Assembly: GCF_030412015.1 (NCBI RefSeq)
Contig: NZ_JASNRD010000015.1
Coordinates: forward strand, 70,030-134,029
Reading direction: 5' to 3'
Length of the DNA: 64,000 bases
DNA from: Massilia sp. YIM B02763
GTDB lineage: Bacteria > Pseudomonadota > Gammaproteobacteria > Burkholderiales > Burkholderiaceae_D
Part shown: one piece after another, positions 1 to 64,000 of the stretch
Numbering within the stretch: position 1 is the first letter of the stretch
Layout: each line of letters opens with the position of its first letter
Program-made: the position numbers and the translations under genes
The notes under the pieces: model-generated
Told to the model about the DNA's origin: nothing
Databases searched by the model: none
Seen by the model: the letters and a program-made list of their open reading frames with translations, nothing else

Positions 1-460
1 CGCAAGGGCGGGCGAGCAGGGCCGCGGCTTCGCCGTCGTGGCGGGAGAAGTGCGCAACCTGGCGCAGCGCTCCGCATCGGCCGCCAAGGAGATCAAGGAA
101 CTGATCACGGCGTCGGTCGCCAACGTGGACACGGGCGCCCAGCTCGTGGACAAGGCCGGCGCCACCATGCAGGAGATCGTCGACAGCGTCGCGCGCGTCA
201 CCGGCATCATGGGCGAGATCATGATCGCCGGCGAGGAGCAGAGCAGCGGCATCCAGCAGATCAACCAGGCCATCGCCCAGATGGACCAGGTGACGCAGCA
301 GAACGCCGCCCTCGTCGAGGAGGCGGCCGCCGCGGCCGACGCGCTGCAGGAACAGGCGCAGACGCTGGCGTCGGCGGTGTCCGCATTCCAGCTGGACCAG
401 GCGGCCGGCCGAATCGGCGCGCCGTCCGGGCCGCGCCGCCTGGCCATCGCGGTGCGCTGA
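1..460 (+). CDS. Methyl-accepting chemotaxis protein, C-terminal fragment (5' end outside window)
   Basis: The reading frame is open from base 2, so the start and any sensor or membrane part lie upstream. The visible part is the end of the cytoplasmic signalling domain. It opens with the highly conserved hairpin tip ([18 protein letters not shown]), which contacts CheA and CheW, followed by the descending heptad-rich helix with Gln/Glu/Ala patches typical of methylation sites. The extreme C-terminus (about 25 residues, Gly/Pro/Arg-rich) is a linker and lacks an obvious NWETF-like CheR/CheB tether. Its ligand cannot be judged from this fragment. The family assignment is firm. An 8-bp hairpin (CGCGCCGG 471-478 with CCGGCGCG 489-496) follows the stop codon and may help termination, although it has no T-tract. 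Confidence 0.93.
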
Positions 461-595
461 CCCGCGGCGGCGCGCCGGTTCACACGACCCGGCGCGGCCG
501 TCAGCGGATCGCCGCTGTTGGGCGGGCAACGGGACAGGAGGGCGGACGGCGGTTTGATGCTATCGTAGCGGTCGTTTCATCCGACCGGACCCTGC

Positions 596-1534
596 ATGAC
601 ACCTCCCGCTCCTTCTTCCGCACACGCTGGCCCCGGCCCGCTGGCGGCCCTGCTGCCCTACGGCGCCTTGCTGGCGTCGCTGCTGTCGGTGACCGTGGGG
701 GCCTCGCTGGCGAAGCAGATGTTCCCGCTGGTCGGCGCCGCCGGCGCCACCGCGCTGCGCCTGTTTTTCGCGGCGCTGATGCTGTGCGCCGTGTTCCGCC
801 CGTGGCGCGGGGGCTGGCGCGCCGATCCGCGCGCGCTGCTGCTGTACGGCGGCACGCTCGGCGTGATGAACCTGAGTTTCTATTCCTCGCTGTCCTATAT
901 TCCGCTGGGGATCGCGATCGCGATCGAGTTCACGGGACCGCTGGCCGTCGCCGTGTGGACGTCGCGCCGGCGCATCGATTTCCTGTGGATCCTGCTCGCC
1001 GTCGCCGGCCTGGCGCTGCTGCTGCCGATATCGTCGCAAGCCTCCAGCCTCGACTGGCGCGGCATCGGCTTCGCGCTGCTGGCCGGCTGCTGCTGGGCGA
1101 TCTACATCCTGGTCGGCAAGCGGGTCGCCGGGACCTACGGCGCGGCCGGCTCGGCCTGGGGCGTGGCGCTCGGCACCCTGGTCGCCGTGCCCGTCGGCAC
1201 CTACCACGCCGGCGCGGGCCTGCTGGCGCCGTCCGTGCTGGCGCTCGGGCTGGCGGTGGCGCTGTTCTCCAGCGCGATCCCGTATTCCTTCGAAATGGTG
1301 GCGCTGCGCCGGCTGCCGTCGAATACCTTCAGCACGCTGCTCAGCGCCGAGCCGGCCGTCGGCGCGCTGATGGGCTTCCTGATGCTGGGCGAGCGCCTGA
1401 CGGCCACGCAGTGGCTGGCGATCGGGCTCGTGATCGCGTCTTCCGTCGGCGCGGCCACCAGCGCCGCGGTGGGAGGCGGCGCGGCCGCGCGGCGCCGGCC
1501 GGCGGAAGGCGCCGAGCCACCGCCGCCCCTCTAG
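596..1534 (+). CDS. EamA/DMT-family exporter, RhtA-like
   Basis: A predicted inner-membrane carrier of 312 residues with about ten hydrophobic segments arranged as two EamA repeats. The segment IPLGIAIAIEFTGPLAVAV and the late segment around LPSNTFSTLLSAEPAVGAL match the signature regions of the RhtA/YbiF threonine-homoserine exporter branch of the drug/metabolite transporter superfamily, so export of an amino acid or similar metabolite is the likely role. The substrate is inferred only from that resemblance. The ATG at 596 is the first in frame, and no strong ribosome-binding site is visible. The gene stands alone and converges on the CurA-like reductase. The C-terminal tail is Ala/Arg/Pro-rich and probably cytoplasmic. 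Confidence 0.88.
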   Translation: MTPPAPSSAHAGPGPLAALLPYGALLASLLSVTVGASLAKQMFPLVGAAGATALRLFFAALMLCAVFRPWRGGWRADPRALLLYGGTLGVMNLSFYSSLSYIPLGIAIAIEFTGPLAVAVWTSRRRIDFLWILLAVAGLALLLPISSQASSLDWRGIGFALLAGCCWAIYILVGKRVAGTYGAAGSAWGVALGTLVAVPVGTYHAGAGLLAPSVLALGLAVALFSSAIPYSFEMVALRRLPSNTFSTLLSAEPAVGALMGFLMLGERLTATQWLAIGLVIASSVGAATSAAVGGGAAARRRPAEGAEPPPPL

Positions 1535-1543
1535 GCGCCCGCC

Positions 1544-1561
1544 GCACGGGGACGCCCGTGC
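1544..1561. terminator. Hairpin between convergent genes
   Basis: GCACGGG (1544-1550) pairs with CCCGTGC (1555-1561) across a four-base loop, in the 31-base gap between two convergent genes. There is no T-tract, so function as a terminator is a guess from position. Confidence 0.3.
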
Positions 1562-1565
1562 CGGG

Positions 1566-2591
1566 CTAGTCGGCCACCTTGATCACCAGCTTGCCGAAGT
1601 TGCGGCCCTGGAGCAGGTCGATGAACGCCGCCGGTGCGTTCTGCAGCCCGTCGACGACGTCTTCGCGGTAGCGCAGGCGGCCGTCGGCGATCCAGCGCTG
1701 CGCCTGTTCCAGGAATGCCGGCCGCAAGTGCGCGAACTCGCGCTGGATGAAGCCGCGGACCAGCAGGCTTTTCTTCAGGATGTCGCGCATGGCCAGCGCC
1801 AGCCGGTCGGGGCCCGGCTCCGCCTGCGGCAAGGCGTTGTACTGGGCGATCAGGCCGCATACGGGTACGCGCGCGAAGTCGTTCAGCAGCGGCAGCACGG
1901 CATCCCACACCCGTCCGCCCACGTTCTCGAAATAGACGTCGACGCCGTCCGGGCAGGCGGCCGCCAGCTGCGCCGCAAAGTCGGGGGCGCGATGGTCGAC
2001 GACGGCATCGAAACCCAGCACGTCGCGCACGAACGCGCACTTGTCGGCGCCGCCCGCGATGCCCACGGCGCGCGCGCCGTGGATGCGCGCGATCTGGCCC
2101 ACGACGGAGCCGACCGCGCCGCTGGCCGCGGCCACCACCACTGTCTCGCCGGCTTGCGGCCGGCCGATCTGCAGCAGGCCGGCCCACGCCGTAAAGCCGG
2201 GCATGCCCAGCACCCCCAGGGCCGTGCTGACGGGCGCGGCGGACGGGTCGAGCTTGCGCAGGGCGGCGCCATCGTCGAGCGCATAGCGCTGCCAGCCCGA
2301 GTGCGAGAGCACGATGTCGCCGGGGGCGTAACCGTCGTGGCGCGAGGCGACGACGCGCGCGACCGTGCCGCCTTCCATCACGGCGCCGATGTCGACGGGC
2401 TTGGCATAGGACTTGGCGTCGTCCATGCGGCCGCGCATATAGGGGTCGAGCGACAGGTACAGCACCTGCAGCAGCACCTGGCCGTCGCCCGGCACGGGCA
2501 GCGCTTCCTGCTCGATGCGGAAGTCGTCGGGGCGCGGCAGGCCGGCGGGGCGGGCAGCGAGTACGATCTTGTCGTTGAGCGTCGTGGTCAT
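1566..2591 (-). CDS. curA: NADPH-dependent zinc-independent alkene reductase, CurA-like (MDR superfamily)
   Basis: A 341-residue medium-chain reductase that closely follows E. coli CurA (NADPH-dependent curcumin/dihydrocurcumin reductase) along its whole length. Shared landmarks are YLSLDPYMRGRM near residue 50, LGVLGMPGFTAW, the nucleotide-binding AAASGAVGSVVGQ stretch, YFENVGG, and the C-terminal GRNFGKLVIKV. Zinc ligands are absent, as expected for the leukotriene B4 dehydrogenase-like branch. It should reduce C=C bonds of enones with NADPH in the cytoplasm. The start chosen is the ATG at 2591, preceded by an AGGGAGA ribosome-binding site. The frame stays open another 122 codons upstream, but that extension shows no homology and overlaps the divergent gene. 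The physiological substrate is unknown. Confidence 0.9.
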   Translation of the reverse strand: MTTTLNDKIVLAARPAGLPRPDDFRIEQEALPVPGDGQVLLQVLYLSLDPYMRGRMDDAKSYAKPVDIGAVMEGGTVARVVASRHDGYAPGDIVLSHSGWQRYALDDGAALRKLDPSAAPVSTALGVLGMPGFTAWAGLLQIGRPQAGETVVVAAASGAVGSVVGQIARIHGARAVGIAGGADKCAFVRDVLGFDAVVDHRAPDFAAQLAAACPDGVDVYFENVGGRVWDAVLPLLNDFARVPVCGLIAQYNALPQAEPGPDRLALAMRDILKKSLLVRGFIQREFAHLRPAFLEQAQRWIADGRLRYREDVVDGLQNAPAAFIDLLQGRNFGKLVIKVAD

Positions 2592-2727
2592 GGGCGTCTC
2601 CCTGTGGATGAAGCTTTCATCGTACGCCGGATCGGCGAAGTCTTCAGGCGGACGGCGCCATGCCGGAAGGACGGTGGACTGCGGCCGGATGTGGTAAAAG
2701 ATGCCCATCTCATACCAGGAGTCCACG

Positions 2728-3030
2728 ATGAACGATGCAGTCAAGATCACGGCACTACTCATCCCCCGGCCGGGCCAGGCGGCGGCGCTCGAGGCGCTGC
2801 TGTTCGACATGGCGCCGCGCTGCCGCGCGGAGCCGGGCAACCTGCGCTGGGACGTATGGCGCGAGCAAGGGCAGGGCGATGAGCGCCGCTTCGTGCTCGA
2901 CGAGCTGTACCGCGACAACGAGGCCGTCGCCGCCCACCGCGCCACGCCGCACTTCAAGCACTACCTGGCCACGATCAACGACCTGGCCGAGCGCGTGGCG
3001 CTGGTGCTCGATCCGGCCCAGGTGGCGTAG
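2728..3030 (+). CDS. Antibiotic-biosynthesis-monooxygenase-fold (ABM/YgiN-like) protein
   Basis: A 100-residue protein with the dimeric alpha/beta-barrel ABM pattern: an initial strand (VKITALLIPRPG), a helix rich in Ala/Leu, the strand LRWDVWRE, then FVLDELYRDNEAVAAHRATPHFKHYL, which is diagnostic for the YgiN-type subgroup. Such small proteins act as cofactor-free quinol or aromatic oxygenases, or have no known substrate. The ATG at 2728 is chosen because an AGGAG ribosome-binding site sits just upstream; an earlier in-frame ATG at 2701 has none. It is divergent from the CurA-like reductase, with 136 bases between the starts, so co-regulation is possible but no operator is evident. Confidence 0.85.
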   Translation: MNDAVKITALLIPRPGQAAALEALLFDMAPRCRAEPGNLRWDVWREQGQGDERRFVLDELYRDNEAVAAHRATPHFKHYLATINDLAERVALVLDPAQVA

Positions 3031-3036
3031 CGGCGC

Positions 3037-3077
3037 GCCCGGCCCGGACGCCTCCCGCGTCGGGCGTCAAGCCGGGC
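3037..3077. terminator. Nested hairpin between convergent genes
   Basis: The outer arms GCCCGGC (3037-3043) and GCCGGGC (3071-3077) enclose the inner arms GACGCC (3047-3052) and GGCGTC (3063-3068). The structure fills the gap between two convergent genes and could stop transcription from both sides. It has no T-tract. Confidence 0.35.
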
Positions 3078-3099
3078 TGTCTTGATGCCGCGTCGACGA

Positions 3100-4674
3100 T
3101 CAGGACACCGCGGCGTGCTCGGCGATCCGCACCACGTCCACCGCCGCGATGCGGTGTTCGACGACCCGCGCCACCGCGAAGCGGAAGCCGTCGATGTCGA
3201 GCGCGTCACCCACGGCCGGCACGGCGCCGAAGCGTTCCAGCAGCAGCCCGGCCAGCGTCGCAAAGTCGGCGGTGCTGTTGCCGTTGCCCTCGCCGCTGCC
3301 GAGCAGGGCGCCGGTCTGCAGCACCTGCTGCAGGTAGTGCAGGTCGGCGCTGCCGTCGACGCGCCAGCGTCCCGGCCCCGTCTCCTGCACGACGGGCTGC
3401 TCGTCCTCGTCCGGGAATTCGCCGGCAATCGCCTCCAGGATGTCGATCGGCGTGACGAGGCCCTGCAGCGTGCCGTATTCGTCGGCGATCAGCACCACCT
3501 GGCCGTGCGAGCGCTTGAGCGTCTCCATCACCTTCAGTACGCCGCTGGCTTCCGGCATGACGATCGGGGCCCGGATGCTGGCGCGGTCGACGGCGCCCGT
3601 CAGCACGATGTCGGCGACCAGGTCGCGGGCCCTGGCCACGCCGACGATCTCGTCGAGCTGGCCGCGGCAGACGGGGAAGAAGCCGTGCGGCGTGACCATG
3701 ACGCGCTCGCGGATCGCGGCCGGGTCGGCGCCGATGTCGATCCACGAGATGTCGGCGCGCGGCGTCATGACGGAACGGATCGAGCGCTGCGAGAGGCTCA
3801 GCACGCCGCTGACCATGTTCCGTTCCTCCGCCTCGAAGGCCGGCGCCTCGCCCGCATCGCTGGTCTCGCCATGGGCCTCGTCCGCTGCGTGGCGCGGCCG
3901 GCCGCCCAGCAGGCGCAGCACGGCGTCGGCGGTGCGTTCGCGCAGCGGCACGCGCGCCTCGCGCCTGGCGAAGTTGCGGCGCGCCAGCTGGTTCAGCGCC
4001 TCGATCATGACCGAGAAGCCGATCGCGGCGTACAGGTAGCCCTTCGGGATGTGGAAGCCGAAGCCTTCGGCCACCAGGGACAGGCCGATCATCAGCAGGA
4101 AGCTCAGGCACAGCACGACGACGGTCGGATGCGCGTTGACGAAGCGCGTCAGCGGCTTCGAGGCGAACAGCATCACGCTCATCGAGATCACGACGGCGGC
4201 CATCATGACGCCCAGCTCGTCGACCATGCCGACCGCCGTGATGACGGCGTCCAGCGAGAACACCGCGTCGAGCACGATGATCTGGGCGACCACGGCGGCG
4301 AAGCTGGCGTAGGCGCGCTTGCCGCCAGCCGCATGCGTCTTGCCTTCGACGCGCTCGTGCAGCTCGATGGTTGCCTTGAACAGCAGGAACAGGCCGCCCA
4401 CGAGCAGGATCAGGTCGCGGCCCGAGAAGGACAGCGACCCGGCCGAGAACAGCGGGGCGGTGAGGGTGACCATCCACGAGATCATCGTGAGCAGGCCGAG
4501 GCGCATGATCATCGCCAGCGAAAGGCCGACGATGCGGGCCTTGTCGCGCTGGTGCGGGGGAAGCTTGTCCGCCAGGATGGCGATGAAGATCAGGTTGTCG
4601 ATGCCGAGGACGATCTCGAGCACGATCAGCGTGAGCAGGCCGACCCAGATGTTCGGGTCGAGGAGCGCTTCCAT
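3100..4674 (-). CDS. TerC-family integral membrane protein with CBS pair and CorC/HlyC C-terminal domain
   Basis: A 524-residue protein of the YegH/YoaE type. The N-terminal ~210 residues form the TerC membrane domain, with the hallmark acidic membrane motifs [11 protein letters not shown] and [18 protein letters not shown], which are probable ion ligands. A central charged linker follows, then a pair of CBS domains (roughly residues 290-415) and a C-terminal CorC_HlyC domain (about 430-515) as found in HlyC/CorC-type transporters. TerC proteins are tied to metal homeostasis, including Mn2+ export in some bacteria. The ion handled here cannot be read from sequence. The start ATG at 4674 gives a typical N-terminus. 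The gene appears monocistronic and ends convergently with the ABM gene. Confidence 0.92.
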
Positions 4675-4826
4675 GGTGGTCCGGGGTAGTTAAGGAAAAA
4701 TCATTGTAGGGGACGGCACCTGCGCGTCGGCGCAGTCTGCACCGAAGGAATAGTGCGGTTTTTCGGGCATGCCCGGCGGCGCCGTGCGCGCAGGTACAAT
4801 CGAGGCCTCTCATCGCATTGCCGACC

Positions 4827-5741
4827 ATGGATCAACTACTCGCCATCCGTACCTTCGTCCGCATCGCCGAAGCCGGCAGCTTCGGCAAGGCCGCCGACCA
4901 GCTGAACATTCCCCGTTCCACGGCCAGCAAGTTGATCCAGGACCTGGAGCAGATGCTCGGCACCCGCCTGGTCCAGCGCACGACGCGCCAGGCCACCGTG
5001 ACGCCCGAGGGCGCCGCCTACTATGAGCGCGCGCTGCGCCTGCTGGGGGACCTGGACGAGATGGATGCGGAGGCGCGCCGCACGCGCGCGCAGCCGAAAG
5101 GCCGGCTGCGCGTGGACATCGGGTCCGCCCATGCGAACTTCGCGCTGATCCCGGCGCTGCCGGACTTCCAGGCGCGCTATCCGGACATCGACCTGCGCCT
5201 GGGCGTGAGCGACCGCCCGGCCGACATGGTCGGCGAAGGCATCGACTGCGTGATCCGCGGCGGCGAGCTTGCCGAAAGCACGCTCATCGCCCGCAAGCTG
5301 TGCGAGTTGGACATGGTGGTGTGCGCGCACCGCAAATACATCGACCGCCACGGCATGCCCGCGCACCCTTCGGACCTCGAGGACAAGCACCGCGTGAGCG
5401 CCTATTTCTCGTCGCTGACAGGGCGCCCGTTCAGCCTGCGCTTCGAGCGCGACGGCGAGACGGTCGAGGTCCAGCCGAAGGGGAACATCGCCGTCAACGA
5501 AAGCACGGCGCACCTGACGACGCTGGTGTCGGGACTGGGCATCGGCCAGACCTTCCGCTACCAGTTGCGGCCGTGGCTGGAGCGCGGCGAGGTGGTCGAG
5601 GTGCTGCCCGGATGGCGCCTGGCGCGCCATTCGGTGTATGCGATGTACCCGCAGACCCGCCACATGAACGCCAAGGCGCGCGTGTTCATCGACTGGGTGG
5701 TCGAGGTGTTCGGCGCGCTCGACGCGCGGGAGCGCGCTTGA
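4827..5741 (+). CDS. LysR-family transcriptional regulator
   Basis: A 304-residue regulator. Residues 1-60 hold the winged helix-turn-helix (FVRIAEAGSFGKAADQLN, then RSTASKLIQDLEQMLGTRL), and the rest is the type-2 periplasmic-binding-like effector domain (IDLRLGVSDRPADMVGEGID and so on), which groups with the CrgA/DmlR-like LysR proteins. I place the start at ATG 4827, which gives the standard MDQLLAIRTFVRIAE opening, and not at the TTG nine bases earlier. It is followed 32 bases later by an Rrf2 regulator on the same strand. A divergent partner is the TerC gene, 152 bases away, but LysR targets cannot be assigned without an operator. Confidence 0.9.
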   Translation: MDQLLAIRTFVRIAEAGSFGKAADQLNIPRSTASKLIQDLEQMLGTRLVQRTTRQATVTPEGAAYYERALRLLGDLDEMDAEARRTRAQPKGRLRVDIGSAHANFALIPALPDFQARYPDIDLRLGVSDRPADMVGEGIDCVIRGGELAESTLIARKLCELDMVVCAHRKYIDRHGMPAHPSDLEDKHRVSAYFSSLTGRPFSLRFERDGETVEVQPKGNIAVNESTAHLTTLVSGLGIGQTFRYQLRPWLERGEVVEVLPGWRLARHSVYAMYPQTRHMNAKARVFIDWVVEVFGALDARERA

Positions 5742-5773
5742 CACCTGGTATTGTGCCGATTAAAGTCACATTC

Positions 5774-6199
5774 ATGTCCCAGACCAACGTCCAGTTTTCC
5801 GTCGCTTCCCACGTCATGGCCGCCCTTGGCGCCCACTACGGCGAGCCGGTGCGCTCGACCGAGCTGGCCGGCAGCGTGAACGCGGAGCCTAGCTTCGTGC
5901 GGCGTGTGGTGTCCAAGCTGGCCAAGGCCGGCCTGGTGACGACCACGCGCGGCAAGAACGGCGCGTGCATGCTGGCCAGGCCGCCCGAGCGCATCACGCT
6001 GCTGGAGATCTACCGGGCCAGCGAGGCGCCGCCGGCGTTCGCCGTGCACAGCTATCCGGTGCAGGAAGGTTGCCGGATCAGCCGCAACATCAAGGGCTGC
6101 ATGGACGACGTGCTGCGCGACGCCCAGGACGGCTTCGAGCAGCGCCTGGCGCGCCGCACGCTGGCCGACGTGGTGGCCATGGTGGGGCAGGACGGCTGA
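5774..6199 (+). CDS. Rrf2-family transcriptional regulator
   Basis: A 141-residue protein with a winged helix at residues 1-65 (SVASHVMAALGAHYG, then EPSFVRRVVSKLAKAGLV) and the Rrf2 dimerisation helix. Three cysteines are present at about 65, 100 and 109. The pair Cys100-x8-Cys109 lies where IscR-type members hold a cluster and where YwnA-type members use thiols, so redox or thiol sensing is plausible but unproven. The ATG at 5774 lies 32 bases after the LysR gene. The next gene downstream is an MFS exporter across an A/T-rich 51-base gap that looks like a promoter region, so this regulator probably controls that exporter. Confidence 0.87.
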   Translation: MSQTNVQFSVASHVMAALGAHYGEPVRSTELAGSVNAEPSFVRRVVSKLAKAGLVTTTRGKNGACMLARPPERITLLEIYRASEAPPAFAVHSYPVQEGCRISRNIKGCMDDVLRDAQDGFEQRLARRTLADVVAMVGQDG

Positions 6200-6250
6200 T
6201 TTTTTTACCTGTATCTGTGTTTTTTAAGGTCACAATAATAAGGAATGTCC

Positions 6251-7486
6251 ATGCAAGCACTCGATGACAAGCCGCTCGTCCATGCCGACGGCGAGTCCGC
6301 CGGCGCGGCCGCCGCGGCCATTTCCACTGCCACCGCGGCCCCGGCCTGGCTGGCGGTCGCGTCGCTGGCGATCAGCACCTTCGCCTCCGTCACCACCGAA
6401 TTCCTGCCGGTCGGGCTGTTGACGGGCATCGCGGCCAGCCTGCACGTCAGCGAAGGCGCGGCCGGGCTGATGGTGACGATGCCGGGCCTGGTGGCGGCGG
6501 TGACGGGGCCGGCGCTCATCATCGCTTCCGGACGGCTGGACCGCCGCATCGTGCTGCTGGTGCTGTCGGCCGTGCTGGTCGCCTCGAACCTGCTGGCGGC
6601 GCTGGCGCCGAACCTGGCGGTCATGCTGCTGGCGCGGGCGCTGCTGGGCCTCGTGGTCGGCGGCTTCTGGACGTTCGCGCCGGGCGCCACAGGCCACCTG
6701 TTGCCGGCGCCGCTGCAGCCGCGCGCCATGTCCTACGTGCTGGCCGGCATCTCGCTGGCGACGATCGCCGGCGTCCCCGCCGGGGCCTTGCTGGGCGGCC
6801 TCGCCGGCTGGCGCGCCGCCTTCCTGGCCTCGGCGCTCGTGGCCGCCGTGGTGCTGGCGCTGCAATTGAAGGTGCTGCCGCGCATGCCGGCGGCGCGCGC
6901 CGTCGTGCCGCGCGACCTGCTGGCGCCGCTGGCGGAGCCGCGCGCGCGCACGGTGCTGGCGGTGGCGCTGTTCCTCGTGTCCGGCCACTTCGTGGGCTAT
7001 ACCTATATGCGGCCGATGCTGCAGCAGGTGTTCGGCTTGTCGAACGACGCCGTCACGACGCTGCTGCTCGCTTATGGCGTGGCCGGTTTCGCCGGCACCT
7101 TCCTCGGCGGACGCCTGGTAGCGCGCAGCGTGCGCGGCACGGCGCTGCTGGCCGCCGCCACGATCGGCGCCGTGCTGCTGCTGTCGATGCTGGCCGGGCA
7201 GGGCGCGGTGCCGGCCGCCGTCGCCGTCGTCGCCTGGGGCGTCGCGTTCGGCCTGGTGCCCGTCTCGATGACCACCTGGATGCTGCAGGCGCTGCCGCGC
7301 TCGCAGGAAGCGGGCCAGGCCCTCCTGGTGACGTTCTTCCAGGTCGCCCTCTCGTTCGGCGCCTTCGTCGGCGGCCTGGTGGTCGACGGCGCGGGCATCC
7401 AGAGCGCGTTGTTGCTGGGCGGCGTGCTGGCCATCGCCGGCGCCGTGCTCGTCGGCTGGACTTCCGCTACCATGCGTACACCCTGA
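6251..7486 (+). CDS. MFS transporter (drug:H+ antiporter-1 type, NepI/AraJ-like)
   Basis: A 411-residue permease with twelve predicted membrane helices. The opening helices carry TTEFLPVGLLTGIA, typical of the DHA1 subgroup that includes AraJ, NepI and chloramphenicol or sugar efflux carriers. The loop between helices 2 and 3 has GRLDRR, and helix 5 has the motif-C-like GVPAGALLGGLAGWRAAF. Export of a small toxic or metabolic compound is likely. The start is taken as ATG 6251, six bases after an AAGGA sequence, in preference to ATG 6245, which directly abuts it. Thirteen bases downstream comes a DUF1993 gene, probably co-transcribed. The Rrf2 gene upstream is the likely regulator. Confidence 0.88.
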   Translation: MQALDDKPLVHADGESAGAAAAAISTATAAPAWLAVASLAISTFASVTTEFLPVGLLTGIAASLHVSEGAAGLMVTMPGLVAAVTGPALIIASGRLDRRIVLLVLSAVLVASNLLAALAPNLAVMLLARALLGLVVGGFWTFAPGATGHLLPAPLQPRAMSYVLAGISLATIAGVPAGALLGGLAGWRAAFLASALVAAVVLALQLKVLPRMPAARAVVPRDLLAPLAEPRARTVLAVALFLVSGHFVGYTYMRPMLQQVFGLSNDAVTTLLLAYGVAGFAGTFLGGRLVARSVRGTALLAAATIGAVLLLSMLAGQGAVPAAVAVVAWGVAFGLVPVSMTTWMLQALPRSQEAGQALLVTFFQVALSFGAFVGGLVVDGAGIQSALLLGGVLAIAGAVLVGWTSATMRTP

Positions 7487-7498
7487 AAGGAGAATCGA

Positions 7499-8014
7499 AT
7501 GTCCCTCACCATGTCCCAACTGACCGTGCCCGTGTTCGTGCGCGGCCTGAAGATCCTGTCCACGCTGCTGACCAAGGGCGAAGAACACGCCGCGCAGAAC
7601 GGCATCCTGCCCGAGGTGCTGCTGGGCGCGCGCCTGGCCGACGACATGCTGCCCCTGTCGGCCCAGGTGCAGCGCGCCAGCGACACGTCGAAGTTCGCCG
7701 CCCAGCGCATCGGCGGCGGCAGCGCGCCCTCGTTCGCCGACGACGAGGCCACGTTCCAGCAGCTGCAGGAACGCATCGCGAAGACGATCGCCTACCTGGA
7801 AAGCGTCGATGCGGCGCAGCTCGACGCGGGCGCCGCGCGCGAAGTGAAGCTGGGCTGGATGCCCGAGGGGACCGTGTTCACGGGCGAGAGCTACCTGCTC
7901 ACGTTTGCGCTGCCGAACTTCTACTTCCACGTCGTCACCGCCTACGACATCCTGCGCCACAAGGGCGTCGACATCGGCAAGCGCGACTACCTCGGCCCCT
8001 TTGGCCCGCGATAA
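7499..8014 (+). CDS. DUF1993 family protein
   Basis: A 171-residue soluble protein that matches the DUF1993 pattern (PF09351): MSQLTVPVFVRGLKILSTLL at the start, then LADDMLPLSAQVQRASDTSKFAAQRI, and the closing FYFHVVTAYDILRHKGVDIGKRDYLG. The family is predicted to adopt a DinB-like four-helix bundle. The conserved His in the terminal YFHVVTAYDILRH segment could bind metal, but no activity is established. A strong AAAGGAGAA ribosome-binding site precedes the ATG at 7499. It follows the MFS gene closely and likely forms an operon with it. Its last 28 bases overlap, tail to tail, the end of the FUSC-like gene on the other strand. Confidence 0.9.
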   Translation: MSLTMSQLTVPVFVRGLKILSTLLTKGEEHAAQNGILPEVLLGARLADDMLPLSAQVQRASDTSKFAAQRIGGGSAPSFADDEATFQQLQERIAKTIAYLESVDAAQLDAGAAREVKLGWMPEGTVFTGESYLLTFALPNFYFHVVTAYDILRHKGVDIGKRDYLGPFGPR

Positions 8015-9024
8015 GCCTGCGGCCGGCGCCGGGCCTGCTCGTGCGCCCAGCCGAGCGGGCCGGACGTGGGCCACAGCAGCAGCGCGGCGAGGAAGGCGAT
8101 GACGCAGCCGATCAGGTTGTCCTCGAGCCGGGCCAGCGCATACAGCTGCCCGGCCGCCGGCGCCGCGAAGTCGGCGACGAGGATGAAGGCCGGCGTGAGG
8201 AAGGCGACGAACACCCGGTAACTGTGCGCGCGCAGCGCCATCGTCAGCCCGAACAGCGGAAACACGGCCAGCGCGATCGCCAGCGGCGTCGTGGCGACGA
8301 GGCCCAGGCCCATGGCGATGACGGTGCCCGCGACCGTGCCGACCGCCCGCTCCAGGCAGCGCGGCCAGATGCCGGCCGCCGCCGGCTGCAGGATGAGCAG
8401 GACGGCCATCGTCGCCCAGTAGCCGTAGTGCAGGCCCATGACGTGGACGACGAGGTAGGCCAGCGCGGCCGCCGGCCCCAGGCGCAGCGCATAGTGGGCG
8501 ATGGGCGCGGGCGGCACGGCGGGCGGTGCCTCGGGCGGCGGCGGCGCCAGCCGCCAGGCGATGGCGCCCACCACGGCCGCGAACAGGCAGCCGAGCGCGT
8601 AGGGCACGATGAAGTGCCAGCCGGCGGCGCCCGCCGGACGGTCCATCATGACGACGCAGGCCGTCGCCACCAGGATCGCCCCCTGGTAGGCGTGCGGCTT
8701 CCAGCTGCGCACGAATCCCGCCCCGCCCGCGACGGCCAGCACGGCGAGCGTTCCGGCGGCCAGCCCCTGGTCCGCGGCCCAGGTCGCGGCGGCGCCGCAT
8801 GCCGTCGACCAGGCCGCGAAGTCGACCATGGCCAGCAAGCGTTGGCGCGCCGTACCCGAGATGGCGGCCAGCGTCGTCCAGAACGCGCCGATGGCGGCCC
8901 AGGCAAAGCCGGGCGCGTCCAGCGCCCAGCCGAGCAGCAGCATCGGCGTGCAGGCGAAGGCGCCGCGCAAGCCTTCGCGCAGGTCGAATGCCGCCAGCAG
9001 CGAGCGGAGGAACGGTCCCTTCAT
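7987..9024 (-). CDS. FUSC-family (fusaric acid resistance-like) inner membrane protein
   Basis: A 345-residue membrane protein with two blocks of hydrophobic helices (residues about 25-165 and 190-330), corresponding to the FUSC / FUSC-like repeats seen in aromatic-acid exporter proteins such as AaeB. The second block includes HYGYWATMAVLLILQP followed by RAVGTVAGTVIAMGLGL, the characteristic FUSC signature. It lacks the large cytoplasmic domain of full-length AaeB (~650 residues), so it is a short form. Efflux of aromatic acids is a family-based inference. The ATG at 9024 is the start. The 3' end overlaps the convergent DUF1993 gene by 28 bases, so the last ten codons are constrained on both strands. 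Confidence 0.85.
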   Translation of the reverse strand: MKGPFLRSLLAAFDLREGLRGAFACTPMLLLGWALDAPGFAWAAIGAFWTTLAAISGTARQRLLAMVDFAAWSTACGAAATWAADQGLAAGTLAVLAVAGGAGFVRSWKPHAYQGAILVATACVVMMDRPAGAAGWHFIVPYALGCLFAAVVGAIAWRLAPPPPEAPPAVPPAPIAHYALRLGPAAALAYLVVHVMGLHYGYWATMAVLLILQPAAAGIWPRCLERAVGTVAGTVIAMGLGLVATTPLAIALAVFPLFGLTMALRAHSYRVFVAFLTPAFILVADFAAPAAGQLYALARLEDNLIGCVIAFLAALLLWPTSGPLGWAHEQARRRPQAYRGPKGPR

Positions 9025-9074
9025 GCGCGGCCCTGGCGGGTGGCGGCGATGGCGGGCGTGGGGTAGGGCATGCG

Positions 9075-9106
9075 GACTCCGGGCAAGAAAACGTCAACCC
9101 GGAGTC
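9075..9106. repeat. Perfect inverted repeat upstream of the FUSC gene
   Basis: GACTCCGGG (9075-9083) and CCCGGAGTC (9098-9106) form a perfect nine-base inverted repeat with a 14-base, A-rich centre. It lies between the stop of the YbfB-type MFS gene and the start of the FUSC gene, both on the minus strand. It could be an operator for the FUSC gene or a terminator hairpin for the MFS gene; the sequence does not decide. Confidence 0.4.
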
Positions 9107-9164
9107 TACGACAGAAATTGTGCGCTGCACCAGACGCCGTGCGCTCAGGTGCGCTCAGTTGCAC

Positions 9165-10385
9165 TCATGCGCGCGCGGTGCCGTCCTCCGGTACCACCGC
9201 CCAGGCGGCGCGCGCCAGCAGCAGGTCCGACAGCAGCGCCAGGCCGAAGGCGATCGCGCCGATCAGCATCGGTACGCGGTGCGCGCCGCCGGTGGCCGCG
9301 AAGATCCACGAATAGGCATAGCCGGCCAGCGCCTGGAATAGCGCGAACACGGTCGTCGCGCGGCTCCAGGCGGCGCCCTGGGCGGCCGCGTCGTGGCGCA
9401 GCGTGTGGCGGATGCGACCCAGCGTCAGCGGCACGACGCCGGACGGGAACGTGCCGATCACGAAGGTCGCCAGCACCAGCGCGGCGCTGCCGTGGGCCAG
9501 GACCATCGCGGCCGCGGCGGCGATCTGCAGCGCCAGCGTCAGGCGCGTGGCGTTGCCGATGCCGAGGCGGTCGCCCAGGAAGCCGTACAGCATCGGCCCG
9601 GCCGTGGCGCCGGCGCCGTAGACGACCCAGAACAGCGCGGCCGTGTGCGTGTCCATGTGCAGGCCGCGCGCCACGTAGTCGACCAGGAACACCATCATCG
9701 GCACCAGCCCGACGGCCTTCAGCGCGTACTGGCCGTAGATCAGCTTCAGCGCGAATCCGGTGCGGGCCGGCGCGGCCAGCGGGGCCTCGTCTGGGGCAGG
9801 GGAGGGAGCCGCCTGCGCCTGCGGCCACCAGGTCCAGCTGGCCAGCGTCAGCAGCAGCGACAGCACGCCCAGCCCGGCCCAGGTGGCCGCCAGTCCGCGG
9901 TCCAGCAACAGCGGCACGATGGTGCCGGAGGCGGCGATGCCCAGGCCGATGCCGAGGAAGATCGCGCCGCTGGCCAGCCCGCGGCGCGCCGGGGCCACCG
10001 TCGGCAGGATGGTCAGCGCGGCCAGCACCATGACGATGCCGCCCGCGAGGCCGGACAGGAAGCGCCAGCCGAAGAACCAGGCGGTATTCAGGGGCACGGC
10101 GCAGGCGAAGAACGCGAGCGACGCCAGCAGCATCATCGCCTGCAGCGTGCGGCGCGCACCCAGCCGCGCCGCGAGCGGACGGCCGGCCAGCGCGCCGGCG
10201 AGGTAGCCGACCAGGTTGGCCGCGCCGAGGAAGACGACGTCGCTGGCGGCGAACCAGTGGGCGCCGATCAGCGCCGGGATCAAGGGGGTGTAGGCGAAGC
10301 GGGCCAGGCCGATGCCGACCAGGCTGGCGCACAGGCCGGCCAGGATGGCGCGCGTGGAAGACCCCGGCGTTGCAGCGGATTCCAT
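9165..10385 (-). CDS. YbfB/YjiJ-family MFS transporter
   Basis: A 406-residue permease with twelve hydrophobic segments. The opening SLVGIGLARFAYTPLIPALI is the hallmark of the YbfB/YjiJ family, and GAANLVGYLAGALAG in helix 2 fits as well. Substrate is unknown for the family; efflux is assumed. The start is ATG 10385 with AAGGA seven bases upstream. The gene is divergent from a TetR regulator, and 29 bases upstream of its start codon begins a tandem pair of identical-half-site operators, so repression by that TetR protein is strongly suggested by layout. It ends 140 bases before the FUSC gene on the same strand. Confidence 0.87.
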   Translation of the reverse strand: MESAATPGSSTRAILAGLCASLVGIGLARFAYTPLIPALIGAHWFAASDVVFLGAANLVGYLAGALAGRPLAARLGARRTLQAMMLLASLAFFACAVPLNTAWFFGWRFLSGLAGGIVMVLAALTILPTVAPARRGLASGAIFLGIGLGIAASGTIVPLLLDRGLAATWAGLGVLSLLLTLASWTWWPQAQAAPSPAPDEAPLAAPARTGFALKLIYGQYALKAVGLVPMMVFLVDYVARGLHMDTHTAALFWVVYGAGATAGPMLYGFLGDRLGIGNATRLTLALQIAAAAAMVLAHGSAALVLATFVIGTFPSGVVPLTLGRIRHTLRHDAAAQGAAWSRATTVFALFQALAGYAYSWIFAATGGAHRVPMLIGAIAFGLALLSDLLLARAAWAVVPEDGTARA

Positions 10386-10414
10386 GACGATTCCTTATCG
10401 TTCGGTGAGCATGT

Positions 10415-10448
10415 TTGACAGGCTAGTCAAACTTGACATGCCTGTCAA
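10415..10448. promoter_or_regulatory. Tandem TetR operators
   Basis: Two 16-base inverted repeats of the form TTGAC-N6-GTCAA lie two bases apart: 10415-10430 (centre AGGCTA) and 10433-10448 (centre ATGCCT). Together they also make a larger near-perfect palindrome. They sit between the divergent MFS and TetR starts, which is the classic position for autoregulated TetR control of an adjacent exporter. Confidence 0.75.
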
Positions 10449-10461
10449 GGATCGGAATAAT
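10433..10461 (+). promoter_or_regulatory. Candidate promoter of the TetR gene, overlapping the operator
   Basis: TTGACA (10433-10438), a 17-base spacer, then AATAAT (10456-10461). The -35 box is the left arm of the second operator, so TetR binding would occlude RNA polymerase. The start codon at 10469 is only eight bases beyond the -10 box, so the message could be leaderless or nearly so. Confidence 0.5.
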
Positions 10462-10468
10462 AGGTTCC

Positions 10469-11059
10469 ATGGCTGGCACAAAACAATTCGACGAGGACGT
10501 GGCCCTGGACCGGGCGCTGGACCTGTTCTGGCGCCAGGGCTTCGGCGCGACCTCGATGCAGGACCTGGCGCAGGCGACGGGCGTGCTGCGCGGCTCGCTG
10601 TACCACGCGTACGGCGACAAGCAGGCGCTCTTCCTGCGCATCTATGCGCGCTACCGCGAGCGCTACCTGGCGCGGGTGCGCGAGGCGCTGGCGGCGCCCA
10701 CGCCGGACGAGGCGCTGCGCCGCTACGTCGACTTCGCCGTCGAGATGATCGGCGCTGCCGACGACGCCTCGATGTCGCGCGGCTGCCTGACGACCAAGAC
10801 GGCGACCGACGAGACGGCGATGGACGCGCCGATCCGCGCCGCGCTGCGCGAGCTGCTCGACGCCGTGCGCGCGCTGGTCGAGGAGCGCCTGGCGCGGCCG
10901 GACGCGCAGGGACGGCTGGCGCTGCCCCCGGCGGCGGCGGCGCTGCTGCTCGTGACCGCGACGCGCGGCATGGTCGTGATGGAGCGGGTGTACCGTGACG
11001 CGGCGCAGCTGCGGGCCGTGGGCGGGGACGTCGTGCGCTTGCTGTTGCGTCCCGCCTGA
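10469..11059 (+). CDS. TetR/AcrR-family transcriptional regulator
   Basis: A 196-residue regulator. Residues 10-55 form the TetR helix-turn-helix (ALDLFWRQGFGATSMQDLAQ, then TGVLRGSLYHAYGDKQALF), and the C-terminal part is the ligand-binding/dimerisation bundle, containing SRGCLTTKTATDE. The GSLYHAYGDK recognition helix and the conserved cysteine of the GCL segment match the subgroup that often represses small MFS or oxidoreductase genes. The start ATG 10469 gives the usual short N-terminus, and the frame extends 12 codons upstream without a plausible start signal. Two tandem operators lie immediately upstream, so it probably represses itself and the divergent YbfB-type carrier. The inducer is unknown. 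Confidence 0.9.
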   Translation: MAGTKQFDEDVALDRALDLFWRQGFGATSMQDLAQATGVLRGSLYHAYGDKQALFLRIYARYRERYLARVREALAAPTPDEALRRYVDFAVEMIGAADDASMSRGCLTTKTATDETAMDAPIRAALRELLDAVRALVEERLARPDAQGRLALPPAAAALLLVTATRGMVVMERVYRDAAQLRAVGGDVVRLLLRPA

Positions 11060-11155
11060 ACGCGGCGGGCGGCGGGGCCTGACCTTTGGCCAGGCTGGTG
11101 CGGTGGGAACGGGCGTAAGATGGTGCGCATTTTGCATGCCTGAACAGGAGCTTCA

Positions 11156-11422
11156 ATGAGCAACGATTGCCAGCATTTCCACGAAGTCGGCCCGCGCGAG
11201 GGCAATACCGACGGCTGCGAAGAGTGCCTGCAACTCGGCGACAGCTGGGTGCACCTGCGCGTCTGCCTGGTCTGCGGCCACGTCGGCTGCTGCGACCAGT
11301 CGAAGAACAAGCATGCGACCCGCCATTTCCACGCCACCGGCCACCCCGTGATCCGCTCCGACGAGCCTGGCGAGACCTGGGGCTGGTGCTATGTCGACAA
11401 GGTCTTCAAGGACCCGGCTTAA
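11156..11422 (+). CDS. UBP-type zinc-finger protein
   Basis: An 88-residue protein that is almost entirely a single zf-UBP domain. The Cys/His pattern is visible: a Cys-x2-His near the start (CQHFHE), CEEC, CLVCGHVGCC, and the His-rich HATRHFHATGHP. In eukaryotes this domain binds the C-terminus of ubiquitin; bacterial stand-alone copies have no established partner. The residues WGWCYVDKVF at the end are typical of the bacterial subgroup. A ribosome-binding site (AGGAGCTT) precedes the ATG at 11156. It is a single-gene unit converging on the GGDEF gene. Confidence 0.92.
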   Translation: MSNDCQHFHEVGPREGNTDGCEECLQLGDSWVHLRVCLVCGHVGCCDQSKNKHATRHFHATGHPVIRSDEPGETWGWCYVDKVFKDPA

Positions 11423-11465
11423 CGACTTGGCTTAACGCCCCCGTGTAACGACTCTTGCGCAGGGC

Positions 11466-11480
11466 GGGCACCCCGTGCCC
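11466..11480. terminator. Hairpin between convergent genes
   Basis: GGGCAC (11466-11471) pairs with GTGCCC (11475-11480) across three bases, in the gap between the zinc-finger gene and the convergent GGDEF gene. It has no T-tract, so this is a weak candidate. Confidence 0.3.
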
Positions 11481-11496
11481 ACCGGCCTCGCGCAGC

Positions 11497-13425
11497 TTAC
11501 GCGACGCCGCGCCAGCGCACCTGGCCACGCCCGGCCAGCTTGGCCTGGTACATCCAGTGGTCCGCTTCCTTGATCAGGGCGTCGGCATCGAGGGCGCTGC
11601 CGGGCGCGTACATGGCGATGCCGATGCTGGCCCCCACCTGCACTTGGCTGCCGCAGACCCGCACCGGTTGCGAGACGGCGCGGATCAGCTTCTCGGCGAT
11701 GGCGACGGCGTCGCGCGCCTGCTGCACGTTCTCCAGCACGACGGTGAACTCGTCGCCGGCCAGGCGGTACACGCCGTCGGTCTCGCGCACGGCCCCGCGC
11801 AGGCTTCGCGCCACATGTTCCAGCAGGCGGTCGCCCGCTTCGTGGCCGCGGCTGTCGTTCACGGCCTTGAAGCCGTCCAGGTCGATGAACAGCAGGGCCA
11901 GCGCATGGCCGGCGCGCTGGGCGCGCTTTTGCGCGACGGGCAGCTGCTCCATCAGCGCGCGCCGGTTCGGCAGGCCGGTGAGGGCGTCGTTGCGCGCTTC
12001 GAAGTCACGGCGCGCCTCGGCCAGCTTGCGGTCGCTGATGTCGTGCAGGAAGCCGCTGAAGATGCGCCGGCCGTTGACCTCGAGCGCTGTCACGCGCACT
12101 TCCAGCGTCACGATGCTGCCGTCCTTGCGCCGGCCCGGCAGCTCGACGCGCCGCCCGATCATCGCCGAGGCGCCCGTGCGCAGGTAGCGCTGCATGTCTT
12201 CGCGGTACGCGTCGACGTAGGCGGGCGGGACGATCAGGTCCGTGAGCGGCTGATCCAGCGCTTCGCTGGCGCTCCAGCCGAAGGTGAGTTCGGCCTGGCG
12301 GTTCCATGCGACGACTACCCCGCGCTCGTCCAGGCAGATGTAGGCGTCGCTGGCGTTCTGGATGACGCTGCGCAGTTCGGCCTCGCGCTCGCGCAGCGCG
12401 CCTTCCGCGCGGCGCTGCTGGATCACGGACGCGGTCAGCATCGCGTTGGTGTTCTGCAGTTCGTGCGTGCGCGCGGCGATCCGTTGCTCGAGCTCGGCGT
12501 TCATGCGCCTGATCGCCTCTTCCGCGGCCTTGCGTGCGCCGATGTCGCCGATCGCCGCCACGTAGTATTCGATGGCGCCGTCCGGCGCCGTCTTGCTGGA
12601 GACGTTCAGACTGGCCCATACCGGGTCGCCGTTCTTGCGCACATAGCGCTTTTCCATCTGGTAGCTGGCGATCTCGCCGCGTTGCAGGCGCGCCAGCAGC
12701 TGCAGGTCGGCATCGAGGTCCTCGTGCCAGGTGATGTCCTGGAATGTCAGCCCCATCAGTTCGCGCTCAGTGTAGCCCAGGATGGCGCACAGGGCCGCGT
12801 TCACACCCATCCAGGCGCCGTTCGGCGCGACCAGGGCGATGCCGACGCTGGCCAGCTCGAAGATCAGGCGGAACCGGTCTTCGCTGGCGCGCGCGGCGGC
12901 GCTGCTCTCCAGCACGCGCTCGCGCGCGACGTCCAGGCGCTCGCGCGCCTGCACTTCCTTGCTCATGATGTCGGCCAGGTCCTGCAGCGTTTGGCGGTCC
13001 TCGGCCGACAGCACGCGCGGTTTCGAATCGATGGCGCACAGCGTGCCGACCGCGTGGCCTTGCGAGGTGCGCACCGGCGCGCCGGCATAGAAACGGATGT
13101 GCGGGCCGCCCGTCACCAGGGGGTTGTCGGCGAAACGCGCATCGCGCGCCGCATCCTCGACCACCAGCGGTTCGCTGCCCAGGATCGTGTGGGCGCAGAA
13201 GGCTTGCTCGCGCGGGGTCTCGACGGCGTCCAGTCCCACGCGCGACTTGAACCACTGGCGCTCGCGGTCGACGAGCGAGAACAGCGCGACCGGCACGTCC
13301 AGCAGGCGTGCCGTCAGCCGGGTGATGCGGTCGAAGACCGGTTCCGGCGCCGTGTCCAGCAGTTGCAGCGCATCCAGCGAAGCCTGGCGCGCGGATTCCG
13401 AGGGCGGTCGAGCGGCGATTTGCAT
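11497..13425 (-). CDS. Diguanylate cyclase-like protein: GAF-PAS-PAS-GGDEF
   Basis: A 642-residue cytoplasmic sensor without membrane segments. In order: a GAF domain (residues about 20-160, with FDRITRLTARLLDVPVALFS and the FCAHTIL segment of small-ligand GAFs), a PAS at about 180-295 (RLIFELASVGIALVAPNG), a coiled coil near 300-345, a second PAS (~350-465, VIQNASDAYICLDERG), and a GGDEF domain from about 475. The catalytic motif is AGDEF (RLAGDEFTVVL), a variant tolerated in some active cyclases. The signature region DALTGLPNRRAL is intact, and the inhibitory-site RxxD is not obvious. It should make cyclic di-GMP in response to an intracellular cue. ATG 13425 is the start. Confidence 0.9.
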   Translation of the reverse strand: MQIAARPPSESARQASLDALQLLDTAPEPVFDRITRLTARLLDVPVALFSLVDRERQWFKSRVGLDAVETPREQAFCAHTILGSEPLVVEDAARDARFADNPLVTGGPHIRFYAGAPVRTSQGHAVGTLCAIDSKPRVLSAEDRQTLQDLADIMSKEVQARERLDVARERVLESSAAARASEDRFRLIFELASVGIALVAPNGAWMGVNAALCAILGYTERELMGLTFQDITWHEDLDADLQLLARLQRGEIASYQMEKRYVRKNGDPVWASLNVSSKTAPDGAIEYYVAAIGDIGARKAAEEAIRRMNAELEQRIAARTHELQNTNAMLTASVIQQRRAEGALREREAELRSVIQNASDAYICLDERGVVVAWNRQAELTFGWSASEALDQPLTDLIVPPAYVDAYREDMQRYLRTGASAMIGRRVELPGRRKDGSIVTLEVRVTALEVNGRRIFSGFLHDISDRKLAEARRDFEARNDALTGLPNRRALMEQLPVAQKRAQRAGHALALLFIDLDGFKAVNDSRGHEAGDRLLEHVARSLRGAVRETDGVYRLAGDEFTVVLENVQQARDAVAIAEKLIRAVSQPVRVCGSQVQVGASIGIAMYAPGSALDADALIKEADHWMYQAKLAGRGQVRWRGVA

Positions 13426-13524
13426 GGCAAGGACGGGTCAATGGCAATGCGCTTGACGCGATGCTAGCGCATTCGGCTGATCCATGAGCGCGCGCCGGTT
13501 CTTGGGCATCGCCAGCATGAGAGA

Positions 13525-13550
13525 TCATGAATGAATGGCGGTATTCATGA
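13525..13550. promoter_or_regulatory. Putative LysR-regulator site upstream of yahK
   Basis: TCATGAAT (13525-13532) and ATTCATGA (13543-13550) form a perfect inverted repeat with a ten-base centre, and the related palindrome TGAATTCA follows at 13553-13560. The same half-site occurs at the promoter of the LysR gene that lies tail to tail with yahK (15664-15716), so it is probably that regulator's binding sequence. Confidence 0.6.
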
Positions 13551-13677
13551 TGTGAATTCATAAGCCCATGCAAAGTCCGACCCGTTTTGCATGTCGTTTC
13601 GCCATTATCATGCCTGCCTTCATGGCGTACTCCGCCGTATCTCCCACTGCCATTGCCACCACAGCGAAAGGAATCCC

Positions 13678-14727
13678 ATGTCCGTCAAAGCCTACGGCGC
13701 CCATGCCGCCGACAAGCCCCTCGAATCGATCGACATCGTGCGCCGTGCTCCCGGCCCGCACGACGTCCAGATCGACATCGCCTTCTGCGGCGTGTGCCAC
13801 TCCGACCTGCATACCGTGCGCGCCGAATGGGCCGGCACCCTGTATCCCTGCGTGCCGGGCCACGAGATCGTCGGCCGCGTCTCGGCCGTCGGCGCCCACG
13901 TCACGACCCACGCGGTGGGCGACCTGGTCGGCGTCGGCTGCATGGTCGACAGCTGCCAGCACTGCGCCGATTGCGCGGACGGCCTGGAAAACTACTGCGA
14001 CGGCATGGTCGGCACCTACAACGGGCCTACCCCGGACGCGCCGGGCCACACGCTGGGCGGCTACTCGGAGCAGGTCGTCGTGCACGAACGCTACGTGCTG
14101 CGCGTGCGCCACGACGAGGCCCAGCTCGCCGCCGTCGCGCCGCTGCTGTGCGCCGGCATCACCACGTATTCGCCGCTGCGCCACTGGAACGCGGGTCCGG
14201 GCAAGACCGTGGGCATCGTCGGCATCGGCGGCCTGGGTCACATGGGCATCAAGCTGGCGCGCGCGATGGGCGCCCACGTGGTGGCCTTCACGACGTCGGA
14301 ATCGAAGCGCCAGGACGCGCACGACCTGGGCGCCCACGAAGTCGTCGTCTCGCGCGACGCCGAGGCGATGGCCGCGCGCGCCAAGACGCTGGACCTGATC
14401 GTCAATACCGTCGCCGCCCCGCACGACCTGGACGCCTTCCTGAACCTGCTCAAGCGCGACGGCACCATGGTGCTGGTCGGCGCGCCGGCCACGCCGCACC
14501 CGTCGCCGCAGGTGTTCAACCTGATCACCAAGCGCCGCGCGATCGCCGGCTCGATGATCGGCGGCATCCCGGAAACCCAGGAAATGCTGGACTTCTGCGC
14601 CGAGCACGGCATCGTCGCCGACATCGAGATGATCCGCGCGGACGAGATCAACGACGCCTACGAGCGCATGCTCAAGGGCGACGTCAAGTACCGCTTCGTG
14701 ATCGACAGCACGACGCTGGCGGCCTGA
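13678..14727 (+). CDS. yahK: Zinc-dependent NADPH aldehyde reductase, YahK-type
   Basis: A 349-residue medium-chain zinc alcohol dehydrogenase, nearly identical in pattern to E. coli YahK over its whole length. The catalytic zinc ligands are in CGVCHSDLH and in the PGHE segment, with the third Cys in LLCAGITTYSPLRHW. The four structural-zinc cysteines lie in CQHCADCADGLENYC. The nucleotide fold is GIGGLGHMGIKLA, and the C-terminus contains EMLDFCAEHGIVADIEMI and GDVKYRFVID. It should reduce aldehydes with NADPH in the cytoplasm. An AAAGGA ribosome-binding site precedes ATG 13678; the frame runs 29 codons further upstream without support. A LysR gene lies tail to tail downstream and shares an upstream motif with this gene. 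Confidence 0.94.
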   Translation: MSVKAYGAHAADKPLESIDIVRRAPGPHDVQIDIAFCGVCHSDLHTVRAEWAGTLYPCVPGHEIVGRVSAVGAHVTTHAVGDLVGVGCMVDSCQHCADCADGLENYCDGMVGTYNGPTPDAPGHTLGGYSEQVVVHERYVLRVRHDEAQLAAVAPLLCAGITTYSPLRHWNAGPGKTVGIVGIGGLGHMGIKLARAMGAHVVAFTTSESKRQDAHDLGAHEVVVSRDAEAMAARAKTLDLIVNTVAAPHDLDAFLNLLKRDGTMVLVGAPATPHPSPQVFNLITKRRAIAGSMIGGIPETQEMLDFCAEHGIVADIEMIRADEINDAYERMLKGDVKYRFVIDSTTLAA

Positions 14728-14760
14728 CGGGCAGCATGGCCGCATGGCCGGATGCAGGGA

Positions 14761-15654
14761 TCAAGCCTTGTGGCGGATGGCGTCGATGACGAGCATCAGC
14801 GCGCGCGAGGAATGGCGCCGGCTCGGATAGAAGGCGTGCAGCCCGGGAAAACGGGGGCACCAGTCTTCCATCGCGCCGACCAGCCGCCCCGCGCGCACGT
14901 CGTCTCCCACCAGGCTCTCCGGCAGGAAGGCGATGCCGACGCCGGCCAGCGCCGCGTCGCGTATCGGATAGAGGCTGGAAAACACCGCCTGGCCGCGCAC
15001 GCGCGCCTCCAGGTCCTGTCCCTCGTGCTTCAGTTCCCAGGCATACAGCCCGCCGCTGCTGGGCAGGCGCAGGTTGATGCAGTTGTGCTTCATGAGGTCC
15101 TGCAGCGACGCCGGCAGCGGGCGCCGCTCGAAATACGCGGGCGCCGCCACCATCATCATCAGCGTGTCTTCCGTCAGGCGCACGGCGATCATGTCCTTGT
15201 CGACCTGGTCGCCGTGGCGCACGCCGATGTCGTAGCGTTCCGCCGCGATGTCGACCAGCCGGTACTCGGAACTGATTTCCACGTGCAGGTCCGGGTACTG
15301 CGGCAGCAGCGGGGCGATGCGCGGCCACAGGATGGTGTCGACCACGTGGTCGATCGCCGTGATGCGGACCGTGCCGGCCGGCTTGTCGCCCAGGTCGCTG
15401 ACGGCCGCGATCTCGGCCTCGATCTCTTCCAGGCGCGGCGCCACGTTCTGCAGCAGCCGTTCGCCCGCCTCGGTGGGCGAGACGCTGCGCGTGGTGCGCG
15501 TGAGCAGGCGCACGCCCAGGCGCGCTTCCAGCGAGCGGATGATGTGGCTGAGCGCCGACTGCGTCATGCCCAGCTTGGCGGCGGCGCGCGTGAAACTGCG
15601 TTCGCGCGCGACGGCGAAGAACACGAGGATGTCGTTGATGTTGTCCCTGGCCAC
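14761..15654 (-). CDS. LysR-family regulator, probable controller of yahK
   Basis: A 297-residue LysR protein. The helix-turn-helix covers residues 8-66 (ILVFFAVARERSFTRAAAKL, then TQSALSHIIRSLEARLGVRL), and the effector domain contains VDIAAERYDIGVRHGDQVDKDM and the closing PGLHAFYPSRRHSS, both standard for the branch that regulates aldehyde or quinone reductases. The start is a GTG at 15654; no ATG is available in frame at that point. The gene ends 33 bases from the yahK stop. Because the TCATGAAT half-site appears both upstream of this gene and upstream of yahK, autoregulation plus control of yahK is a reasonable inference. Confidence 0.9.
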   Translation of the reverse strand: MARDNINDILVFFAVARERSFTRAAAKLGMTQSALSHIIRSLEARLGVRLLTRTTRSVSPTEAGERLLQNVAPRLEEIEAEIAAVSDLGDKPAGTVRITAIDHVVDTILWPRIAPLLPQYPDLHVEISSEYRLVDIAAERYDIGVRHGDQVDKDMIAVRLTEDTLMMMVAAPAYFERRPLPASLQDLMKHNCINLRLPSSGGLYAWELKHEGQDLEARVRGQAVFSSLYPIRDAALAGVGIAFLPESLVGDDVRAGRLVGAMEDWCPRFPGLHAFYPSRRHSSRALMLVIDAIRHKA

Positions 15655-15663
15655 GGCAGGCTT

Positions 15664-15716
15664 TCATGAATAAGATCTGGTAATTGTATGCCATATTCAT
15701 GATCAGCCTTCATGAA
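15664..15716. promoter_or_regulatory. Three TCATGAA-type half-sites at the LysR promoter
   Basis: TCATGAAT at 15664-15671, its inverse ATTCATGA at 15695-15702, and the palindrome TTCATGAA at 15709-15716 lie directly upstream of the GTG start of the LysR gene. The first two are identical in sequence to the arms of the repeat before yahK (13525-13550), although spaced 23 and not 10 bases apart. Confidence 0.55.
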
Positions 15717-15769
15717 ATCGGCGTGGTCGCGGCCGCGCCGCTGCGCCGCCTGATTTCATCTGCATCCGG

Positions 15770-16309
15770 CTATTTGCCGGCCGCGGGTCCGAGCCCGACC
15801 GTGACGTTCGCATCGAGTCCCGCGTGTGCATCGACATTGCGTATCTCGGCGACGTAATGGCCGGCGTCGAGGCGTACCGTGCCGATGTCCCGGTAATGGA
15901 CGAGGGTGGACGGATCGTGCGATGTCGTGCACAAGGTCTCGAATCGCCGGTCTGCCACGATCCGGCCGTTCGCTTGTTCCCTGATCGTGACCTGGACGGA
16001 AACCGGTCGCCCCAACGACGGCTTGGCCTCGTCGCGAACGATCGCCGCGTCACGGCCGCAGTACCGCCCGTCGAACGTGCCGGCGAATGCGTCCTGCCGG
16101 TAGGCTGCTTGTGACGGGAACTTGAACGCGAAGTAGAACGTATACGCGGTGTCCACCGGGGCGACGAACGCGCGGATGACGCGCGCGTCTTTCCGGTCGA
16201 GCGCGAGCGGCGCGTCCGAGAACAATGGCGGAAAGGCGCATGCGGTGCCGATGAAGAGTATCGGACCGATGAAGGAATTCTGGCACAGCGAATGGACGAG
16301 TGGATTCAT
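15770..16309 (-). CDS. Exported hypothetical protein, possibly DUF5625-like
   Basis: A 179-residue protein. Residues 1-26 form a hydrophobic leader ending in a cysteine (FIGTAC at 20-25), a poor but possible lipobox. The mature part is rich in beta-strand patterns: VIRAFVAPVDTAYTFYFAFKF, then GRPVSVQVTIREQANGRIV and the closing GHYVAEIRNVDAHAGLDANV. This final stretch and the TAYTFYFAFKF segment remind me of DUF5625 proteins (periplasmic beta-sandwich lipoproteins), but I recall that family only loosely. The ATG at 16309 lacks a clear ribosome-binding site. Base composition is slightly less GC-rich than its neighbours. The gene stands alone and no function can be proposed. Confidence 0.65.
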   Translation of the reverse strand: MNPLVHSLCQNSFIGPILFIGTACAFPPLFSDAPLALDRKDARVIRAFVAPVDTAYTFYFAFKFPSQAAYRQDAFAGTFDGRYCGRDAAIVRDEAKPSLGRPVSVQVTIREQANGRIVADRRFETLCTTSHDPSTLVHYRDIGTVRLDAGHYVAEIRNVDAHAGLDANVTVGLGPAAGK

Positions 16310-16722
16310 GGCGGTGGCGGTGTCGGCAGAAAAGAGGTCATGATGCCTTGCGCGACCGCCGCCGGGCCCGTGCGGATCCCATGTCGCCGGATCTGCACGG
16401 GCAAGTAGCGAAATCCGCTACCTGCGTCCAGTGATCCGTGCGGCCTGCGGCCACGCCTGCCGTACGAAAAATGCCCGGATGCGCAAGCGGATCCGGGCGA
16501 AAGGCCGTGCGGGAGAGAATGGCGCGGCGTAGAGGAGACAGTTGCAGGATAGACGATGGCGCGGCGTCCGCCAATCATACGGAAGGATAGGGGGCAGGCA
16601 GACGGAAAGGGCGCTCGGAATTTTAGGCAAGGAACTCGGAGCATCGCCCATGGAGAAGCGGTCTCGCGCTTCGTAGAATGCTCCTGCGGCGCATTCCCGC
16701 TGCATGGAAGAGGAGAACAACG
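16310..16722. other. Non-coding interval with two adjacent hairpins
   Basis: No convincing gene is present between the divergent starts at 16309 and 16723. It contains a long imperfect hairpin (arms 16366-16379 and 16389-16402, 13 of 14 bases paired, nine-base loop) followed at once by a perfect one (GTAGCG 16405-16410 with CGCTAC 16416-16421). These could belong to a small RNA or a REP-type repeat; nothing in the window repeats them. Confidence 0.5.
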
Positions 16723-17610
16723 ATGCCCAACGATGCCACCCCTGTCTGGTTCATTGCCGATGCGTCGGCCGGCCTGGCCGCCGCGCTCGCCGAGGCCGTG
16801 CTCGACGCCGGCCAGCGTGCCTTCCTCGCCGCGCGCGAGCCGGAGCGCCTGCGCTCCCTCGTGGAACGCCATCCGGGCCGGGCCGAGGCGGTCGCGCTCG
16901 ACGTCCTCGACGGCGCCGCGGTCGATGGCGCCCTGCGCGATGCCGAGGCGCGGTTCGGCCGCATCGACGTGCTGGCCGCGAGCGCGCAGCAGCGCTACTT
17001 CGGCGCGGTCGAGGAGGGCGACGAGGCCGCATTGCGCGCCGTGTTCGAGGAAAACGTGTTCGCTCCCGTGAACCTGGCGCGGCGCGTGCTGCCCGGCATG
17101 CGCGCGCGCCGCGCCGGCCACATCGTGCTGCTGGCGCGCGGCGCCGCCCATCTGCCGGCGGGCGACGGCTTCTGCCATGCGGCCCGCTCGGCGCTGGAGG
17201 CGCTGGCCGAAGCCCTGTTCCATGAGGTGGAGCGTTTCGGCATCGGCGTGACGCTGGTCGATCCGGGCCCGGGCGACGACGGCCGCGCCACCCCGGCGCG
17301 CGCCGCCGGCGCCGCCATCGCCGACTATGCCGACCTGGCCGGCCGCCAGAGCGCAAGCGGCGCGCCGGTCGACGCAACGCGCGCGGCACAGGCGATCCTG
17401 CGCGCGGTGGCGGGCGGTCGCGGTCCGCTGCGCCTGGTGCTGGGCCGCGCGGCGCTGCAGCGCGCCTACGACCGCCTGCGCATCCTGAAGGTGGGGTTCG
17501 ATGCCTGGGCCGAGCTGGCCGCATCGGCCGATCCCGACCTGCCGGAAGCGGCACCGTCGCGCACGCCCCGGGCCGCGCGCGGCCGTGCGCGCACGGGCGC
17601 GCCGGCCTGA
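16723..17610 (+). CDS. Degenerate short-chain dehydrogenase/reductase-like protein
   Basis: A 295-residue protein with the overall SDR pattern (FGRIDVLAAS around 78-87, an ENVFAPVNLARRVLPGMRARRAGHIVLL stretch split by conserved Asn111, and the helix HAARSALEALAEALFHE), but the catalytic residues are gone. The glycine-rich TGxxxGxG loop reads ADASAGLA. The catalytic Ser position is Ala/Arg (LLARGAA). The YxxxK pair reads C151-x3-R155, and the NNAG-type motif is replaced by ASAQQ. Reductase activity is therefore unlikely. It may be a binding protein or a decaying paralogue. An AAGAGGAGAA ribosome-binding site precedes ATG 16723, so it is still set up for expression. The C-terminal 30 residues are Arg/Ala/Pro-rich. 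Confidence 0.8.
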   Translation: MPNDATPVWFIADASAGLAAALAEAVLDAGQRAFLAAREPERLRSLVERHPGRAEAVALDVLDGAAVDGALRDAEARFGRIDVLAASAQQRYFGAVEEGDEAALRAVFEENVFAPVNLARRVLPGMRARRAGHIVLLARGAAHLPAGDGFCHAARSALEALAEALFHEVERFGIGVTLVDPGPGDDGRATPARAAGAAIADYADLAGRQSASGAPVDATRAAQAILRAVAGGRGPLRLVLGRAALQRAYDRLRILKVGFDAWAELAASADPDLPEAAPSRTPRAARGRARTGAPA

Positions 17611-17615
17611 GGCCC

Positions 17616-17882
17616 TCACGCCGCCGCCGCGGCGCCCTGCATTTTCCCGCACAGCAGGCGCCCGGCAGGGCTCAGGCAAATCTTGCCGTTGCCGGCGGCA
17701 TCGTGTTCCAGCGCGATCCAGCCGCCGCCGGCAAGCACGGTCAAGTCGCGCATCAAGTCGCTCATATGACAGTCGCACAGCGTGCGTAGTTGCGCCATCG
17801 AGCAGCCGCCTGGACGTGCCAGTTCGGCGTCCCGCAGTGTCATCAGTATCGTCGCCGGCCGCGCCAGCACCTCGTCGTCCAT
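17616..17882 (-). CDS. Small winged-helix-like hypothetical protein
   Basis: An 88-residue protein. The central part (MTLRDAELARPGGCSMAQLR, then MSDLMRDLTVLAGGGWI and GKICLSPAGRLLCGKM) reads like a small winged helix: two helices, a recognition-like helix and a beta-hairpin wing. Four cysteines are present, two as CDC (LCDCHM). The GAGGGAAA ribosome-binding site supports ATG 17882. It ends five bases from the convergent SDR-like gene and starts 169 bases from the response-regulator gene, which lies downstream of it on the same strand. A regulatory role is a guess from shape only; I recognise no named family. Confidence 0.6.
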   Translation of the reverse strand: MDDEVLARPATILMTLRDAELARPGGCSMAQLRTLCDCHMSDLMRDLTVLAGGGWIALEHDAAGNGKICLSPAGRLLCGKMQGAAAAA

Positions 17883-18051
17883 CGTGTTTCCCTCGTCGTT
17901 GCTTGACCGTCGCCGGCATGGGATGCGGCGCGTGCGCCCGTGCGGCACAGTCCTGGAGGCGGAGGGTGTCTCCATCGATGGCAGTGTAGCGGCCGTGGCG
18001 CTGCCCCGCCACCATACGTCGGTATGGGCGAAGCGCCTGCCGCATGAACGG

Positions 18052-18834
18052 CTACATCTGCCGGAACAGGTGCGCGAACAGGGGACTCACGCGCAGCCGT
18101 TCCCCGCGTCCGCGCAAGTGCAGCGCGAGCTTGCCCGCATCGTCCCGGCTGGCGCCCGCCACGTGGAGCAGGTTGACGATGGTGCCGCGGCTCACCTGCG
18201 GGAACTGCCGCGGATCCAGTTGCGCCAGCAATTCCTTCAGCGGTAGGCGGATCAGCGCGTCGCCCTCGAGGCTCACCACATTGACGTACTTGTCGAGCGC
18301 CTGGAAGTACACGACGTCCTGCACGGGAATCAGCCGCACCATGTTGCCGACGGCGGCGCGGATCGTGTCCAGGTGGCGGGCCGCCTGCGCTGCAGGCAGC
18401 AAGGCGCGCATCTGCGCCACCAGGTCCGCCATGGCGCCATCGCCGCCTCGCTCGCGCAGCCGTTCCTGGATGCGCCGCACCGTGCCGTCCAGCCGCGCCG
18501 CGGACACGGGCTTGAGCACGTAGTCGAGCGCCGCCTGTTCGAAGGCTTGCACGGCATAGTCGTCGTAGGCGGTGACGAAGACGACGATGGGAAAAGGCTT
18601 CGCGCCGTCCCAGCGCTCGGCCAGTTCCTCGGCCGCTTCCAGTCCGCTCATGCCGGGCATGCGGATGTCGAGGAACAGCACGTCCGGCCGGTGGGCCAGC
18701 GCGGCGTCGACGGCGGCGGTGCCGTTCGGCGCGTCCGGCAGCAGGTGCAATCCGGGCCACAGCCCGCCCAGCGTCTGCGCCAGGACGGCGGCCAGGATCG
18801 GTTCGTCCTCGGCGATCAGGGCGCTGGCGTTCAT
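18052..18834 (-). CDS. LytTR-family response regulator
   Basis: A 260-residue protein. The receiver domain spans residues 1-125, with acidic residues near Asp10, the phospho-acceptor Asp56 in VLFLDIRMPGMSG, and Lys in YVLKPV. The C-terminal LytTR DNA-binding domain spans about 160-255 (VRLIPVQDVVYFQALDKYVN, then RQFPQVSRGTIVNLLHV), as in AlgR, LytR and AgrA. It should bind direct repeats as a phosphorylated dimer. It overlaps the upstream histidine-kinase gene by four bases (ATGA), so the two are translationally coupled. Targets are not evident; YehT/BtsR-type and AlgR-type systems share this design. Confidence 0.93.
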   Translation of the reverse strand: MNASALIAEDEPILAAVLAQTLGGLWPGLHLLPDAPNGTAAVDAALAHRPDVLFLDIRMPGMSGLEAAEELAERWDGAKPFPIVVFVTAYDDYAVQAFEQAALDYVLKPVSAARLDGTVRRIQERLRERGGDGAMADLVAQMRALLPAAQAARHLDTIRAAVGNMVRLIPVQDVVYFQALDKYVNVVSLEGDALIRLPLKELLAQLDPRQFPQVSRGTIVNLLHVAGASRDDAGKLALHLRGRGERLRVSPLFAHLFRQM

Positions 18835-19943
18835 GCGGCCTCCAGGGGAACGGTCAGGCGCGCCAGCGTGCCGCGCGGGGTGGCCGGCGCCAGCACGAGG
18901 GCGGCGCGCGCGCCGTACAGCGCCTGCAGCCGTTCGCGCGTGGTGGCGAGGCCGATGCCGCCGCCGGATCTGCTGTCGCCGGCCGGCAGGCCGATGCCCG
19001 TATCGCGCACGCACACTTCCAGCATCCCGTCGCGCGCTTGCGCCTCGACGACGATCTCGCCGCCGTCGACGTGCGGCTCCAGGCCATGGACGATGGCATT
19101 CTCGACGAGTGGCTGCAGCAGCATGGGCGGCAGCCGTGCGCCGCGCAGCGCATCCGGCAGCGTCACGCGATGGCGCAGCCGCGCCCCCATGCGCACACCC
19201 ATCAGGCCCAGATAGGCCTCGATCGCATCGAACTCCTCGGCCAGCGTCGTCGTGTCGAGGCGGGTGGCGGCCAGCGTCGCGCGCAGGTACTGGATCAGGT
19301 GGTCCAGCATGGCGCCCGCGCGGGCCGGATCGATGGCGATCAGGCCCTGCAGGTTGGCCAGCGTATTGAACAGCATGTGCGGCTCGATCTGGGCCTGCAG
19401 CAGCCGCAGTTGGGCCTGCAGCGCCTGGCGTTCGATGCGTTCGGCGCGGGTGCGCGCCTCGGCACGCTCGGCCTTGATGCGCTCGACGCGTTCGCGGGCC
19501 AGCACCAGCAGTACGACGACGCTGATGGCGAGCAGCGTGAACAGGACGAGGCTGATGCGCGGCACGCTCGGATAGCCGGCCAGGTCGGGCACGGGCCGGC
19601 CGATGACGGCCCCGCCGAGCGCGATGCCGGCATAGTGCGCGACGGGCGCGGTGACGACGATGAGCGCCAGCATCGGGCCCGTCCAGCGCCTCCGCCGCGC
19701 CGGATCGCCCAGCACGAACAGGCGCACGCCGTCCAGGATCAGCAGGGCGACGAGGCCGACGCAGAGGGAGTAGACGACCTGCTCGTACAGCTCCTGCGGC
19801 CGGCCCGCGGCGAGCGTCAGCACGACCCCGGCCCAAGTGCTGACGATGACGGTCCAGCCGAGATCGTCGGCAAAGCGGCGCAGGCGCGGCCATGCCGATG
19901 TGTCGGGCATGCAGGTGGGGAGGAGTCGGCCGAGGGTCACCAT
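18831..19943 (-). CDS. LytS/YehU-type sensor histidine kinase
   Basis: A 370-residue membrane kinase. The N-terminal ~150 residues contain four or five hydrophobic segments, a short coiled coil rich in Arg/Ala/Glu follows (about 150-180), then the His_kinase domain with QIEPHMLFNTLANLQGL (phospho-acceptor His), and a HATPase_c domain with PLVENAIVHGLEP (N box), VRDTGIGLP (G1) and GGIGLATTRERL (G2). It should phosphorylate the LytTR regulator encoded next, whose start overlaps its stop. I take ATG 19943 (AAAAGG upstream); the frame extends 59 codons further as an Arg-rich segment without homology. The signal sensed is unknown; there is no periplasmic domain of size, so a membrane or intracellular cue is likely. 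Confidence 0.9.
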   Translation of the reverse strand: MVTLGRLLPTCMPDTSAWPRLRRFADDLGWTVIVSTWAGVVLTLAAGRPQELYEQVVYSLCVGLVALLILDGVRLFVLGDPARRRRWTGPMLALIVVTAPVAHYAGIALGGAVIGRPVPDLAGYPSVPRISLVLFTLLAISVVVLLVLARERVERIKAERAEARTRAERIERQALQAQLRLLQAQIEPHMLFNTLANLQGLIAIDPARAGAMLDHLIQYLRATLAATRLDTTTLAEEFDAIEAYLGLMGVRMGARLRHRVTLPDALRGARLPPMLLQPLVENAIVHGLEPHVDGGEIVVEAQARDGMLEVCVRDTGIGLPAGDSRSGGGIGLATTRERLQALYGARAALVLAPATPRGTLARLTVPLEAA

Positions 19944-20128
19944 GGTCTTGCCTTTTTGTAATCCGATGCCGCATTGTGCCGTCGGCGGGAGGCAGGGAGC
20001 AAGCCGCATGCGACGAAGCCGGCCCGGCGCGGCATGAAACCGTGCCACGGGCGACGAAACGAGGCGGACGCTGCCCCGCCCGGGCCTCGCCGATAATACG
20101 GCATCGCTCTCCACCCGCATGGATCACC

Positions 20129-21145
20129 ATGGAATTCCAGTTTCTCGGTACCTCGTCCGGCACGCCCAGCCGATCCCGCAACGTCAGCGGCCTGGCGCTG
20201 CATTCGCCCACGTCGAAGGGGTGGGTGCTGGTCGACTGCGGCGAAGGCACCCAGCACCAGATCCTGCGCACGCACCTGACGCTGCACGGCCTGCAGGCCA
20301 TCTTCATCACCCACATGCATGGCGACCACTGCTATGGCCTGCCGGGCCTGCTGGCCAGCGCAGGCATGGGCAACCGCACGGCGCCCCTGGCGATCGTCGG
20401 TCCGCCGCCGTTGTGGCGCTTGCTGCAGGCCGTGATGGAGACGAGCGAGCTCGCGCTGCCGTTCGCGCTCGACTTCATCGCCATCGACGACTTGCCCGGC
20501 CATGCCGCGTTCTGCGACTTCGACGTGCGCGCGACGGCGCTGTCGCACCGGATGCCCTCGTGGGCCTACACGTTCACCGAACGCGACGTGGAACGCCGCC
20601 TCGATCCGGAGCGCCTGCGCGCCGCCGGCGTGCCGCGCGGCGAAGCCTGGGGGCGGCTGCAGCGCGGGGAAGACGTGGTCATGCAGGATGGCCGGCTGGT
20701 GCGCCCGGTGGACGTCTTGCAGACACCGCGCCGGCCGCGCAGGATCGTCGTGGGCGGCGACAACGACCGGCCGGAGCTGCTGCTGGACGAAGCGCGCCAG
20801 GCCGATGTGCTGGTGCACGAAGCGACATATACGGAGGCGATACGGCTCAAGGTGGGACCGGGACCGCAGCACAGCTCCGCGCTGATGGTGGGACGCATGG
20901 CGCAGGAAGCGGGCTTGTTGCACCTGGTGCTCACGCACTTCAGCCCCCGCTACCAGGAGCGGCCGGGGCCGGGACAGCCGGGCATCGGCGACGTGGAGGC
21001 GGAAGCGCGCTCCGTGTACGAAGGCGGGCTGTTCATGGCGCGCGACTTCGACCGGTATGTGCTCGACAAGCAGTACGTGCTGGAGCGGCTGCCAAGCGAA
21101 GAACGGCGGCGGTCCGATGTGGCGTCAGCGCTACAGCCGACGTAG
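20129..21145 (+). CDS. rnz: Ribonuclease Z
   Basis: A 338-residue metallo-beta-lactamase-fold nuclease that matures tRNA 3' ends or acts in RNA turnover. It opens with MEFQFLGTSSGTPSRSRNVS, the RNase Z/ElaC signature, and carries the metal motif H62-x-H64-x-D66-H67 (THMHGDHCYGLPGLL). Further metal ligands lie in TALSHR, GGDN and VLTHFSPRY. The exosite arm typical of the short bacterial form is represented by the segment with RLDPERLRAAGVPRGEAWGR. The length fits the family (about 310-340). ATG 20129 begins the conserved fold exactly. Divergent from the LytS-type kinase gene. The downstream sequence is a gene remnant, so the 3' flank appears rearranged. Confidence 0.93.
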   Translation: MEFQFLGTSSGTPSRSRNVSGLALHSPTSKGWVLVDCGEGTQHQILRTHLTLHGLQAIFITHMHGDHCYGLPGLLASAGMGNRTAPLAIVGPPPLWRLLQAVMETSELALPFALDFIAIDDLPGHAAFCDFDVRATALSHRMPSWAYTFTERDVERRLDPERLRAAGVPRGEAWGRLQRGEDVVMQDGRLVRPVDVLQTPRRPRRIVVGGDNDRPELLLDEARQADVLVHEATYTEAIRLKVGPGPQHSSALMVGRMAQEAGLLHLVLTHFSPRYQERPGPGQPGIGDVEAEARSVYEGGLFMARDFDRYVLDKQYVLERLPSEERRRSDVASALQPT

Positions 21146-21207
21146 ATTTCTCACCATGTCAAAAAGTTTCATCTTTCATTAGAAGAAATATCTCGGATTG
21201 TCACAAT

Positions 21208-22520
21208 GTGTGTGCCGCGACGGGCGGCGACGCCACGTCCAGCGGCATCGCCAACGGTGCGGCGACGGCGGGAACGGCGGGACGGAGCGGCGCCAGCAAC
21301 GACGCGCGCCTGAACGTGGGAGTGGGGGCGAACGCCAACGGCACCCGCCTCGGTGACGTGGCCAGCAGCGCCGGCCCGGAAGCGGGCCGCTCCGCGGCCG
21401 GCGTCCAAGACGCAGGACTGGGCAACGTGACCAAGGTCTCGCCCAGCGGCTTGTTCATCAAGAGCCCGGACGCCAGCGGCAGCTACGTGTACGAGACCCG
21501 GCCGCAATTCGCCAACCAGCAGCAGTGGACCAGCAGCGACTACCTGTTGAACCAGCTGACGCTGGACCCGGCCACGACGCAGAAACGCCTGGGCGACGGC
21601 TTCTACGAACAACGCATGGTGCGTGAGCAGTTATCCGAACTGACGGGCCGTCAATCCGACATCGGCGCCAGCGACGACAGCACCTACAAGCAGCTGCTGA
21701 CCAACGCCGTCAGCGCCGCCCAGGAATTCGGCCTGCGCCCCGGCGTGGCGCTCAGCGCCGACCAGGTCAGCCGCCTGACCAGCGACATCGTGTGGATGGA
21801 AAACCAGACCGTGATGCTCCCGGACGGCAGCACCGAAACGGTCCTTGTGCCGCGGGTGTACCTGGCCCACGTGGGCCAGGAATCGGTGAAACCGACCGGC
21901 GCGCTCGTCGCCGGCAATGGCGTGAGCATCAACGTCACCGAGAGCATCGTCAACCAGGGCGGCTTGATCGACGGCGGCAACGGCCGCACCGTGCTGGTGG
22001 CGGGGCAGGATATCGTCAATGCCGGCGGCACGATCAAGGGCGGCGCGGTGGCGCTGAAGGCCGACGGCGACATCCGCAATGAATCGCTGACCGTGAAGGA
22101 GACGTACGACTTCGGGCCGAACAGCGGGAGCTACACGTCGCTGTCGAACGTGGCGACGATCTCGTCGAGGGGCACGCTGGACATCCTGGCCGGCCGCGAC
22201 CTGGTCGACCTGGCCGGCAAGATCAACGTCGGCACCAACGCCACGCTGAGCCCCGGCGGCAACATCGACTTCAGCACCATCCAGACCGGCAGCACGTATC
22301 AGTCGCAGAGCGCCGGCGTGACGGAGAAGGACAGCAGCATCACGCACCAGCTGAGCCAGATCGGCACCGGCGGCGACCTGACGATCGCCGCAATGGGGAA
22401 CCTGACCGGTACCCAGGTGTCGATCGGCACCGGGGTAGCGGGGCCGGCAAGCTGCTGGCGGGCGGCAGCATCAACATCGCCGCCGTCAAGAACGAGGTCA
22501 AGACCTCGGTGCAGAACGGG
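21208..22520 (+). pseudogene. Remnant of a filamentous-haemagglutinin/CdiA-type exoprotein gene
   Basis: The frame is open but has no plausible start and no two-partner secretion domain. The translation is unmistakably from the interior of a large haemagglutinin-repeat exoprotein: MLPDGSTETVLVPRVYLAHV, then SINVTESIVNQGGLIDGGNG, DIVNAGGTIKGGAVALKADG, and GTLDILAGRDLVDLAGKINV. Near base 22440 the frame is lost: one missing base switches the repeat sequence (GKLLAGGSINIAAVKNEVK) into another frame. The homology stops around 22520. Both ends and the toxin or C-terminal region are absent, and no TpsB partner is nearby. A decayed internal fragment of a contact-dependent or adhesive exoprotein is the best reading. 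Confidence 0.85.
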
Positions 22521-22538
22521 CGTGCGCGCAGCGCAGCC

Positions 22539-22557
22539 GCGCAACTACCAGTTGCGC
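22539..22557. repeat. Perfect short hairpin at the end of the haemagglutinin remnant
   Basis: GCGCAACT (22539-22546) pairs perfectly with AGTTGCGC (22550-22557) across ACC. It marks the point where haemagglutinin homology has ended and may be a rearrangement junction or a weak terminator; there is no T-tract. Confidence 0.4.
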
Positions 22558-22683
22558 CTCAAGCATTGGCGCGACTGGCAAGGCGAAGCAGGCGTCATTG
22601 CCCGCCATCTCATCAGCTTGCGCGTACAGTAAGAGCTTGGAACGACCTCGATGCCGGCGATATAGGCGCGACCGCTCGCGTTC

Positions 22684-23862
22684 TCAGGGCGCGTGCCTGG
22701 GCGGCGGTCGCGGACCGGAATCCGCCGGGCAGGGGTGGCGCTGCGGGATCCGGACCAGGAATTCGCTGCCGCGTCCTTGCCCTTCGCTGCGCACCTCGAT
22801 CGTCCCGCCGTGCAGCGCGACGATCTCCTTCACCACCGAGAGCCCGATGCCCAGTCCCGCGCCGCGCTCGGCGTGGGTGCCGTCGGCCTGGGTGAAGATG
22901 TCGAAGATGCGCGGCAGCAGCTCCGCGCCGATGCCCTGGCCGTCGTCCTTCACGTAGCAGACGAAGTGGGACTGGTCCACGGTGCAGGACAGCCAGATGT
23001 TGCCGCCGGCCGGCGTGTACTTGATGGCGTTGTTGAGCAGGTTGACGATCACCTGTATCAGGCGGCTCGCATCCACGTCGACTTCGATCGGCACCGGCGG
23101 CATGACGTGGTGCAGCGTCGTGCCCTTGCTCTCGGCAGCGCTGCCGCAGGCATCGAGCGCTTCGAACAGGACTTCCTGCAGGATGGCGCGGCCGTAGGCG
23201 ATGCTCATCTTGCCCGTCTGGACGCGGGTGAGGTCGACCAGGTCCTCGATCAGCCGTTCCAGGAAGCCGACCTGGCGGTCCATGATCTTGATCGGCTGCG
23301 CATGGCGCGGATTCGGGTCCGGCTGGCGCTTCATGAGTTCCAGCGCCGTCTTCAGCGGCGACAGGGGATTGCGCATCTCGTGCGCGATGGTTCCGATGAA
23401 CACATTTTTCTCGTGCTGGCGCACATTGCATTCGTGCTGCACGTTCTCCAGGTACTTCATGCGCGTGCGCAGGTGGGTGACGTCGCGGAAGATCTTCACG
23501 AAACGGGTGCCCTGGCCGTCTCCCGCATCCATGGCCATGCTGGCGCCGCTGGACCAGAAGCGCGAGCCGTCCTTGCGCAGATGCCAGCGCTCGTCTTCGG
23601 CCACGCCCACGACCCGCACCGTATTGGCCTCGTGCTCGTGCATCCGGCGCTCCACGTCTTCGGGCACGAACAGGATGGCCGTCGAGCGTCCCAGCACCTC
23701 GTCGGCGCGCCAGCCCGTGACGAAGTGCGCCCCCGCGCCCCAGCCCGTGATGCGCAGCGCATCGTCGTAGAAGACGACGCCGTACTGCTGCGCCGCGCCC
23801 AGCAACAGGCGCGCGAACGCGGCGGCCTGGTCGGCATTCCAGTAGCTCGGCATGTCATCCAC
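22684..23862 (-). CDS. PAS-domain sensor histidine kinase
   Basis: A 392-residue soluble kinase. A PAS domain occupies about residues 15-135 (VVFYDDALRITGWGAGAHFV, then WRADEVLGRSTAILFVPED and WHLRKDGSRFWSSG). It is followed by a HisKA dimerisation domain with the H box FIGTIAHEMRNPLSPLKTAL and a HATPase_c domain with VNLLNNAIKYTP (N box), VKDDGQGIG (G1) and GAGLGIGLSVVKEIVALHGG (G2). It lacks membrane segments and a receiver domain, and no cognate regulator is adjacent (an orphan kinase). The start is a GTG at 23862 preceded by GAGGAGA; ATG 23853, three codons later, is an alternative. The C-terminal 20 residues are Pro/Arg-rich and not conserved. The signal is unknown. Confidence 0.9.
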   Translation of the reverse strand: MDDMPSYWNADQAAAFARLLLGAAQQYGVVFYDDALRITGWGAGAHFVTGWRADEVLGRSTAILFVPEDVERRMHEHEANTVRVVGVAEDERWHLRKDGSRFWSSGASMAMDAGDGQGTRFVKIFRDVTHLRTRMKYLENVQHECNVRQHEKNVFIGTIAHEMRNPLSPLKTALELMKRQPDPNPRHAQPIKIMDRQVGFLERLIEDLVDLTRVQTGKMSIAYGRAILQEVLFEALDACGSAAESKGTTLHHVMPPVPIEVDVDASRLIQVIVNLLNNAIKYTPAGGNIWLSCTVDQSHFVCYVKDDGQGIGAELLPRIFDIFTQADGTHAERGAGLGIGLSVVKEIVALHGGTIEVRSEGQGRGSEFLVRIPQRHPCPADSGPRPPPRHAP

Positions 23863-23969
23863 GATGCGGCTTGTCTCCTCGAGTCACCCATATGATGTCG
23901 CCTGTCCCCAACGCTGGACGGCAAGGCATACGCTAGCGCATTTCGGGAAATTCGGGCGCGGCAATCCCG

Positions 23970-24863
23970 CTAGACCGCGAGTGCGTCGGCCAGCGCCTGC
24001 GCCGCCGGCGGCAGTTCGGGCGGGCTGCGCATGCACACGGCGAGCCGCCGCAGCGCCCAGGCATCGGCCAGTGCGACGATGGCGAGGTCGAGCGATTGCG
24101 CGCCGCGCCGGGCCGCCACTTCGGACACGATGCCGACGCCGATCCCGCCCGCCGCCAGGCGGCACACGGCATCGAAGCTGCCCACCCGCACGCGCACGCG
24201 CAAGGTGCGGCCCGAGCGCGCGGCCTGGTCGGCCAGGTAGCGGCCCAGCGCGCTGTCGTCGGCCAGGCCCACGTGGTCGGCGTCCAGCAGGCGCGAGAAC
24301 GATACGGCGGTGGCGTCCGGCGCCAGCAGCGCGCGTGCCGCATCCGGCGCCGCCACCGCCACCAGGCGGTCGACGCGGAAGGGCAGGCAGGCCAGGCCGG
24401 CCAGGTCGACCGTGTCCGCCGCGATGCCGAGGTCGGCTGCCCCCGCGCGCACCTTGCGCGCCACCTCCGCGCTGGGACACTCGTCCAGCTCCACGTCGAT
24501 GCCCGGATGGCGGGCCATGAAGCCGGCGAGCGCGTCAGGCAGGTATTCGCTCATCGCGGCCGTGTTGCACGCCAGCCGTACGGCGCCCTTGATGCCGCCC
24601 GCGTGGTCGCCCAGTTCCGCCTGCAGCCGCGCGAGCTGCTGGAACACGAGGCGCGCATGGCGCACGACGGCGTCGCCGGCCGCCGTGGGCCGCACGCCAC
24701 GGCGCCCGCGCAGCAGCAGCGGCATGCCCAGCGCGTCCTCCAGGGCCCCGATGCGCGCGCTCGCCGATGCCAGCGCCAGGTGGGCGCGCGCGGCGCCGGC
24801 GGTGATGCTGCCCGCATCGACGACGTGCAGGAACAGCCGCAGGTCGGTCAGGTCGTAACGCAA
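23970..24863 (-). CDS. LysR-family regulator, divergent from a TauE-type permease
   Basis: A 297-residue LysR protein with an N-terminal helix-turn-helix (DLRLFLHVVDAGSITAGAAR, then ALASASARIGALEDALGMPL) and an effector domain containing MARHPGIDVELDECPSAEVA and GIAADTVDL. No ATG or GTG is in place; the only start that fits both the fold and a ribosome-binding site (GAGGAGAA) is the TTG at 24863. The divergent gene is a TauE/SafE-family permease across 99 bases holding a T-N11-A-type inverted repeat (24887-24907), so control of that permease is likely. In this subgroup such pairs commonly handle organic sulfonates or similar anions, though the ligand is not deducible. Confidence 0.88.
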   Translation of the reverse strand: MRYDLTDLRLFLHVVDAGSITAGAARAHLALASASARIGALEDALGMPLLLRGRRGVRPTAAGDAVVRHARLVFQQLARLQAELGDHAGGIKGAVRLACNTAAMSEYLPDALAGFMARHPGIDVELDECPSAEVARKVRAGAADLGIAADTVDLAGLACLPFRVDRLVAVAAPDAARALLAPDATAVSFSRLLDADHVGLADDSALGRYLADQAARSGRTLRVRVRVGSFDAVCRLAAGGIGVGIVSEVAARRGAQSLDLAIVALADAWALRRLAVCMRSPPELPPAAQALADALAV

Positions 24864-24886
24864 TCGGTTCTCCTCTCTTGCGGAGT

Positions 24887-24907
24887 GCCTTCGGCAAGGA
24901 CGAAGGC
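24887..24907. promoter_or_regulatory. LysR-box candidate between divergent LysR and TauE genes
   Basis: GCCTTCG (24887-24893) and CGAAGGC (24901-24907) are a perfect inverted repeat with a seven-base centre, in the 99-base interval between the two starts. The geometry suits a LysR recognition site. Confidence 0.5.
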
Positions 24908-24962
24908 TGCCTCCGGTTCTTCCGCATTGTCGCAGACCGGGGCGTGGCGAACAATACGCGCC

Positions 24963-25727
24963 ATGAACACGATCCTGTCCGCTGAAGGCCTGGGCACGCT
25001 GGCCTATATTTTTCTCGTTTTCCTGCTCGCCGGAACGGTGAAGGGCGTTGTCGGGCTGGGCCTGCCGACGGTGGCCGTGGGCTTGCTGGGCATCGTGATG
25101 GCGCCACGCGAGGCGGCCGCGCTGCTCATCATCCCTTCGCTGGTGACGAATGCATGGCAGCTGGCGGCGGGGCCGGGCCTGGCGGACCTGTTGCGCCGCC
25201 TGTGGCCGATGCTGGCGGCGATCGTCGCCGGCACGCTGGCGGGCGGGGCGCTGCTGCCGCCAGGCGGCGCGGCGGGCGCGGGGGCGGCGCTGGGCGGCGC
25301 GCTCATGCTGTACGCGGCGAGCGGCCTGGCCGCCTTCCGCCTGGACGTGGCGCCGCATGCGGAGCGCCATGCCGGACCGCTCGTCGGCCTGGCGACGGGT
25401 CTGATCACGGCGGCGACGGGCGTGTTCGTGATTCCGGCGGTGCCCTACCTGGGCGGTTTGCGGCTGGAGCGGGACGCGCTGGTGCAGGCGCTCGGCCTCG
25501 CATTCACGGCGTCCACCTGCGCGCTGGCGGCGGCCTTGCTGCTGGCCGGACAGTGGCGGCTCCATGCGGCTGGCCTGTCGCTGTACGCGCTGGCGCCGGC
25601 CCTGCTGGGCATGTGGCTGGGGCAGCACCTGCGCGGCCGCATCCGCCCCGCGCTGTTCCGGCGCTGCTTCTTCGCCGGCTTGCTGGCGCTCGGCCTGCAC
25701 CTGATGCTGGCGCCGTTCATCCGCTAG
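24963..25727 (+). CDS. TauE/SafE-family anion permease
   Basis: A 254-residue inner-membrane protein with about eight hydrophobic helices and the duplicated TauE/SafE pattern. The first repeat has LLAGTVKGVVGLGLPTVAVG, and the second has LATGLITAATGVFVIPAVPYLGGL. The Gly-rich GxxxGxGGG-like turns mark the substrate path. The family exports or imports sulfite, sulfoacetate and other organic anions; the exact substrate here is not visible. ATG 24963 is the start, 99 bases from the divergent LysR gene that probably controls it. The last 11 bases overlap the end of another LysR gene, which runs convergently. Confidence 0.88.
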   Translation: MNTILSAEGLGTLAYIFLVFLLAGTVKGVVGLGLPTVAVGLLGIVMAPREAAALLIIPSLVTNAWQLAAGPGLADLLRRLWPMLAAIVAGTLAGGALLPPGGAAGAGAALGGALMLYAASGLAAFRLDVAPHAERHAGPLVGLATGLITAATGVFVIPAVPYLGGLRLERDALVQALGLAFTASTCALAAALLLAGQWRLHAAGLSLYALAPALLGMWLGQHLRGRIRPALFRRCFFAGLLALGLHLMLAPFIR

Positions 25728-26652
25728 CGGGTGCCGGCGCGTCGCCGCCGATGTGCAGCGTCCCGGCGAAGTGCGCGACCAGCGCCTGCATCTTGGCCGC
25801 ATGCTGGCGGCTGCGCTGCCAGACGAGGTGCAGCGGCAGGCCCGGCGTCGCCAGCGCGGGCAGGATCGCGACCAGCCTGCCTTCGCGGATGCGCTGTTCC
25901 ACGAGCCAGGTCGCGAGCTGGGCGATGCCCAGGCCGGCCTCGACGGCCGCGACCTGGGCTTCGGCCTGGCCCAGCACGATGCGGCCCTCGACGTGGTGGC
26001 GCGTGGGCGGCCTGGCGCCGTCGCGCACGGTCCAGGGGCCCGTGCTGCCGTCGGCGCGGCCGTACAGCACGGCGGCGTGGCCCAGCAGTTCGTCGAAGGA
26101 GCGTGGCGTGCCGTGGCGTTCCAGGTAGGCCGGCGCCGCGCAGAAGACCAGTTCCTCGTTGCCCAGGTGGCGGCAGGCCAGCGCCGGCGGCCACGCGTCC
26201 GCGCCGCCGATGCGCACGACGAGGTCGATGCCATCCTCGACCGGATCGACGAAGCGGTCGGTGAAGGTGACGTGCGGCGTCACCTGCGGATGCTGCCGAG
26301 CGAATGCGAGCAGCGCCGGCATGCCGTGCAAGCGGCCGAAGGTGGCGGGCATGTCGACGCGCAGCCGTCCCGACGGTTCCAGGTGATCCGCCGCCAGCAG
26401 CCGCTCGGCGCTGTCCAGCTCTTCCAGCACGCGCACGCAGGTTCGATAGAAGGCGTCGCCGGCATCCGTCATGTCCAGGCGCCGCGTGGTGCGGTCGAAC
26501 AGCTGCTTGCCGACGCGGGCCTCCAGCCGGGCGATCGCCTTGCCGACGGCCGAATTGGTCAGGTGCAGCCGCTCGGCGGCGGCCGTGAAGCTGCCGGCTT
26601 CGGCAACGGCAACGAAAGTCTCAACGCCTTTCAGGCGGTCGGCGGCGCTCAT
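25717..26652 (-). CDS. LysR-family regulator, divergent from an MFS exporter
   Basis: A 311-residue LysR protein of the DmlR/CrgA-like branch. The helix-turn-helix is at residues 8-66 (FVAVAEAGSFTAAAERL, then TNSAVGKAIARLEARVGKQL). The effector part has DLVVRIGGADAW and GLGIAQLATWLVEQRIREGR, normal for the group. ATG 26652 is clear. Between this gene and the divergent MFS gene (109 bases) lies TTGGA-N7-TCCAA, a typical LysR box, so it most likely regulates that exporter. Its 3' end overlaps the convergent TauE gene by 11 bases. Confidence 0.9.
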   Translation of the reverse strand: MSAADRLKGVETFVAVAEAGSFTAAAERLHLTNSAVGKAIARLEARVGKQLFDRTTRRLDMTDAGDAFYRTCVRVLEELDSAERLLAADHLEPSGRLRVDMPATFGRLHGMPALLAFARQHPQVTPHVTFTDRFVDPVEDGIDLVVRIGGADAWPPALACRHLGNEELVFCAAPAYLERHGTPRSFDELLGHAAVLYGRADGSTGPWTVRDGARPPTRHHVEGRIVLGQAEAQVAAVEAGLGIAQLATWLVEQRIREGRLVAILPALATPGLPLHLVWQRSRQHAAKMQALVAHFAGTLHIGGDAPAPASG

Positions 26653-26686
26653 GGCGGTCTATTTCGGAATTTTGTTCTTTAAAGGC

Positions 26687-26703
26687 TTGGAATTTATATC
26701 CAA
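26687..26703. promoter_or_regulatory. LysR-box candidate between divergent LysR and MFS genes
   Basis: TTGGA (26687-26691) and TCCAA (26699-26703) flank a seven-base A/T-rich centre, in an unusually A/T-rich intergenic stretch between the two starts. This fits an activator/repressor site for the adjacent LysR protein. Confidence 0.5.
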
Positions 26704-26761
26704 CACGGGAATTCTCGTCTTTTATACCATGCACGCTGGGATTTTTTAAGAAAGCATTGCA

Positions 26762-27958
26762 ATGTCCGGTACCCATTCCGCCGCCCCGGCGGCACGCGCG
26801 CCCGTCCAGGGAGGCACCGCGTCGATCACCATCCTCGCCGTGGCGGCCTTCGTCATCGTCACGACGGAATTCCTCATCGTCGGCCTGCTGCCCGCGCTCG
26901 CGCGCGACCTCGGCATTGGCGTGGCCAGCGCTGGCCAGCTGGTGACGCTGTTCGCCGTCGTCGTCATGGTCTGCGGACCGTTCCTCACGGCGGCGCTGGC
27001 GCACGTCGACCGCAAGCGCCTGTTCGTCGGCATCCTCGTGCTGTTCGCAGCGGCCAACGGCCTCGCGGCGATCGCACCGAACATCTGGGTGCTGGCCGTG
27101 GCGCGCCTGCTGCCGGCGCTGGCGCTGCCCGTGTTCTGGGGCACGGCGAGCGACACGGCGGCCCGGATCGCGGGGCCGGGCAAGGGCGGCCGCGCCGTGT
27201 CGACCGTCTACCTCGGGATTTCCGCCGCCATGCTGTTCGGGATCCCGCTCGGCACGCTGGCGGCCGACGCCGTCGGCTGGCGCAGCGCGTTCGCGCTGCT
27301 GGCCGGGCTGTCGCTGCTGATCGCGCTGCTGATGGCGGCGACGCTGCCGGCCGTGCGCGGCAACGACGCCGCCGCGCCGGGCAGCCAGGCGCAGATCCTG
27401 AAAAGCCCGTACTTCCTCGCGAACGTGGCGCTGTCCGTGCTGGTATTTACCGCCATGTTCACCGGCTACACCTACCTCGCCGAAACCTTGGAAAAATCGG
27501 CCGGCATCGCCCCGGCGCGGGTGGGCTGGTGGCTGATGGGTTTCGGCGCCGTCGGCCTGGCGGGCAACTGGCTGGGCGGACTGTGGATCGACCGCAAGCC
27601 GCTGGCCACGACGGCCCTCTTCAGCGTCGTGCTGGCGCTGGGCATGGCGGGTACGATGGCCTTCGTCGGCCGCTTGCCGGCCTTCGTGGGCGCGCTGGCC
27701 GTGTGGGGCGTCGCGAACACGGCGCTGTATCCGATCTGCCAGATCCGCGTGATGAAGGCGGCGACGGGCGGCCAGGCGCTGGCGGGCACGATCAACGTGT
27801 CCGCGGCCAACGGCGGCATCGCGCTGGGCGCCGTCGTGGGCGGCGTGAGCATCTCCAACTGGGGTGCCGGGAATATCGGCTACGTGTCCGCCGCCATCGC
27901 GCTGCTGGCGGCGCTGGCCGTGCCGCTCGTGGCCGGGATGGCGGCGCCACGCGCATAA
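26762..27958 (+). CDS. MFS transporter (DHA1 family)
   Basis: A 398-residue permease with twelve hydrophobic helices. Early helices carry VTTEFLIVGLLPALARDLGI and helix 5 the motif-C-like GIPLGTLAADAVGWRSAF, placing it with DHA1 exporters such as AraJ/SotB/YdhP-type carriers. It is paralogous in layout to the exporter at 6251-7486. ATG 26762 is the start, with a weak purine-rich AAGAAAG upstream. The divergent LysR gene and intervening LysR box suggest inducible expression. Its final 79 bases overlap, tail to tail, the 3' end of the GNAT gene. The substrate is unknown; efflux is assumed. Confidence 0.88.
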   Translation: MSGTHSAAPAARAPVQGGTASITILAVAAFVIVTTEFLIVGLLPALARDLGIGVASAGQLVTLFAVVVMVCGPFLTAALAHVDRKRLFVGILVLFAAANGLAAIAPNIWVLAVARLLPALALPVFWGTASDTAARIAGPGKGGRAVSTVYLGISAAMLFGIPLGTLAADAVGWRSAFALLAGLSLLIALLMAATLPAVRGNDAAAPGSQAQILKSPYFLANVALSVLVFTAMFTGYTYLAETLEKSAGIAPARVGWWLMGFGAVGLAGNWLGGLWIDRKPLATTALFSVVLALGMAGTMAFVGRLPAFVGALAVWGVANTALYPICQIRVMKAATGGQALAGTINVSAANGGIALGAVVGGVSISNWGAGNIGYVSAAIALLAALAVPLVAGMAAPRA

Positions 27959-28434
27959 AAGCGCGTATCCACCGCCATGACGGGAAACGCGGCGGGCAGG
28001 TCCTGCCGCGCCACCTGTTCGAAGCCGTGCTTCTCGTAGAAGCGGTGCGCGGCCAGGAACTTGTCGGTCGTGCCCAGCCAGATGCGGCGCATGCCCATCG
28101 TGTGCGCGTGCGCGAGCAGCGTGTCCAGCAGCCGCGCCGCCGTGCCGTACTCCTTCCCCCTGTGGTTCGCCGCGACAAACATCTTGCGCAGCGCGCCGTC
28201 GCCATGGCCGCCGTCGTGCAGCCCAATGTCGAGCAGGGCGATGGTGCCGACGACCGTGCCTTCGTCCAGCGCGACCCAGAAGCCGCCGCCGCCTTGCTGG
28301 TAGAAGCCCGCGATGTCTAGCAGGTCGGGCTGGTCGGCCAGCGTGACCGGGATGCCGAATTCCGCCTGCTGGATCGGAAGGATGACGTCGACGACGCCGG
28401 CGGCGTGGGGTGGGGAGAAGGGAACGATGTGCAT
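27880..28434 (-). CDS. GNAT-family N-acetyltransferase
   Basis: A 184-residue protein with the GNAT fold: the strand FWVALDEGTVVGTIALLDI, the acetyl-CoA loop KMFVAANHRGKEYGTAARLL (an R/Q-x-x-G-x-G/A variant, here RGKEYGTA), the helix-strand RRIWLGTTDKFLAAHRFYEKHGFE, and the closing FPVMAVDTRFY. It should transfer an acetyl group to an amine; the substrate is unknown. The last ~25 residues (Ala/Ser/Thr-rich) extend beyond the conserved fold and coincide with the 79-base antisense overlap with the MFS gene, so they are probably a by-product of stop-codon drift. ATG 28434 begins the conserved fold. Confidence 0.9.
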   Translation of the reverse strand: MHIVPFSPPHAAGVVDVILPIQQAEFGIPVTLADQPDLLDIAGFYQQGGGGFWVALDEGTVVGTIALLDIGLHDGGHGDGALRKMFVAANHRGKEYGTAARLLDTLLAHAHTMGMRRIWLGTTDKFLAAHRFYEKHGFEQVARQDLPAAFPVMAVDTRFYARGAAIPATSGTASAASSAMAADT

Positions 28435-28465
28435 CCCCCCAGCGTAACAGCTTATTTTGCGGGAG

Positions 28466-29212
28466 TCAGTCCAGGTTCTCGTGGTGCTCCGCCACGCCTT
28501 CCTTCCAGTAGGCGGACACGCGCGTGGCCTGGCGCGGAATCCCCTTGTCCGCCAGCAGCTTGCGCACCTGCGCCATCACGAACGCTTCGCCGCCGCCCCA
28601 GGCAAAACCGTGGCCGGGCGGCAGCGCCAGCTGTTCCAGCGCCGCCAGCAGCGCATCGGGCGTGTCGAACCAGCGGATGTCGGCGGCGGCGGCGCCGGCA
28701 AAGGCGCGGCGGTCGGCGGCGTCGGCCAGCGCCAGCACGAACGCGCGGCTGCCGGCCGGCAGTTCTTCCAGGCGGCGCGAGATCGCGGGCAGGGCGGTGG
28801 CGTCGCCCACCAGCAGGTGCCAGGCCGCCTCCATCGGGATGATGAACGAGCCGCGCGGGCCGCCGATCTGCATGCGCTGGCCCGCTTGCGCCCGGCGCGC
28901 CCAGTCGGACGCGGCGCCTTCGCCGTGCAGGGCGAACTCCACGACCAGTTCCCGCGCTTCGCGGCTGAAGCGGCGTGGGGTATAGTCGCGCCTCGCCTGT
29001 CCACCGTTGCCGTCGTCGAAGAAGAATTTCACATGGTCGTCGAAGGACAGCGAGACGAAGTCGGCCAGCGCCTCGCCCTGGAACGTGACGGCGACGAAGC
29101 CGGGGCTCAGCGGCTCGACGCGCGCGACTTCGAGGTCGCGCAGCTTGAGTTCGTGGCGCACGCGCTGGATTTCCGGTGCGGCGGCGTTGGTGTGCGTGGC
29201 ATCCTGTTGCAT
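28466..29212 (-). CDS. Siderophore-interacting (ferric-siderophore reductase) protein, ViuB/YqjH-like
   Basis: A 248-residue cytoplasmic flavoprotein of the SIP family. The FAD-binding beta-barrel holds RRDYTPRRF (the RxYTxR flavin motif), and the NAD(P)-binding part ends in FAWGGGEAFVMAQVRKLLAD, then AYWKEGVAEHHE, matching the SIP C-terminal segment. It releases iron by reducing ferric siderophores after uptake. ATG 29212 is the start. It is divergent from a MarR gene with only a few dozen bases between the starts and a repeated putative operator, so MarR control is likely. No siderophore receptor or synthesis gene is in the window. Confidence 0.9.
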   Translation of the reverse strand: MQQDATHTNAAAPEIQRVRHELKLRDLEVARVEPLSPGFVAVTFQGEALADFVSLSFDDHVKFFFDDGNGGQARRDYTPRRFSREARELVVEFALHGEGAASDWARRAQAGQRMQIGGPRGSFIIPMEAAWHLLVGDATALPAISRRLEELPAGSRAFVLALADAADRRAFAGAAAADIRWFDTPDALLAALEQLALPPGHGFAWGGGEAFVMAQVRKLLADKGIPRQATRVSAYWKEGVAEHHENLD

Positions 29213-29228
29213 CGTTGCTCCAAAATTA

Positions 29229-29275
29229 GTTGATAATGTCCACCATTATGCAAAGCAAAGTTGATAAAGTCAACC
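29229..29275. promoter_or_regulatory. Repeated MarR-operator candidates
   Basis: A 16-base sequence occurs twice in direct orientation, at 29229-29244 (GTTGATAATGTCCACC) and 29260-29275 (GTTGATAAAGTCAACC): 14 of 16 bases match, 31 bases apart, or about three helical turns. The second copy contains the inverted repeat GTTGA-N5-TCAAC. It falls over the start region of the MarR gene, as expected for autorepression. Confidence 0.55.
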
Positions 29276-29715
29276 AATCCCCTGCCGCAGGCGAGGTCAT
29301 CGAGGCCATGCACGCGATCATGCATCTGTTCCGCTCGGCGCGGCAGCGCAGCCTGCGCGACGGCGCCCACGAGCTGGCCCATATGGAGGCGAAGGCGCTC
29401 GGCTACTTCGCGCGCCATCCCGGCGCTACCCAGAGCGACATGGTGGCGCACGCGGGCCGCGACAAGGCCCAGGTGGCGCGCCTGATCCGCACGCTGCGCG
29501 AGCGTGGCCTGGTCGACGCGACGGTGGACGAACAGGACCGCCGCATCACGCGGCTGGCGCTGACGCCGGCCGGCGAGGCCATGCACGCGGCCCTGCACCA
29601 GGACGACGGCCGGCTGGCCGAGGCGGCGCTGGCTGGCATCGGCGAGGCCGAGCGGGCCGCGCTGCTGGCGCTGCTCGACCGGGTACGCATCAACCTGGCG
29701 GCACAAGAGGACTGA
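29236..29715 (+). CDS. MarR-family transcriptional regulator
   Basis: A protein of about 159 residues with the MarR winged helix: [20 protein letters not shown], then [20 protein letters not shown], and the wing [21 protein letters not shown], flanked by dimerisation helices. The start is uncertain: ATG 29236 and ATG 29248 are both in frame, neither has a ribosome-binding site, and a downstream Met is also possible. The ATG 29236 start leaves only 23 bases to the divergent siderophore-interacting gene, so the promoters must overlap the coding ends or a later start is used. The repeated operator candidates here suggest autoregulation and control of the divergent gene. It is followed by a compact terminator. 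Confidence 0.85.
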
Positions 29716-29734
29716 AACCAACTGTGGTTTTTTT
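29715..29734 (+). terminator. Rho-independent terminator after the MarR gene
   Basis: AAACCA (29715-29720) pairs with TGGTTT (29725-29730) across ACTG, and the T-run continues to 29734. It begins on the last base of the stop codon. Confidence 0.6.
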
Positions 29735-29803
29735 ACGCGGGTAATGACACAGCGCAACGATGCAGCTATAGTTTCCTCAAACAAATATTGCTGGAGACGA
29801 TCG

Positions 29804-31243
29804 ATGCGCTGGTTGAAGACATTACAAGCCCGTCTCGGCGGTACGCGCCTGCGCGGGTCCCTGCGTGGCCTGGTCGCCCATGCGCGGGACGGCAGCATCA
29901 CGACGGCCATCAACGCCGCGCGCCTGCGCAAGGAAGTCGACCATGCGCTGGGCCGCGCGCGCGAGCAGGCGGCCGCCGCGCAGGCGCTGGCCGGCGCCGC
30001 GCGCGAGGTGACGGACCTGTCGGCCGGCGTCAAGGCCGGCACCGACGAGATCGCGGGCACGGCGGGCCGCAACCTCGACGCGGCGCGCGCCTCGATGGGC
30101 GAACTGGCCAGCCTGGAGCAACGCATGCGCGCCATCGAATCGCAGGTCGAGGGCTTCGCCGGCACGGTCGAGCAACTGGTCGCGCATTCGCGTGCGATCA
30201 GTGAATTCGGCGCCATCATCGACCGCATCGCCAACCAGACCAATCTGCTGGCCATCAATGCCGCGATCGAGGCCGCGCGGGCCGGCAGCGCCGGGCGCGG
30301 GTTCGCCGTCGTCGCCGGCGAGGTGCGCCGGCTGTCCCAGCTCGTCAACGAGGAAACGGCCAAGATCGCCGGCGCCAACGGAGAGATGCGCGAACTGGTC
30401 GAATCGGCCAGCGGGGCCACGTCCGCCATCCTGGACGGGGTGCACGTGTCGGCGCGCGAGGTGGCGCAGGCCGCCGGCCGCTTCCAGTCCTTCGTCGCCG
30501 ACTTCGAAAGGATGACGGGCACCGTCAACGAGATGGCGCAGGCGATGCAGGCGCTGGACGGCATCAGCCAGGACATCGGCGTGAAGGTCGGCGACGTGGC
30601 CCGCAACGCGTCCGAAGCGGGCAGGGCGATGAACGACGCCTCGCGCCGCGTCGACGAGGTGCGCGCCACCACCGAGGACATCCAGGCCACGCTGGCGGGC
30701 TTCCACACGGGCGGCACGCCGTTCGATGCCCTCGTGGAGGCGACCACGGGCCTGCGCGACGAGGTGCGGCGCTGCCTGGAAAGCCACCAGGCGCGCGGCG
30801 CCGACATCTTCGACCAGGCCTACCGCGCCATCCCGAATTCGGATCCGCCGCGCTATACCACGTCGTACGACGGCGCCGTCGAGCGCGACCTGCAGGCGCT
30901 GTTCGACCGCGTGCTGGGCGCGCTGCCCGGCTGCGCCTATTCCCTCGCCGTCGACAACCGCGGCTACGCGCCGGCGCACAACGCACGGTATTCGCGCCGG
31001 CCGACGGGGGTGCGCGAGCACGACCTCGTCAACTGCCGCAACAAGCGCATCTTCGACGACCCGGTCGGAGCGCGGCTGGCCGCCAACCGCAAGCCTTTCC
31101 TGTTCCAGACCTATCTGCGCGATACGGGGGAGGTGATCAACGATCTGTCGATGCCGGTGGAGATCGGCGGGCGCCACTGGGGCGCGGTGAGGGTGGGGTT
31201 CGATTCCGCGAAGTTGCGCACCGCGTTGCCGCATGCGGCCTAG
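29804..31243 (+). CDS. Soluble methyl-accepting chemotaxis protein with C-terminal Cache-like sensor
   Basis: A 479-residue receptor without membrane segments. The signalling domain comes first: heptad helices from about residue 45, with the tip region [20 protein letters not shown] (142-161) followed by [14 protein letters not shown]. The C-terminal ~150 residues form a separate domain ([20 protein letters not shown], then [40 protein letters not shown] and the closing [20 protein letters not shown]), with the look of a small Cache/PAS-like ligand pocket. The order signalling-then-sensor is the reverse of classical receptors, and the sensor must be cytoplasmic. GGAG precedes ATG 29804. The ligand is unknown. 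No other chemotaxis genes are adjacent. Confidence 0.9.
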
Positions 31244-31375
31244 GCCGGCCTGGGCGAACTGGCCGCCTTGCGCCATCCTGCGCAGGCGCACCGGGTGAGC
31301 ATGGACGCGCGCGATAGCGCCTCCCGCAACAGCCGGCACCCCCGGGGGATAGCGGCCGGCAAGGTCGAGATGTTC

Positions 31376-31603
31376 CTACAGCTCCATGCCGAACACCCTG
31401 ATCAGGGCGAAGGTGGCGATGCCGATGCCGCCGAGCAGCACGACGAAGATCGCGGCCGCCTTCCCACCCGCGCGCAGCAAGGCGCGCGTGTCCATGACCT
31501 TTTCCTTCTTGCCCTGGTCGTAATGCCACTTAATGGCGAAAAACATGCCCGTGACGAGCACGACCACCTTGAATGTCACGAAGACGATCGGGATCCAGTC
31601 CAT
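31376..31603 (-). CDS. Small two-helix membrane protein
   Basis: A 75-residue protein with two hydrophobic helices (residues about 4-23, PIVFVTFKVVVLVTGMFFAI, and 48-70, KAAAIFVVLLGGIGIATFAL) joined by a charged cytoplasmic-looking loop (KWHYDQGKKEKVMDTRALLR). A GGAAAGAA ribosome-binding site precedes ATG 31603. I do not recognise a family. It is divergent from the MocR-type regulator, 144 bases away, whose class often controls a neighbouring gene, so this protein might be its target. No catalytic motif is present. Confidence 0.7.
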   Translation of the reverse strand: MDWIPIVFVTFKVVVLVTGMFFAIKWHYDQGKKEKVMDTRALLRAGGKAAAIFVVLLGGIGIATFALIRVFGMEL

Positions 31604-31747
31604 GATGTCGATTCTTTCCAAGCGATGACTACATAATCCGAGGCGCATTCCTCGGTACGGCGTTGCGGCAGCTGCATCGTTCGTTAGCGCCACCGTCTTA
31701 ACTGTGGGGCATACTACTTGAAAGCAATTTCCATACATTGAGACAAA

Positions 31748-33148
31748 ATGTCCCAGTTGAGAACCATGCAAGAAGAAGGCTTGACAACCTGGTATCCGCG
31801 ATTGGCGGCGCGCGGCGGGCCCCGTTTCCTGCAGATCGCCGATGCGCTGCAGGCGGCCGTGGAAGACGGCTCGCTGAAACCGGGCGACCGGCTGCCGACG
31901 CAGCGCCAGTTGGCAGCCCAGCTGGGCGTCGACCTGACGACTGTCACGCGCGCCTACGACGAAGCCAGGCGCCGCAACCTGCTGGAGGGCCGGGGCGCGC
32001 GCGGCACGTATGTCGCGGCGGCGAAAGCCGAATTGACGTCGATCCTCGACCTGAGCATGAACACCCCGCCGCCGCCGGACGGCGTGGACTTCGACGACCT
32101 GTTGAAACAGGGCCTGTCCCAGGTGCTGATGCGCGCGGACAACGAATTGCTGATGACCTACCACCTGGGCGGAGGCAGCGACGCCGACCGCAAGGCCGGC
32201 GCCCGATGGCTCGCGCCGATGTTTGGACAGCTGGACGCGGGGCAGGTGATCGTCTGTCCGGGTGCGCAAGCGGCGATCGCCGCATTGATCCTCGCGCTGA
32301 CCGAGCCTGGCGACGTCATCCTGGCGGAACCGATGACGTATCCCGGCCTGCTCGCCGCGGCAACCCAGTTCGGCCGCCGCATCGTGGCGGTGCAAGCGGA
32401 CCGGCACGGGATGCTGCCCGACAGGCTCGAGCAGGCCTGCCGCCAGCACGAGGCTGCGCTGGTCTACCTCAATCCGACATTGCAGAACCCGACCGCCATC
32501 ACGATGCCGGAACGCCGCCGCAAGGAGCTCGCCGTCGTCGCGCAGCGCTGCAAGCTGCGCATCCTCGAGGACGATCCCTACTGGCTGCTCGCCGATGCCG
32601 CGCCGCCGCCCATCGCCGCGTTCGCACCGGAACAGGTCGTGTACGTGTCCACGCTGTCGAAATGCCTGACGCCCGGCTTGCGGATCGCCTTCGTGCTCGT
32701 GCGCGACCCGCGCGAAGGCAAACGTTTGCTGGCCGCGCTCAGGTCGTTCGCGCTGATGGCTGCGCCGCTGACGGCTGCACTGGCCACCCAGTGGATCCTC
32801 GACGGCTCGGCCGGGCGATTGATGGACGGCGTGCGCAAGGAAGCGCGGCTGCGCCACCGGATGGCGCGCGCTGTGCTGGCGGGACGCTACGGCGGCGCGG
32901 GAGACGGCCTGCACGTGTGGCTGCCGTTGCCGGCGTACTGGAATTCCTCGCAACTGGCGCGCGCCGCCGACAGCGAAGGCATCGCCGTGACGCCGGCGGA
33001 GGCGTTCGCCACCGGCGGCGCATCCGCGAATGCGATCCGGATCTCGCTGGGCAGCATCCAGGATCGTGCACGCTTGCAGGCGGGGCTGCAACGGCTGTCC
33101 GACCTGCTGGCGAGGCGGCCGGAGTCGTTCGGCGCTGCCGTCGTTTGA
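31748..33148 (+). CDS. MocR/PdxR-type GntR regulator with aminotransferase-like domain
   Basis: A 466-residue chimera. The N-terminal GntR winged helix (residues 20-90: FLQIADALQAAVEDGSLKPG, then LPTQRQLAAQLGVDLTTVTR) is linked to a fold-type I aminotransferase domain of ~360 residues. The PLP lysine is in YVSTLSKCLTPGLRIAF, and other PLP contacts are NPTLQNPT and ILEDDPYW. MocR proteins use PLP-bound ligands to control vitamin B6, GABA or taurine genes. The divergent small membrane protein and the downstream PIN gene do not suggest a specific target. ATG 31748 is the start. Confidence 0.9.
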   Translation: MSQLRTMQEEGLTTWYPRLAARGGPRFLQIADALQAAVEDGSLKPGDRLPTQRQLAAQLGVDLTTVTRAYDEARRRNLLEGRGARGTYVAAAKAELTSILDLSMNTPPPPDGVDFDDLLKQGLSQVLMRADNELLMTYHLGGGSDADRKAGARWLAPMFGQLDAGQVIVCPGAQAAIAALILALTEPGDVILAEPMTYPGLLAAATQFGRRIVAVQADRHGMLPDRLEQACRQHEAALVYLNPTLQNPTAITMPERRRKELAVVAQRCKLRILEDDPYWLLADAAPPPIAAFAPEQVVYVSTLSKCLTPGLRIAFVLVRDPREGKRLLAALRSFALMAAPLTAALATQWILDGSAGRLMDGVRKEARLRHRMARAVLAGRYGGAGDGLHVWLPLPAYWNSSQLARAADSEGIAVTPAEAFATGGASANAIRISLGSIQDRARLQAGLQRLSDLLARRPESFGAAVV

Positions 33149-33334
33149 AGGTTGAGGAAATACTGTGCTTCGTGTGGGAGTGCTCTACCGGGTATTCCCG
33201 CTCCACCCAGTGCTCCCCACCTCTACGACGTGGAATCTGACCCGCGCTAAGCTTGCTCGTTATGACAGTCAGTGAACTTTCTCTATCAGCACGATGCTAA
33301 ACTTGGCCAAGCGGATACGACAGAAAGAGATCAA

Positions 33335-33931
33335 TTGCGTACCAATATAGTCCTTATCGATTTCGAGAGCGTGCAACCTGCATCCCTCAGTCTCCTTGCT
33401 GCCGACCACTTCAAACTCAAGTTATTCGTTGGAGCCACGCAGAACAAGCTGCCCTTCGATCTGGTAACGGCAATGCAACGCATGGGGGAACGTGCGGAAT
33501 ATGTCAAGATTGCGGGCGTCGGGCCGAACGCTCTGGACTTCCACATTGCTTACTACATCGGGCGCCTTTCTTGCGGCGAGCCGGACGCTTTCTTTCACAT
33601 CATCTCAAAGGACAGCGGATTCGATCCGCTCATCCAGCATCTTAAAGACCAGAAGATTTTCTGTGGCCGCTGGCCGTCACTCGAAGCGATTCCAGCAGTG
33701 AAAGCGACGCACATTAGGACGCCTGATGAGCGCGCCCGCGTGTTTTTTGGCAGGCTGCAACAGCCAAATGCGACAAAACCGCGTACAGAGAAGACATTAC
33801 GGAGCTCGGTTGCCGCTCATTTTCAACGACAACTCGCAGATGCCGACGTTTCCGGAGTCATCGATGCCCTACAGGGACTTGGTTACTTGTCCATCATCGG
33901 TGGCAAGGTGACGTATGCGTCATCCAACTAG
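33335..33931 (+). CDS. PIN/NYN-domain putative ribonuclease
   Basis: A 198-residue protein. The first ~120 residues are a PIN-like nuclease domain: IVLIDFESVQPASLSLL with the first catalytic Asp, FKLKLFVGATQNKLPFDLV, KIAGVGPNALDFHIAYYIGR (second acidic cluster) and HIISKDSGFDPLIQHL (third). The remaining ~75 residues may be a small helical nucleic-acid-binding tail. It probably cleaves RNA. The start is the TTG at 33335, after AGAAAGAG, which gives the normal opening LRTNIVLIDFE; a GTG at 33272 is possible. The gene is clearly less GC-rich (53% and 45% in two hand-counted 60-base lines) than its neighbours, so recent transfer is likely. It has no antitoxin-like partner beside it. Confidence 0.85.
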   Translation: MRTNIVLIDFESVQPASLSLLAADHFKLKLFVGATQNKLPFDLVTAMQRMGERAEYVKIAGVGPNALDFHIAYYIGRLSCGEPDAFFHIISKDSGFDPLIQHLKDQKIFCGRWPSLEAIPAVKATHIRTPDERARVFFGRLQQPNATKPRTEKTLRSSVAAHFQRQLADADVSGVIDALQGLGYLSIIGGKVTYASSN

Positions 33932-34301
33932 AAATCGAGATTCGACACTTCACCAGAGGACTCTCCTGACTGTATCGAGCGTCCGCTTCGGGGCGTGGGT
34001 GGCCGTGCGCGCGCCACGTCGTCGCTTCCCGGTTCGTCAGCCTGTGAAACAGAGCGCCGGGCTATACCGTACCGGCATGAAGCGCGCGAAAGTATTCCGT
34101 TTGCAAATGTTTTCGCTAACATGCACAATGTCGTCTCAACAATAATGCGAACGTAGCCGCCACGGTAGCGCTACGCCGGGAGACGAACCGACGCCGCCGG
34201 CGCCGGATGGCGCGCCTGCGCCCAGCTTCATCCACGCTTCCTCGGTCGTAACGCCATCCGCCACGCACGGACGCTCCGATTACCTTGCTTTAGAGGACTG
34301 G
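33932..34301. other. Non-coding interval before the GH31 gene
   Basis: No gene is supported here. The left part shares the low GC of the PIN gene. An operator-like palindrome lies at 34107-34122 and is listed separately. A short open frame at 33915-34145 overlaps the PIN gene and shows no ribosome-binding site or homology. Confidence 0.5.
34107..34122. promoter_or_regulatory. LacI-type operator-like palindrome upstream of GH31 gene
   Basis: ATGTTTTCGCTAACAT has matching arms (ATGTT/AACAT) around a central CG, the usual LacI-family layout. It lies 180 bases before the GH31 start codon. It differs from the operator set at 45.8 kb, so any regulator would be a different one. Confidence 0.3.
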
Positions 34302-36623
34302 ATGAGACCGACCCTGAACCGCACTCTGTTCGCGCTAACATCGGCGTTCGCGATCGCCGCGCCGCTGTACGCCGCGCCCCTCTCGACCCTGGACCGCAAC
34401 GGCGCCTGGGTCTCCGTCGAGGCCTACGGCCCGAACGTCGTGCACGTGACCATCGCGGTCGACAAGGACGAAGTGCTGAAAGGGCCGGGCTACGGCATCC
34501 TGCCGAAGCAGGCCGACAACAGCGCCTTCCGCCATACCTCGGGCGCGGACGGCGACGTGTTCGTCTCGAAGGGCATGACGCTGCGCGTGAATCCGGCGCC
34601 GCCGGCGCGCACGCCGAGCCAGGGCGAGAAGTATTTCGCGCCGGCGCTGGCCTCGGTCGGTTTGCAGGTACTGAATGCAAAGGGCGAGAAAGTGCTGGAC
34701 ATGGGCGGTTGGGAAATGTCGCCGCACACGGTCAACGGCGAGAAGACCTACCAGGTCGGCGCTTCGTTTGCCGCCGCGCGCGACGAGCACCTGTACGGCA
34801 TGGGCCAGAACCAGGAATCGCTGTCCGGCCTGGACCTGCGCGGCCGCGTGCTGGACTGCAAGCACTGGTACGACGCGCCGGGCGGGGAGAGCGTGTGCGT
34901 TCCGTTCATGGTGTCCTCGAAAGGCTACGGCATCGTCTGGGACAACCCGTCGGCGACGCGCTTCCAGGGCGCCATCCACGGCCGCACCGTGTTCCAGTCG
35001 CAGGTGGGCGAGCGCGTGAGCTTCTTCGTCATCACGGGCAATACCCCGGACGAGCTGTATTCCGGCTATGCGCGCCTGACGGGCAAGACCCCGATCCCGC
35101 CGAAGTCGGCATTCGGCCTGATCCAGTCGAAGGCGCGCTACGAGACGCAGGCCGAGGTGCTGCGCGTGGCAAATACCTACCGCCAGAAGAAATATCCGCT
35201 GGACGTGATGGTCGTCGACTGGTTCTACTGGACCCGCATGGGCCAGATGGACATCAACCCGGCCGAGTATCCGGATCCGGACGGCATGAACAAGCAGCTG
35301 CACGACATGGGGATGGAATCGATCATCTCGATCTGGCCGCGCTACGAAACGTCGGGCCGCTATTTCAACGAGCTTGACCGCAAGGGCTTCCTGCTGAAGG
35401 ACAAGGACGGCAAGAGCGTCGACGGCCTGCCGTTCCGCTCGGACCGCACGGGCGGCCTGATCGATGCGACCAATCCGAAGGCGCGCCAGTGGTTCTTCGA
35501 AAAATCGCGCGACAACATCCTGTCGCACGGCTTCGATTATCCGTGGCTGGACGAGACCGAGCCGGACCTGGTGCCGGACGGCTTCTTCTATTCGATCGGC
35601 TCGGGCGACCGCTACCACAACCTGTTCCCGCTCGTGCACGTCGAAGGATTCGCCGACAATATGCGCGCGTGGAAGCCGAACAAGCGCGTGCTGATCCTGT
35701 CGCGCGCCGCCTACCTCGGCTCGCAGCGCACCGGCGCACTGTTCTGGTCCTCGGACATCACCTCGACCTGGGAAGCGCTGCAGCGCCAGATCCCGGCGGG
35801 CCTGAACATGGTCGCTTCCGGCATCGCGCTGTGGGGCAACGACATCGGCGGCTGGCAGAAGATCCCGCAGACCAGCACCGCCACCAAGGCGCCGCTCGTC
35901 GACCCGGCCGGCGCGGAAGACGTCGTGGGCAAGAACCAGGATTATCCGGAACTGATGACGCGCTGGTTCCAGTACGGTACCTTCCTGCCGACGCTGCGAT
36001 TGCACGGCGACCGCAAGCACGCCGACATCTGGTCCTTCGGCAAGCAGGCCGAGACCATCATGGCGCGCTACGACCAGCTGCGTTACCAGCTGATCCCGTA
36101 CATCTACAGCCAGGCCAAGTTCACCCACGACACGGGCGCGCCGTTCATGCGTCCGCTGTGGATGGACTTCGGCACCGACCCGAACGTCGCCAACATCGGC
36201 ACCCAGTACATGTTCGGCCCAGCCTTCCTGGTGGCACCGGTCACGGAGCAGGGACAGACGGAGAAGGACGTGTATCTTCCGGCCGGCACCGACTGGTATG
36301 ACTTCTGGACCAATGAAAAGTTCAGCGGAGGCCGCTGGATCAAGGCCCAGGCCCCGATCGACCGCATCCCGGTCTTCGTGAAAGCCGGTTCCGTGATCCC
36401 GATGGGCGCCGACGTCCAGTCGACCCGCGGCAAGCAGGCCATCGCCCAGGTGCTCGTCTATCCGGGCAAGGACGGCGAGTTCTCGCTGTACGACGACGAC
36501 GGCGTGTCGTACGACTACGAGAAGGGCAAGTCGACCGTGACGAAGCTGCGCTGGAACGATGCGTCGGGCAAGCTGAGCGGCGATGCCGGCATGGCGAAGC
36601 TGGTGAAGGTGGCCGGCAAGTAA
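34302..36623 (+). CDS. Secreted glycoside hydrolase family 31 (alpha-xylosidase/alpha-glucosidase type)
   Basis: A 773-residue enzyme with a clean signal peptide (residues 1-25, ending LYAA). An N-terminal galactose-mutarotase-like domain (about 30-260) precedes the (beta/alpha)8 catalytic domain: PLDVMVVDWFYW at 299-310, nucleophile Asp417 in YPWLDETEPD, and acid/base Asp485 in FWSSDITSTW. The C-terminal beta-sandwich has DRIPVFVKAGSVIPMG and DDDGVSYDYEKG. It cleaves alpha-linked xylose or glucose from oligosaccharides in the periplasm. The active-site Glu-rich DETEPD variant and the export signal favour a xyloglucan-type or unusual alpha-glucoside substrate, but this is not decisive. AGAGGA precedes the ATG; a strong terminator follows. 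It stands outside the beta-glucoside locus 3 kb downstream. Confidence 0.92.
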   Translation: MRPTLNRTLFALTSAFAIAAPLYAAPLSTLDRNGAWVSVEAYGPNVVHVTIAVDKDEVLKGPGYGILPKQADNSAFRHTSGADGDVFVSKGMTLRVNPAPPARTPSQGEKYFAPALASVGLQVLNAKGEKVLDMGGWEMSPHTVNGEKTYQVGASFAAARDEHLYGMGQNQESLSGLDLRGRVLDCKHWYDAPGGESVCVPFMVSSKGYGIVWDNPSATRFQGAIHGRTVFQSQVGERVSFFVITGNTPDELYSGYARLTGKTPIPPKSAFGLIQSKARYETQAEVLRVANTYRQKKYPLDVMVVDWFYWTRMGQMDINPAEYPDPDGMNKQLHDMGMESIISIWPRYETSGRYFNELDRKGFLLKDKDGKSVDGLPFRSDRTGGLIDATNPKARQWFFEKSRDNILSHGFDYPWLDETEPDLVPDGFFYSIGSGDRYHNLFPLVHVEGFADNMRAWKPNKRVLILSRAAYLGSQRTGALFWSSDITSTWEALQRQIPAGLNMVASGIALWGNDIGGWQKIPQTSTATKAPLVDPAGAEDVVGKNQDYPELMTRWFQYGTFLPTLRLHGDRKHADIWSFGKQAETIMARYDQLRYQLIPYIYSQAKFTHDTGAPFMRPLWMDFGTDPNVANIGTQYMFGPAFLVAPVTEQGQTEKDVYLPAGTDWYDFWTNEKFSGGRWIKAQAPIDRIPVFVKAGSVIPMGADVQSTRGKQAIAQVLVYPGKDGEFSLYDDDGVSYDYEKGKSTVTKLRWNDASGKLSGDAGMAKLVKVAGK

Positions 36624-36645
36624 GCTGTCCGGCCCTGGAAACGAC

Positions 36646-36677
36646 AAGCCCCTGCTCGACGGCAGGGGCTTTTTTTA
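36646..36677 (+). terminator. Rho-independent terminator of the GH31 gene
   Basis: AAGCCCCTGC (36646-36655) pairs perfectly with GCAGGGGCTT (36662-36671) around TCGACG, followed by a T-run to 36676. It is the clearest intrinsic terminator in the window. Confidence 0.92.
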
Positions 36678-36705
36678 TTGCCGGTGCGCGTCGCTGCGCG
36701 AGGCA

Positions 36706-37170
36706 TCAATGATCGTAGCTGAGCACCCGCAGCAGCTTCCATTGGCCGCCATCGCGCTCCCACACCATCGAAAACCGGTACACGCCGCAGCTTTCCGGCT
36801 CGGCAGGCGAGGGCTTGTTGCAAAAGCGGTGCTTGCCGATGTGCATGGCGTGGTCGGGCCCGGTGGGAAATACTTCGACCGTCTCAGGCATCGCCTCGCG
36901 CCGCACGCGGGCAGGAGCGGCGAAGTTTTTTTCGAAGATGGCGATGTTCTCGGCGTAGCCGGTGACGCCGCTACGGTCGTGATAGAACTCGAGGCGCGGG
37001 CTGAAGCCGGATTTCAATCGGCCGATGTCGCGCCGGTTCAGTCCTTCGAACAGGCGGGCGTCGGCGGCCACGATCTCGGCTGTCAATTGTTCCCGCGACT
37101 GCGTGCCCGCGTCCGCCGACGCAGCGCTTCCTGCCGCCGCCAGGCATAGTGCCGCCGCCATCCTGTTCAT
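36706..37170 (-). CDS. Exported DUF4440/SnoaL-like (NTF2-fold) protein
   Basis: A 154-residue protein with a signal peptide (MNRMAAALCLAAAGSAASADA). The mature region follows the NTF2-like DUF4440 pattern: EIVAADARLFEGLNRRDIG, then LEFYHDRSGVTGYAENIAIF, and the final strands YRFSMVWERDGGQWKLLRVL, ending in SYDH. Two cysteines (FCNKPS and ESCG) could form a disulphide in the periplasm. NTF2-like proteins bind small ligands or act as enzymes; none is indicated here. A GGAGG ribosome-binding site precedes ATG 37170. It converges on the GH31 gene across that gene's terminator. Confidence 0.85.
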   Translation of the reverse strand: MNRMAAALCLAAAGSAASADAGTQSREQLTAEIVAADARLFEGLNRRDIGRLKSGFSPRLEFYHDRSGVTGYAENIAIFEKNFAAPARVRREAMPETVEVFPTGPDHAMHIGKHRFCNKPSPAEPESCGVYRFSMVWERDGGQWKLLRVLSYDH

Positions 37171-37353
37171 GTTCGCCTCCGTCTCGTTGGAATGACGCGA
37201 CTATGCCAGCGCGGCACGCCGCCCGCACGCCGGTTCCGACGAACGGTCGGAACGATGGCGCGAACGGCGCGACCGAGCTTCACGACTCTTGAAATTCCCC
37301 GGCCGTCCCCATCTGGTCCGTATCGCGGCCCGGCCGCTTCTCTACGGAACCCC

Positions 37354-37881
37354 ATGCGACTCTTCCTGCGCAGCCTCGCCGTCGCCCTGGTCCTGATCGC
37401 GGCCGAGGCCGTGCTGCGCCCATGGCTGGAAGGCGTCGCCTACGCGATCCGCCTGGCCTCGCTGCCTGCGCCCGGCGTGCTCCCGGTGCCAGTGGCCGGG
37501 GTCAAGCCATCGCAACTGGCCGATACCTGGGGCGGGGCGCGCAGCGAAGGACGCAAGCACGAGGGCATCGACATCTTCGCCAGGCGGGGCACGCCCGTGC
37601 TGTCCAGCACGGAAGGCATCGTGCTGCGGGTCGGGACCAACCGCCTCGGCGGCCAAGTCGTGTGGGTGCTTGGGCCTGGCGGCCAGCGTCATTATTATGC
37701 CCACCTGGACCGCTACGGCGACGTCCATGCCGGCAAGCGCGTGGCGCCGGGAAGCGTGGTCGGCTACGTCGGCAATACGGGGAACGCCCGCACCACGCCG
37801 CCGCACTTGCACTATGGCATTTATGAAGCGGAAGGTGCCGTCAATCCCTATCCTTTTCTGCATCCGCGCAACGCTCGCTAA
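37354..37881 (+). CDS. M23 (LytM-type) metallopeptidase
   Basis: A 175-residue protein with an N-terminal membrane anchor or signal (LFLRSLAVALVLIAAEAVL) and a LytM domain from about residue 50. The zinc site is complete: His69-x3-Asp73 (KHEGIDIF), catalytic His in HYYAHLDRYG (His117 region), and His151-x-His153 (PPHLHYGIYE). It should cleave peptidoglycan cross-links in the periplasm or activate an amidase. The short form with only the LytM core is common. ATG 37354 starts the hydrophobic segment; upstream in-frame codons are Arg/Pro-rich and unsupported. It is followed 93 bases later by a small repeat protein. Confidence 0.92.
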   Translation: MRLFLRSLAVALVLIAAEAVLRPWLEGVAYAIRLASLPAPGVLPVPVAGVKPSQLADTWGGARSEGRKHEGIDIFARRGTPVLSSTEGIVLRVGTNRLGGQVVWVLGPGGQRHYYAHLDRYGDVHAGKRVAPGSVVGYVGNTGNARTTPPHLHYGIYEAEGAVNPYPFLHPRNAR

Positions 37882-37931
37882 ATGTTCGCGCGAAATAAAC
37901 GGAAAATTCGAAAACCGCATCCGCGCTGAAA

Positions 37932-37937
37932 TATAAT
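37932..37937 (+). promoter_or_regulatory. Candidate -10 box
   Basis: A perfect TATAAT stands at 37932-37937, 37 bases before the start codon of the next gene, in an A/T-rich patch. The -35 region is weak (TTCGAA at 37907-37912, 19-base spacer). Confidence 0.4.
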
Positions 37938-37974
37938 CGGCCTCCAATAGACATCTAATGCTTTGAGGCTCGAT

Positions 37975-38376
37975 ATGGCGCGCAATGTGCGTCGCGAACA
38001 CTTGGTGTCGCGGCATCTTGAGGTAGCACTGGTGTACAAGGAAATGCTGGGCGTCGACGAAGCCATGGCCTATCTCGAGCGAGAAAACATTCCGAAAGGA
38101 ATGGCGGAACGGTATCTCCACGCCGCGAGCAAGCCGGTCCCCGGCGGCGACGCCGATGCGGCGCCTCCGCCGCAAGCCAGTTGCCGGCGCAGGAATCACG
38201 TGCACGATGCCATCGTCGAAGCCGCCCTGAAGATCGAACGCAAGATGGGCACGGCGTCCGCGCTTGCCTTGCTGCGCAATGAACAGGTTCCGGAAAACGT
38301 GATCCTGCGGCTGGCTGCCGAAGGTCCCCGCCAGCTCCGCCTGCGCGAAGCATCCGGCGACGACGCGCTGCGCTGA
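37975..38376 (+). CDS. Hypothetical protein with two copies of a 33-residue helical motif
   Basis: A 133-residue soluble protein of no family I know. It contains an internal duplication: residues 16-48 and 82-114 align without gaps and share Ala3, Leu4, Gly11, Ala15, Pro25 and Arg31 of the motif. The first copy centres on MLGVDEAMAYLERENIPKG, the second on KMGTASALALLRNEQVPEN. A Pro/Ala-rich linker (about 53-70) separates them. The same motif occurs once in the small protein at 51455-51670. Each unit reads as two helices with a turn at the Gly and a proline cap. GAGG precedes ATG 37975, and a TATAAT lies upstream. It is a single-gene unit; function unknown, perhaps protein or nucleic-acid binding. 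Confidence 0.75.
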   Translation: MARNVRREHLVSRHLEVALVYKEMLGVDEAMAYLERENIPKGMAERYLHAASKPVPGGDADAAPPPQASCRRRNHVHDAIVEAALKIERKMGTASALALLRNEQVPENVILRLAAEGPRQLRLREASGDDALR

Positions 38377-38520
38377 TGGCCGCGATGAGCGGCTCGCAGG
38401 CGCGCGTCCACCCTGTCCCCAACATCACCTGACGATCGGCATAATCCTACACGCGCACGACTGAGGACGACGGAACGCCCGCCCGCACTACAATCGTGCG
38501 TATGCGAGGAGGGTAGGTCC

Positions 38521-39255
38521 GTGCCGATGGATACTGCGGTTCAACAAAGAAATACGCTCGAAGGCCAGCTGCGCCGCGATACCGTGCTGTGGCGCTACCT
38601 GGACGCCGCCAAGCTGTTCGACTTCTTCGAGAATTCCACGCTGTTCTTCTGCCGCGCCGATCATTTCTCGGATAAGTTCGAGGGCGCGTTCACACCCTCG
38701 CTGCGCGAGCAGATCAGCCGTGCCCATGCCTGCGGCGAGATCGGCTACGACTACGAGCAGTTCAAGCGGCGCATGCGCGAATCCGTGTTCATCAATTGCT
38801 GGCACCGCAACCAGGACGACAGCGCTGCGATGTGGGCGCTGTACGGCAAGTCCGACTGCGCGGTGGCGCTGACCACCACCGTGGGCCAGCTTGCCGACGT
38901 GCTGGAGGGTATCTCCGAACACAAGACTTCGATCGTGCGCGTCGAATACGTGAAGCACTGGCGCGACCCCAAGCTCGACGTGTCGCCCGACTACACGCGC
39001 ATCTTCGCCTACAAGACCAAGGCCTACGAGTACGAAAAGGAAGTGCGCGTGGTGGTGGACCGCAGCGGCGACGAGGCGGGGCCGCCCGCCGATCCGGGCA
39101 TCGTGGTGCCGGTCGATGCGACGCGGCTGCTGCGCAGCATCGTCATCGCGCCGGACGCGCCGCCCTGGTTCGAGCAGCTGGTGCGGCAGTCGGCCGGGCG
39201 TTACGGGGTGAGGGCGCCGGTGCGCAGGTCGAAGCTGGCGACGGATCCGATTTGA
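38521..39255 (+). CDS. DUF2971 family protein
   Basis: A 244-residue protein with the DUF2971 layout: LWRYLDAAKLFDFFENSTLF near the start, FCRADHFSDKFEGAF, then ESVFINCWHRNQDDSAAMWA, the core ALYGKSDCAVALTT, and FAYKTKAYEYEKEVRVVV. The family is widespread, often in defence or mobile contexts, and has been suggested to resemble ADP-ribosyl-processing folds, but no activity is proven. The CW-x-x-N motif and the closing YE-x-E-x-R are conserved features. The start is GTG 38521, seven bases after AGGAGGG; ATG 38527 is the alternative. It is not linked to recognisable defence genes here. Confidence 0.88.
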   Translation: MPMDTAVQQRNTLEGQLRRDTVLWRYLDAAKLFDFFENSTLFFCRADHFSDKFEGAFTPSLREQISRAHACGEIGYDYEQFKRRMRESVFINCWHRNQDDSAAMWALYGKSDCAVALTTTVGQLADVLEGISEHKTSIVRVEYVKHWRDPKLDVSPDYTRIFAYKTKAYEYEKEVRVVVDRSGDEAGPPADPGIVVPVDATRLLRSIVIAPDAPPWFEQLVRQSAGRYGVRAPVRRSKLATDPI

Positions 39256-39271
39256 TCGTCAGTGTGACTCC

Positions 39272-39395
39272 GTCGTCCCTGCGCAGGCAGGGACCCATGC
39301 TGAAGCGCAGAATTCGATATCCTGGAAGTACCCGACGGCTTCCAACATACCGGCTTCGGACGCTCGGCACGGGTCACCGCCTGCGCGGGGACGAC
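39272..39395. repeat. REP-like inverted-repeat element in a convergent gap
   Basis: The ends GTCGTCCCTGCGCAGGC (39272-39288) and GCCTGCGCGGGGACGAC (39379-39395) are inverted copies that differ at one base. The left end can also fold on itself (CCCTGC/GCAGGG). The element fills the 151-base gap between two convergent genes. Related palindromes occur at 59239-59268 and 62047-62130. Confidence 0.65.
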
Positions 39396-39406
39396 GTATT
39401 GGATGC

Positions 39407-40789
39407 TCAAGCCGCCCGGTGCGTCGCGCTCTCCGGCGGCGCCACGCCCGTCGCTTCGGCCACGCTGCTTTCGTTCGCGTAGCTGTCGCCGCCCATGCCG
39501 TCGTCGTGGTGGAAGGGTGCGAACCAGGTCGCGAGGAAGGACGGTATCGTGGCCACCATCACGAACACGAAGTAGCCGACATAGCCCATCATCTCCTGCA
39601 GGTGGCCGCTGACCACGCCCGTGATCATATTGCACAGTCCCATCAGGCCCGTGCCGAACGCGTAGTGGGTGGTCGTGTACTTGCCCGGCGCGAGCTGCTG
39701 CATCAGGTAGATCATGAAGCCGACGGAGCCAAAGCCGAAGAAGAATTTTTCGATGACGACGCCGGCGGTGATCGCCAGGGTGCTGGTCGGCAGCAGGATC
39801 GCCATCGCCAGGAAGGTCGCGTTCGGGATGTTCACGGCGCAGCACAGCACGAACAGCACGCGCTTCAGGCCCCGCTTGGCCACGTACATGCCGCCCAGCA
39901 GGGAACCCAGCAGCACGGCCACCAGGCCGTAGGTGCCGTAGACGATGCCCAGCTGCTCGTTCGACAGGCCGAGGCCGCCCTTGCTGGCCGCGTCGACCAT
40001 GAAGAAGGGGCCGATCTTTTCCAGCAGGCCGATGCTGACCCGGAACAGCAGGGCGAACGCGACCATCTTCCACACGTCGCGCTTCTGGAAGAAGGTGACG
40101 AAGGAATCCCACAGGATCGCGCCGGCGCCGCGCAGGCTGGTCGGCGTGTTCTCGGCGCGCGCGCCTTCCGGCATCACGCGCACGTGCCACAGCGCCATCA
40201 GCACGATGATGGCGGCGACGATGAAGAAGATCACGCGCCAGGCATCCATCCAGTCCGGCCCGAATACCTTCGGGTCGTGGTGGAACACCTCGACGTGCAG
40301 CTTGCCGCTCAGGTAGACGAGCAGGCCCGAGGCAACGATGGGGCCGATGTTCCACGACAGGCTCTGCACGCCGCAGTACAGCGATTGGGCGCGCGTGTCG
40401 AGCGAGGTCACGTAGACGCCGTCGCTGGCGATGTCCTGGGTGGCGCCGATGAAGGACATCACCCAGAACAGCGGCAGCATCAGCGCCATCCAGTTGGGCA
40501 TGCCCATGGCCAGCGCGGCCGCGGCGAAGCCGATGCCGACCAGCGCCTGGGTGCACAGCACGAAGAATTTCTTGGTGCGGTACATCTCGACGATGGGTGC
40601 GAACAGCGGCTTGATCGTGTACGCGAGGATCAGCATGCTGGAATACGCGGCGGCGTCGCCGTTGTTCATGCCCAGGTTCTTGAACATGATGGCGGTCACG
40701 CTGGTCAGCATGATGTAGCCGAGGGCCATCGTGAAATAGCCGGTCGGGACCCACAGCAGCGGGTGGCGGGAACGTTCAGGCGTGGACAT
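39407..40789 (-). CDS. AmpG-type MFS carrier of the beta-glucoside locus
   Basis: A 460-residue permease with about twelve helices. The opening helices hold GYFTMALGYIMLTSVTAIMF, and the loop YTIKPLFAPIVEMYRTKKFF is the AmpG/SLC33-like pattern; further on, GATQDIASDGVYVTSLD is diagnostic for AmpG-like carriers. AmpG itself imports muropeptides, but members in sugar loci import oligosaccharides, which fits the GH1 and glucokinase genes immediately upstream. ATG 40789 overlaps the 3' end of the glucokinase gene by 14 bases. It is probably the last gene of the LacI-controlled operon. The C-terminal 30 residues are hydrophilic. Confidence 0.88.
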   Translation of the reverse strand: MSTPERSRHPLLWVPTGYFTMALGYIMLTSVTAIMFKNLGMNNGDAAAYSSMLILAYTIKPLFAPIVEMYRTKKFFVLCTQALVGIGFAAAALAMGMPNWMALMLPLFWVMSFIGATQDIASDGVYVTSLDTRAQSLYCGVQSLSWNIGPIVASGLLVYLSGKLHVEVFHHDPKVFGPDWMDAWRVIFFIVAAIIVLMALWHVRVMPEGARAENTPTSLRGAGAILWDSFVTFFQKRDVWKMVAFALLFRVSIGLLEKIGPFFMVDAASKGGLGLSNEQLGIVYGTYGLVAVLLGSLLGGMYVAKRGLKRVLFVLCCAVNIPNATFLAMAILLPTSTLAITAGVVIEKFFFGFGSVGFMIYLMQQLAPGKYTTTHYAFGTGLMGLCNMITGVVSGHLQEMMGYVGYFVFVMVATIPSFLATWFAPFHHDDGMGGDSYANESSVAEATGVAPPESATHRAA

Positions 40790-41840
40790 GGGGCGGGGCG
40801 GTGACGGAATCGATCGGGGCGCGCTGGAGTGCCGCGCGCGCGTCGAGCAGGCGGTCTTCGAGCAGCGCGGCGGCGCCGGCCAGCGCCGGGTAGGGCGCGT
40901 GGATCACGAAGCAGGGGATCTGCGCGGTGAAGCCGGAGAAGCGGCCCTTGTTCTCGAAGCGGGCGCGGAACGGAGAACGGGCGAACCAGTCGCCCAGGCG
41001 CGGCACGACGCCGCCGCCGATATAGATGCCGCCGCGCGCGCACAGCGTGACGGCGACGTTGGCGGCCATCGTGCCGAGCATGCCGCAGAAGACCTCCAGC
41101 GTCTCGACGCACAGGGCGTCGCTGCCGGCAAGGCCGCGTTCGACGATCTGCGCCGGCTCCAGTGCGGCAATGGGAAACTGAGCAGGAGCATGCGCGGCGC
41201 CGCCGCGCGCGGCCAGCGCTTCGTGGATCAGGGCCAGGCCCGGACCGGAGACGAGGCGCTCGGCCGACACGTGCGGCCACTTGGTCCAGCAGTACGACAG
41301 GATCGCCTGCTCGCGCTCGTCCGCCGGCGAAAAGGCGACGTGGCCGCCTTCGCTGGCCAGCACGGTCCAGCGCGATCCGTTCGGGATCAGGCCGCCGACG
41401 CCCAGCCCCGTGCCGGCGCCCACCAGGCCGATCACGGCGTTCGCGTGCGGCGCCTGGCCGCCCACCTGCACGAGGTCGGACGCGGGCAGCTGCGGCACCG
41501 ACATCGACAGGGCGGCGAAGTCGTTCACCACCAGCAGCGTGTCCAGGCCCAGGCTCGTGCGCGCCGCCTCGATCGAGAACTGCCAGCAGTGGTTGGTCAT
41601 CTTGACGAAGTCGCCATCGACGGGGTTGGCGATGGCGACCGCCGCGTGGCGCAATTCCTGGGCCGCGCCCGGGTGGCGCGCCAGGTAGGCGCGCACGGCG
41701 TCGGTGAATTCCGCATAGTCGGCGCAGGCCAGCGTGGCGACTTCCTCGATGCGGCCGGGGCCGCGCTGCAGCGCGAAGCGGGCATTGGTGCCGCCGATGT
41801 CGGCCAGCAGCCGGGGGCCGCCGAACAGCACGTCGTCCAT
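40776..41840 (-). CDS. glk: Glucokinase
   Basis: A 354-residue ROK-unrelated, Glk-type glucokinase (PF02685). The phosphate-binding ADIGGTNARFAL is near residue 14. GAGTGLGVGGLIPNGSRW and ASEGGHVAFSP follow, the latter being the sugar-contacting EGGH motif of E. coli Glk. YWTKWPHVSAERLVSGPGL resembles the family's YVSWERVLSGPGL segment. It phosphorylates glucose freed by the GH1 enzyme with ATP. The start ATG 41840 has GAGGG five bases upstream; ATG 41852, four codons earlier, lies one base after the GH1 stop and is possible. The stop overlaps the start of the MFS gene. Confidence 0.94.
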   Translation of the reverse strand: MDDVLFGGPRLLADIGGTNARFALQRGPGRIEEVATLACADYAEFTDAVRAYLARHPGAAQELRHAAVAIANPVDGDFVKMTNHCWQFSIEAARTSLGLDTLLVVNDFAALSMSVPQLPASDLVQVGGQAPHANAVIGLVGAGTGLGVGGLIPNGSRWTVLASEGGHVAFSPADEREQAILSYCWTKWPHVSAERLVSGPGLALIHEALAARGGAAHAPAQFPIAALEPAQIVERGLAGSDALCVETLEVFCGMLGTMAANVAVTLCARGGIYIGGGVVPRLGDWFARSPFRARFENKGRFSGFTAQIPCFVIHAPYPALAGAAALLEDRLLDARAALQRAPIDSVTAPPHVHA

Positions 41841-41853
41841 GGCATCCCTCATG

Positions 41854-43191
<1,338 letters not shown>

Positions 43192-43236
43192 GGTGGTCCG
43201 GGAATGAGTGGGCGCCGGCATGGATGCCGGCAGCCT

Positions 43237-43250
43237 TGAAAACGATAACA
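43237..43250. promoter_or_regulatory. LacI-type operator upstream of the GH1 gene
   Basis: TGAAAACGATAACA keeps the TGAAA and central CG of the locus operator, with three mismatches to TGAAATCGATTTCA. Its place between the TonB-receptor stop and the GH1 start suggests that GH1-glk-MFS has its own repressed promoter. Confidence 0.5.
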
Positions 43251-43263
43251 TACTGGATGGCGG

Positions 43264-43299
43264 CGGGCCGGGGCGCCGCTTTCGCGCTGCCCCGGCCCG
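43264..43299 (-). terminator. Strong hairpin between the TonB-receptor and GH1 genes
   Basis: CGGGCCGGGGC (43264-43274) pairs perfectly with GCCCCGGCCCG (43289-43299). It follows the TonB-receptor stop by 11 bases. There is no T-tract, so it may attenuate or protect the upstream message more than terminate it. Confidence 0.5.
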
Positions 43300-43310
43300 G
43301 ATGCGCCGGA

Positions 43311-45752
43311 TCAGAAATCGACGCCGGTATTGAAGCCGAAGGTGCGCGGCGGCTGGTACTGGCCGACCCACGCGCCGAAGGCGTTGCTGGCGCTGGTCTT
43401 GATCTTTTCGTCGCTGACGTTGCGCACGAACAGGTCGAGCCACCACTTGTCGCGGCTGTAGCGCAGGCCGAGGTCGGCGCGGCCGAACTCCTTCTGGCGG
43501 TCTTCCGGACCCAGGTCGAACACGGACAGCGTGGTCTTGGTCTCGTAGTGGGCCGAGATGCGCGGCGCCAGGGTCTCGCCGTCGCCCAGGCGGAACACGT
43601 GCTGGTACTGCACGTGGGCCGAGAACTTCGGCGTGTGCGGCATGGTGTGGCCGGTCACGTCCAGGCAGGTGCTGATGCCGGGGACGCTGCAGGCCGGCAG
43701 CACGTAGTCGTTGGAGCCGCCAATCAGGTGGCCCAGCTTGGCGTGCGGCGTGAAGGTCAGCGCGGCCAGGATGCGGTCGTCCGGGCTCAGCTTGGCCGTG
43801 ATCTCCGACTCCAGGCCGTAGATCTTGGCGCCTTCGGCGTTGTTGGTGGCCAGGCCGCGGGTGCCGTCCGGGTTGGTCACCGGGGCGCTGAACTGGAAGC
43901 CGCGGAAGCGCTCGTAGAACAGCGCGTTGTTGATCTGCAGGGCGCCGTTCAGGAACGTGCTCTTGTTGCCGATCTCGTAGTTGGTCAGCGTCTCGTCGCC
44001 GTACGGACGGCCGCCGTCCTGCAGGCCGCCCGACTTGTAGCCGGTCGACACGCTGGCGTAGACCATGTTGCGGCGGTCGATGTCGTAGCTCACGCGCGCC
44101 AGGCCGGTCCACTTGCTGCCCGTGTACTCGCCCGAGTTGGACGGGTTGTTCGGGGTGTAGCCCTGGCCCGGGCGGGTCGGGTCGATCTGCGGCGAGACCG
44201 GGACCTGCGGCACGGTCGGATCGCCGTTCCAGCTGTAGCCGTTGCCGCCTTCGTTGGTGCGCTTGTCGTGCGTGTAGCGCGCGCCGCCGGTCAGGTGCAG
44301 GCTGTCGTTGATGTTCCAGGTGGCCTGGCCGAAGGCGGCCGACGATTTCACGGTCTCTTTCGGCTGGATGAAGGAACCCTGCCAGTTGACGGTGCCCGAC
44401 TGGGTGCCGTTGAAGATCGGGATGTCGAAGCGGATGCTGTTGTCCTCGGCGCCGTAGTACAGGCCCAGCTGCCAGTCCACCGTGCGCTTGCCCAGCGACT
44501 GCAGTTCCACTTCGTGGCTGTAGTTCTTGTAGTGCGACTGCACGGTATTGTTGGCCTGGTAGGTGGCGCCTGTCGAGAAGCTGGTCGGGATCGCCACGCC
44601 GGCGTCCTGGTCGTAGGTCGAGCTGCCGTCGAACTTCGACCAGCCGGCGATGTAGGTCAGGCCCATCTCCGGGGTCAGCTCGTACTCCAGGCGCGAACGG
44701 ACCGAGTCGGTGTCGCGCTTGAGCGTCGGCGCAACGTCGGCCAGCGTCGACCAGAAGTCCTGGCCGGGACGCGGGTTCTGCATCAGGTTCATCGGCAGCG
44801 TGCCGCGGTCGGCGAAGCGCTCGTAGGCGATGTTCCAGTGCAGCTTGTCGGTCGGCTGCCACAGGAAGGACAGGCGCACGGCCGTCTGGTCCTGCGAATT
44901 GTACTTGTCGCCGCTGTTGACGAACTGGCCGGCATTGATCGGCTGGAACTTGGCCGGATCGCCGCCGCTGGCGGCCCAGGCCGCGCGCTGGCTGTCCAGC
45001 GGGATGTTCGGCAGGCGCTGGTAGTCGACGTAGCCGTCGTGCTGCTCGTGCACGAAGGCGACGCGCATCGCGGCCTTCTCGCCCAGCGGGATGTTGACGG
45101 CGCCGCGCGCGCCGTAGCGCTTGTAGTCGCCCAGGCCGATCTCGGCGCTGCCGCTGTGGCTGCCCAGCTTCGGCTTGGCGGTCTGCATGTTGACGGCGCC
45201 GACGGTCGAGTTGCGGCCCCACAGCGTGCCCTGCGGGCCACGCAGCACTTCGATGGTGTCGAGGTCGAACAGCAGGCTGGTGGCGCCTTCCGGACGCGGC
45301 GAGTACACGCCGTCGACGAACACGGCGACCTCGGGGTCGGCGTATTCGGTCTTGGCGCTGTCGTTGCCGATGCCGCGCATGGTAAAGGTGGTGACGCCGT
45401 GGTCGCCCTGGCCGGTGGCCTGGAAGCCCGGTACCAGGCTGACCACGTCGAGCAGGGTCTGGACGTGGTTGTCTTCCAGCGTCTGCGCGTTCAGCGCGGT
45501 GACGGCGATCGGGGTCTTCTGCAGCGAGGTGGAACGTTTGGTCGCGGTCACGATGACTTCGGCCACCTTGCCGTTGTCGGCGATCTGGGCGGTCGGGGCG
45601 GTCTGCGCCGCCGGGGCGCCGGAACCTGCGGGCACGGCCGGATCAGTCGCCTGGGCATGGGCGTTCGCGGCCGCGAAACCGGTGCACAGGGAGAGGATGG
45701 CGAATTGAATCGGCGTGACGATGCGCCGGCCGTGGGGGGCGGTCTTCTTCAT
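43311..45752 (-). CDS. TonB-dependent outer-membrane receptor
   Basis: An 813-residue receptor with a signal peptide (residues 1-38, ending AHAQA). A TonB box-like EVIVTATKR is at about 66-74, then the plug domain (TPIAVTALNAQTLEDNHVQT, VLRGPQGTLWGRNSTVGAVN), and a 22-strand barrel that ends in the aromatic terminus RTFGFNTGVDF. It should bring a large substrate, here probably a beta-glucoside oligosaccharide or glycosylated aromatic, into the periplasm. Iron siderophores are the usual alternative, but the GH1/glucokinase context favours a sugar. ATG 45752 is chosen over the upstream TTG because a GGAG site sits nine bases before it. It is divergent from the halogenase gene, with two operator copies between them. 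Confidence 0.93.
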   Translation of the reverse strand: MKKTAPHGRRIVTPIQFAILSLCTGFAAANAHAQATDPAVPAGSGAPAAQTAPTAQIADNGKVAEVIVTATKRSTSLQKTPIAVTALNAQTLEDNHVQTLLDVVSLVPGFQATGQGDHGVTTFTMRGIGNDSAKTEYADPEVAVFVDGVYSPRPEGATSLLFDLDTIEVLRGPQGTLWGRNSTVGAVNMQTAKPKLGSHSGSAEIGLGDYKRYGARGAVNIPLGEKAAMRVAFVHEQHDGYVDYQRLPNIPLDSQRAAWAASGGDPAKFQPINAGQFVNSGDKYNSQDQTAVRLSFLWQPTDKLHWNIAYERFADRGTLPMNLMQNPRPGQDFWSTLADVAPTLKRDTDSVRSRLEYELTPEMGLTYIAGWSKFDGSSTYDQDAGVAIPTSFSTGATYQANNTVQSHYKNYSHEVELQSLGKRTVDWQLGLYYGAEDNSIRFDIPIFNGTQSGTVNWQGSFIQPKETVKSSAAFGQATWNINDSLHLTGGARYTHDKRTNEGGNGYSWNGDPTVPQVPVSPQIDPTRPGQGYTPNNPSNSGEYTGSKWTGLARVSYDIDRRNMVYASVSTGYKSGGLQDGGRPYGDETLTNYEIGNKSTFLNGALQINNALFYERFRGFQFSAPVTNPDGTRGLATNNAEGAKIYGLESEITAKLSPDDRILAALTFTPHAKLGHLIGGSNDYVLPACSVPGISTCLDVTGHTMPHTPKFSAHVQYQHVFRLGDGETLAPRISAHYETKTTLSVFDLGPEDRQKEFGRADLGLRYSRDKWWLDLFVRNVSDEKIKTSASNAFGAWVGQYQPPRTFGFNTGVDF

Positions 45753-45819
45753 TACTACAGTCTCCAAATAATTATGCGCGCGTCGGGGCGCGCGGCGATG
45801 GCTTGGCGATTATTTTTAT

Positions 45820-45854
45820 TGAAAACGATTTCAGTAGAAGTGAAATCGATTTCA
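45820..45854. promoter_or_regulatory. Two LacI operators between the divergent TonB-receptor and halogenase genes
   Basis: TGAAAACGATTTCA (45820-45833) and the perfect palindrome TGAAATCGATTTCA (45841-45854) have starts 21 bases apart, in the 177-base divergent interval. They lie 68-102 bases before the receptor start and 76-110 before the halogenase start, so both promoters can be repressed by the locus LacI protein. Confidence 0.8.
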
Positions 45855-45929
45855 TCGTACACTCAGCAGAAATCCGATGTCAAACATAATTTTTCAAAAG
45901 AACATGCCCGGCAGGGCGATGGAGACCAT

Positions 45930-47522
45930 ATGCACACCGAAAAACCGGCCGCGCACGGCGGTGTATTGATCGTCGGCGGCGGCACCGCCGGCTGGCTCAC
46001 CGCCTGCTTCCTGGCGAAGCAATTGGGCGCGGGCCGCCCCGACGGCGTGCCCGTCACGCTCGTGGAATCGCCCGAGATCGGCATCATCGGCGTGGGCGAG
46101 GGCACCTTCCCCTCGATCCGCGGCACGCTCGCCGCGATCGGCATCGACGAGGCCCGCTTCATCCAGGCCTGCAGCGCCACCTTCAAGCAGGGCATTTCGT
46201 TCCGCCACTGGGTGCGCGCGCCCGGCCAGGCGGGGCCGGCCAGCTACTTCCACCCGTTCAGCCAGCCGAGCCAGCGCCAGGGCGGCTTCGAGCTGCTGCC
46301 GTACTGGCTCGCGGGCGACGCTGGCGCTGTGGGCAACCCTGGCTTCGCCGCAGCCGTCACGATGCAGCAGCGCGTGGCCGATGCCGCCCACGGGCCGAAG
46401 CGCGTCCACGATCCGGATTTCCTCGGCCCGCTGAACTACGCCTACCACTTCGACGCGGCGCGCTTCGCCGCGCTGCTGGCCGAACATGGCCGCACGCTGG
46501 GCGTGCGCCACGTGCTGGGCAACGTCGAGCGCGTCGAACTGGATGCGCAAGGCATGATCGGCGCCGTCCATACGGCGGAACACGGGGCGCTGCGGGCCGG
46601 CCTGTACGTCGACTGCACTGGTTTCCGCGCGCGCCTGATCGGCGAAGCGCTGGGCGCGCCGTTCAAGCGCCTGGACGACGTGCTGTTCGTGGACCGCGCC
46701 GTCACGCTGCAGGTGCCGTACGCCACGCCCGACGCCCCGATCCCGTCGTACACGATCTCGACGGCGCACGAGGCCGGCTGGACCTGGGACATCGGCCTGC
46801 AGCGGCGGCGCGGCATCGGCTACGTGTATTCGAGCCGCCATACGGACGATGCGCGCGCGGAGCAAGCCCTGCGCGGCTACATCGGCGCCGGCGCCGACGG
46901 ACTGGAGGCGCGCCGCCTGGCGCTGCAGGTCGGCTACCGCGAGACGCAGTGGGTCGGCAACTGCGTGGCCGTGGGCCTGTCCGGCGGGTTCCTGGAACCG
47001 CTGGAATCGTCCGGCATCGGACTGATCGAGGCCGCCGCCTACCTGGTCGGCTTCCTGTTCCCGCACGGCGGCGAGTTCGCGCCGGCGGCGCGCCAGTTCA
47101 ATGCGCAGATGCGCGAGCGCTACGAGCGCATCGTCGACTTCATCAAGCTGCACTACTGCCTGACGCAGCGCGTGGACAGCCGCTTCTGGATCGACAATGC
47201 CGACCCGGCGTCGATCCCGGATTCGCTGCGCGACCGCCTCGAGCAATGGAAGACCAGGCCGCCGCACCGCCTCGACTTCGTCACGGACCTGGAGATGTAT
47301 CCGCCGTCCAGCTGGCAATACGTGCTGTACGGGATGGAGTACGCGACCCGCCTGCATCCGTCGGCGCTGGATCCGGCGCGCCGCGCCGCCGCGCGCCAGG
47401 AATTCGCCACCATCGCCCAGGTGGCCAGGAAGGCGCTGGCGGACCTGCCGCCGCACCGGGCGCTGGTCGAGCATTTCTGTAACAAGGCGGCGCGTTCAGG
47501 AAACGCGCGCCACGTTGCATGA
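45930..47522 (+). CDS. Flavin-dependent (tryptophan) halogenase-family protein
   Basis: A 530-residue flavoprotein of the tryptophan 7-halogenase family. The FAD-binding GGGTAGW is at residues 16-22, GVGEGTFPSIR at 54-64, and the catalytic-lysine equivalent is Lys86 (CSATFKQGISF), which in halogenases forms the chloramine/positions HOCl. The family's W-x-W-x-I-P barrier motif reads W284-T-W286-D-I288-G289, so the proline is lost. This motif version belongs to a branch found next to TonB receptors in sugar loci and is not tied to a natural-product cluster. GGAG precedes ATG 45930. It is divergent from the receptor and lies 94 bases before the LacI gene. Halogenation, or another flavin oxidation of an imported aromatic glycoside, is possible. 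Confidence 0.9.
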   Translation: MHTEKPAAHGGVLIVGGGTAGWLTACFLAKQLGAGRPDGVPVTLVESPEIGIIGVGEGTFPSIRGTLAAIGIDEARFIQACSATFKQGISFRHWVRAPGQAGPASYFHPFSQPSQRQGGFELLPYWLAGDAGAVGNPGFAAAVTMQQRVADAAHGPKRVHDPDFLGPLNYAYHFDAARFAALLAEHGRTLGVRHVLGNVERVELDAQGMIGAVHTAEHGALRAGLYVDCTGFRARLIGEALGAPFKRLDDVLFVDRAVTLQVPYATPDAPIPSYTISTAHEAGWTWDIGLQRRRGIGYVYSSRHTDDARAEQALRGYIGAGADGLEARRLALQVGYRETQWVGNCVAVGLSGGFLEPLESSGIGLIEAAAYLVGFLFPHGGEFAPAARQFNAQMRERYERIVDFIKLHYCLTQRVDSRFWIDNADPASIPDSLRDRLEQWKTRPPHRLDFVTDLEMYPPSSWQYVLYGMEYATRLHPSALDPARRAAARQEFATIAQVARKALADLPPHRALVEHFCNKAARSGNARHVA

Positions 47523-47531
47523 AACAATTTC

Positions 47532-47545
47532 TGAAATCGGTTTCG
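47532..47545. promoter_or_regulatory. LacI operator upstream of the LacI gene
   Basis: TGAAATCGGTTTCG matches the locus operator except at two positions. It covers the probable -35 region of a promoter whose -10 is TATACT (47553-47558), so autorepression of the regulator is likely. Confidence 0.65.
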
Positions 47546-47616
47546 CCGCTGCTATACTCGTCGTGCCTGGTGTGGAATACAGACCTCCACGCCAACCACG
47601 AGACGAAGAAAGCACC

Positions 47617-48636
47617 ATGAAAAAAGAGCCCAGCAGCAGCGCGATGGTCACCGTGCACGAAGTGGCGCGCGTGGCCGGCGTTTCCGCCGCCACCGTGTCG
47701 CGCTTCCTGAACGGCACCGCCCGCGTATCCGAGGACAAGCGCCAGGCCATCGAGAGCGTGATCAGCAAGTTGAACTACAAGCCGAACGTGCTCGCGCAGA
47801 ACCTCAAGATGGGCAGCTCGCGCACCGTCGGCGTGCTGACCCAGTCGCTGATGTCCGGCTACTTCGCCGACGCGCTGGCCGGCGTCGACGAGGCGCTGCA
47901 GGGCACCGGCTACGCGCCGCTGATCGTGTCCGGCCACTGGCATGCGGACGAGGAGGCGGAGCGCATCGAACTGCTGATCGCGCGCCGGGTCGACGGCCTC
48001 GTGATCCTGAGCGGCAAGCTGAAGGACGCGCAGATCCTGAAACTGTCGCAGCGCGTGCCCATCGTCGCCTTCGGCCGCGAGCTGCAGGGCCCGCGCGCCT
48101 ACGGCTTCTGCCTGGACAACTACTGGGGCGCCTGCGAGGCGGTCGAGCACCTAATCGTCCAGGGCCATCGCAACATCGCCTTCATCGGCGGGCCGTCCGA
48201 CCACACGGACGCGCTGGCGCGCCTGGCCGGCTACCGCGACACGCTGGCCAAGCACCGTATCAAGGAAAAGCAGCAGCTGATCGTGGCCGGCGACTTCCAG
48301 GAATCGAGCGGCCTGCTGGCGGTGGAGCGGCTGCTGGAATCGGGCCAGCGCTTCTCCGCGATCTTCTGCGCCAACGACCTGACGGCCTACGGCGCGCGCC
48401 TCGCGCTGTACCGGCGCGGCATCCGCGTGCCCGAGGACATCTCGCTGATCGGCTTCGACGACCTGCACAGCTCCATGTACACGACGCCGCCCCTGACCAC
48501 CGTGCGCCAGCCGCTGTTCGACGTCGGCAAGAGCCTGGGCCGCGCAATCGTCAAGATGATCGGCAACGAAGCGCACGACGTCGACGTGCCGCAGCTGAAC
48601 CTGGTGGTACGCGAATCCGTCCGCCGCGTCGGCTGA
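47617..48636 (+). CDS. LacI-family transcriptional repressor of the beta-glucoside locus
   Basis: A 339-residue LacI/GalR protein. The helix-turn-helix (TVHEVARVAGVSAATVSRFL, then NGTARVSEDKRQAI) and the hinge helix (KPNVLAQNLKMGSS) are complete. The periplasmic-binding-like core has VGVLTQSLMSGYFADALAGV and, near the end, ISLIGFDDLHSSMYTTPPLT. It should bind the TGAAATCGATTTCA family of sites and release them when a sugar or sugar phosphate binds. ATG 47617 gives a normal N-terminus. A match to its own operator lies upstream. The receptor, GH1/glk/MFS and halogenase genes around it are the inferred targets, and a distant Gfo/Idh gene also has the site. Confidence 0.94.
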   Translation: MKKEPSSSAMVTVHEVARVAGVSAATVSRFLNGTARVSEDKRQAIESVISKLNYKPNVLAQNLKMGSSRTVGVLTQSLMSGYFADALAGVDEALQGTGYAPLIVSGHWHADEEAERIELLIARRVDGLVILSGKLKDAQILKLSQRVPIVAFGRELQGPRAYGFCLDNYWGACEAVEHLIVQGHRNIAFIGGPSDHTDALARLAGYRDTLAKHRIKEKQQLIVAGDFQESSGLLAVERLLESGQRFSAIFCANDLTAYGARLALYRRGIRVPEDISLIGFDDLHSSMYTTPPLTTVRQPLFDVGKSLGRAIVKMIGNEAHDVDVPQLNLVVRESVRRVG

Positions 48637-48659
48637 TTCGCTTGCCATCATTCGGGGTT

Positions 48660-48764
48660 AATTCGGGGTCAGAGCACATTTTCGAGCGTCGATCCTTCGT
48701 AACTCGTTGATTTTGCGATGAATAATTGCGCGGCTGCCGAAAAAATGTGCTCTGACCCCGAATT
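48660..48764. repeat. 105-base inverted-repeat element (MITE/REP-like)
   Basis: Perfect 23-base arms at 48660-48682 and 48742-48764 (core GGGGTCAGAGCACATTTT) enclose a 59-base spacer. The right arm runs into the stop codon of the hydrolase gene. A direct repeat, ATTCGGGGT, lies just left of the element (48650-48658) and again inside it. Similar arms flank REP-associated transposases in related bacteria as far as I recall; no transposase is present here. Confidence 0.7.
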
Positions 48765-49633
48765 TATTTGCTTGTCTTGATGAACGTGGCGATGTAGCCG
48801 GCTGCCGTTTCCGGGTATTGGTGCTGCGGGCCGTGACCGGCCTGCGGGAAGGTCACGAGTTGCAGCGTAGGCAGCTGGCCGTTCAGCGCATGCCAGTTCT
48901 CGACCGGGAACACGATGTCGTGGTCGCCGGCGATGTGCAGGATGGGCAGCGTCGTGTGCTTCAGCGCTTCCAGGATTTGCGGGGCCGGGAAGGCGGGGAA
49001 GCGCGGCGTGGGGCCCAGGATGGCGGCGGCCCAGGCGGCGTCGATGTCGGGGCTGCGGCCTTCGCGGCGCTCCCAGGTGCGCGCGTACGATGCGGCCGCC
49101 GCGGCGCGGCTCGCTGCGGACTTCGGCTCGAAGAACAGGATGGTGTCCTTGTCGACGCTGCTGCCGGCGATGGCGGCGGTCTCGTTGAACAGGGCCTCGC
49201 CGGGCTTGACGGCGACGTCCGGCGCGGCCGTGGCGATCAGGACGGCGTGGGACAAGCGCTGCGGCTGGGTCGCCGCCACGATTTGCGCCACCATGCCGCC
49301 CAGCGACCAGCCGGCGATCACGGCGTCGCGCAGGCCCAGCGCCTCCATCAGGCCCACGGCATCGCGCGCCAGCAGCGCCGGGTTCATCTGGCGCTCGCCG
49401 CTGGACAGGCCCCAGCCCGCGTAGTCGAAGGTGATCACGCGCAGGCCATGGCCCGCGAGCGCGTCGAGGAAGGCCGGATCCCACATGTCGAGGTTGCCGC
49501 GAAAGCGCACGCACAGCAGGATCGGCTTGCCCGCGGGATCGCCGATCGAGCGGTAGGCCAGGCGGCGGTCGCCCAGGTCGGCGTACTGGTTGGGCGCGTC
49601 GATGGCGCTGTAGTGTGCGGTATTCGTAGTCAC
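48764..49633 (-). CDS. Alpha/beta hydrolase
   Basis: A 289-residue alpha/beta-hydrolase-fold enzyme. The nucleophile elbow is GWSLGG (Ser), the oxyanion region VRFRGN, the catalytic acid probably Asp in LHIAGDHDIVFP and the His in AGHGPQHQYPE. The pattern (IGDPAGKPILLCVRFRGNLD, then MWDPAFLDALAGHGLRVITF) places it with the haloperoxidase-like or carboxylesterase-like hydrolases. It is probably an esterase of unknown substrate. The GTG start at 49633 has AGAGGA upstream. An SDR gene begins the same strand's operon 21 bases before, and the stop codon abuts the inverted-repeat element. Confidence 0.9.
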   Translation of the reverse strand: MTTNTAHYSAIDAPNQYADLGDRRLAYRSIGDPAGKPILLCVRFRGNLDMWDPAFLDALAGHGLRVITFDYAGWGLSSGERQMNPALLARDAVGLMEALGLRDAVIAGWSLGGMVAQIVAATQPQRLSHAVLIATAAPDVAVKPGEALFNETAAIAGSSVDKDTILFFEPKSAASRAAAAASYARTWERREGRSPDIDAAWAAAILGPTPRFPAFPAPQILEALKHTTLPILHIAGDHDIVFPVENWHALNGQLPTLQLVTFPQAGHGPQHQYPETAAGYIATFIKTSK

Positions 49634-49654
49634 TGCATCCTCTTTTCGATAGGG

Positions 49655-50398
49655 TCAGGCGGCAAAGCCTCCGTCCGCCAGCAGGTCGGCGCCGGTGACG
49701 AAGCTCGATTCCGGCCCGGCCAGCCAGGCGACCAGCGCCGCGATCTCCTGCGGCCGGCCGTGGCGCGGCAGGGCCATGAAGGCGTGCAGCGAGCGGCCGA
49801 AGTCGGTGCCTTCCGGGTTCATGTCCGTGTCGACGGGGCCCGGCAACACGTTGTTGACAGTAATATCACGCGGCCCGAGGTCGCGCGCCAGCCCTTTGGC
49901 CAGCCCCGTCAGCGCCGACTTGCTCATCGCATAGAACGCGGCGCCGCCGAACGGCACGCGCAAGGCATTCGTGCTGCCCACGTTGACGATGCGCCCGCCG
50001 TCCGGGATATGGGGCAAGGCCGCTTTCGCGGTGGCGAACACGGCACGCAGGTTGACGGCCACGGTGCGGTCGAAGTCGGCGAGGGAGAAATCGTCCAGCG
50101 TCCCCGGCAGGAAAATGCCGGCATTGTTGACGACGACGTCGATGCGGCCGAAGCGCGCGGCGGCGGCATCGACGGCAGTGGCGATCGCCTTCGCGTCGGT
50201 GGCGTCGGCCTGCAGGGCGAGGGCGCGCCCGCCGGCGAAGGCGATCTCGGCGGCCAGCGCATCGGCGGCGGCGCTGCTGCTCTGGTAGGTGAAGGCGACG
50301 GCGGCGCCGTCGGCGGCCAGGCGGCGCACGATGGCCGCGCCGATGCCGCGTGCCGCGCCGGTGACGAAGGCGACTTTGTTGTCGAGAGGGTGGTTCAT
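49655..50398 (-). CDS. Short-chain dehydrogenase/reductase, FabG-like
   Basis: A 247-residue classical SDR with every catalytic element: TGAARGIG at residues 14-21, NNAG, Ser in VNVGSTNA, and Tyr-x3-Lys in FYAMSKSAL. The tail LLADGGFAA is the usual SDR end. It should act as a NAD(P)H-dependent carbonyl reductase; it contrasts with the degenerate SDR at 16.7 kb. A GAGGAG ribosome-binding site precedes ATG 50398. The alpha/beta hydrolase follows 21 bases downstream, probably co-transcribed. The divergent LysR gene (109 bases away) with an inverted repeat between is the likely regulator. Confidence 0.93.
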   Translation of the reverse strand: MNHPLDNKVAFVTGAARGIGAAIVRRLAADGAAVAFTYQSSSAAADALAAEIAFAGGRALALQADATDAKAIATAVDAAAARFGRIDVVVNNAGIFLPGTLDDFSLADFDRTVAVNLRAVFATAKAALPHIPDGGRIVNVGSTNALRVPFGGAAFYAMSKSALTGLAKGLARDLGPRDITVNNVLPGPVDTDMNPEGTDFGRSLHAFMALPRHGRPQEIAALVAWLAGPESSFVTGADLLADGGFAA

Positions 50399-50450
50399 GA
50401 TCTGCTCCTCGATGGTGAAGGGGATGAATGCAGTATCATTCCAACCGCCG

Positions 50451-50488
50451 GTTGAAACTAGCCGGGTAATTGGCACATCAATTTCAAC
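50451..50488. promoter_or_regulatory. Inverted repeat between divergent SDR and LysR genes
   Basis: GTTGAAA (50451-50457) and TTTCAAC (50482-50488) are perfect inverses 24 bases apart, centred in the divergent interval. A second, partial arm (CCAACCG, 50441-50447) lies beside it. A LysR-regulator site is plausible. Confidence 0.45.
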
Positions 50489-50507
50489 TGTTGGGAACAG
50501 GTCGACC

Positions 50508-51434
50508 ATGACGACGGATGCCTTCACCCACCTCGACAGCTTCATCTTCAGCGCCGAGGAAGGCGGCTTCTCGGCCGCGGCGCGCAGGCTCGGCATGACG
50601 CCGGCCGGCGTCAGCAAGAACGTGGCCCGGCTCGAGGCCAGCCTGGGCGTGCGCCTGTTCCAGCGCAGCACGCGCCGGCTGCGCCTGACGGAGGAGGGCG
50701 CCCAGTTCCTGGCCGCCGTCGGCGAACCCTGGCACCGCATCCAGGATGCGATGGCGGTGCTGCGCGAAGGCGCCGGCCATCCGTCCGGCCTGCTGCGGGT
50801 GGCGCTGGCGCCGGCCGTCGGAAGGATGCATTTCGTGCCGATGCTGGACGCCTTCCATGCGGCCTACCCGGACGTGCTGCCCGACCTGCATTTCGAGAAC
50901 CGCCAGGTCGACCTGATCGCCGAAGGCTTCGACGTGGCCATCGGCGGCGGCGTCGAGCTGACCCAGGGCCTGGTGGCGCGCGAACTGGCCAGGGTGCGGG
51001 TGATCGCCGTGGCCGCGCCGGCCTACCTGGCGCGCCGCGGCATGCCGCAGCACCCGGACGAGCTGGCGGCGCACGATGCCATCGGCCGCCGCGCGATCCG
51101 CAACGGACGCCTGCAGAGCTGGACGCTGCGCACCGACGACGGCCGCGAAGCCGCCGCCGAGCTGAATCCGGTAGCCGTGCTGGACGACCCCGAGGCAATG
51201 GCCAGCGCGGCGGCGACGGGGCTGGGCCTGACGCTGCTGCCCGTGCCGCACGCCGGTCCGCGCCTGGCCAGCGGGGAGCTGGTGCGCATCCTGCCGGACT
51301 GGTATGCGGACACGGGGCCCCTGTTCATCTATTATTCGAGCCGCAGGCTGCTGCCGGCCAAGACGCGCGTGTTCGTCGACTTCGTGGTGGAGCGTTTCCG
51401 GTCGCTGGGCCTGGCCAGCGCCTTCACGGCCTGA
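50508..51434 (+). CDS. LysR-family transcriptional regulator
   Basis: A 308-residue LysR protein with a helix-turn-helix at residues 10-65 (FIFSAEEGGFSAAARRLGMT, then GVSKNVARLEASLGVRLFQR) and an effector domain ending in TRVFVDFVVERFRSLG, as in the DmlR-type branch. ATG 50508 starts the protein; the frame runs further upstream without a plausible start. It is divergent from the SDR/hydrolase operon and probably controls it. The stop is 20 bases from the end of a small convergent gene. Confidence 0.9.
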   Translation: MTTDAFTHLDSFIFSAEEGGFSAAARRLGMTPAGVSKNVARLEASLGVRLFQRSTRRLRLTEEGAQFLAAVGEPWHRIQDAMAVLREGAGHPSGLLRVALAPAVGRMHFVPMLDAFHAAYPDVLPDLHFENRQVDLIAEGFDVAIGGGVELTQGLVARELARVRVIAVAAPAYLARRGMPQHPDELAAHDAIGRRAIRNGRLQSWTLRTDDGREAAAELNPVAVLDDPEAMASAAATGLGLTLLPVPHAGPRLASGELVRILPDWYADTGPLFIYYSSRRLLPAKTRVFVDFVVERFRSLGLASAFTA

Positions 51435-51454
51435 CGGCTGGCGATCCGGCAGCG

Positions 51455-51670
51455 CTAGCGCGCGGGCCGTGCGGACTGGCGCCGGTCGCGCTGGCGAAAA
51501 TGCTGCGGGGAACACAGGACCCGCAGTGCCACGGCGCGCGGGACCCCGGCTTCTTCCATGAACAGCAAGGCCGGGTGGACACCCTGGCGCGTGCATAATT
51601 CCAGTGCTTGCTGAACGCTACTGGCGGTAGCGAGATCGGTCCGCAGATCGTTTCCGTGATGTGCATCCAT
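51455..51670 (-). CDS. Small hypothetical protein with one copy of the 33-residue helical motif
   Basis: A 71-residue protein. Residues 20-52 (centre CTRQGVHPALLFMEEAGVPR) align without gaps with the two repeats of the protein at 37975-38376: all six invariant positions (Ala, Leu, Gly, Ala, Pro, Arg) are kept. The C-terminal tail is Arg/Gln/Ser-rich and basic, so nucleic-acid or membrane contact is possible. The start ATG 51670 is supported by GGAG six bases upstream (the site itself lies inside an upstream in-frame ATG at 51682). No known family. A single-gene unit, converging on the LysR gene. Confidence 0.7.
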   Translation of the reverse strand: MDAHHGNDLRTDLATASSVQQALELCTRQGVHPALLFMEEAGVPRAVALRVLCSPQHFRQRDRRQSARPAR

Positions 51671-52025
51671 GCGCGTCTCCATGCGAGGAGAGGATGCTAG
51701 CAAAGCCATCAATACACTTAAAGTAGTTTGTGAAGATTTTTGAGTAAGCGATTGATTTCGTGGCACAACTGCGAATAATAACGCTTTGCTATTGCGCGAA
51801 CTCGACGCTGCAGGTAATGCGTTCGCGCAAGCGCGGCAGGCCGATGCGAGGGCACGGCCGCGCGCCATCGGGACGTGGCACGCGGGGCGAAGCTCGCTAT
51901 TCTGGCAGATTTTTTGGTGCCTGCGTGCATCCTGGTCCCGCCGCGCCGCCGCCATGCAGGCCGCATGGCGTACACTGGACAGCCGGCGGCGAAGCCGGCG
52001 CCCCACGACCAAGGAGGCAGACCCG
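51671..52025. other. Intergenic interval without a recognised gene
   Basis: Apart from an A/T-rich stretch near 51710-51790, which is likely promoter sequence for the small gene to the left, I see no supported gene, repeat or RNA before the oxygenase start. Confidence 0.45.
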
Positions 52026-52901
52026 ATGTTCGGCACGATCCGCAATCTGCTGCGCCCTCCGCCCGGGATGGCGTTCGACTTCAGCCAGCCGGCGGGCGAG
52101 CCGGCGCTGGCGCCGGCCGGCGGCGTGTCGTGGCGCGTGTTCGCCAATCCGGTGGCGTTGTTCGTCGGCGGCGTGGCTGCGGTGCTGCTCGAATTGGCGG
52201 AACCCTCGGTGCGCGCGGGCGTGTGGGACCACAGCGGCTTCCGGCGCGATCCGGCGCTGCGCCTGCGCCGCACCGGCTTCGCGGCCATGATGACGGTCTA
52301 CGGCCCGCGCTCCGCCAGCGAGGCGCTGATCGCCCGCGTGGTGCGCATGCACGACCGGGTGCAAGGGAACACGCCGGACGGCGTCGCCTACCGCGCCAAC
52401 GATCCGCGCTTGCTCGACTGGGTGCAGGCGACCGCCACGTTCGGGTTTTCCGAGGCCTACCACGCCTACGTCCGGCCCCTGTCCGCGGCCGAGCGGGATG
52501 CCGCCTTCGCCGAGGGGCAGCCGGCCGCGCGGCTGTACGGCGCGACGGGCGCGCCGCGATCGCGCGCGGAGTGGGAGGCGCTGCTGGCGGCGACGGCCCC
52601 GGGCCTGGAAGGCTCGGCCATCCTGTCCGACTTCATGCGCATCATGGCGGCGGCGCCGATCCTGCCTCGGCCCCTGCGCTGGCTGCAGCGGCTGCTGGTG
52701 CGCGCCGCGGTCGAGATCGTGCCGGAGCCCGTGCGCTCGCTGCCGCAATTGCGCGGCCGCGGCCTGCGGCCGGGGGAGGCGCTGCTGGTACGCGTGCTGG
52801 CGCGCGTCGCCGGCCTGCTGCCGCTGGGCGACACGCCGCCGGCGCAGGCGGCCCGGCGGCTGCGCGGGACCGGCCCGGGACGCTGCAATGCGGCCGACTA
52901 G
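52026..52901 (+). CDS. Oxygenase MpaB-family (DUF2236) protein
   Basis: A 291-residue protein of the DUF2236/MpaB family, related to latex-clearing protein and to the b-type haem oxygenases of mycophenolic acid synthesis. Landmarks: WRVFANPVALFVGGVAAVLL, FAAMMTVYGPRSASEALI, the RVVRMHDRVQG region with the conserved Arg-x2-His, and DPRLLDWVQATATFGFSEAY, whose Trp and acidic residues are family signatures. It presumably binds haem and oxidises a hydrophobic substrate such as an alkene or prenyl chain. A strong AAGGAGG precedes ATG 52026. The end overlaps the convergent GGDEF/EAL gene by four bases. Its C-terminal ~40 residues are Arg/Pro-rich. Confidence 0.9.
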   Translation: MFGTIRNLLRPPPGMAFDFSQPAGEPALAPAGGVSWRVFANPVALFVGGVAAVLLELAEPSVRAGVWDHSGFRRDPALRLRRTGFAAMMTVYGPRSASEALIARVVRMHDRVQGNTPDGVAYRANDPRLLDWVQATATFGFSEAYHAYVRPLSAAERDAAFAEGQPAARLYGATGAPRSRAEWEALLAATAPGLEGSAILSDFMRIMAAAPILPRPLRWLQRLLVRAAVEIVPEPVRSLPQLRGRGLRPGEALLVRVLARVAGLLPLGDTPPAQAARRLRGTGPGRCNAAD

Positions 52902-55204
52902 GCGCCGCGCAGCCGGTCGACCAGTTGCCCGAGCGGCATCGGCCGGTGGTACAGATAGCCCTGCATGCAGGGGCTGCCGTGCGCAGCCAGGTAGCGCGCC
53001 TGCGCCTCCGTCTCGATGCCTTCCGCGACCACGCGCAGGCCGAGGTGGCCCGCCATCGCCAGGATGGACTGCACGATCGCCGTGCTGCTCGGGTCGTTCG
53101 GCGTATCGTGCATGAAGCTCCTGTCGATCTTCAGCTCGTACAACGGCATCTTCTTCAGGTAGGCCAGGTTCGAGTAGCCCGTGCCGAAGTCGTCGACCGA
53201 GAAGCGGATGCCCAGGCCGGCCAGTTCGTGCATGCGCGTGATGGTCTGACCGATGTCCTCGACCAGCAGACCCTCCGTCACTTCGAAGATCAGCTGGCCG
53301 GGCGGCGCCCCCGTCTCGGCCAGGATGGCCCGTACCTGCTGCACGAAGTCGGGCTGGCGGAACTGCAGCGGGCTGACGTTGACGGACAGCGACAGCGGGT
53401 GGCCGGCCCGTTCCAGCGCCAGCCAGGTGGCGCAGGCTTCGCGCAGCGACCAGTTGCCCAGCGCAACGATCAGGCCGCTGGATTCCGCCACGGGGATGAA
53501 GACGTCGGGCGGCACCATCGTGCCGCCGGCGCGCTGCCAGCGCATCAGCAGCTCGGCGCCGACGGGGTTGCCGCGGTGGTCGACCTGCAGCTGCAGGTGC
53601 ATCGCCAGTTCGCCGTTGTCCTGCGCCCGCGCCAGGTCGCGCTCCAGCGTCAGCCGGTGCTGGGCCTGCGCCAGCATGGCGCCTTCGAACAGCACGACGC
53701 CGTTGCGCCCACCGGCCTTGGCGTGGTACATCGCGGTGTCCGCTTCGCGCAGCAGGTCGTGCGCCGTCGTCGCCGTCTCCGCGCCGGCCCGCGGTGCCAG
53801 CGCCACGCCGATGCTGGCGGCGATGTGGAAGGGCTGGCCGTCAAGGTCCAGCGGCGCGGCCAGCGCCTCGCGCACCTGGTCGGCGACGTCCAGCGCCGTG
53901 CGCGCGGCGGTGGGCGGCGCCGCGGCGAGCCCCGCGAGCAGGACCACGAATTCGTCGCCGCCGATCCTGGCTACCGTGTCGCCTGGGCGCACGGCACCCG
54001 CCAGCCGCGCGGCCGCATGGCGCAGCAGGGCGTCGCCGGTGGCGTGGCCGCGCGCGTCGTTGACGTTCTTGAAGTTGTCCAGGTCCAGGTACAGCACGGC
54101 GGCGAGTTCCCCGGCCGGGCCGGCCGGCGCCAGGACCGCCTCCAGGCGTTCCATCAGCAGGCGCCGGTTCGGCAGGCCCGTCAGCACATCGTAGAAGGCC
54201 AGCCGGTGGATGGCGTCGGCGGCCGCGCGGCGCTCGGTCACGTCGCGCCCGACGACGACCCAGTGGCTGGGGCGCGCGCCCGAACGCGCGAAAGGCAGCA
54301 TCTGGAGCTCGACCCAGTACGCTTCGCCGGCGCGCGTGTAGCTCTTCAGCTCGGCACTGCAGGGCTGGTCCGTGCGCATCGCCTCGACCAGGCGGGCGAC
54401 GACGGCCGGGTCGGTGTCCGGTCCCTGCAGCACGTGCAGGCTGTGGCCGACGATGTCCTCGCGCGCATAGCCGGTGCGGCGCACGAAGGCGTCGTTGACG
54501 AAGGTGATGGGCTGGCCCGCGTCCTCGTCGTCGACGGCCCTGGCGATCAGCACCATGTCGTTCAGGCGCGCGACGGCCGCCGAGGTCAGTTCCAGTTCGC
54601 TGTTCAAGTCGTGCAGCACCGCCTGGTTCGTCTCGAGCGTGGCGGCGGCCGTGCGCGCCTGGGCGAGCGACAGCGACAGGCCTTTGAGCAAGGTACTGCA
54701 GGTGAGCGTGAGCATCGCCCCGACGGTGGCATAGTTGAGCGCGGCGACCAGCGACGGCTTGAACGGGTCGCTGCCCCAGCCGGGCACGCTCAGGCTGATG
54801 TGCCCGGACGCCCCGAGTGCGACGAGGGTGACGGCGCCCAGCGCGATGGCCAGCATGGCCGGACGCAGCCCGAGCAGGATCGCGGCCACGAGCGGCGGTC
54901 CGAGCAGGTAACTGAGGCTGGCCGCGCCAACCGTCAGCATCAGCGCGACCGACAGCCCGTAGACGACGGCCAGGAAATGGAGCACGCGCGTCGCGTACGC
55001 CATGTGCTTGCGGCGCCAGACCACGACCAGCCACGCCAGCGCGACCGAGTCGGCCAGCGCCACCTGCCACATGCCGTGCTGGACGAGGAAGGGAGCCATG
55101 GCGCCGATCGAGAGGGCGCCGACCACCAGCACGACGGACAGCAGGGAAGAGAAGGTCCGTTCGCGCCAGCCGTCGATATCGGTGACATTCACCATGGAGT
55201 GCAT
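52898..55204 (-). CDS. Membrane-bound GGDEF/EAL protein with PAS domain
   Basis: A 768-residue cyclic di-GMP protein. The N-terminal ~190 residues hold about five membrane helices (a MASE-like sensor), followed by a short coil, a PAS domain (about 225-330, ending in VVVGRDVTERRAA), a GGDEF domain with intact RIGGDEFVVLL, and an EAL domain. In the EAL domain the signature reads ELL (VGAELLMRWQ), a tolerated variant, and the downstream metal and loop-6 motifs NVSPLQF, EVTEGLL, DDFGTGYSNL, KIDRSF and AEGIET are all present, so phosphodiesterase activity looks possible. The start is uncertain (ATG 55204 or 55195); no ribosome-binding site stands out. Confidence 0.92.
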   Translation of the reverse strand: MHSMVNVTDIDGWRERTFSSLLSVVLVVGALSIGAMAPFLVQHGMWQVALADSVALAWLVVVWRRKHMAYATRVLHFLAVVYGLSVALMLTVGAASLSYLLGPPLVAAILLGLRPAMLAIALGAVTLVALGASGHISLSVPGWGSDPFKPSLVAALNYATVGAMLTLTCSTLLKGLSLSLAQARTAAATLETNQAVLHDLNSELELTSAAVARLNDMVLIARAVDDEDAGQPITFVNDAFVRRTGYAREDIVGHSLHVLQGPDTDPAVVARLVEAMRTDQPCSAELKSYTRAGEAYWVELQMLPFARSGARPSHWVVVGRDVTERRAAADAIHRLAFYDVLTGLPNRRLLMERLEAVLAPAGPAGELAAVLYLDLDNFKNVNDARGHATGDALLRHAAARLAGAVRPGDTVARIGGDEFVVLLAGLAAAPPTAARTALDVADQVREALAAPLDLDGQPFHIAASIGVALAPRAGAETATTAHDLLREADTAMYHAKAGGRNGVVLFEGAMLAQAQHRLTLERDLARAQDNGELAMHLQLQVDHRGNPVGAELLMRWQRAGGTMVPPDVFIPVAESSGLIVALGNWSLREACATWLALERAGHPLSLSVNVSPLQFRQPDFVQQVRAILAETGAPPGQLIFEVTEGLLVEDIGQTITRMHELAGLGIRFSVDDFGTGYSNLAYLKKMPLYELKIDRSFMHDTPNDPSSTAIVQSILAMAGHLGLRVVAEGIETEAQARYLAAHGSPCMQGYLYHRPMPLGQLVDRLRGA

Positions 55205-55446
55205 GGAATGAGGCAGCGGACAGGGCGCCGGCCGCAGTGTTTTCAATCCGCCATCATAGATTGCCCAAGCGTAACTGTCACTCGGTTTTTGCCGAATTGT
55301 TCCGAATTCGTCAATTTTTGGCGGCGGATGTCTCCCTGCCTCGGCGCCGGTTGCGGTGCTGCCGGATTGTCATGATGCGGACACGCGCGGCCGTTACAAT
55401 GTCGGGTCCCACCCATCCATCCATGCCACGGAGTTCGACGACCGCC

Positions 55447-57144
55447 ATGCCCACCGCCTTCCGCCCACGCCGCCACACGATGTCCATCCTGCTCCTCGCC
55501 GGCGCCGCCTTGCTCGCGCCGCTGACGGCCGCCGCCGCCCCCGCCGCGACGAAGTCCGTTGGCGCGGCCAGCGCCGCCGCCGTGAAACCCAAGCTGGTCG
55601 TGGTGATGGTGATCGACGGCCTGCCGTCCGAGCAGGTGCAGCGCTACCGCGACCAGTTCGGCCCGGGCGGCCTGCGCCGCCTGCTGGAGCAGGGTGCGAG
55701 CTTCACCAACGCGCACCAGGCGCACGGCGTGACCGTCACGGCGATCGGCCACACGGCCGTGCTGTCCGGCGCCTATCCGTACCGGCACGGCATCATCGGC
55801 AACAACTGGCTCGACGCCGACGGCAATTCCGTCTACTGCACCGAAGACAGGCGCTTCACCTACATCGGCGAGGAAACCGATGCCCACGACGGCACCTCGC
55901 CCGCCAACCTGCGCGTGGACACGCTGGGCGACCAGCTGCGCTACGCGACGGGCAACCGCAGCAAGGTATTGACGGTGTCCGGCAAGGACCGCGGCGCGAT
56001 CCTGTTGGCGGGCAAGACCGGCACCGCCTACATGTTCATGGACAAGACCGGCGACTTCGCCAGCAGCACCTATTACATGCAGCAGCACCCGGCCTGGGTC
56101 CAGCGTTTCCAGGCGGGCAAGCCACAGGACCGCTACTACGCCAAGTCGTGGAAGCCGCTGCTGGCCGATAGCGCGTATGCCGACGACGCGCCGTATCCGG
56201 AAGCGACCACGAAAAGCCCGAACCGCTTCCCGTTCACCTTCTACAGCGAGAGCGGCAAGCCGGACGGGGACTACTACGGCCGCCTGAAGGTCAGCCCCGC
56301 CGTCGACGAGCTGACGCTGGACTTCGCCCAGGCCGCCGTCGAGGGCGAGCAGCTGGGCAGCAACCCGAGCGGCGCCACCGACATCCTCGGCATCAGCCTG
56401 TCGGGCCACGACTACGTGAACCACGCCTACGGCCCGGAAAGCCGCATGTCGCACGACCACCTGCAGCAGATCGACCGCCGCATCGCGACCTTCTTCGACT
56501 TCCTCGACCGCCGCATCGGCATGGACAACGTGCTGGTCGTGCTGACCGCCGACCACGGGTTCTCGAACACGCCGGAATTCTCGCAGTCGCGCCATATCGA
56601 CGCGCAGCGCATCGATCCGAAAGCGCTGCTGGATGGGCTGGACAAGGCCCTGGCCGCGCGCTTCGGCGCCACGGGCCTGGTGAAGAAGTCGATGCTGCCC
56701 GAGGTCTACCTCGACTATGCCGCCATCGACAAGCGCGGCCTGGCGCGCGCCGACGTGGAAAGCGCGGCGGCGCGCCACCTGCTGGGCCAGCCCCATATCG
56801 CCGAGGTGTTCACGCGCACCCAATTCGAGGAAGGCGTGGCCTCCAGGTCGCGCCTGGGCCTCATGATGCAGCGGGCCTGGAACCGCCAGATGTCCGGTGA
56901 CCTGATGGTGGTGCCGAGCGCCTATTCCTTCTTCGGCAGCGGCAGCTCGGGCACGACCCACGGTACCCCGTACAACTACGACAGCTCGGTGCCGCTGCTG
57001 ATCATGGGCAAGCGCTGGATCCATCCGGGCGACGTGGGCCAGTACACGGAGGTCGTGGACATCGCGCCGACGCTGGCCCACATCCTGCGCGTGCGCGCGC
57101 CGGCCGCCGCCGAAGGCCGCGTGCTGGTCGAAGCGTTGCGCTGA
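55447..57144 (+). CDS. PafA-like alkaline phosphatase family protein
   Basis: A 565-residue secreted phosphatase of the alkaline phosphatase superfamily (phosphate-irrepressible PafA type). After a signal sequence (RHTMSILLLAGAALLAPLTA), metal ligands appear in VVMVIDGLPSEQ (Asp), SGHDYVNHAYGP (Asp/His), LTADHGFSNTP (Asp/His) and THGTPYNYD (His). The nucleophile is a Thr near TVTAIGHTAVLSGAYPYRHG. The companion NNW segment lies in GIIGNNWLDADG. It hydrolyses phosphomonoesters in the periplasm without PhoB control. The start is uncertain: ATG 55447 is chosen for its signal peptide, though ATG 55423 and 55399 are in frame. The next gene, ppx/gppA, is 80 bases downstream; a phosphate theme links the pair. 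Confidence 0.9.
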   Translation: MPTAFRPRRHTMSILLLAGAALLAPLTAAAAPAATKSVGAASAAAVKPKLVVVMVIDGLPSEQVQRYRDQFGPGGLRRLLEQGASFTNAHQAHGVTVTAIGHTAVLSGAYPYRHGIIGNNWLDADGNSVYCTEDRRFTYIGEETDAHDGTSPANLRVDTLGDQLRYATGNRSKVLTVSGKDRGAILLAGKTGTAYMFMDKTGDFASSTYYMQQHPAWVQRFQAGKPQDRYYAKSWKPLLADSAYADDAPYPEATTKSPNRFPFTFYSESGKPDGDYYGRLKVSPAVDELTLDFAQAAVEGEQLGSNPSGATDILGISLSGHDYVNHAYGPESRMSHDHLQQIDRRIATFFDFLDRRIGMDNVLVVLTADHGFSNTPEFSQSRHIDAQRIDPKALLDGLDKALAARFGATGLVKKSMLPEVYLDYAAIDKRGLARADVESAAARHLLGQPHIAEVFTRTQFEEGVASRSRLGLMMQRAWNRQMSGDLMVVPSAYSFFGSGSSGTTHGTPYNYDSSVPLLIMGKRWIHPGDVGQYTEVVDIAPTLAHILRVRAPAAAEGRVLVEALR

Positions 57145-57224
57145 CGCCGCGGCGGGATGCGCCCATCGCGCCGCGTCCCGCTATACTTCGCACCACGAGC
57201 ACTTTCACTTCCGGTAAGAACCCC

Positions 57225-58679
57225 ATGTACGCAGCAGTCGACCTCGGCTCCAACAGCTTCCGTCTCCACATCGGCGAACCGATCGCCGGCCAGATCCACC
57301 TCGTGCGCACGGCGCGCGATCCGATCCGGCTGGCCGCCGGCCTCGGACCCGGCAACGTGCTGGGGGCGGACGCCCAGGCCACGGCCCAGAAGACGCTGCG
57401 CGACTTCGGCGCCATCCTGCGCCAGTACCGGCTGGACGCCGTGCGCGTGGTGGCCACCAACACGCTGCGCGTGGCCGCGAACGCGGAGCAGGTGCTGCCG
57501 CGGCTGGAGGAAGCCATCGGCTATCCGATCGAGATCATCTCGGGGGAAGAAGAGGGAAGGCTGATCTACATGGGCGTGGCGCGCGCGCTGGGCGCGAAGC
57601 CGGAGCAGCGCCTCGTGATCGACATCGGCGGCGGCTCGACGGAACTGATCGCGGGCCTGGGCGACGAGATCGGCATGGTCGAGTCGTTCAGCATCGGCAC
57701 CCATCCGCAGAGCGCCGCCTACTTCGAGGGCGGCCACATCAGCGCAGATGCCTTTCACTCGGCGGTGAACGCGGCGCGCGCCCGTTTCGAGGACCTGGCC
57801 GGGCAATTCCGCGAACACGGCTGGGAGGCCGTGTACGGCTCCTCCGGCACGATCCGCGCGATCAACGAAGTCATCGCCAGGAACGGCCTGGGGGACGGCA
57901 CCATGTCCTTCGCCAGCCTGCTGGCGCTGCGCGACAGGCTGATCGACCTCGGCCACGTGGACGCCTTCGACCTGCCGGGCGTCAAGCGCGAGCGCGTGAT
58001 CGTCATGGTCGGCGGCTTGTCCATCCTGATCGGCGTGATGCAGGAACTGGGAGTGAAGACCATGACAGCGATTAATGCCGGCCTGCGCCTCGGGGTGCTG
58101 TCCGATCTCGAATTGCGCGCCAACCGTCAGGACCGGCGCGACCTGGCGATCCAGGACTGCATGCGCCGCTTCGGCGTCGATGCCGGCCGCGCCGCGCGCA
58201 CGGCGAATATCGCGCGCAAGCTGTTCGACAAGCTCGCGCCGCAGGACGAAGCCGTGGCCCACCACCTGCTGCGCGGCACCATGCTGCACGAGGTGGGCCT
58301 GGCCGTCTCGCACACTGGAGCGCACAAGCACGCGGCCTATATCGTCGAGCATGCCGACCTGCCGGGCTTCACGGCGCGCGAGCAGCGCCTGATGAGCATG
58401 ATCGTGCTGGGGCAGAAGGGCAATCTGCGCAAGGTGCGCGAGGTGCTCGCGGCGCCGGACCTGGCCAAGGCCGTGCTGGCACTGCGCCTGGCGGCCGTCT
58501 TCATGCACGCGCGCGTGGACGCCGACGTCGACACGCTCAAGCTGCGCATGAAGGGCAGGATCGACGTCGAGACGCCGCGCGGCTGGCTGGGCCAGCATCC
58601 GACGGTGGCATCGTGGTTCGAGAAGGAGGCGGCGGCGTGGAGCGACGTCGGCATCCCGTTCCAGGTGACCCAGGGCTGA
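57225..58679 (+). CDS. ppx: Exopolyphosphatase / guanosine pentaphosphatase
   Basis: A 484-residue Ppx/GppA protein with an actin-like ATPase fold. Phosphate-loop 1 is AAVDLGSNSFRLHIG, loop 2 is LVIDIGGGSTELIAG, and the catalytic Glu lies in IISGEEEGRLIYMG. The C-terminal HD-like domain has LLRGTMLHEVGLAVSHTGAH with the expected His-Glu cluster and ends in the extra helical domain of full-length Ppx. It removes terminal phosphates from polyphosphate and/or converts pppGpp to ppGpp; sequence alone does not separate the two. ATG 57225 is the start. The preceding PafA-like phosphatase suggests a phosphate-handling neighbourhood. Confidence 0.94.
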   Translation: MYAAVDLGSNSFRLHIGEPIAGQIHLVRTARDPIRLAAGLGPGNVLGADAQATAQKTLRDFGAILRQYRLDAVRVVATNTLRVAANAEQVLPRLEEAIGYPIEIISGEEEGRLIYMGVARALGAKPEQRLVIDIGGGSTELIAGLGDEIGMVESFSIGTHPQSAAYFEGGHISADAFHSAVNAARARFEDLAGQFREHGWEAVYGSSGTIRAINEVIARNGLGDGTMSFASLLALRDRLIDLGHVDAFDLPGVKRERVIVMVGGLSILIGVMQELGVKTMTAINAGLRLGVLSDLELRANRQDRRDLAIQDCMRRFGVDAGRAARTANIARKLFDKLAPQDEAVAHHLLRGTMLHEVGLAVSHTGAHKHAAYIVEHADLPGFTAREQRLMSMIVLGQKGNLRKVREVLAAPDLAKAVLALRLAAVFMHARVDADVDTLKLRMKGRIDVETPRGWLGQHPTVASWFEKEAAAWSDVGIPFQVTQG

Positions 58680-58804
58680 CGATGGCTTTTTGTGAAGGTT
58701 TTTTTGCAATCCGGCGCGTGCGCGCCGCCCCGGATGTGTTAAATTTGCCAGATTAATTCAACACGCTTGTTCCCGGCACCCAAGCCACGTGCCGGTACCT
58801 CGCC

Positions 58805-59236
58805 ATGCCGCATATCCTCCTGGTCGACGACGAAGAAGCAGTGCGCTACGTCTTCGAACGCTATCTCAGCATCCTCGGTTATCGCATCACGACGGCGCGC
58901 GACGGTGCCGAAGCGCTCGGCATGCACCAGGCCGATCCCGCCGACCTGATCATCACCGATTTCCGCATGCCCTATATGGACGGCGGCGAATTGCTGGCGC
59001 GCCTGCGCCGCATCGATCCGCACCTGCCGGCAATCCTGATTTCCGCCAACCCGGTCGATGCCGGACCGCTGCTGGACGGCGTGCGCTTCTTCTCCAAGCC
59101 GGTCTCGATGCCGGCGCTGTCCGAGACCATCGCCGCCATGATCGGCGGCGGCCGGCCGGGCCCCGGCGAAGGCATCGGACACGGCAATCGGGTCGGCGAG
59201 CCGAACGCATTGCGCAGCCGCCAGTGCGCCGCATAA
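58805..59236 (+). CDS. Receiver-only response regulator
   Basis: A 143-residue CheY-like protein. The receiver pocket is complete: Asp8/Asp9 (LLVDDEEAV), phospho-acceptor Asp52 (IITDFRMPYMDG), Ser in LISANPVD, and Lys in RFFSKPVSM. The last ~30 residues are Gly/Arg-rich and outside the fold. No DNA-binding domain is present, so it must act on a partner protein, for example an orphan kinase such as that at 22.7 kb or a GGDEF protein. ATG 58805 is the start. It is a single-gene unit that ends two bases before a perfect palindrome. Confidence 0.9.
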   Translation: MPHILLVDDEEAVRYVFERYLSILGYRITTARDGAEALGMHQADPADLIITDFRMPYMDGGELLARLRRIDPHLPAILISANPVDAGPLLDGVRFFSKPVSMPALSETIAAMIGGGRPGPGEGIGHGNRVGEPNALRSRQCAA

Positions 59237-59238
59237 GG

Positions 59239-59268
59239 ACGTCGCCCCGGCGCAGGCCGGGGCGACGT
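59239..59268. repeat. Perfect REP-like palindrome in a convergent gap
   Basis: A 13-base stem, ACGTCGCCCCGGC (59239-59251) with GCCGGGGCGACGT (59256-59268), closed by GCAG. It starts three bases after the response-regulator stop and faces the convergent PEP-CTERM gene. The same core, GTCGCCCCGGCGCAGGC, recurs at 62047-62130. Confidence 0.7.
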
Positions 59269-59323
59269 GATGGCTGCTGACGGAAGGCGCCGGACCGATG
59301 GATCCCGGCGGCCCCGCCGTTCT

Positions 59324-59974
59324 TCAACCACGCTTGCCGCGGCGGCGCAGGCCGGCCGCCAGGGCCAGGCCCAGGCCGAACGTGGCCAGCGTCGCCGGCT
59401 CCGGCACGGCCTTCGGGCCGATGCCGTCGTTGGCCGCGAACGTCGTGAAGCTGGCGCCGGCGGCCTTGAACTGGGCCTGCTGGACGCCGTCGCAGCAGCC
59501 TTCCAGACCGTAGATCGTCAGCGTGTGGTTGCCCGCGGCGAGCAGCGAGGAGGCCTGCAGGTATTGCGTCGTGGAGGAGTAGCTATTGCCCCAGTACATA
59601 TCCGTCGAGCGCGAGGTCAGCGCCACGCCGTCCAGGAACAGGGCGCCGCCGTAGCCGAAATCGACGCCGGTACGGAAGGTCCAGGTGGCCGCGTTCGCCA
59701 CGCTGAAGTCGATCGTCGCCTTCCATGCGATATTGCTGTTGCTGCCGCCGCTGAACTGGTTCGCGTTGGAGAGATTGTCGTAGGACGAGATGGTCTTCGT
59801 GCCGTAGCCCGCGCCCTGGCTCAGCAGCGCGCGCTCGACCACGTCCTTGTAGGCCGTGGCACTGCTTTGCGACCCGGCGTTGCTGTAGGCGGTCTGCAGG
59901 GTGATGACGCTGGCGTTTGCCTGGGCGGCGAAGCAGGCGAGGAGGATGGCGCAGCTGGTCTTAACGTTTTTCAT
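59324..59974 (-). CDS. PEP-CTERM exported protein with CCxG motif
   Basis: A 216-residue exported protein: signal peptide MKNVKTSCAILLACFAAQANA, a beta-rich mature region, and a C-terminal PEP-CTERM sorting signal (AVPEPATLATFGLGLALAAG then RRRGKRG). PEP-CTERM tails are recognised by exosortase A, which anchors proteins for envelope or exopolysaccharide assembly. The motif GLEGCCDGVQQAQF holds adjacent cysteines, the pattern named CCxG in some PEP-CTERM families. The region LFLDGVALTSRSTDMYWG resembles PA14/fibro-slime-type lectin-like folds, giving a sugar-binding guess. ATG 59974 starts it. No exosortase gene lies in the window. Divergent from SMP-30, 82 bases away. Confidence 0.88.
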   Translation of the reverse strand: MKNVKTSCAILLACFAAQANASVITLQTAYSNAGSQSSATAYKDVVERALLSQGAGYGTKTISSYDNLSNANQFSGGSNSNIAWKATIDFSVANAATWTFRTGVDFGYGGALFLDGVALTSRSTDMYWGNSYSSTTQYLQASSLLAAGNHTLTIYGLEGCCDGVQQAQFKAAGASFTTFAANDGIGPKAVPEPATLATFGLGLALAAGLRRRGKRG

Positions 59975-60056
59975 TGTCTTTCAGGAAAATATATTTGCGT
60001 ATTTGTAAATATACCATCGGTGTGGACAGTTTGTTGAAATTGATGATCGGATAATA

Positions 60057-61022
60057 ATGAACAATAAAAATTTGATGTTTTCGCGCAACGTCGTGCATGC
60101 GGCATGGGGGACGATGCTGGCGGCGCTCGCCATTCCCGCCATGGCGGCGGACATGACCAGTTGCGCGGGCAAGGCCCCGTCCGGCGAACTGCGCGCCGAG
60201 CGGGTGGCGGCCGCGGCGCCGTCGCGGGAAGGCGCTTCCCTGTACGAGGGCCCCGTCTGGATCGGCGGCGCGCTGTACTTCTCGGACTTCGGCCTGGAGG
60301 GGACCTTCCCGTCCCGAATCCGCAAGCTGGCGCCGGACGGCAGCGTGGGCACGGCCTTCGAGGACAGCGGCAGCAACGGCCTGGCCGTCGACGGCGCCGG
60401 CAAGCTCGTCGCGGCCAGCCACAAGGACAAGGCGTTGGTGCGCATCGACCTGGCGAACGGCAAGCGCACGCCGATCGCGGGGCGCTACGACGGCCAGCCG
60501 TTCAATTCGCCGAACGACATCGCCATCGCCCGCGACGGCACCCTGTACTTCACCGACCCGGATTACCAGCAGGCGGCCGCGCCCGGCCGCCAGGGCGTCA
60601 CCGGCATCTACCGGGTCGGCACGGACGGCAAGGCGGCGCTGCTGGACGGCAGCCGCAAGAACCCGAACGGCATCGCCCTGTCGCCCGACGAGAAGGTGCT
60701 GTACGTGAATGCGCTGGATGGCGTGCTGCGCGCCTATCCGGTCGTCGACGGCGCCGCGCGCCTGCCGGGCCGCGACGTGGTCAAGGGCCTGGACGGGCCG
60801 GACGGCATGACGGTCGATTGCCAGGGGAACGTCTACGTGACGGAGCACGCCGCCAGGCGCGTGCGCGTGTTTTCGCCGCAGGGCAGGGAGCTGGCGACGA
60901 TCCGCGTCGACGCGAACGTGACCAACGCGGCCTTTGGCGGCGGCGACGGCAAGACGCTGTACATCACGGGGGCTGGCGCCTTGTGGCAGGTACGGCTCGG
61001 CCTGCCGGGCAAGCCGTATTGA
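60057..61022 (+). CDS. Exported SMP-30/gluconolactonase-family protein
   Basis: A 321-residue six-bladed propeller protein with a signal sequence (residues 1-31: RNVVHAAWGTMLAALAIPAM then AADM). SMP-30/gluconolactonase landmarks: YEGPVWIGGALYFSDFGLEG with the Glu metal ligand, SGSNGLAVDGAGKLVAASHK, NSPNDIAIARDGTLYFTDPD (Asn/Asp ligands), NPNGIALSPDEKVLYVNALD and GPDGMTVDCQGNVYVTEHAA. It hydrolyses sugar lactones in the periplasm. That could connect with the exported Gfo/Idh oxidoreductase 1.1 kb downstream, whose oxidation of a sugar would give a lactone, although the two genes are on opposite strands. ATG 60057 has only a weak ribosome-binding site. Confidence 0.92.
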   Translation: MNNKNLMFSRNVVHAAWGTMLAALAIPAMAADMTSCAGKAPSGELRAERVAAAAPSREGASLYEGPVWIGGALYFSDFGLEGTFPSRIRKLAPDGSVGTAFEDSGSNGLAVDGAGKLVAASHKDKALVRIDLANGKRTPIAGRYDGQPFNSPNDIAIARDGTLYFTDPDYQQAAAPGRQGVTGIYRVGTDGKAALLDGSRKNPNGIALSPDEKVLYVNALDGVLRAYPVVDGAARLPGRDVVKGLDGPDGMTVDCQGNVYVTEHAARRVRVFSPQGRELATIRVDANVTNAAFGGGDGKTLYITGAGALWQVRLGLPGKPY

Positions 61023-61059
61023 CGAGGGCCGGTACGGCGCCTGCCGCACCGGCGCCGGA

Positions 61060-61383
61060 TCAGCGGGTAGAGGTACCGGAGGTGCTGGAGCTGCCCGAGG
61101 TGTTGCCCGACGTGCTGGACGGCTGGGTCGCGCCGCCCGTCGAGGTGCCGCTGGGGTCGCTGGCGGTCGGCGTGTTGTAGGCGCCGATGCCCGTCGTGTT
61201 GCCGGTGCCGCCCGAGCTGGCGCCGTTGTCGCTCTCCGTCCGGCCGGCCCCGTTGCTGCTACCGGTGCTCGAGCTCATGCCGCCGAACGAGCCGGCGCTG
61301 TCATTGGTCGTGCCGGTGGAGCTGCAGGCGGCCAGGCCAAGCGCCATCAGGCCGCCGATCAGTACGCGTTGAACCGTTTTCAT
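61060..61383 (-). CDS. Low-complexity Ser/Thr/Gly-rich lipoprotein
   Basis: A 107-residue lipoprotein. The signal MKTVQRVLIGGLMALGLAAC ends in a perfect lipobox (LAAC). After the cysteine the sequence is almost only Ser, Thr, Gly, Asn and Ala (short runs such as SSSTGSSNGAG), with no folded domain visible. A GGGAGA ribosome-binding site precedes ATG 61383. Such proteins are frequent in this bacterial family and have no known role; a flexible envelope spacer is possible. It converges on the SMP-30 gene with 37 bases between. Confidence 0.8.
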   Translation of the reverse strand: MKTVQRVLIGGLMALGLAACSSTGTTNDSAGSFGGMSSSTGSSNGAGRTESDNGASSGGTGNTTGIGAYNTPTASDPSGTSTGGATQPSSTSGNTSGSSSTSGTSTR

Positions 61384-61556
61384 GGTCTTCTCCCGTGGGT
61401 GTTTGCTGGCGTCGATCATGCGGCGCCGGCGCGCTGGCGGGAATAGGATGGGTCCGTCGGGAATTGTAGGAGCGCGCTCACGGCCTGCTTGCACTGCTTG
61501 CTGCGGGACCTGCGTCGCCCGTACACTGGTCATCCACCCAAGCGGCGGAGGAGACG

Positions 61557-62039
61557 ATGATGCCGAGCAAGAATACGGTATGCCTGTGGTTCGACGGCGA
61601 CGCCCTCGAAGCGGCGACCTTCTACGCGAAGACCTTTCCCGACAGCGCCGTCGGCAAGATCTTCCGTGCCCCGGGCGACTACCCGTCCGGCAAGCAGGGC
61701 GACGTGCTGACGGTGGAGTTCACGGTGGCCGGCATTCCCTGCATCGGCCTGAACGGCGGTCCGGCCTTCACGCACAGCGAGGCCTTCTCGTTCCAGATCG
61801 CCACCGACGACCAGGCCGAGACGGACCGCCTGTGGAACGCCATCGTCCAGAACGGCGGCCAGGAAAGCGCGTGCGGCTGGTGCAAGGACCGCTGGGGCTT
61901 GTCCTGGCAGATCACGCCGCGCGCCATGAGCGCGGCGCTTGCCGATCCCGACCAGGCCGCGGCCCGGCGCGCCTTCGAGGCGATGATGACGATGGGAAAA
62001 ATCGACATCGCCGCCATCGAGGCGGCCCGGCGTGGGTGA
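61557..62039 (+). CDS. VOC-family (PhnB-like) protein
   Basis: A 160-residue vicinal-oxygen-chelate protein of the PhnB / 3-demethylubiquinone-9 3-methyltransferase-like group. Landmarks: CLWFDGDALEAATFYAKTFP, GDVLTVEFTVAGIPCIGLNG, FTHSEAFSFQIATDDQAETD, and the closing CGWCKDRWGLSWQITPRAM. The fold is likely a dimer with a metal site; metabolic role unknown. A GGAGGAG ribosome-binding site precedes ATG 61557 (or 61560). It ends just before a REP-like pair and converges on the Gfo/Idh gene. Confidence 0.93.
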   Translation: MMPSKNTVCLWFDGDALEAATFYAKTFPDSAVGKIFRAPGDYPSGKQGDVLTVEFTVAGIPCIGLNGGPAFTHSEAFSFQIATDDQAETDRLWNAIVQNGGQESACGWCKDRWGLSWQITPRAMSAALADPDQAAARRAFEAMMTMGKIDIAAIEAARRG

Positions 62040-62046
62040 ATGAACA

Positions 62047-62130
62047 CGTCGCCCCGGCGCAGGCCGGGGCTGATGTCGTGGCGTCGCCGGAACGCGCAGG
62101 ACCTGGGCCCCGGCCTGCGCCGGGGCGACG
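62047..62130. repeat. Pair of REP-like palindromes in a convergent gap
   Basis: Two hairpins in opposite orientation: GCCCCGGC-GCAG-GCCGGGGC at 62051-62070 and GCCCCGGC-CTGC-GCCGGGGC at 62107-62126, extended by CGTC on the left and GACG on the right. The left unit has the same core as 59239-59268. Together they make an 84-base element between two convergent genes. Confidence 0.7.
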
Positions 62131-62166
62131 GTTTCATGGCCAGCGATAAACGCGGTCCGATGGGTG

Positions 62167-63273
62167 CTAGGCCTTCAGCACGACGCGCTTCTTCTCCCGC
62201 GCCGACTGGTAAATGGCCTCGATGATGCGCATGTCGCGCAAGCCTTCCTCGCCCGCGACGATCGGGGTCCGGTCTTCCATCACGCACTGCGCCATGTGGT
62301 CGAGCTGGCCGGCGAACTGCGTCGCGCCGGGGCCCGGTGGCGGCGTGATTTCCTCGCCGCGGCCGCTGCCGACCCACAGGCGGTTGCCGCGGTAGGCCGT
62401 CGCCGGTTCCATCTCGATGCGTCCCTTGTCGCCCACGAGCAGGATATGGTTCTGGTTGGCGCTGTACATCGACTGGCAGGAGCCGATCACGCCGGACGGG
62501 AATTCCAGCTGGAAGCCGATCTGGTCTTCCACTTCGCGGAAACGCGGGTCCTTGCGGTCCGTCGTTTCCTGCGCATAGACGGCGATGGGCTCCTCGCCCG
62601 TCATGTAGCGCGCCGCGTTCAGCGCGTAGATGCCGATGTCCATCATCGAGCCGCCGCCCGACATCGCCTTCTTCAGGCGCCAGGCGTTCGGGTTGCCGAA
62701 GGTGAAGCCGTGTTCGGAACGGAAGTAGCGCAGCTTGCCGATCTCGCCGGCCCGGGCGCGGCGGCGCGCTTCCAGGTTGGTCGGCTCGAAATGGCAGCGG
62801 TAGCCGATCATCAGTTTCTTGCCGGCCTGGCGGCAGGCGGCGATCATCGATTCGCACTCGGCGGAAGAGAGCGCCATCGGCTTTTCGCACAGCACGTGCT
62901 TGCCGGCCTTGGCGGCGCGGATCGTATACTCCGCGTGCATGGAGACGGGCAGGCAGACGTAGACGATGTCGATGTCCGGGTTGTCGCGGATGCGGTCGAA
63001 GTTTTCGTAGTTGTAGATATTCTTTTCCGGCACGTCGTATTGCGCGGCCACGCGTTTCGCCTTGTCCGCGTCGCCGCTGACGAGGGCGACCAGTTTGCTG
63101 TGCCGGCAGTTCTTGAATTCCGGGATGATCACGCCGAGGCCGTAGCCGCCCAGGCCCACGATGGCATAGCCCAGCTTGCGCTGCGGTTCGGCCGCGCGCA
63201 GGGGAAAGGCGGCCGCGCCGGCCGCCAGGGCGCCGCCGGCCAGCACGAGGTTGCGTCGGTTCAGGTCGATCAT
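62167..63273 (-). CDS. Tat-exported Gfo/Idh/MocA-family oxidoreductase
   Basis: A 368-residue NAD(P)-dependent sugar oxidoreductase of the glucose-fructose oxidoreductase branch. A twin-arginine signal opens it (LNRRNLVLAGGALAAGAAAF), so it is exported folded with its cofactor. The dinucleotide-binding GYAIVGLGGYGLGVIIPEF follows, then CEKPMA with the catalytic Lys, MIGYRCHFEP and GGGSMMDIGIYALNA. Family members oxidise or dehydrate sugars or inositols; glucose-fructose oxidoreductase makes gluconolactone and sorbitol. AAGGAGA is upstream of ATG 63273. A LacI-type operator lies 57 bases upstream, matching the set at 43-48 kb at 13 of 14 positions. The function is therefore probably tied to the same sugar. 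Confidence 0.93.
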   Translation of the reverse strand: MIDLNRRNLVLAGGALAAGAAAFPLRAAEPQRKLGYAIVGLGGYGLGVIIPEFKNCRHSKLVALVSGDADKAKRVAAQYDVPEKNIYNYENFDRIRDNPDIDIVYVCLPVSMHAEYTIRAAKAGKHVLCEKPMALSSAECESMIAACRQAGKKLMIGYRCHFEPTNLEARRRARAGEIGKLRYFRSEHGFTFGNPNAWRLKKAMSGGGSMMDIGIYALNAARYMTGEEPIAVYAQETTDRKDPRFREVEDQIGFQLEFPSGVIGSCQSMYSANQNHILLVGDKGRIEMEPATAYRGNRLWVGSGRGEEITPPPGPGATQFAGQLDHMAQCVMEDRTPIVAGEEGLRDMRIIEAIYQSAREKKRVVLKA

Positions 63274-63329
63274 CTGTGTTGTCTCCTTGTTGTTGTCGTA
63301 CGTGGGGCGCCGGCGGATGCCGGCGTCCG

Positions 63330-63343
63330 AGAAATCGATTTCA
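63330..63343. promoter_or_regulatory. LacI operator upstream of the exported Gfo/Idh gene
   Basis: AGAAATCGATTTCA differs at one position from the perfect operator TGAAATCGATTTCA at 45841-45854. It lies 57-70 bases before the Gfo/Idh start codon, in the same position relative to the gene as at the beta-glucoside locus. Confidence 0.7.
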
Positions 63344-63477
63344 GTTGTGGGGAAATTGTAATACGGATGCGCCCGCGCAGGCGCGGCAAACGGCTGTGTC
63401 GCATCAAAATTATGCAACTAACCGACATGAGAGGCGGGAAGCGCGGCGGGTGCGGGCCTGGCGGCCCGCCACGGCGG

Positions 63478-63951
63478 TCAGCGCAGCTTGCCGACCATGT
63501 CCGGCCCCACGGCCAGGCGGATGAAGGGGGCGGGATCGTCGTCGCTCTTGCGCGCGATCCACAGCACGCTGGCCTTGCGGATCTTCCACTCGTGCGGGCT
63601 GCCGGAGAAGACCTGCGCGGCCACCTGGCCCAGCAGCGGCTGGTGGCCGACGATGACCACCGGCAGGCGCTGGCCAGGCCAGCCGGCCGCGTCCAGGATC
63701 CGGTCCGGCGTCGAATCAGTGTTCAGCGCGTCGACGGTGGTGAACTTGCGGCCCAGCGCCTCGGCCGTCTGCACGCAGCGCAGGGCGGGGCTGACGAGGA
63801 TGCGGCACTGCGCCGGCAGCTGGCGGTCGAGCCAGGCGCCCACGCGCGAGGCGTGGCGCGCGCCCTTCGAGGTCAGCGCGCGGCGCTGGTCGCCCTCGTG
63901 GGTGGCGACGTGCGGTTCAGCCTCGGCGTGACGCCACAGGATCAGTTCCAA
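63478..63951 (-). CDS. sixA: SixA-like phosphohistidine phosphatase
   Basis: A 157-residue histidine phosphatase. The catalytic RHG-type motif reads LILWRHAEAEP (His near residue 8); the second Arg is in LVSPALRCVQTAEALG and the second His in VVIVGHQPLLGQ. SixA removes phosphate from phosphohistidine on HPt domains or on the nitrogen-PTS. The start is the TTG at 63951, six bases after AAGGAGA, giving the usual (M)ELILWRH opening; an upstream ATG at 63975 adds eight residues without support. The gene stands alone near the right window edge; the last 49 bases are its upstream region. Confidence 0.9.
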   Translation of the reverse strand: MELILWRHAEAEPHVATHEGDQRRALTSKGARHASRVGAWLDRQLPAQCRILVSPALRCVQTAEALGRKFTTVDALNTDSTPDRILDAAGWPGQRLPVVIVGHQPLLGQVAAQVFSGSPHEWKIRKASVLWIARKSDDDPAPFIRLAVGPDMVGKLR

Positions 63952-64000
63952 GCTCGTTCTCCTTGTGATTGGCATGCGTCTCGGCGCCGGCGCCGAGCAT

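Follow-up and report, generated by a model that had tools for sequence, protein, structure and literature searches.

The window analysed here is the whole 64,000-nucleotide stretch of Massilia sp. YIM B02763 DNA. It contains a beta-glucoside locus with a LacI-family repressor gene and, about 13.5 kb away from that gene, a Gfo/Idh oxidoreductase gene that shares an operator-like palindrome with it. The features are listed below, with gene families assigned by profile unless another basis is given.

39407..40789, minus strand: AmpG-like MFS transporter gene (TIGR00901 below its cut-off)
40776..41840, minus strand: glucokinase gene (start codon picked by eye)
41854..43191, minus strand: GH1 beta-glucosidase gene (signal peptide not seen)
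43237..43250, no strand: doubtful site upstream of GH1 (3 mismatches to TGAAATCGATTTCA)
43311..45752, minus strand: TonB-dependent receptor gene
45820..45833, no strand: predicted second operator TGAAAACGATTTCA, 21 bp from the main one (1 mismatch to TGAAATCGATTTCA)
45841..45854, no strand: perfect palindrome TGAAATCGATTTCA (0 mismatches), the predicted main operator for the beta-glucoside locus
45930..47522, plus strand: Trp_halogenase-family flavoprotein gene
47532..47545, no strand: predicted weaker operator TGAAATCGGTTTCG, upstream of lacI (2 mismatches to TGAAATCGATTTCA)
47617..48636, plus strand: LacI-family repressor gene, product here named BglR (helix-turn-helix VSAATVSRFLN)
57225..58679, plus strand: Ppx/GppA-family gene, bordering on one side the interval in which linked genomes carry the oxidoreductase pair
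60057..61022, plus strand: SMP-30/gluconolactonase-family gene (Pfam SGL, 4e-43; signal peptide by eye)
62167..63273, minus strand: gene for a predicted Tat-signalled Gfo/Idh oxidoreductase of the aldose-aldose / glucose-fructose oxidoreductase type (homology, N-terminus)
63330..63343, no strand: predicted operator for the Gfo/Idh gene, reading TGAAATCGATTTCT in gene direction (1 mismatch to TGAAATCGATTTCA)
63355..63360, minus strand: putative -10 box TACAAT, 11 bp upstream of the 63330 operator in gene direction (pattern picked by eye)
63478..63975, minus strand: histidine-phosphatase gene, sixA-like by eye, the other interval border

Gene names proposed by an earlier, sequence-only reading (LacI, GH1, TonB receptor, Trp_halogenase, glucokinase, AmpG-like MFS and Gfo/Idh) agreed with the Pfam and NCBIfam results; BglR matched no NCBIfam equivalog above cut-off. 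The five 14-mers that this reading took for operators were all found at their coordinates, and four of them (45820, 45841, 47532 and 63330) held up. The fifth, at 43237, is weak: its three mismatches are at chance level, and it has no counterpart in G001, G010 or G050 (G numbers denote genomes of the genus, G000 being the present one), in which the TonB receptor and GH1 genes are adjacent and no site with up to three mismatches was found between them. The sites here are even palindromes with a central CG, the form by which LacI-family operators are recognized. Six matches with up to three mismatches were counted in the window, including a further one with three mismatches at 31719, against 0.60 expected, and none of 100 shuffles reached six. 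The genome-wide palindrome search that the sequence-only reading had suggested (up to two mismatches; 5.9 Mb in 68 contigs) returned 20 places versus two for a reversed control pattern, and nine places had at most one mismatch; the corresponding predictions from Markov models of the window are 1.3-4.5 and 0.05-0.22 places. Many matches of equal quality inside genes would, according to that reading, have counted against the operator family. One of the nine places lay inside an open reading frame (C52:219606), a proportion that does not refute the family, and eight were judged to be between genes; at C1:161574 and C10:97604 the longest reading frame covers the site, and the true start was placed downstream on the basis of a signal peptide and orthologs. 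Across the genus, 229 places with at most one mismatch were found in the 50 genomes with BglR versus 11 in the 12 genomes without it.

BglR matches were present in 50 of the 62 genus genomes, and the upstream regions of 28 of these, this genome included, were read. A site with up to three mismatches was located within 500 bp upstream of lacI in 27 of the 28, the exception being G045, and a perfect TGAAATCGATTTCA copy was located within 400 bp in 19. The 21-bp tandem seen at 45820/45841 recurs in at least six genomes (G020, G038, G050, G033, G036 and G010). A sequence of the 47532 type, TGAAA[TC]CGGTTTCn, lies 45-74 bp before lacI in G054, G037, G029, G001, G057 and G020; in G012 the distance is 268 bp. 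The tandem pair and the 47532 site are well supported as predicted operators of BglR. A TonB receptor or halogenase-family gene was not found beside lacI in G018, G023, G004 and G037, among others; the Trp_halogenase-family gene adjoins the TonB receptor gene here and in G020. Flavin halogenases carry the motif WxWxIP. The Trp_halogenase-family protein of this locus (45930-47522) has WTWDIG, and halogenation by it is doubtful. A GH31-like exported glycosidase gene (34302-36623, by eye) lies near the locus, with no site of up to three mismatches just upstream.

The Gfo/Idh protein matched the Caulobacter aldose-aldose oxidoreductase 5a02 (E 3e-126), with the EKP motif, and the Zymomonas glucose-fructose oxidoreductase 1ofg (E 4e-99), each over most of its length; every NCBIfam model that it matched scored below cut-off. 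Its N-terminus, MIDLNRRNLVLAGG, looks by eye like a twin-arginine start, and the RR pair is present in 29 of 29 orthologs. The protein is predicted to be an exported enzyme of the aldose-aldose / glucose-fructose oxidoreductase (AAOR/GFOR) type. The SMP-30 gene is convergent with the Gfo/Idh gene and about 1.1 kb away from it, with small genes between them. The two genes lie within approximately 3.5 kb of each other in this genome and in the 10 relatives with enough flanking sequence; genes of these two types are convergent in G000, G054, G012, G037, G018, G023 and G031 and divergent in G010, G034, G044 and G050. The pairing is not general, because an SMP-30 match was found in 24 of the 80 named loci and in none of the 20 from Duganella. 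No operator of the type studied here stands in front of the SMP-30/gluconolactonase-like gene in the linked genomes read. Several neighbours were noticed in passing: a protein that by eye resembles a PEP-CTERM sorted exported protein (59324-59974), encoded between ppx and the SMP-30 gene here and in G054; a LacI-family gene divergent from and close to the Gfo/Idh ortholog of Sphingomonas metalli (L282, 8611-9597); and, in Duganella loci L240, L243, L247 and L273, a Trp_halogenase-like match beginning about 1.9-2.0 kb beyond the Gfo/Idh ortholog's start.

The presence of the operator before the Gfo/Idh gene depends on where the gene is. Orthologs were found in 29 of the 62 genus genomes, that is, in this genome and in 28 others at 73-86% identity. 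In five of the 29 (G000, G054, G012, G024 and G037) the gene is preceded by an operator with one mismatch, which begins 40-75 bp ahead of it; at 63330 the distance to the start codon is 70 bp. In four of these five (G000, G054, G012 and G037) lacI and the Gfo/Idh gene are 9.6-13.5 kb apart on one contig; the distance is unreadable in G024, a fragmented draft. None of the remaining 24 genomes had an operator with up to three mismatches before the Gfo/Idh gene, and in these the two genes are on different contigs (19 genomes, for which draft contigs do not strictly exclude nearness) or at least 0.8 Mb apart on one contig (five genomes). Among 2000 mononucleotide-shuffled upstream regions, none had a site with up to two mismatches. 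The sequence-only reading had described the oxidoreductase gene as a distant one, 16 kb away; the genus comparison shows it as part of a linked block. The operator family claimed by that reading does extend to 63330, in five of 29 genomes and, within the genus, only where the genes are linked or the linkage is unreadable; the single regulator that it assumed for all sites is treated below.

In linked genomes the oxidoreductase pair is placed between ppx and sixA. The order lacI-ppx-sixA-ppk without the pair was found in seven of eight relatives tried (G018, G023, G031, G004, G027, G017 and G020), the contig of the eighth, G026, ending too soon; as read in the first six of these, the Gfo/Idh gene is missing from the interval itself. 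The genomic location of the pair was established for 11 of the 29 genomes. Elsewhere it holds at least three other positions (seven unlinked loci compared), one of them common to G010, G034, G044 and G050. The 80 named loci contained an operator with at most one mismatch only in L253 and L257, which are G037 and G024 again, and added no independent linked genome. Pseudoduganella umbonata (L232) has a two-mismatch site about 40 bp before its Gfo/Idh gene, and the other query genes of the neighbourhood (bgl genes) gave no match within 10 kb of it; because of this site without linked bgl genes, linkage is not strictly required outside the genus. A site, TGAAATCGTTTTCA, was also seen about 14 kb from the unlinked Gfo/Idh gene of G017 (L127:5019), and G004 has a similarly placed one.

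Other palindromes were found before the unlinked Gfo/Idh genes. Of the 24 genomes without the operator, 10 have [TC]GTGAGCGCTAACA starting 32-66 bp before the gene and 13 have TGWTAHCGCTAYCA starting 88-119 bp before it; G031 has neither. One of the three palindromes is thus present at the Gfo/Idh gene in 28 of 29 genomes, and two together in none. In the ten [TC]GTGAGCGCTAACA genomes a TAAAAT or TACAAT box lies exactly 11 bp before the palindrome, the slot used in the linked class. Box spacing was compared in 16 of the 29 genus genomes (the 13 with TGWTAHCGCTAYCA being left out) and in 40 of the 80 named loci; among the latter, 19 of 20 Duganella loci have a -10-like box and none of the three operators. 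In eight genomes searched, TGWTAHCGCTAYCA gave one match, at the Gfo/Idh gene, in each of G010, G034, G039 and G044, and two to four matches elsewhere in the other four. TGTKAGCGCTAACA occurs at the Gfo/Idh gene in G018, G023 and G028 and once elsewhere in G010; searches of G004, G031, G000 and G044 gave no match. These two palindromes are weaker footprints than the linked set, because the surrounding blocks are conserved too.

A search beside 30 of the 54 LacI genes of four genomes pointed to a possible partner for them. Just before a gluconokinase gene (TIGR01313) near a GntR-type LacI gene, a palindrome in the TGnTAnCGnTAnCA frame was found at three of five loci (G034, G044 and G039). Three loci with this arrangement are:

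L304:4005: GntR-type LacI gene near gluconokinase, TGnTAnCGnTAnCA palindrome at the gluconokinase start
L305:2573: GntR-type LacI gene near gluconokinase, TGnTAnCGnTAnCA palindrome at the gluconokinase start
L307:4315: GntR-type LacI gene near gluconokinase, TGnTAnCGnTAnCA palindrome at the gluconokinase start

The LacI protein scores above the GntR equivalog cut-off (NCBIfam NF052440) in G034 and G039, that of G044 being assigned by look-alike sequence only. In G018 the GntR-type gene has a palindrome of this frame at its end, and gluconokinase was not seen there; at the GntR-type gene of the present genome (C1:38978, likewise above cut-off), the 8 kb that were read contain no such palindrome. 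In this genus the TGnTAnCGnTAnCA palindrome may serve as a gluconate operator. Its frame, or a close one, is shared by the palindromes before unlinked Gfo/Idh genes, which within one genome are two to four bases away from the gluconokinase sites, so that unlinked Gfo/Idh genes may be under gluconate control; the linked genomes, this one included, have a TGAAA-type operator at the Gfo/Idh gene instead. The number of LacI-family genes varies, with 24 in G018 (7.4 Mb) versus nine in this genome.

Is the 63330 site an operator at all, and which protein would bind it? A chance match or a relic without regulatory role would be consistent with a lone site that has one mismatch and no tandem partner, and a scan of 63200-63600 for a consensus sigma-70 promoter found nothing. 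Such an origin is very unlikely, given that only about 0.2 places with at most one mismatch are expected in the whole genome and that the 14-mer has been kept in five genomes while its flanks diverged. In nine of the ten pairwise comparisons of the five promoters (ungapped), the 14-mer is 93-100% identical, versus 20-53% for the 45 bp upstream and 10-37% for the 30 bp downstream; the tenth pair, G024/G037, is near-identical throughout. The distance from the TACAAT box to the operator is also nearly fixed, at 11, 11, 12, 11 and 11 bp. The comparison makes it very probable that 63330 is genuine and serves the Gfo/Idh gene as a LacI-type operator. The identity of its binder is less certain, because two other LacI paralogs share nearly the same operator, and here the claim of one regulator for all sites is not supported. 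The operator sequence proved not to be private to BglR: nGAAATCGATTTC[TG] stands upstream of 17 of the 20 XynR-type LacI genes read, with a two-mismatch variant at one more and no such site in G000 and G013, and C20-type LacI genes have TGAAATCG[AG]TTTC[TGA] upstream in 15 of 20 read (four of the five misses are relatives at 59-61%, and the fifth is G054, where the site does exist). The operator could then be bound by the XynR-type (C1:185426) or C20-type (C20:24250) repressor, or by several jointly, which would place the oxidoreductase in a wider plant-polysaccharide response. The site beside this genome's C20 LacI gene (C20:24018) is the identical 14-mer, sites of this genome also stand before a GH9 gene and a GH74-like gene (GH74 name by eye), and the Caulobacter AAOR acts on xylose, as described in the part of PMC4628093 cited here. 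The last base of the Gfo/Idh site is T or C, in line with the paralog sites (mostly T/G), and that of the main BglR sites is A; T/C in this position nevertheless fits XynR-type, C20-type and some BglR sites, and the flanks have no common bases, so an assignment by outer base or flanks was rejected. All three repressors are present in G000, G054, G012 and G037. Against the paralogs, XynR- and C20-type genes also occur where an unlinked Gfo/Idh gene lacks the site, for example in G018 and G023, and no XynR match was found in G024, a draft 87% complete. We consider binding by another paralog or joint binding possible though doubtful, and lean slightly towards BglR, because only the linkage to the bgl genes favours BglR and the P. 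umbonata site speaks against strict linkage.

The history of the linked state bears on either regulator alike. In the Gfo/Idh tree the operator-bearing genomes form two groups, {G000, G054} and {G012, G024, G037}, which need two changes, and a single clade was not rejected (p_AU 0.104); two changes are likewise needed on the ppk tree (11 genomes), and four on the BglR tree. Because there are only two groups, the association between operator and linkage rests on one or two events, and the Fisher p of 5e-5 (G024 left out, relatedness ignored) overstates the independent events. An ancestral linked state with its operator, lost elsewhere as the genes dispersed, is an account that the trees cannot separate from gain; we judge it rather unlikely, as the pair has at least the three other positions described above, one shared by four genomes, and 19 of 20 Duganella loci have the -10-like box without any of the three operators. 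Gain of the operator on relocation is likelier than loss elsewhere, because the pair has several other positions.

Returning to BglR as the binder, the comparison mildly favours a local BglR regulon for beta-glucosides that has been extended to the AAOR/GFOR-type oxidoreductase gene. BglR would bind the tandem operators between the TonB receptor and halogenase-family genes, as well as the weaker one before its own gene. The oxidoreductase gene, sitting between ppx and sixA with a gluconolactonase-type gene nearby, would be repressed from the operator 11 bp downstream of the putative -10 box, where a bound repressor would block the start of transcription. A sugar derived from beta-glucosides, the effector that we infer, would release BglR, so that in the presence of beta-glucosides the repressor leaves and the exported enzyme is made. 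Outside the cytoplasm, the enzyme would oxidize free aldoses to lactones and reduce a second sugar in the process, gluconolactone being the expected product. The sequence-only reading had gone further and proposed one regulon for the uptake, cleavage, phosphorylation and periplasmic oxidation of one sugar. LacI-type sites, 63330 among them, are what remains of that proposal; the single regulator has been dealt with above, and the single-sugar pathway was rejected, since the GH1 enzyme probably stays in the cytoplasm (inspection by eye showed no signal peptide), the Gfo/Idh protein looks exported and its close relative uses xylose. Because of these apparent locations, the two enzymes need not share one substrate molecule.

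The simplest reading of the promoter comparison is that, beside the beta-glucoside locus, the enzyme changed repressor; the relocated sugar oxidoreductase gene was probably captured by a LacI locus of an ordinary kind. A more specific version, plausible enough to state but put forward tentatively, is that the gfo and gnl-like pair wanders within the genus and gfo swaps repressor with position, being under gluconate-type (GntR) control elsewhere and under TGAAATCGATTTCY-type control beside the beta-glucoside locus, which would replace control by product with control by substrate. The 14-bp cassette would have been swapped in place, because two classes have their operator in an identical slot, 11-12 bp beyond a -10-like box common to both.

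Same-family operators were also observed at loci of other kinds. L001, L114, L123 and L125 are xylan/xyloglucan-type loci (GH9, GH31 and GH67 by profile, GH74-like by eye) whose LacI has the helix-turn-helix VSAMTVSRVMN or VSPMTVSRVMN and whose own sites end in T or G. In five genomes a site with at most one mismatch lies beside a ROK-type regulator gene (L003:6605, L111:4971, L117:4989, L126:4969 and L130:4985), and its other flank, where read, holds a TonB receptor gene; these families were assigned by profile in G000 only.

Control of a gnl-gfo pair by a LacI-family protein has a precedent. The gnl-gfo genes of Caulobacter are predicted targets of GluR, a LacI protein close to BglR1-3 (Ravcheev et al., 2014; PMC4052901). 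In the part of that paper cited here, GluR and BglR1-3 resemble the present case as LacI-family regulators of glucose or beta-glucoside genes with CG-centred even palindromes and the gnl-gfo enzyme pair; GluR differs in being a wider regulator with zwf-pgl-edd-glk among its targets and a 20-bp motif of its own. In the present case the linked repressor is that of the local beta-glucoside locus, a site stands before gfo only, and gfo and the gnl-like gene are convergent and form no operon; none of the nine places with at most one mismatch stands before zwf-pgl-edd genes (by eye and profile). The Caulobacter gene CC1225 (5a02) also has a gluconolactonase neighbour, CC1224, with which it forms a putative operon (PMC4628093, in the part cited); its genomic position and operator differ from those found here, and its product and the Zymomonas enzyme (1ofg, 1h6a) match the present protein over nearly the whole length, with the EKP motif and a Tat-type signal. 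A TonB receptor for plant carbohydrate uptake is likewise a component of Xanthomonas sugar-uptake loci, as outlined in the cited part of PMC1790865, in which a connection to an oxidoreductase was not seen. Literature searches found nothing that joins Massilia, LacI, beta-glucosidase and TonB-dependent (RegPrecise being outside the search), nothing that joins LacI, TonB-dependent, tryptophan halogenase and sugar, and nothing relevant on gene relocation and rewiring. Within the literature searched, a betaproteobacterial beta-glucoside regulator as the linked candidate and the co-variation of gene position with operator are new.

The observation is modest in itself, yet sharply testable. The function of the aldose-aldose oxidoreductase is called unclear in the cited part of PMC4628093, and the proposed ties to a beta-glucoside repressor here and to gluconate-type operators in relatives give testable conditions for its expression. 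Since gene position and operator type shift together within one genus, these bacteria offer a compact natural test of how a local repressor may recruit a gene.
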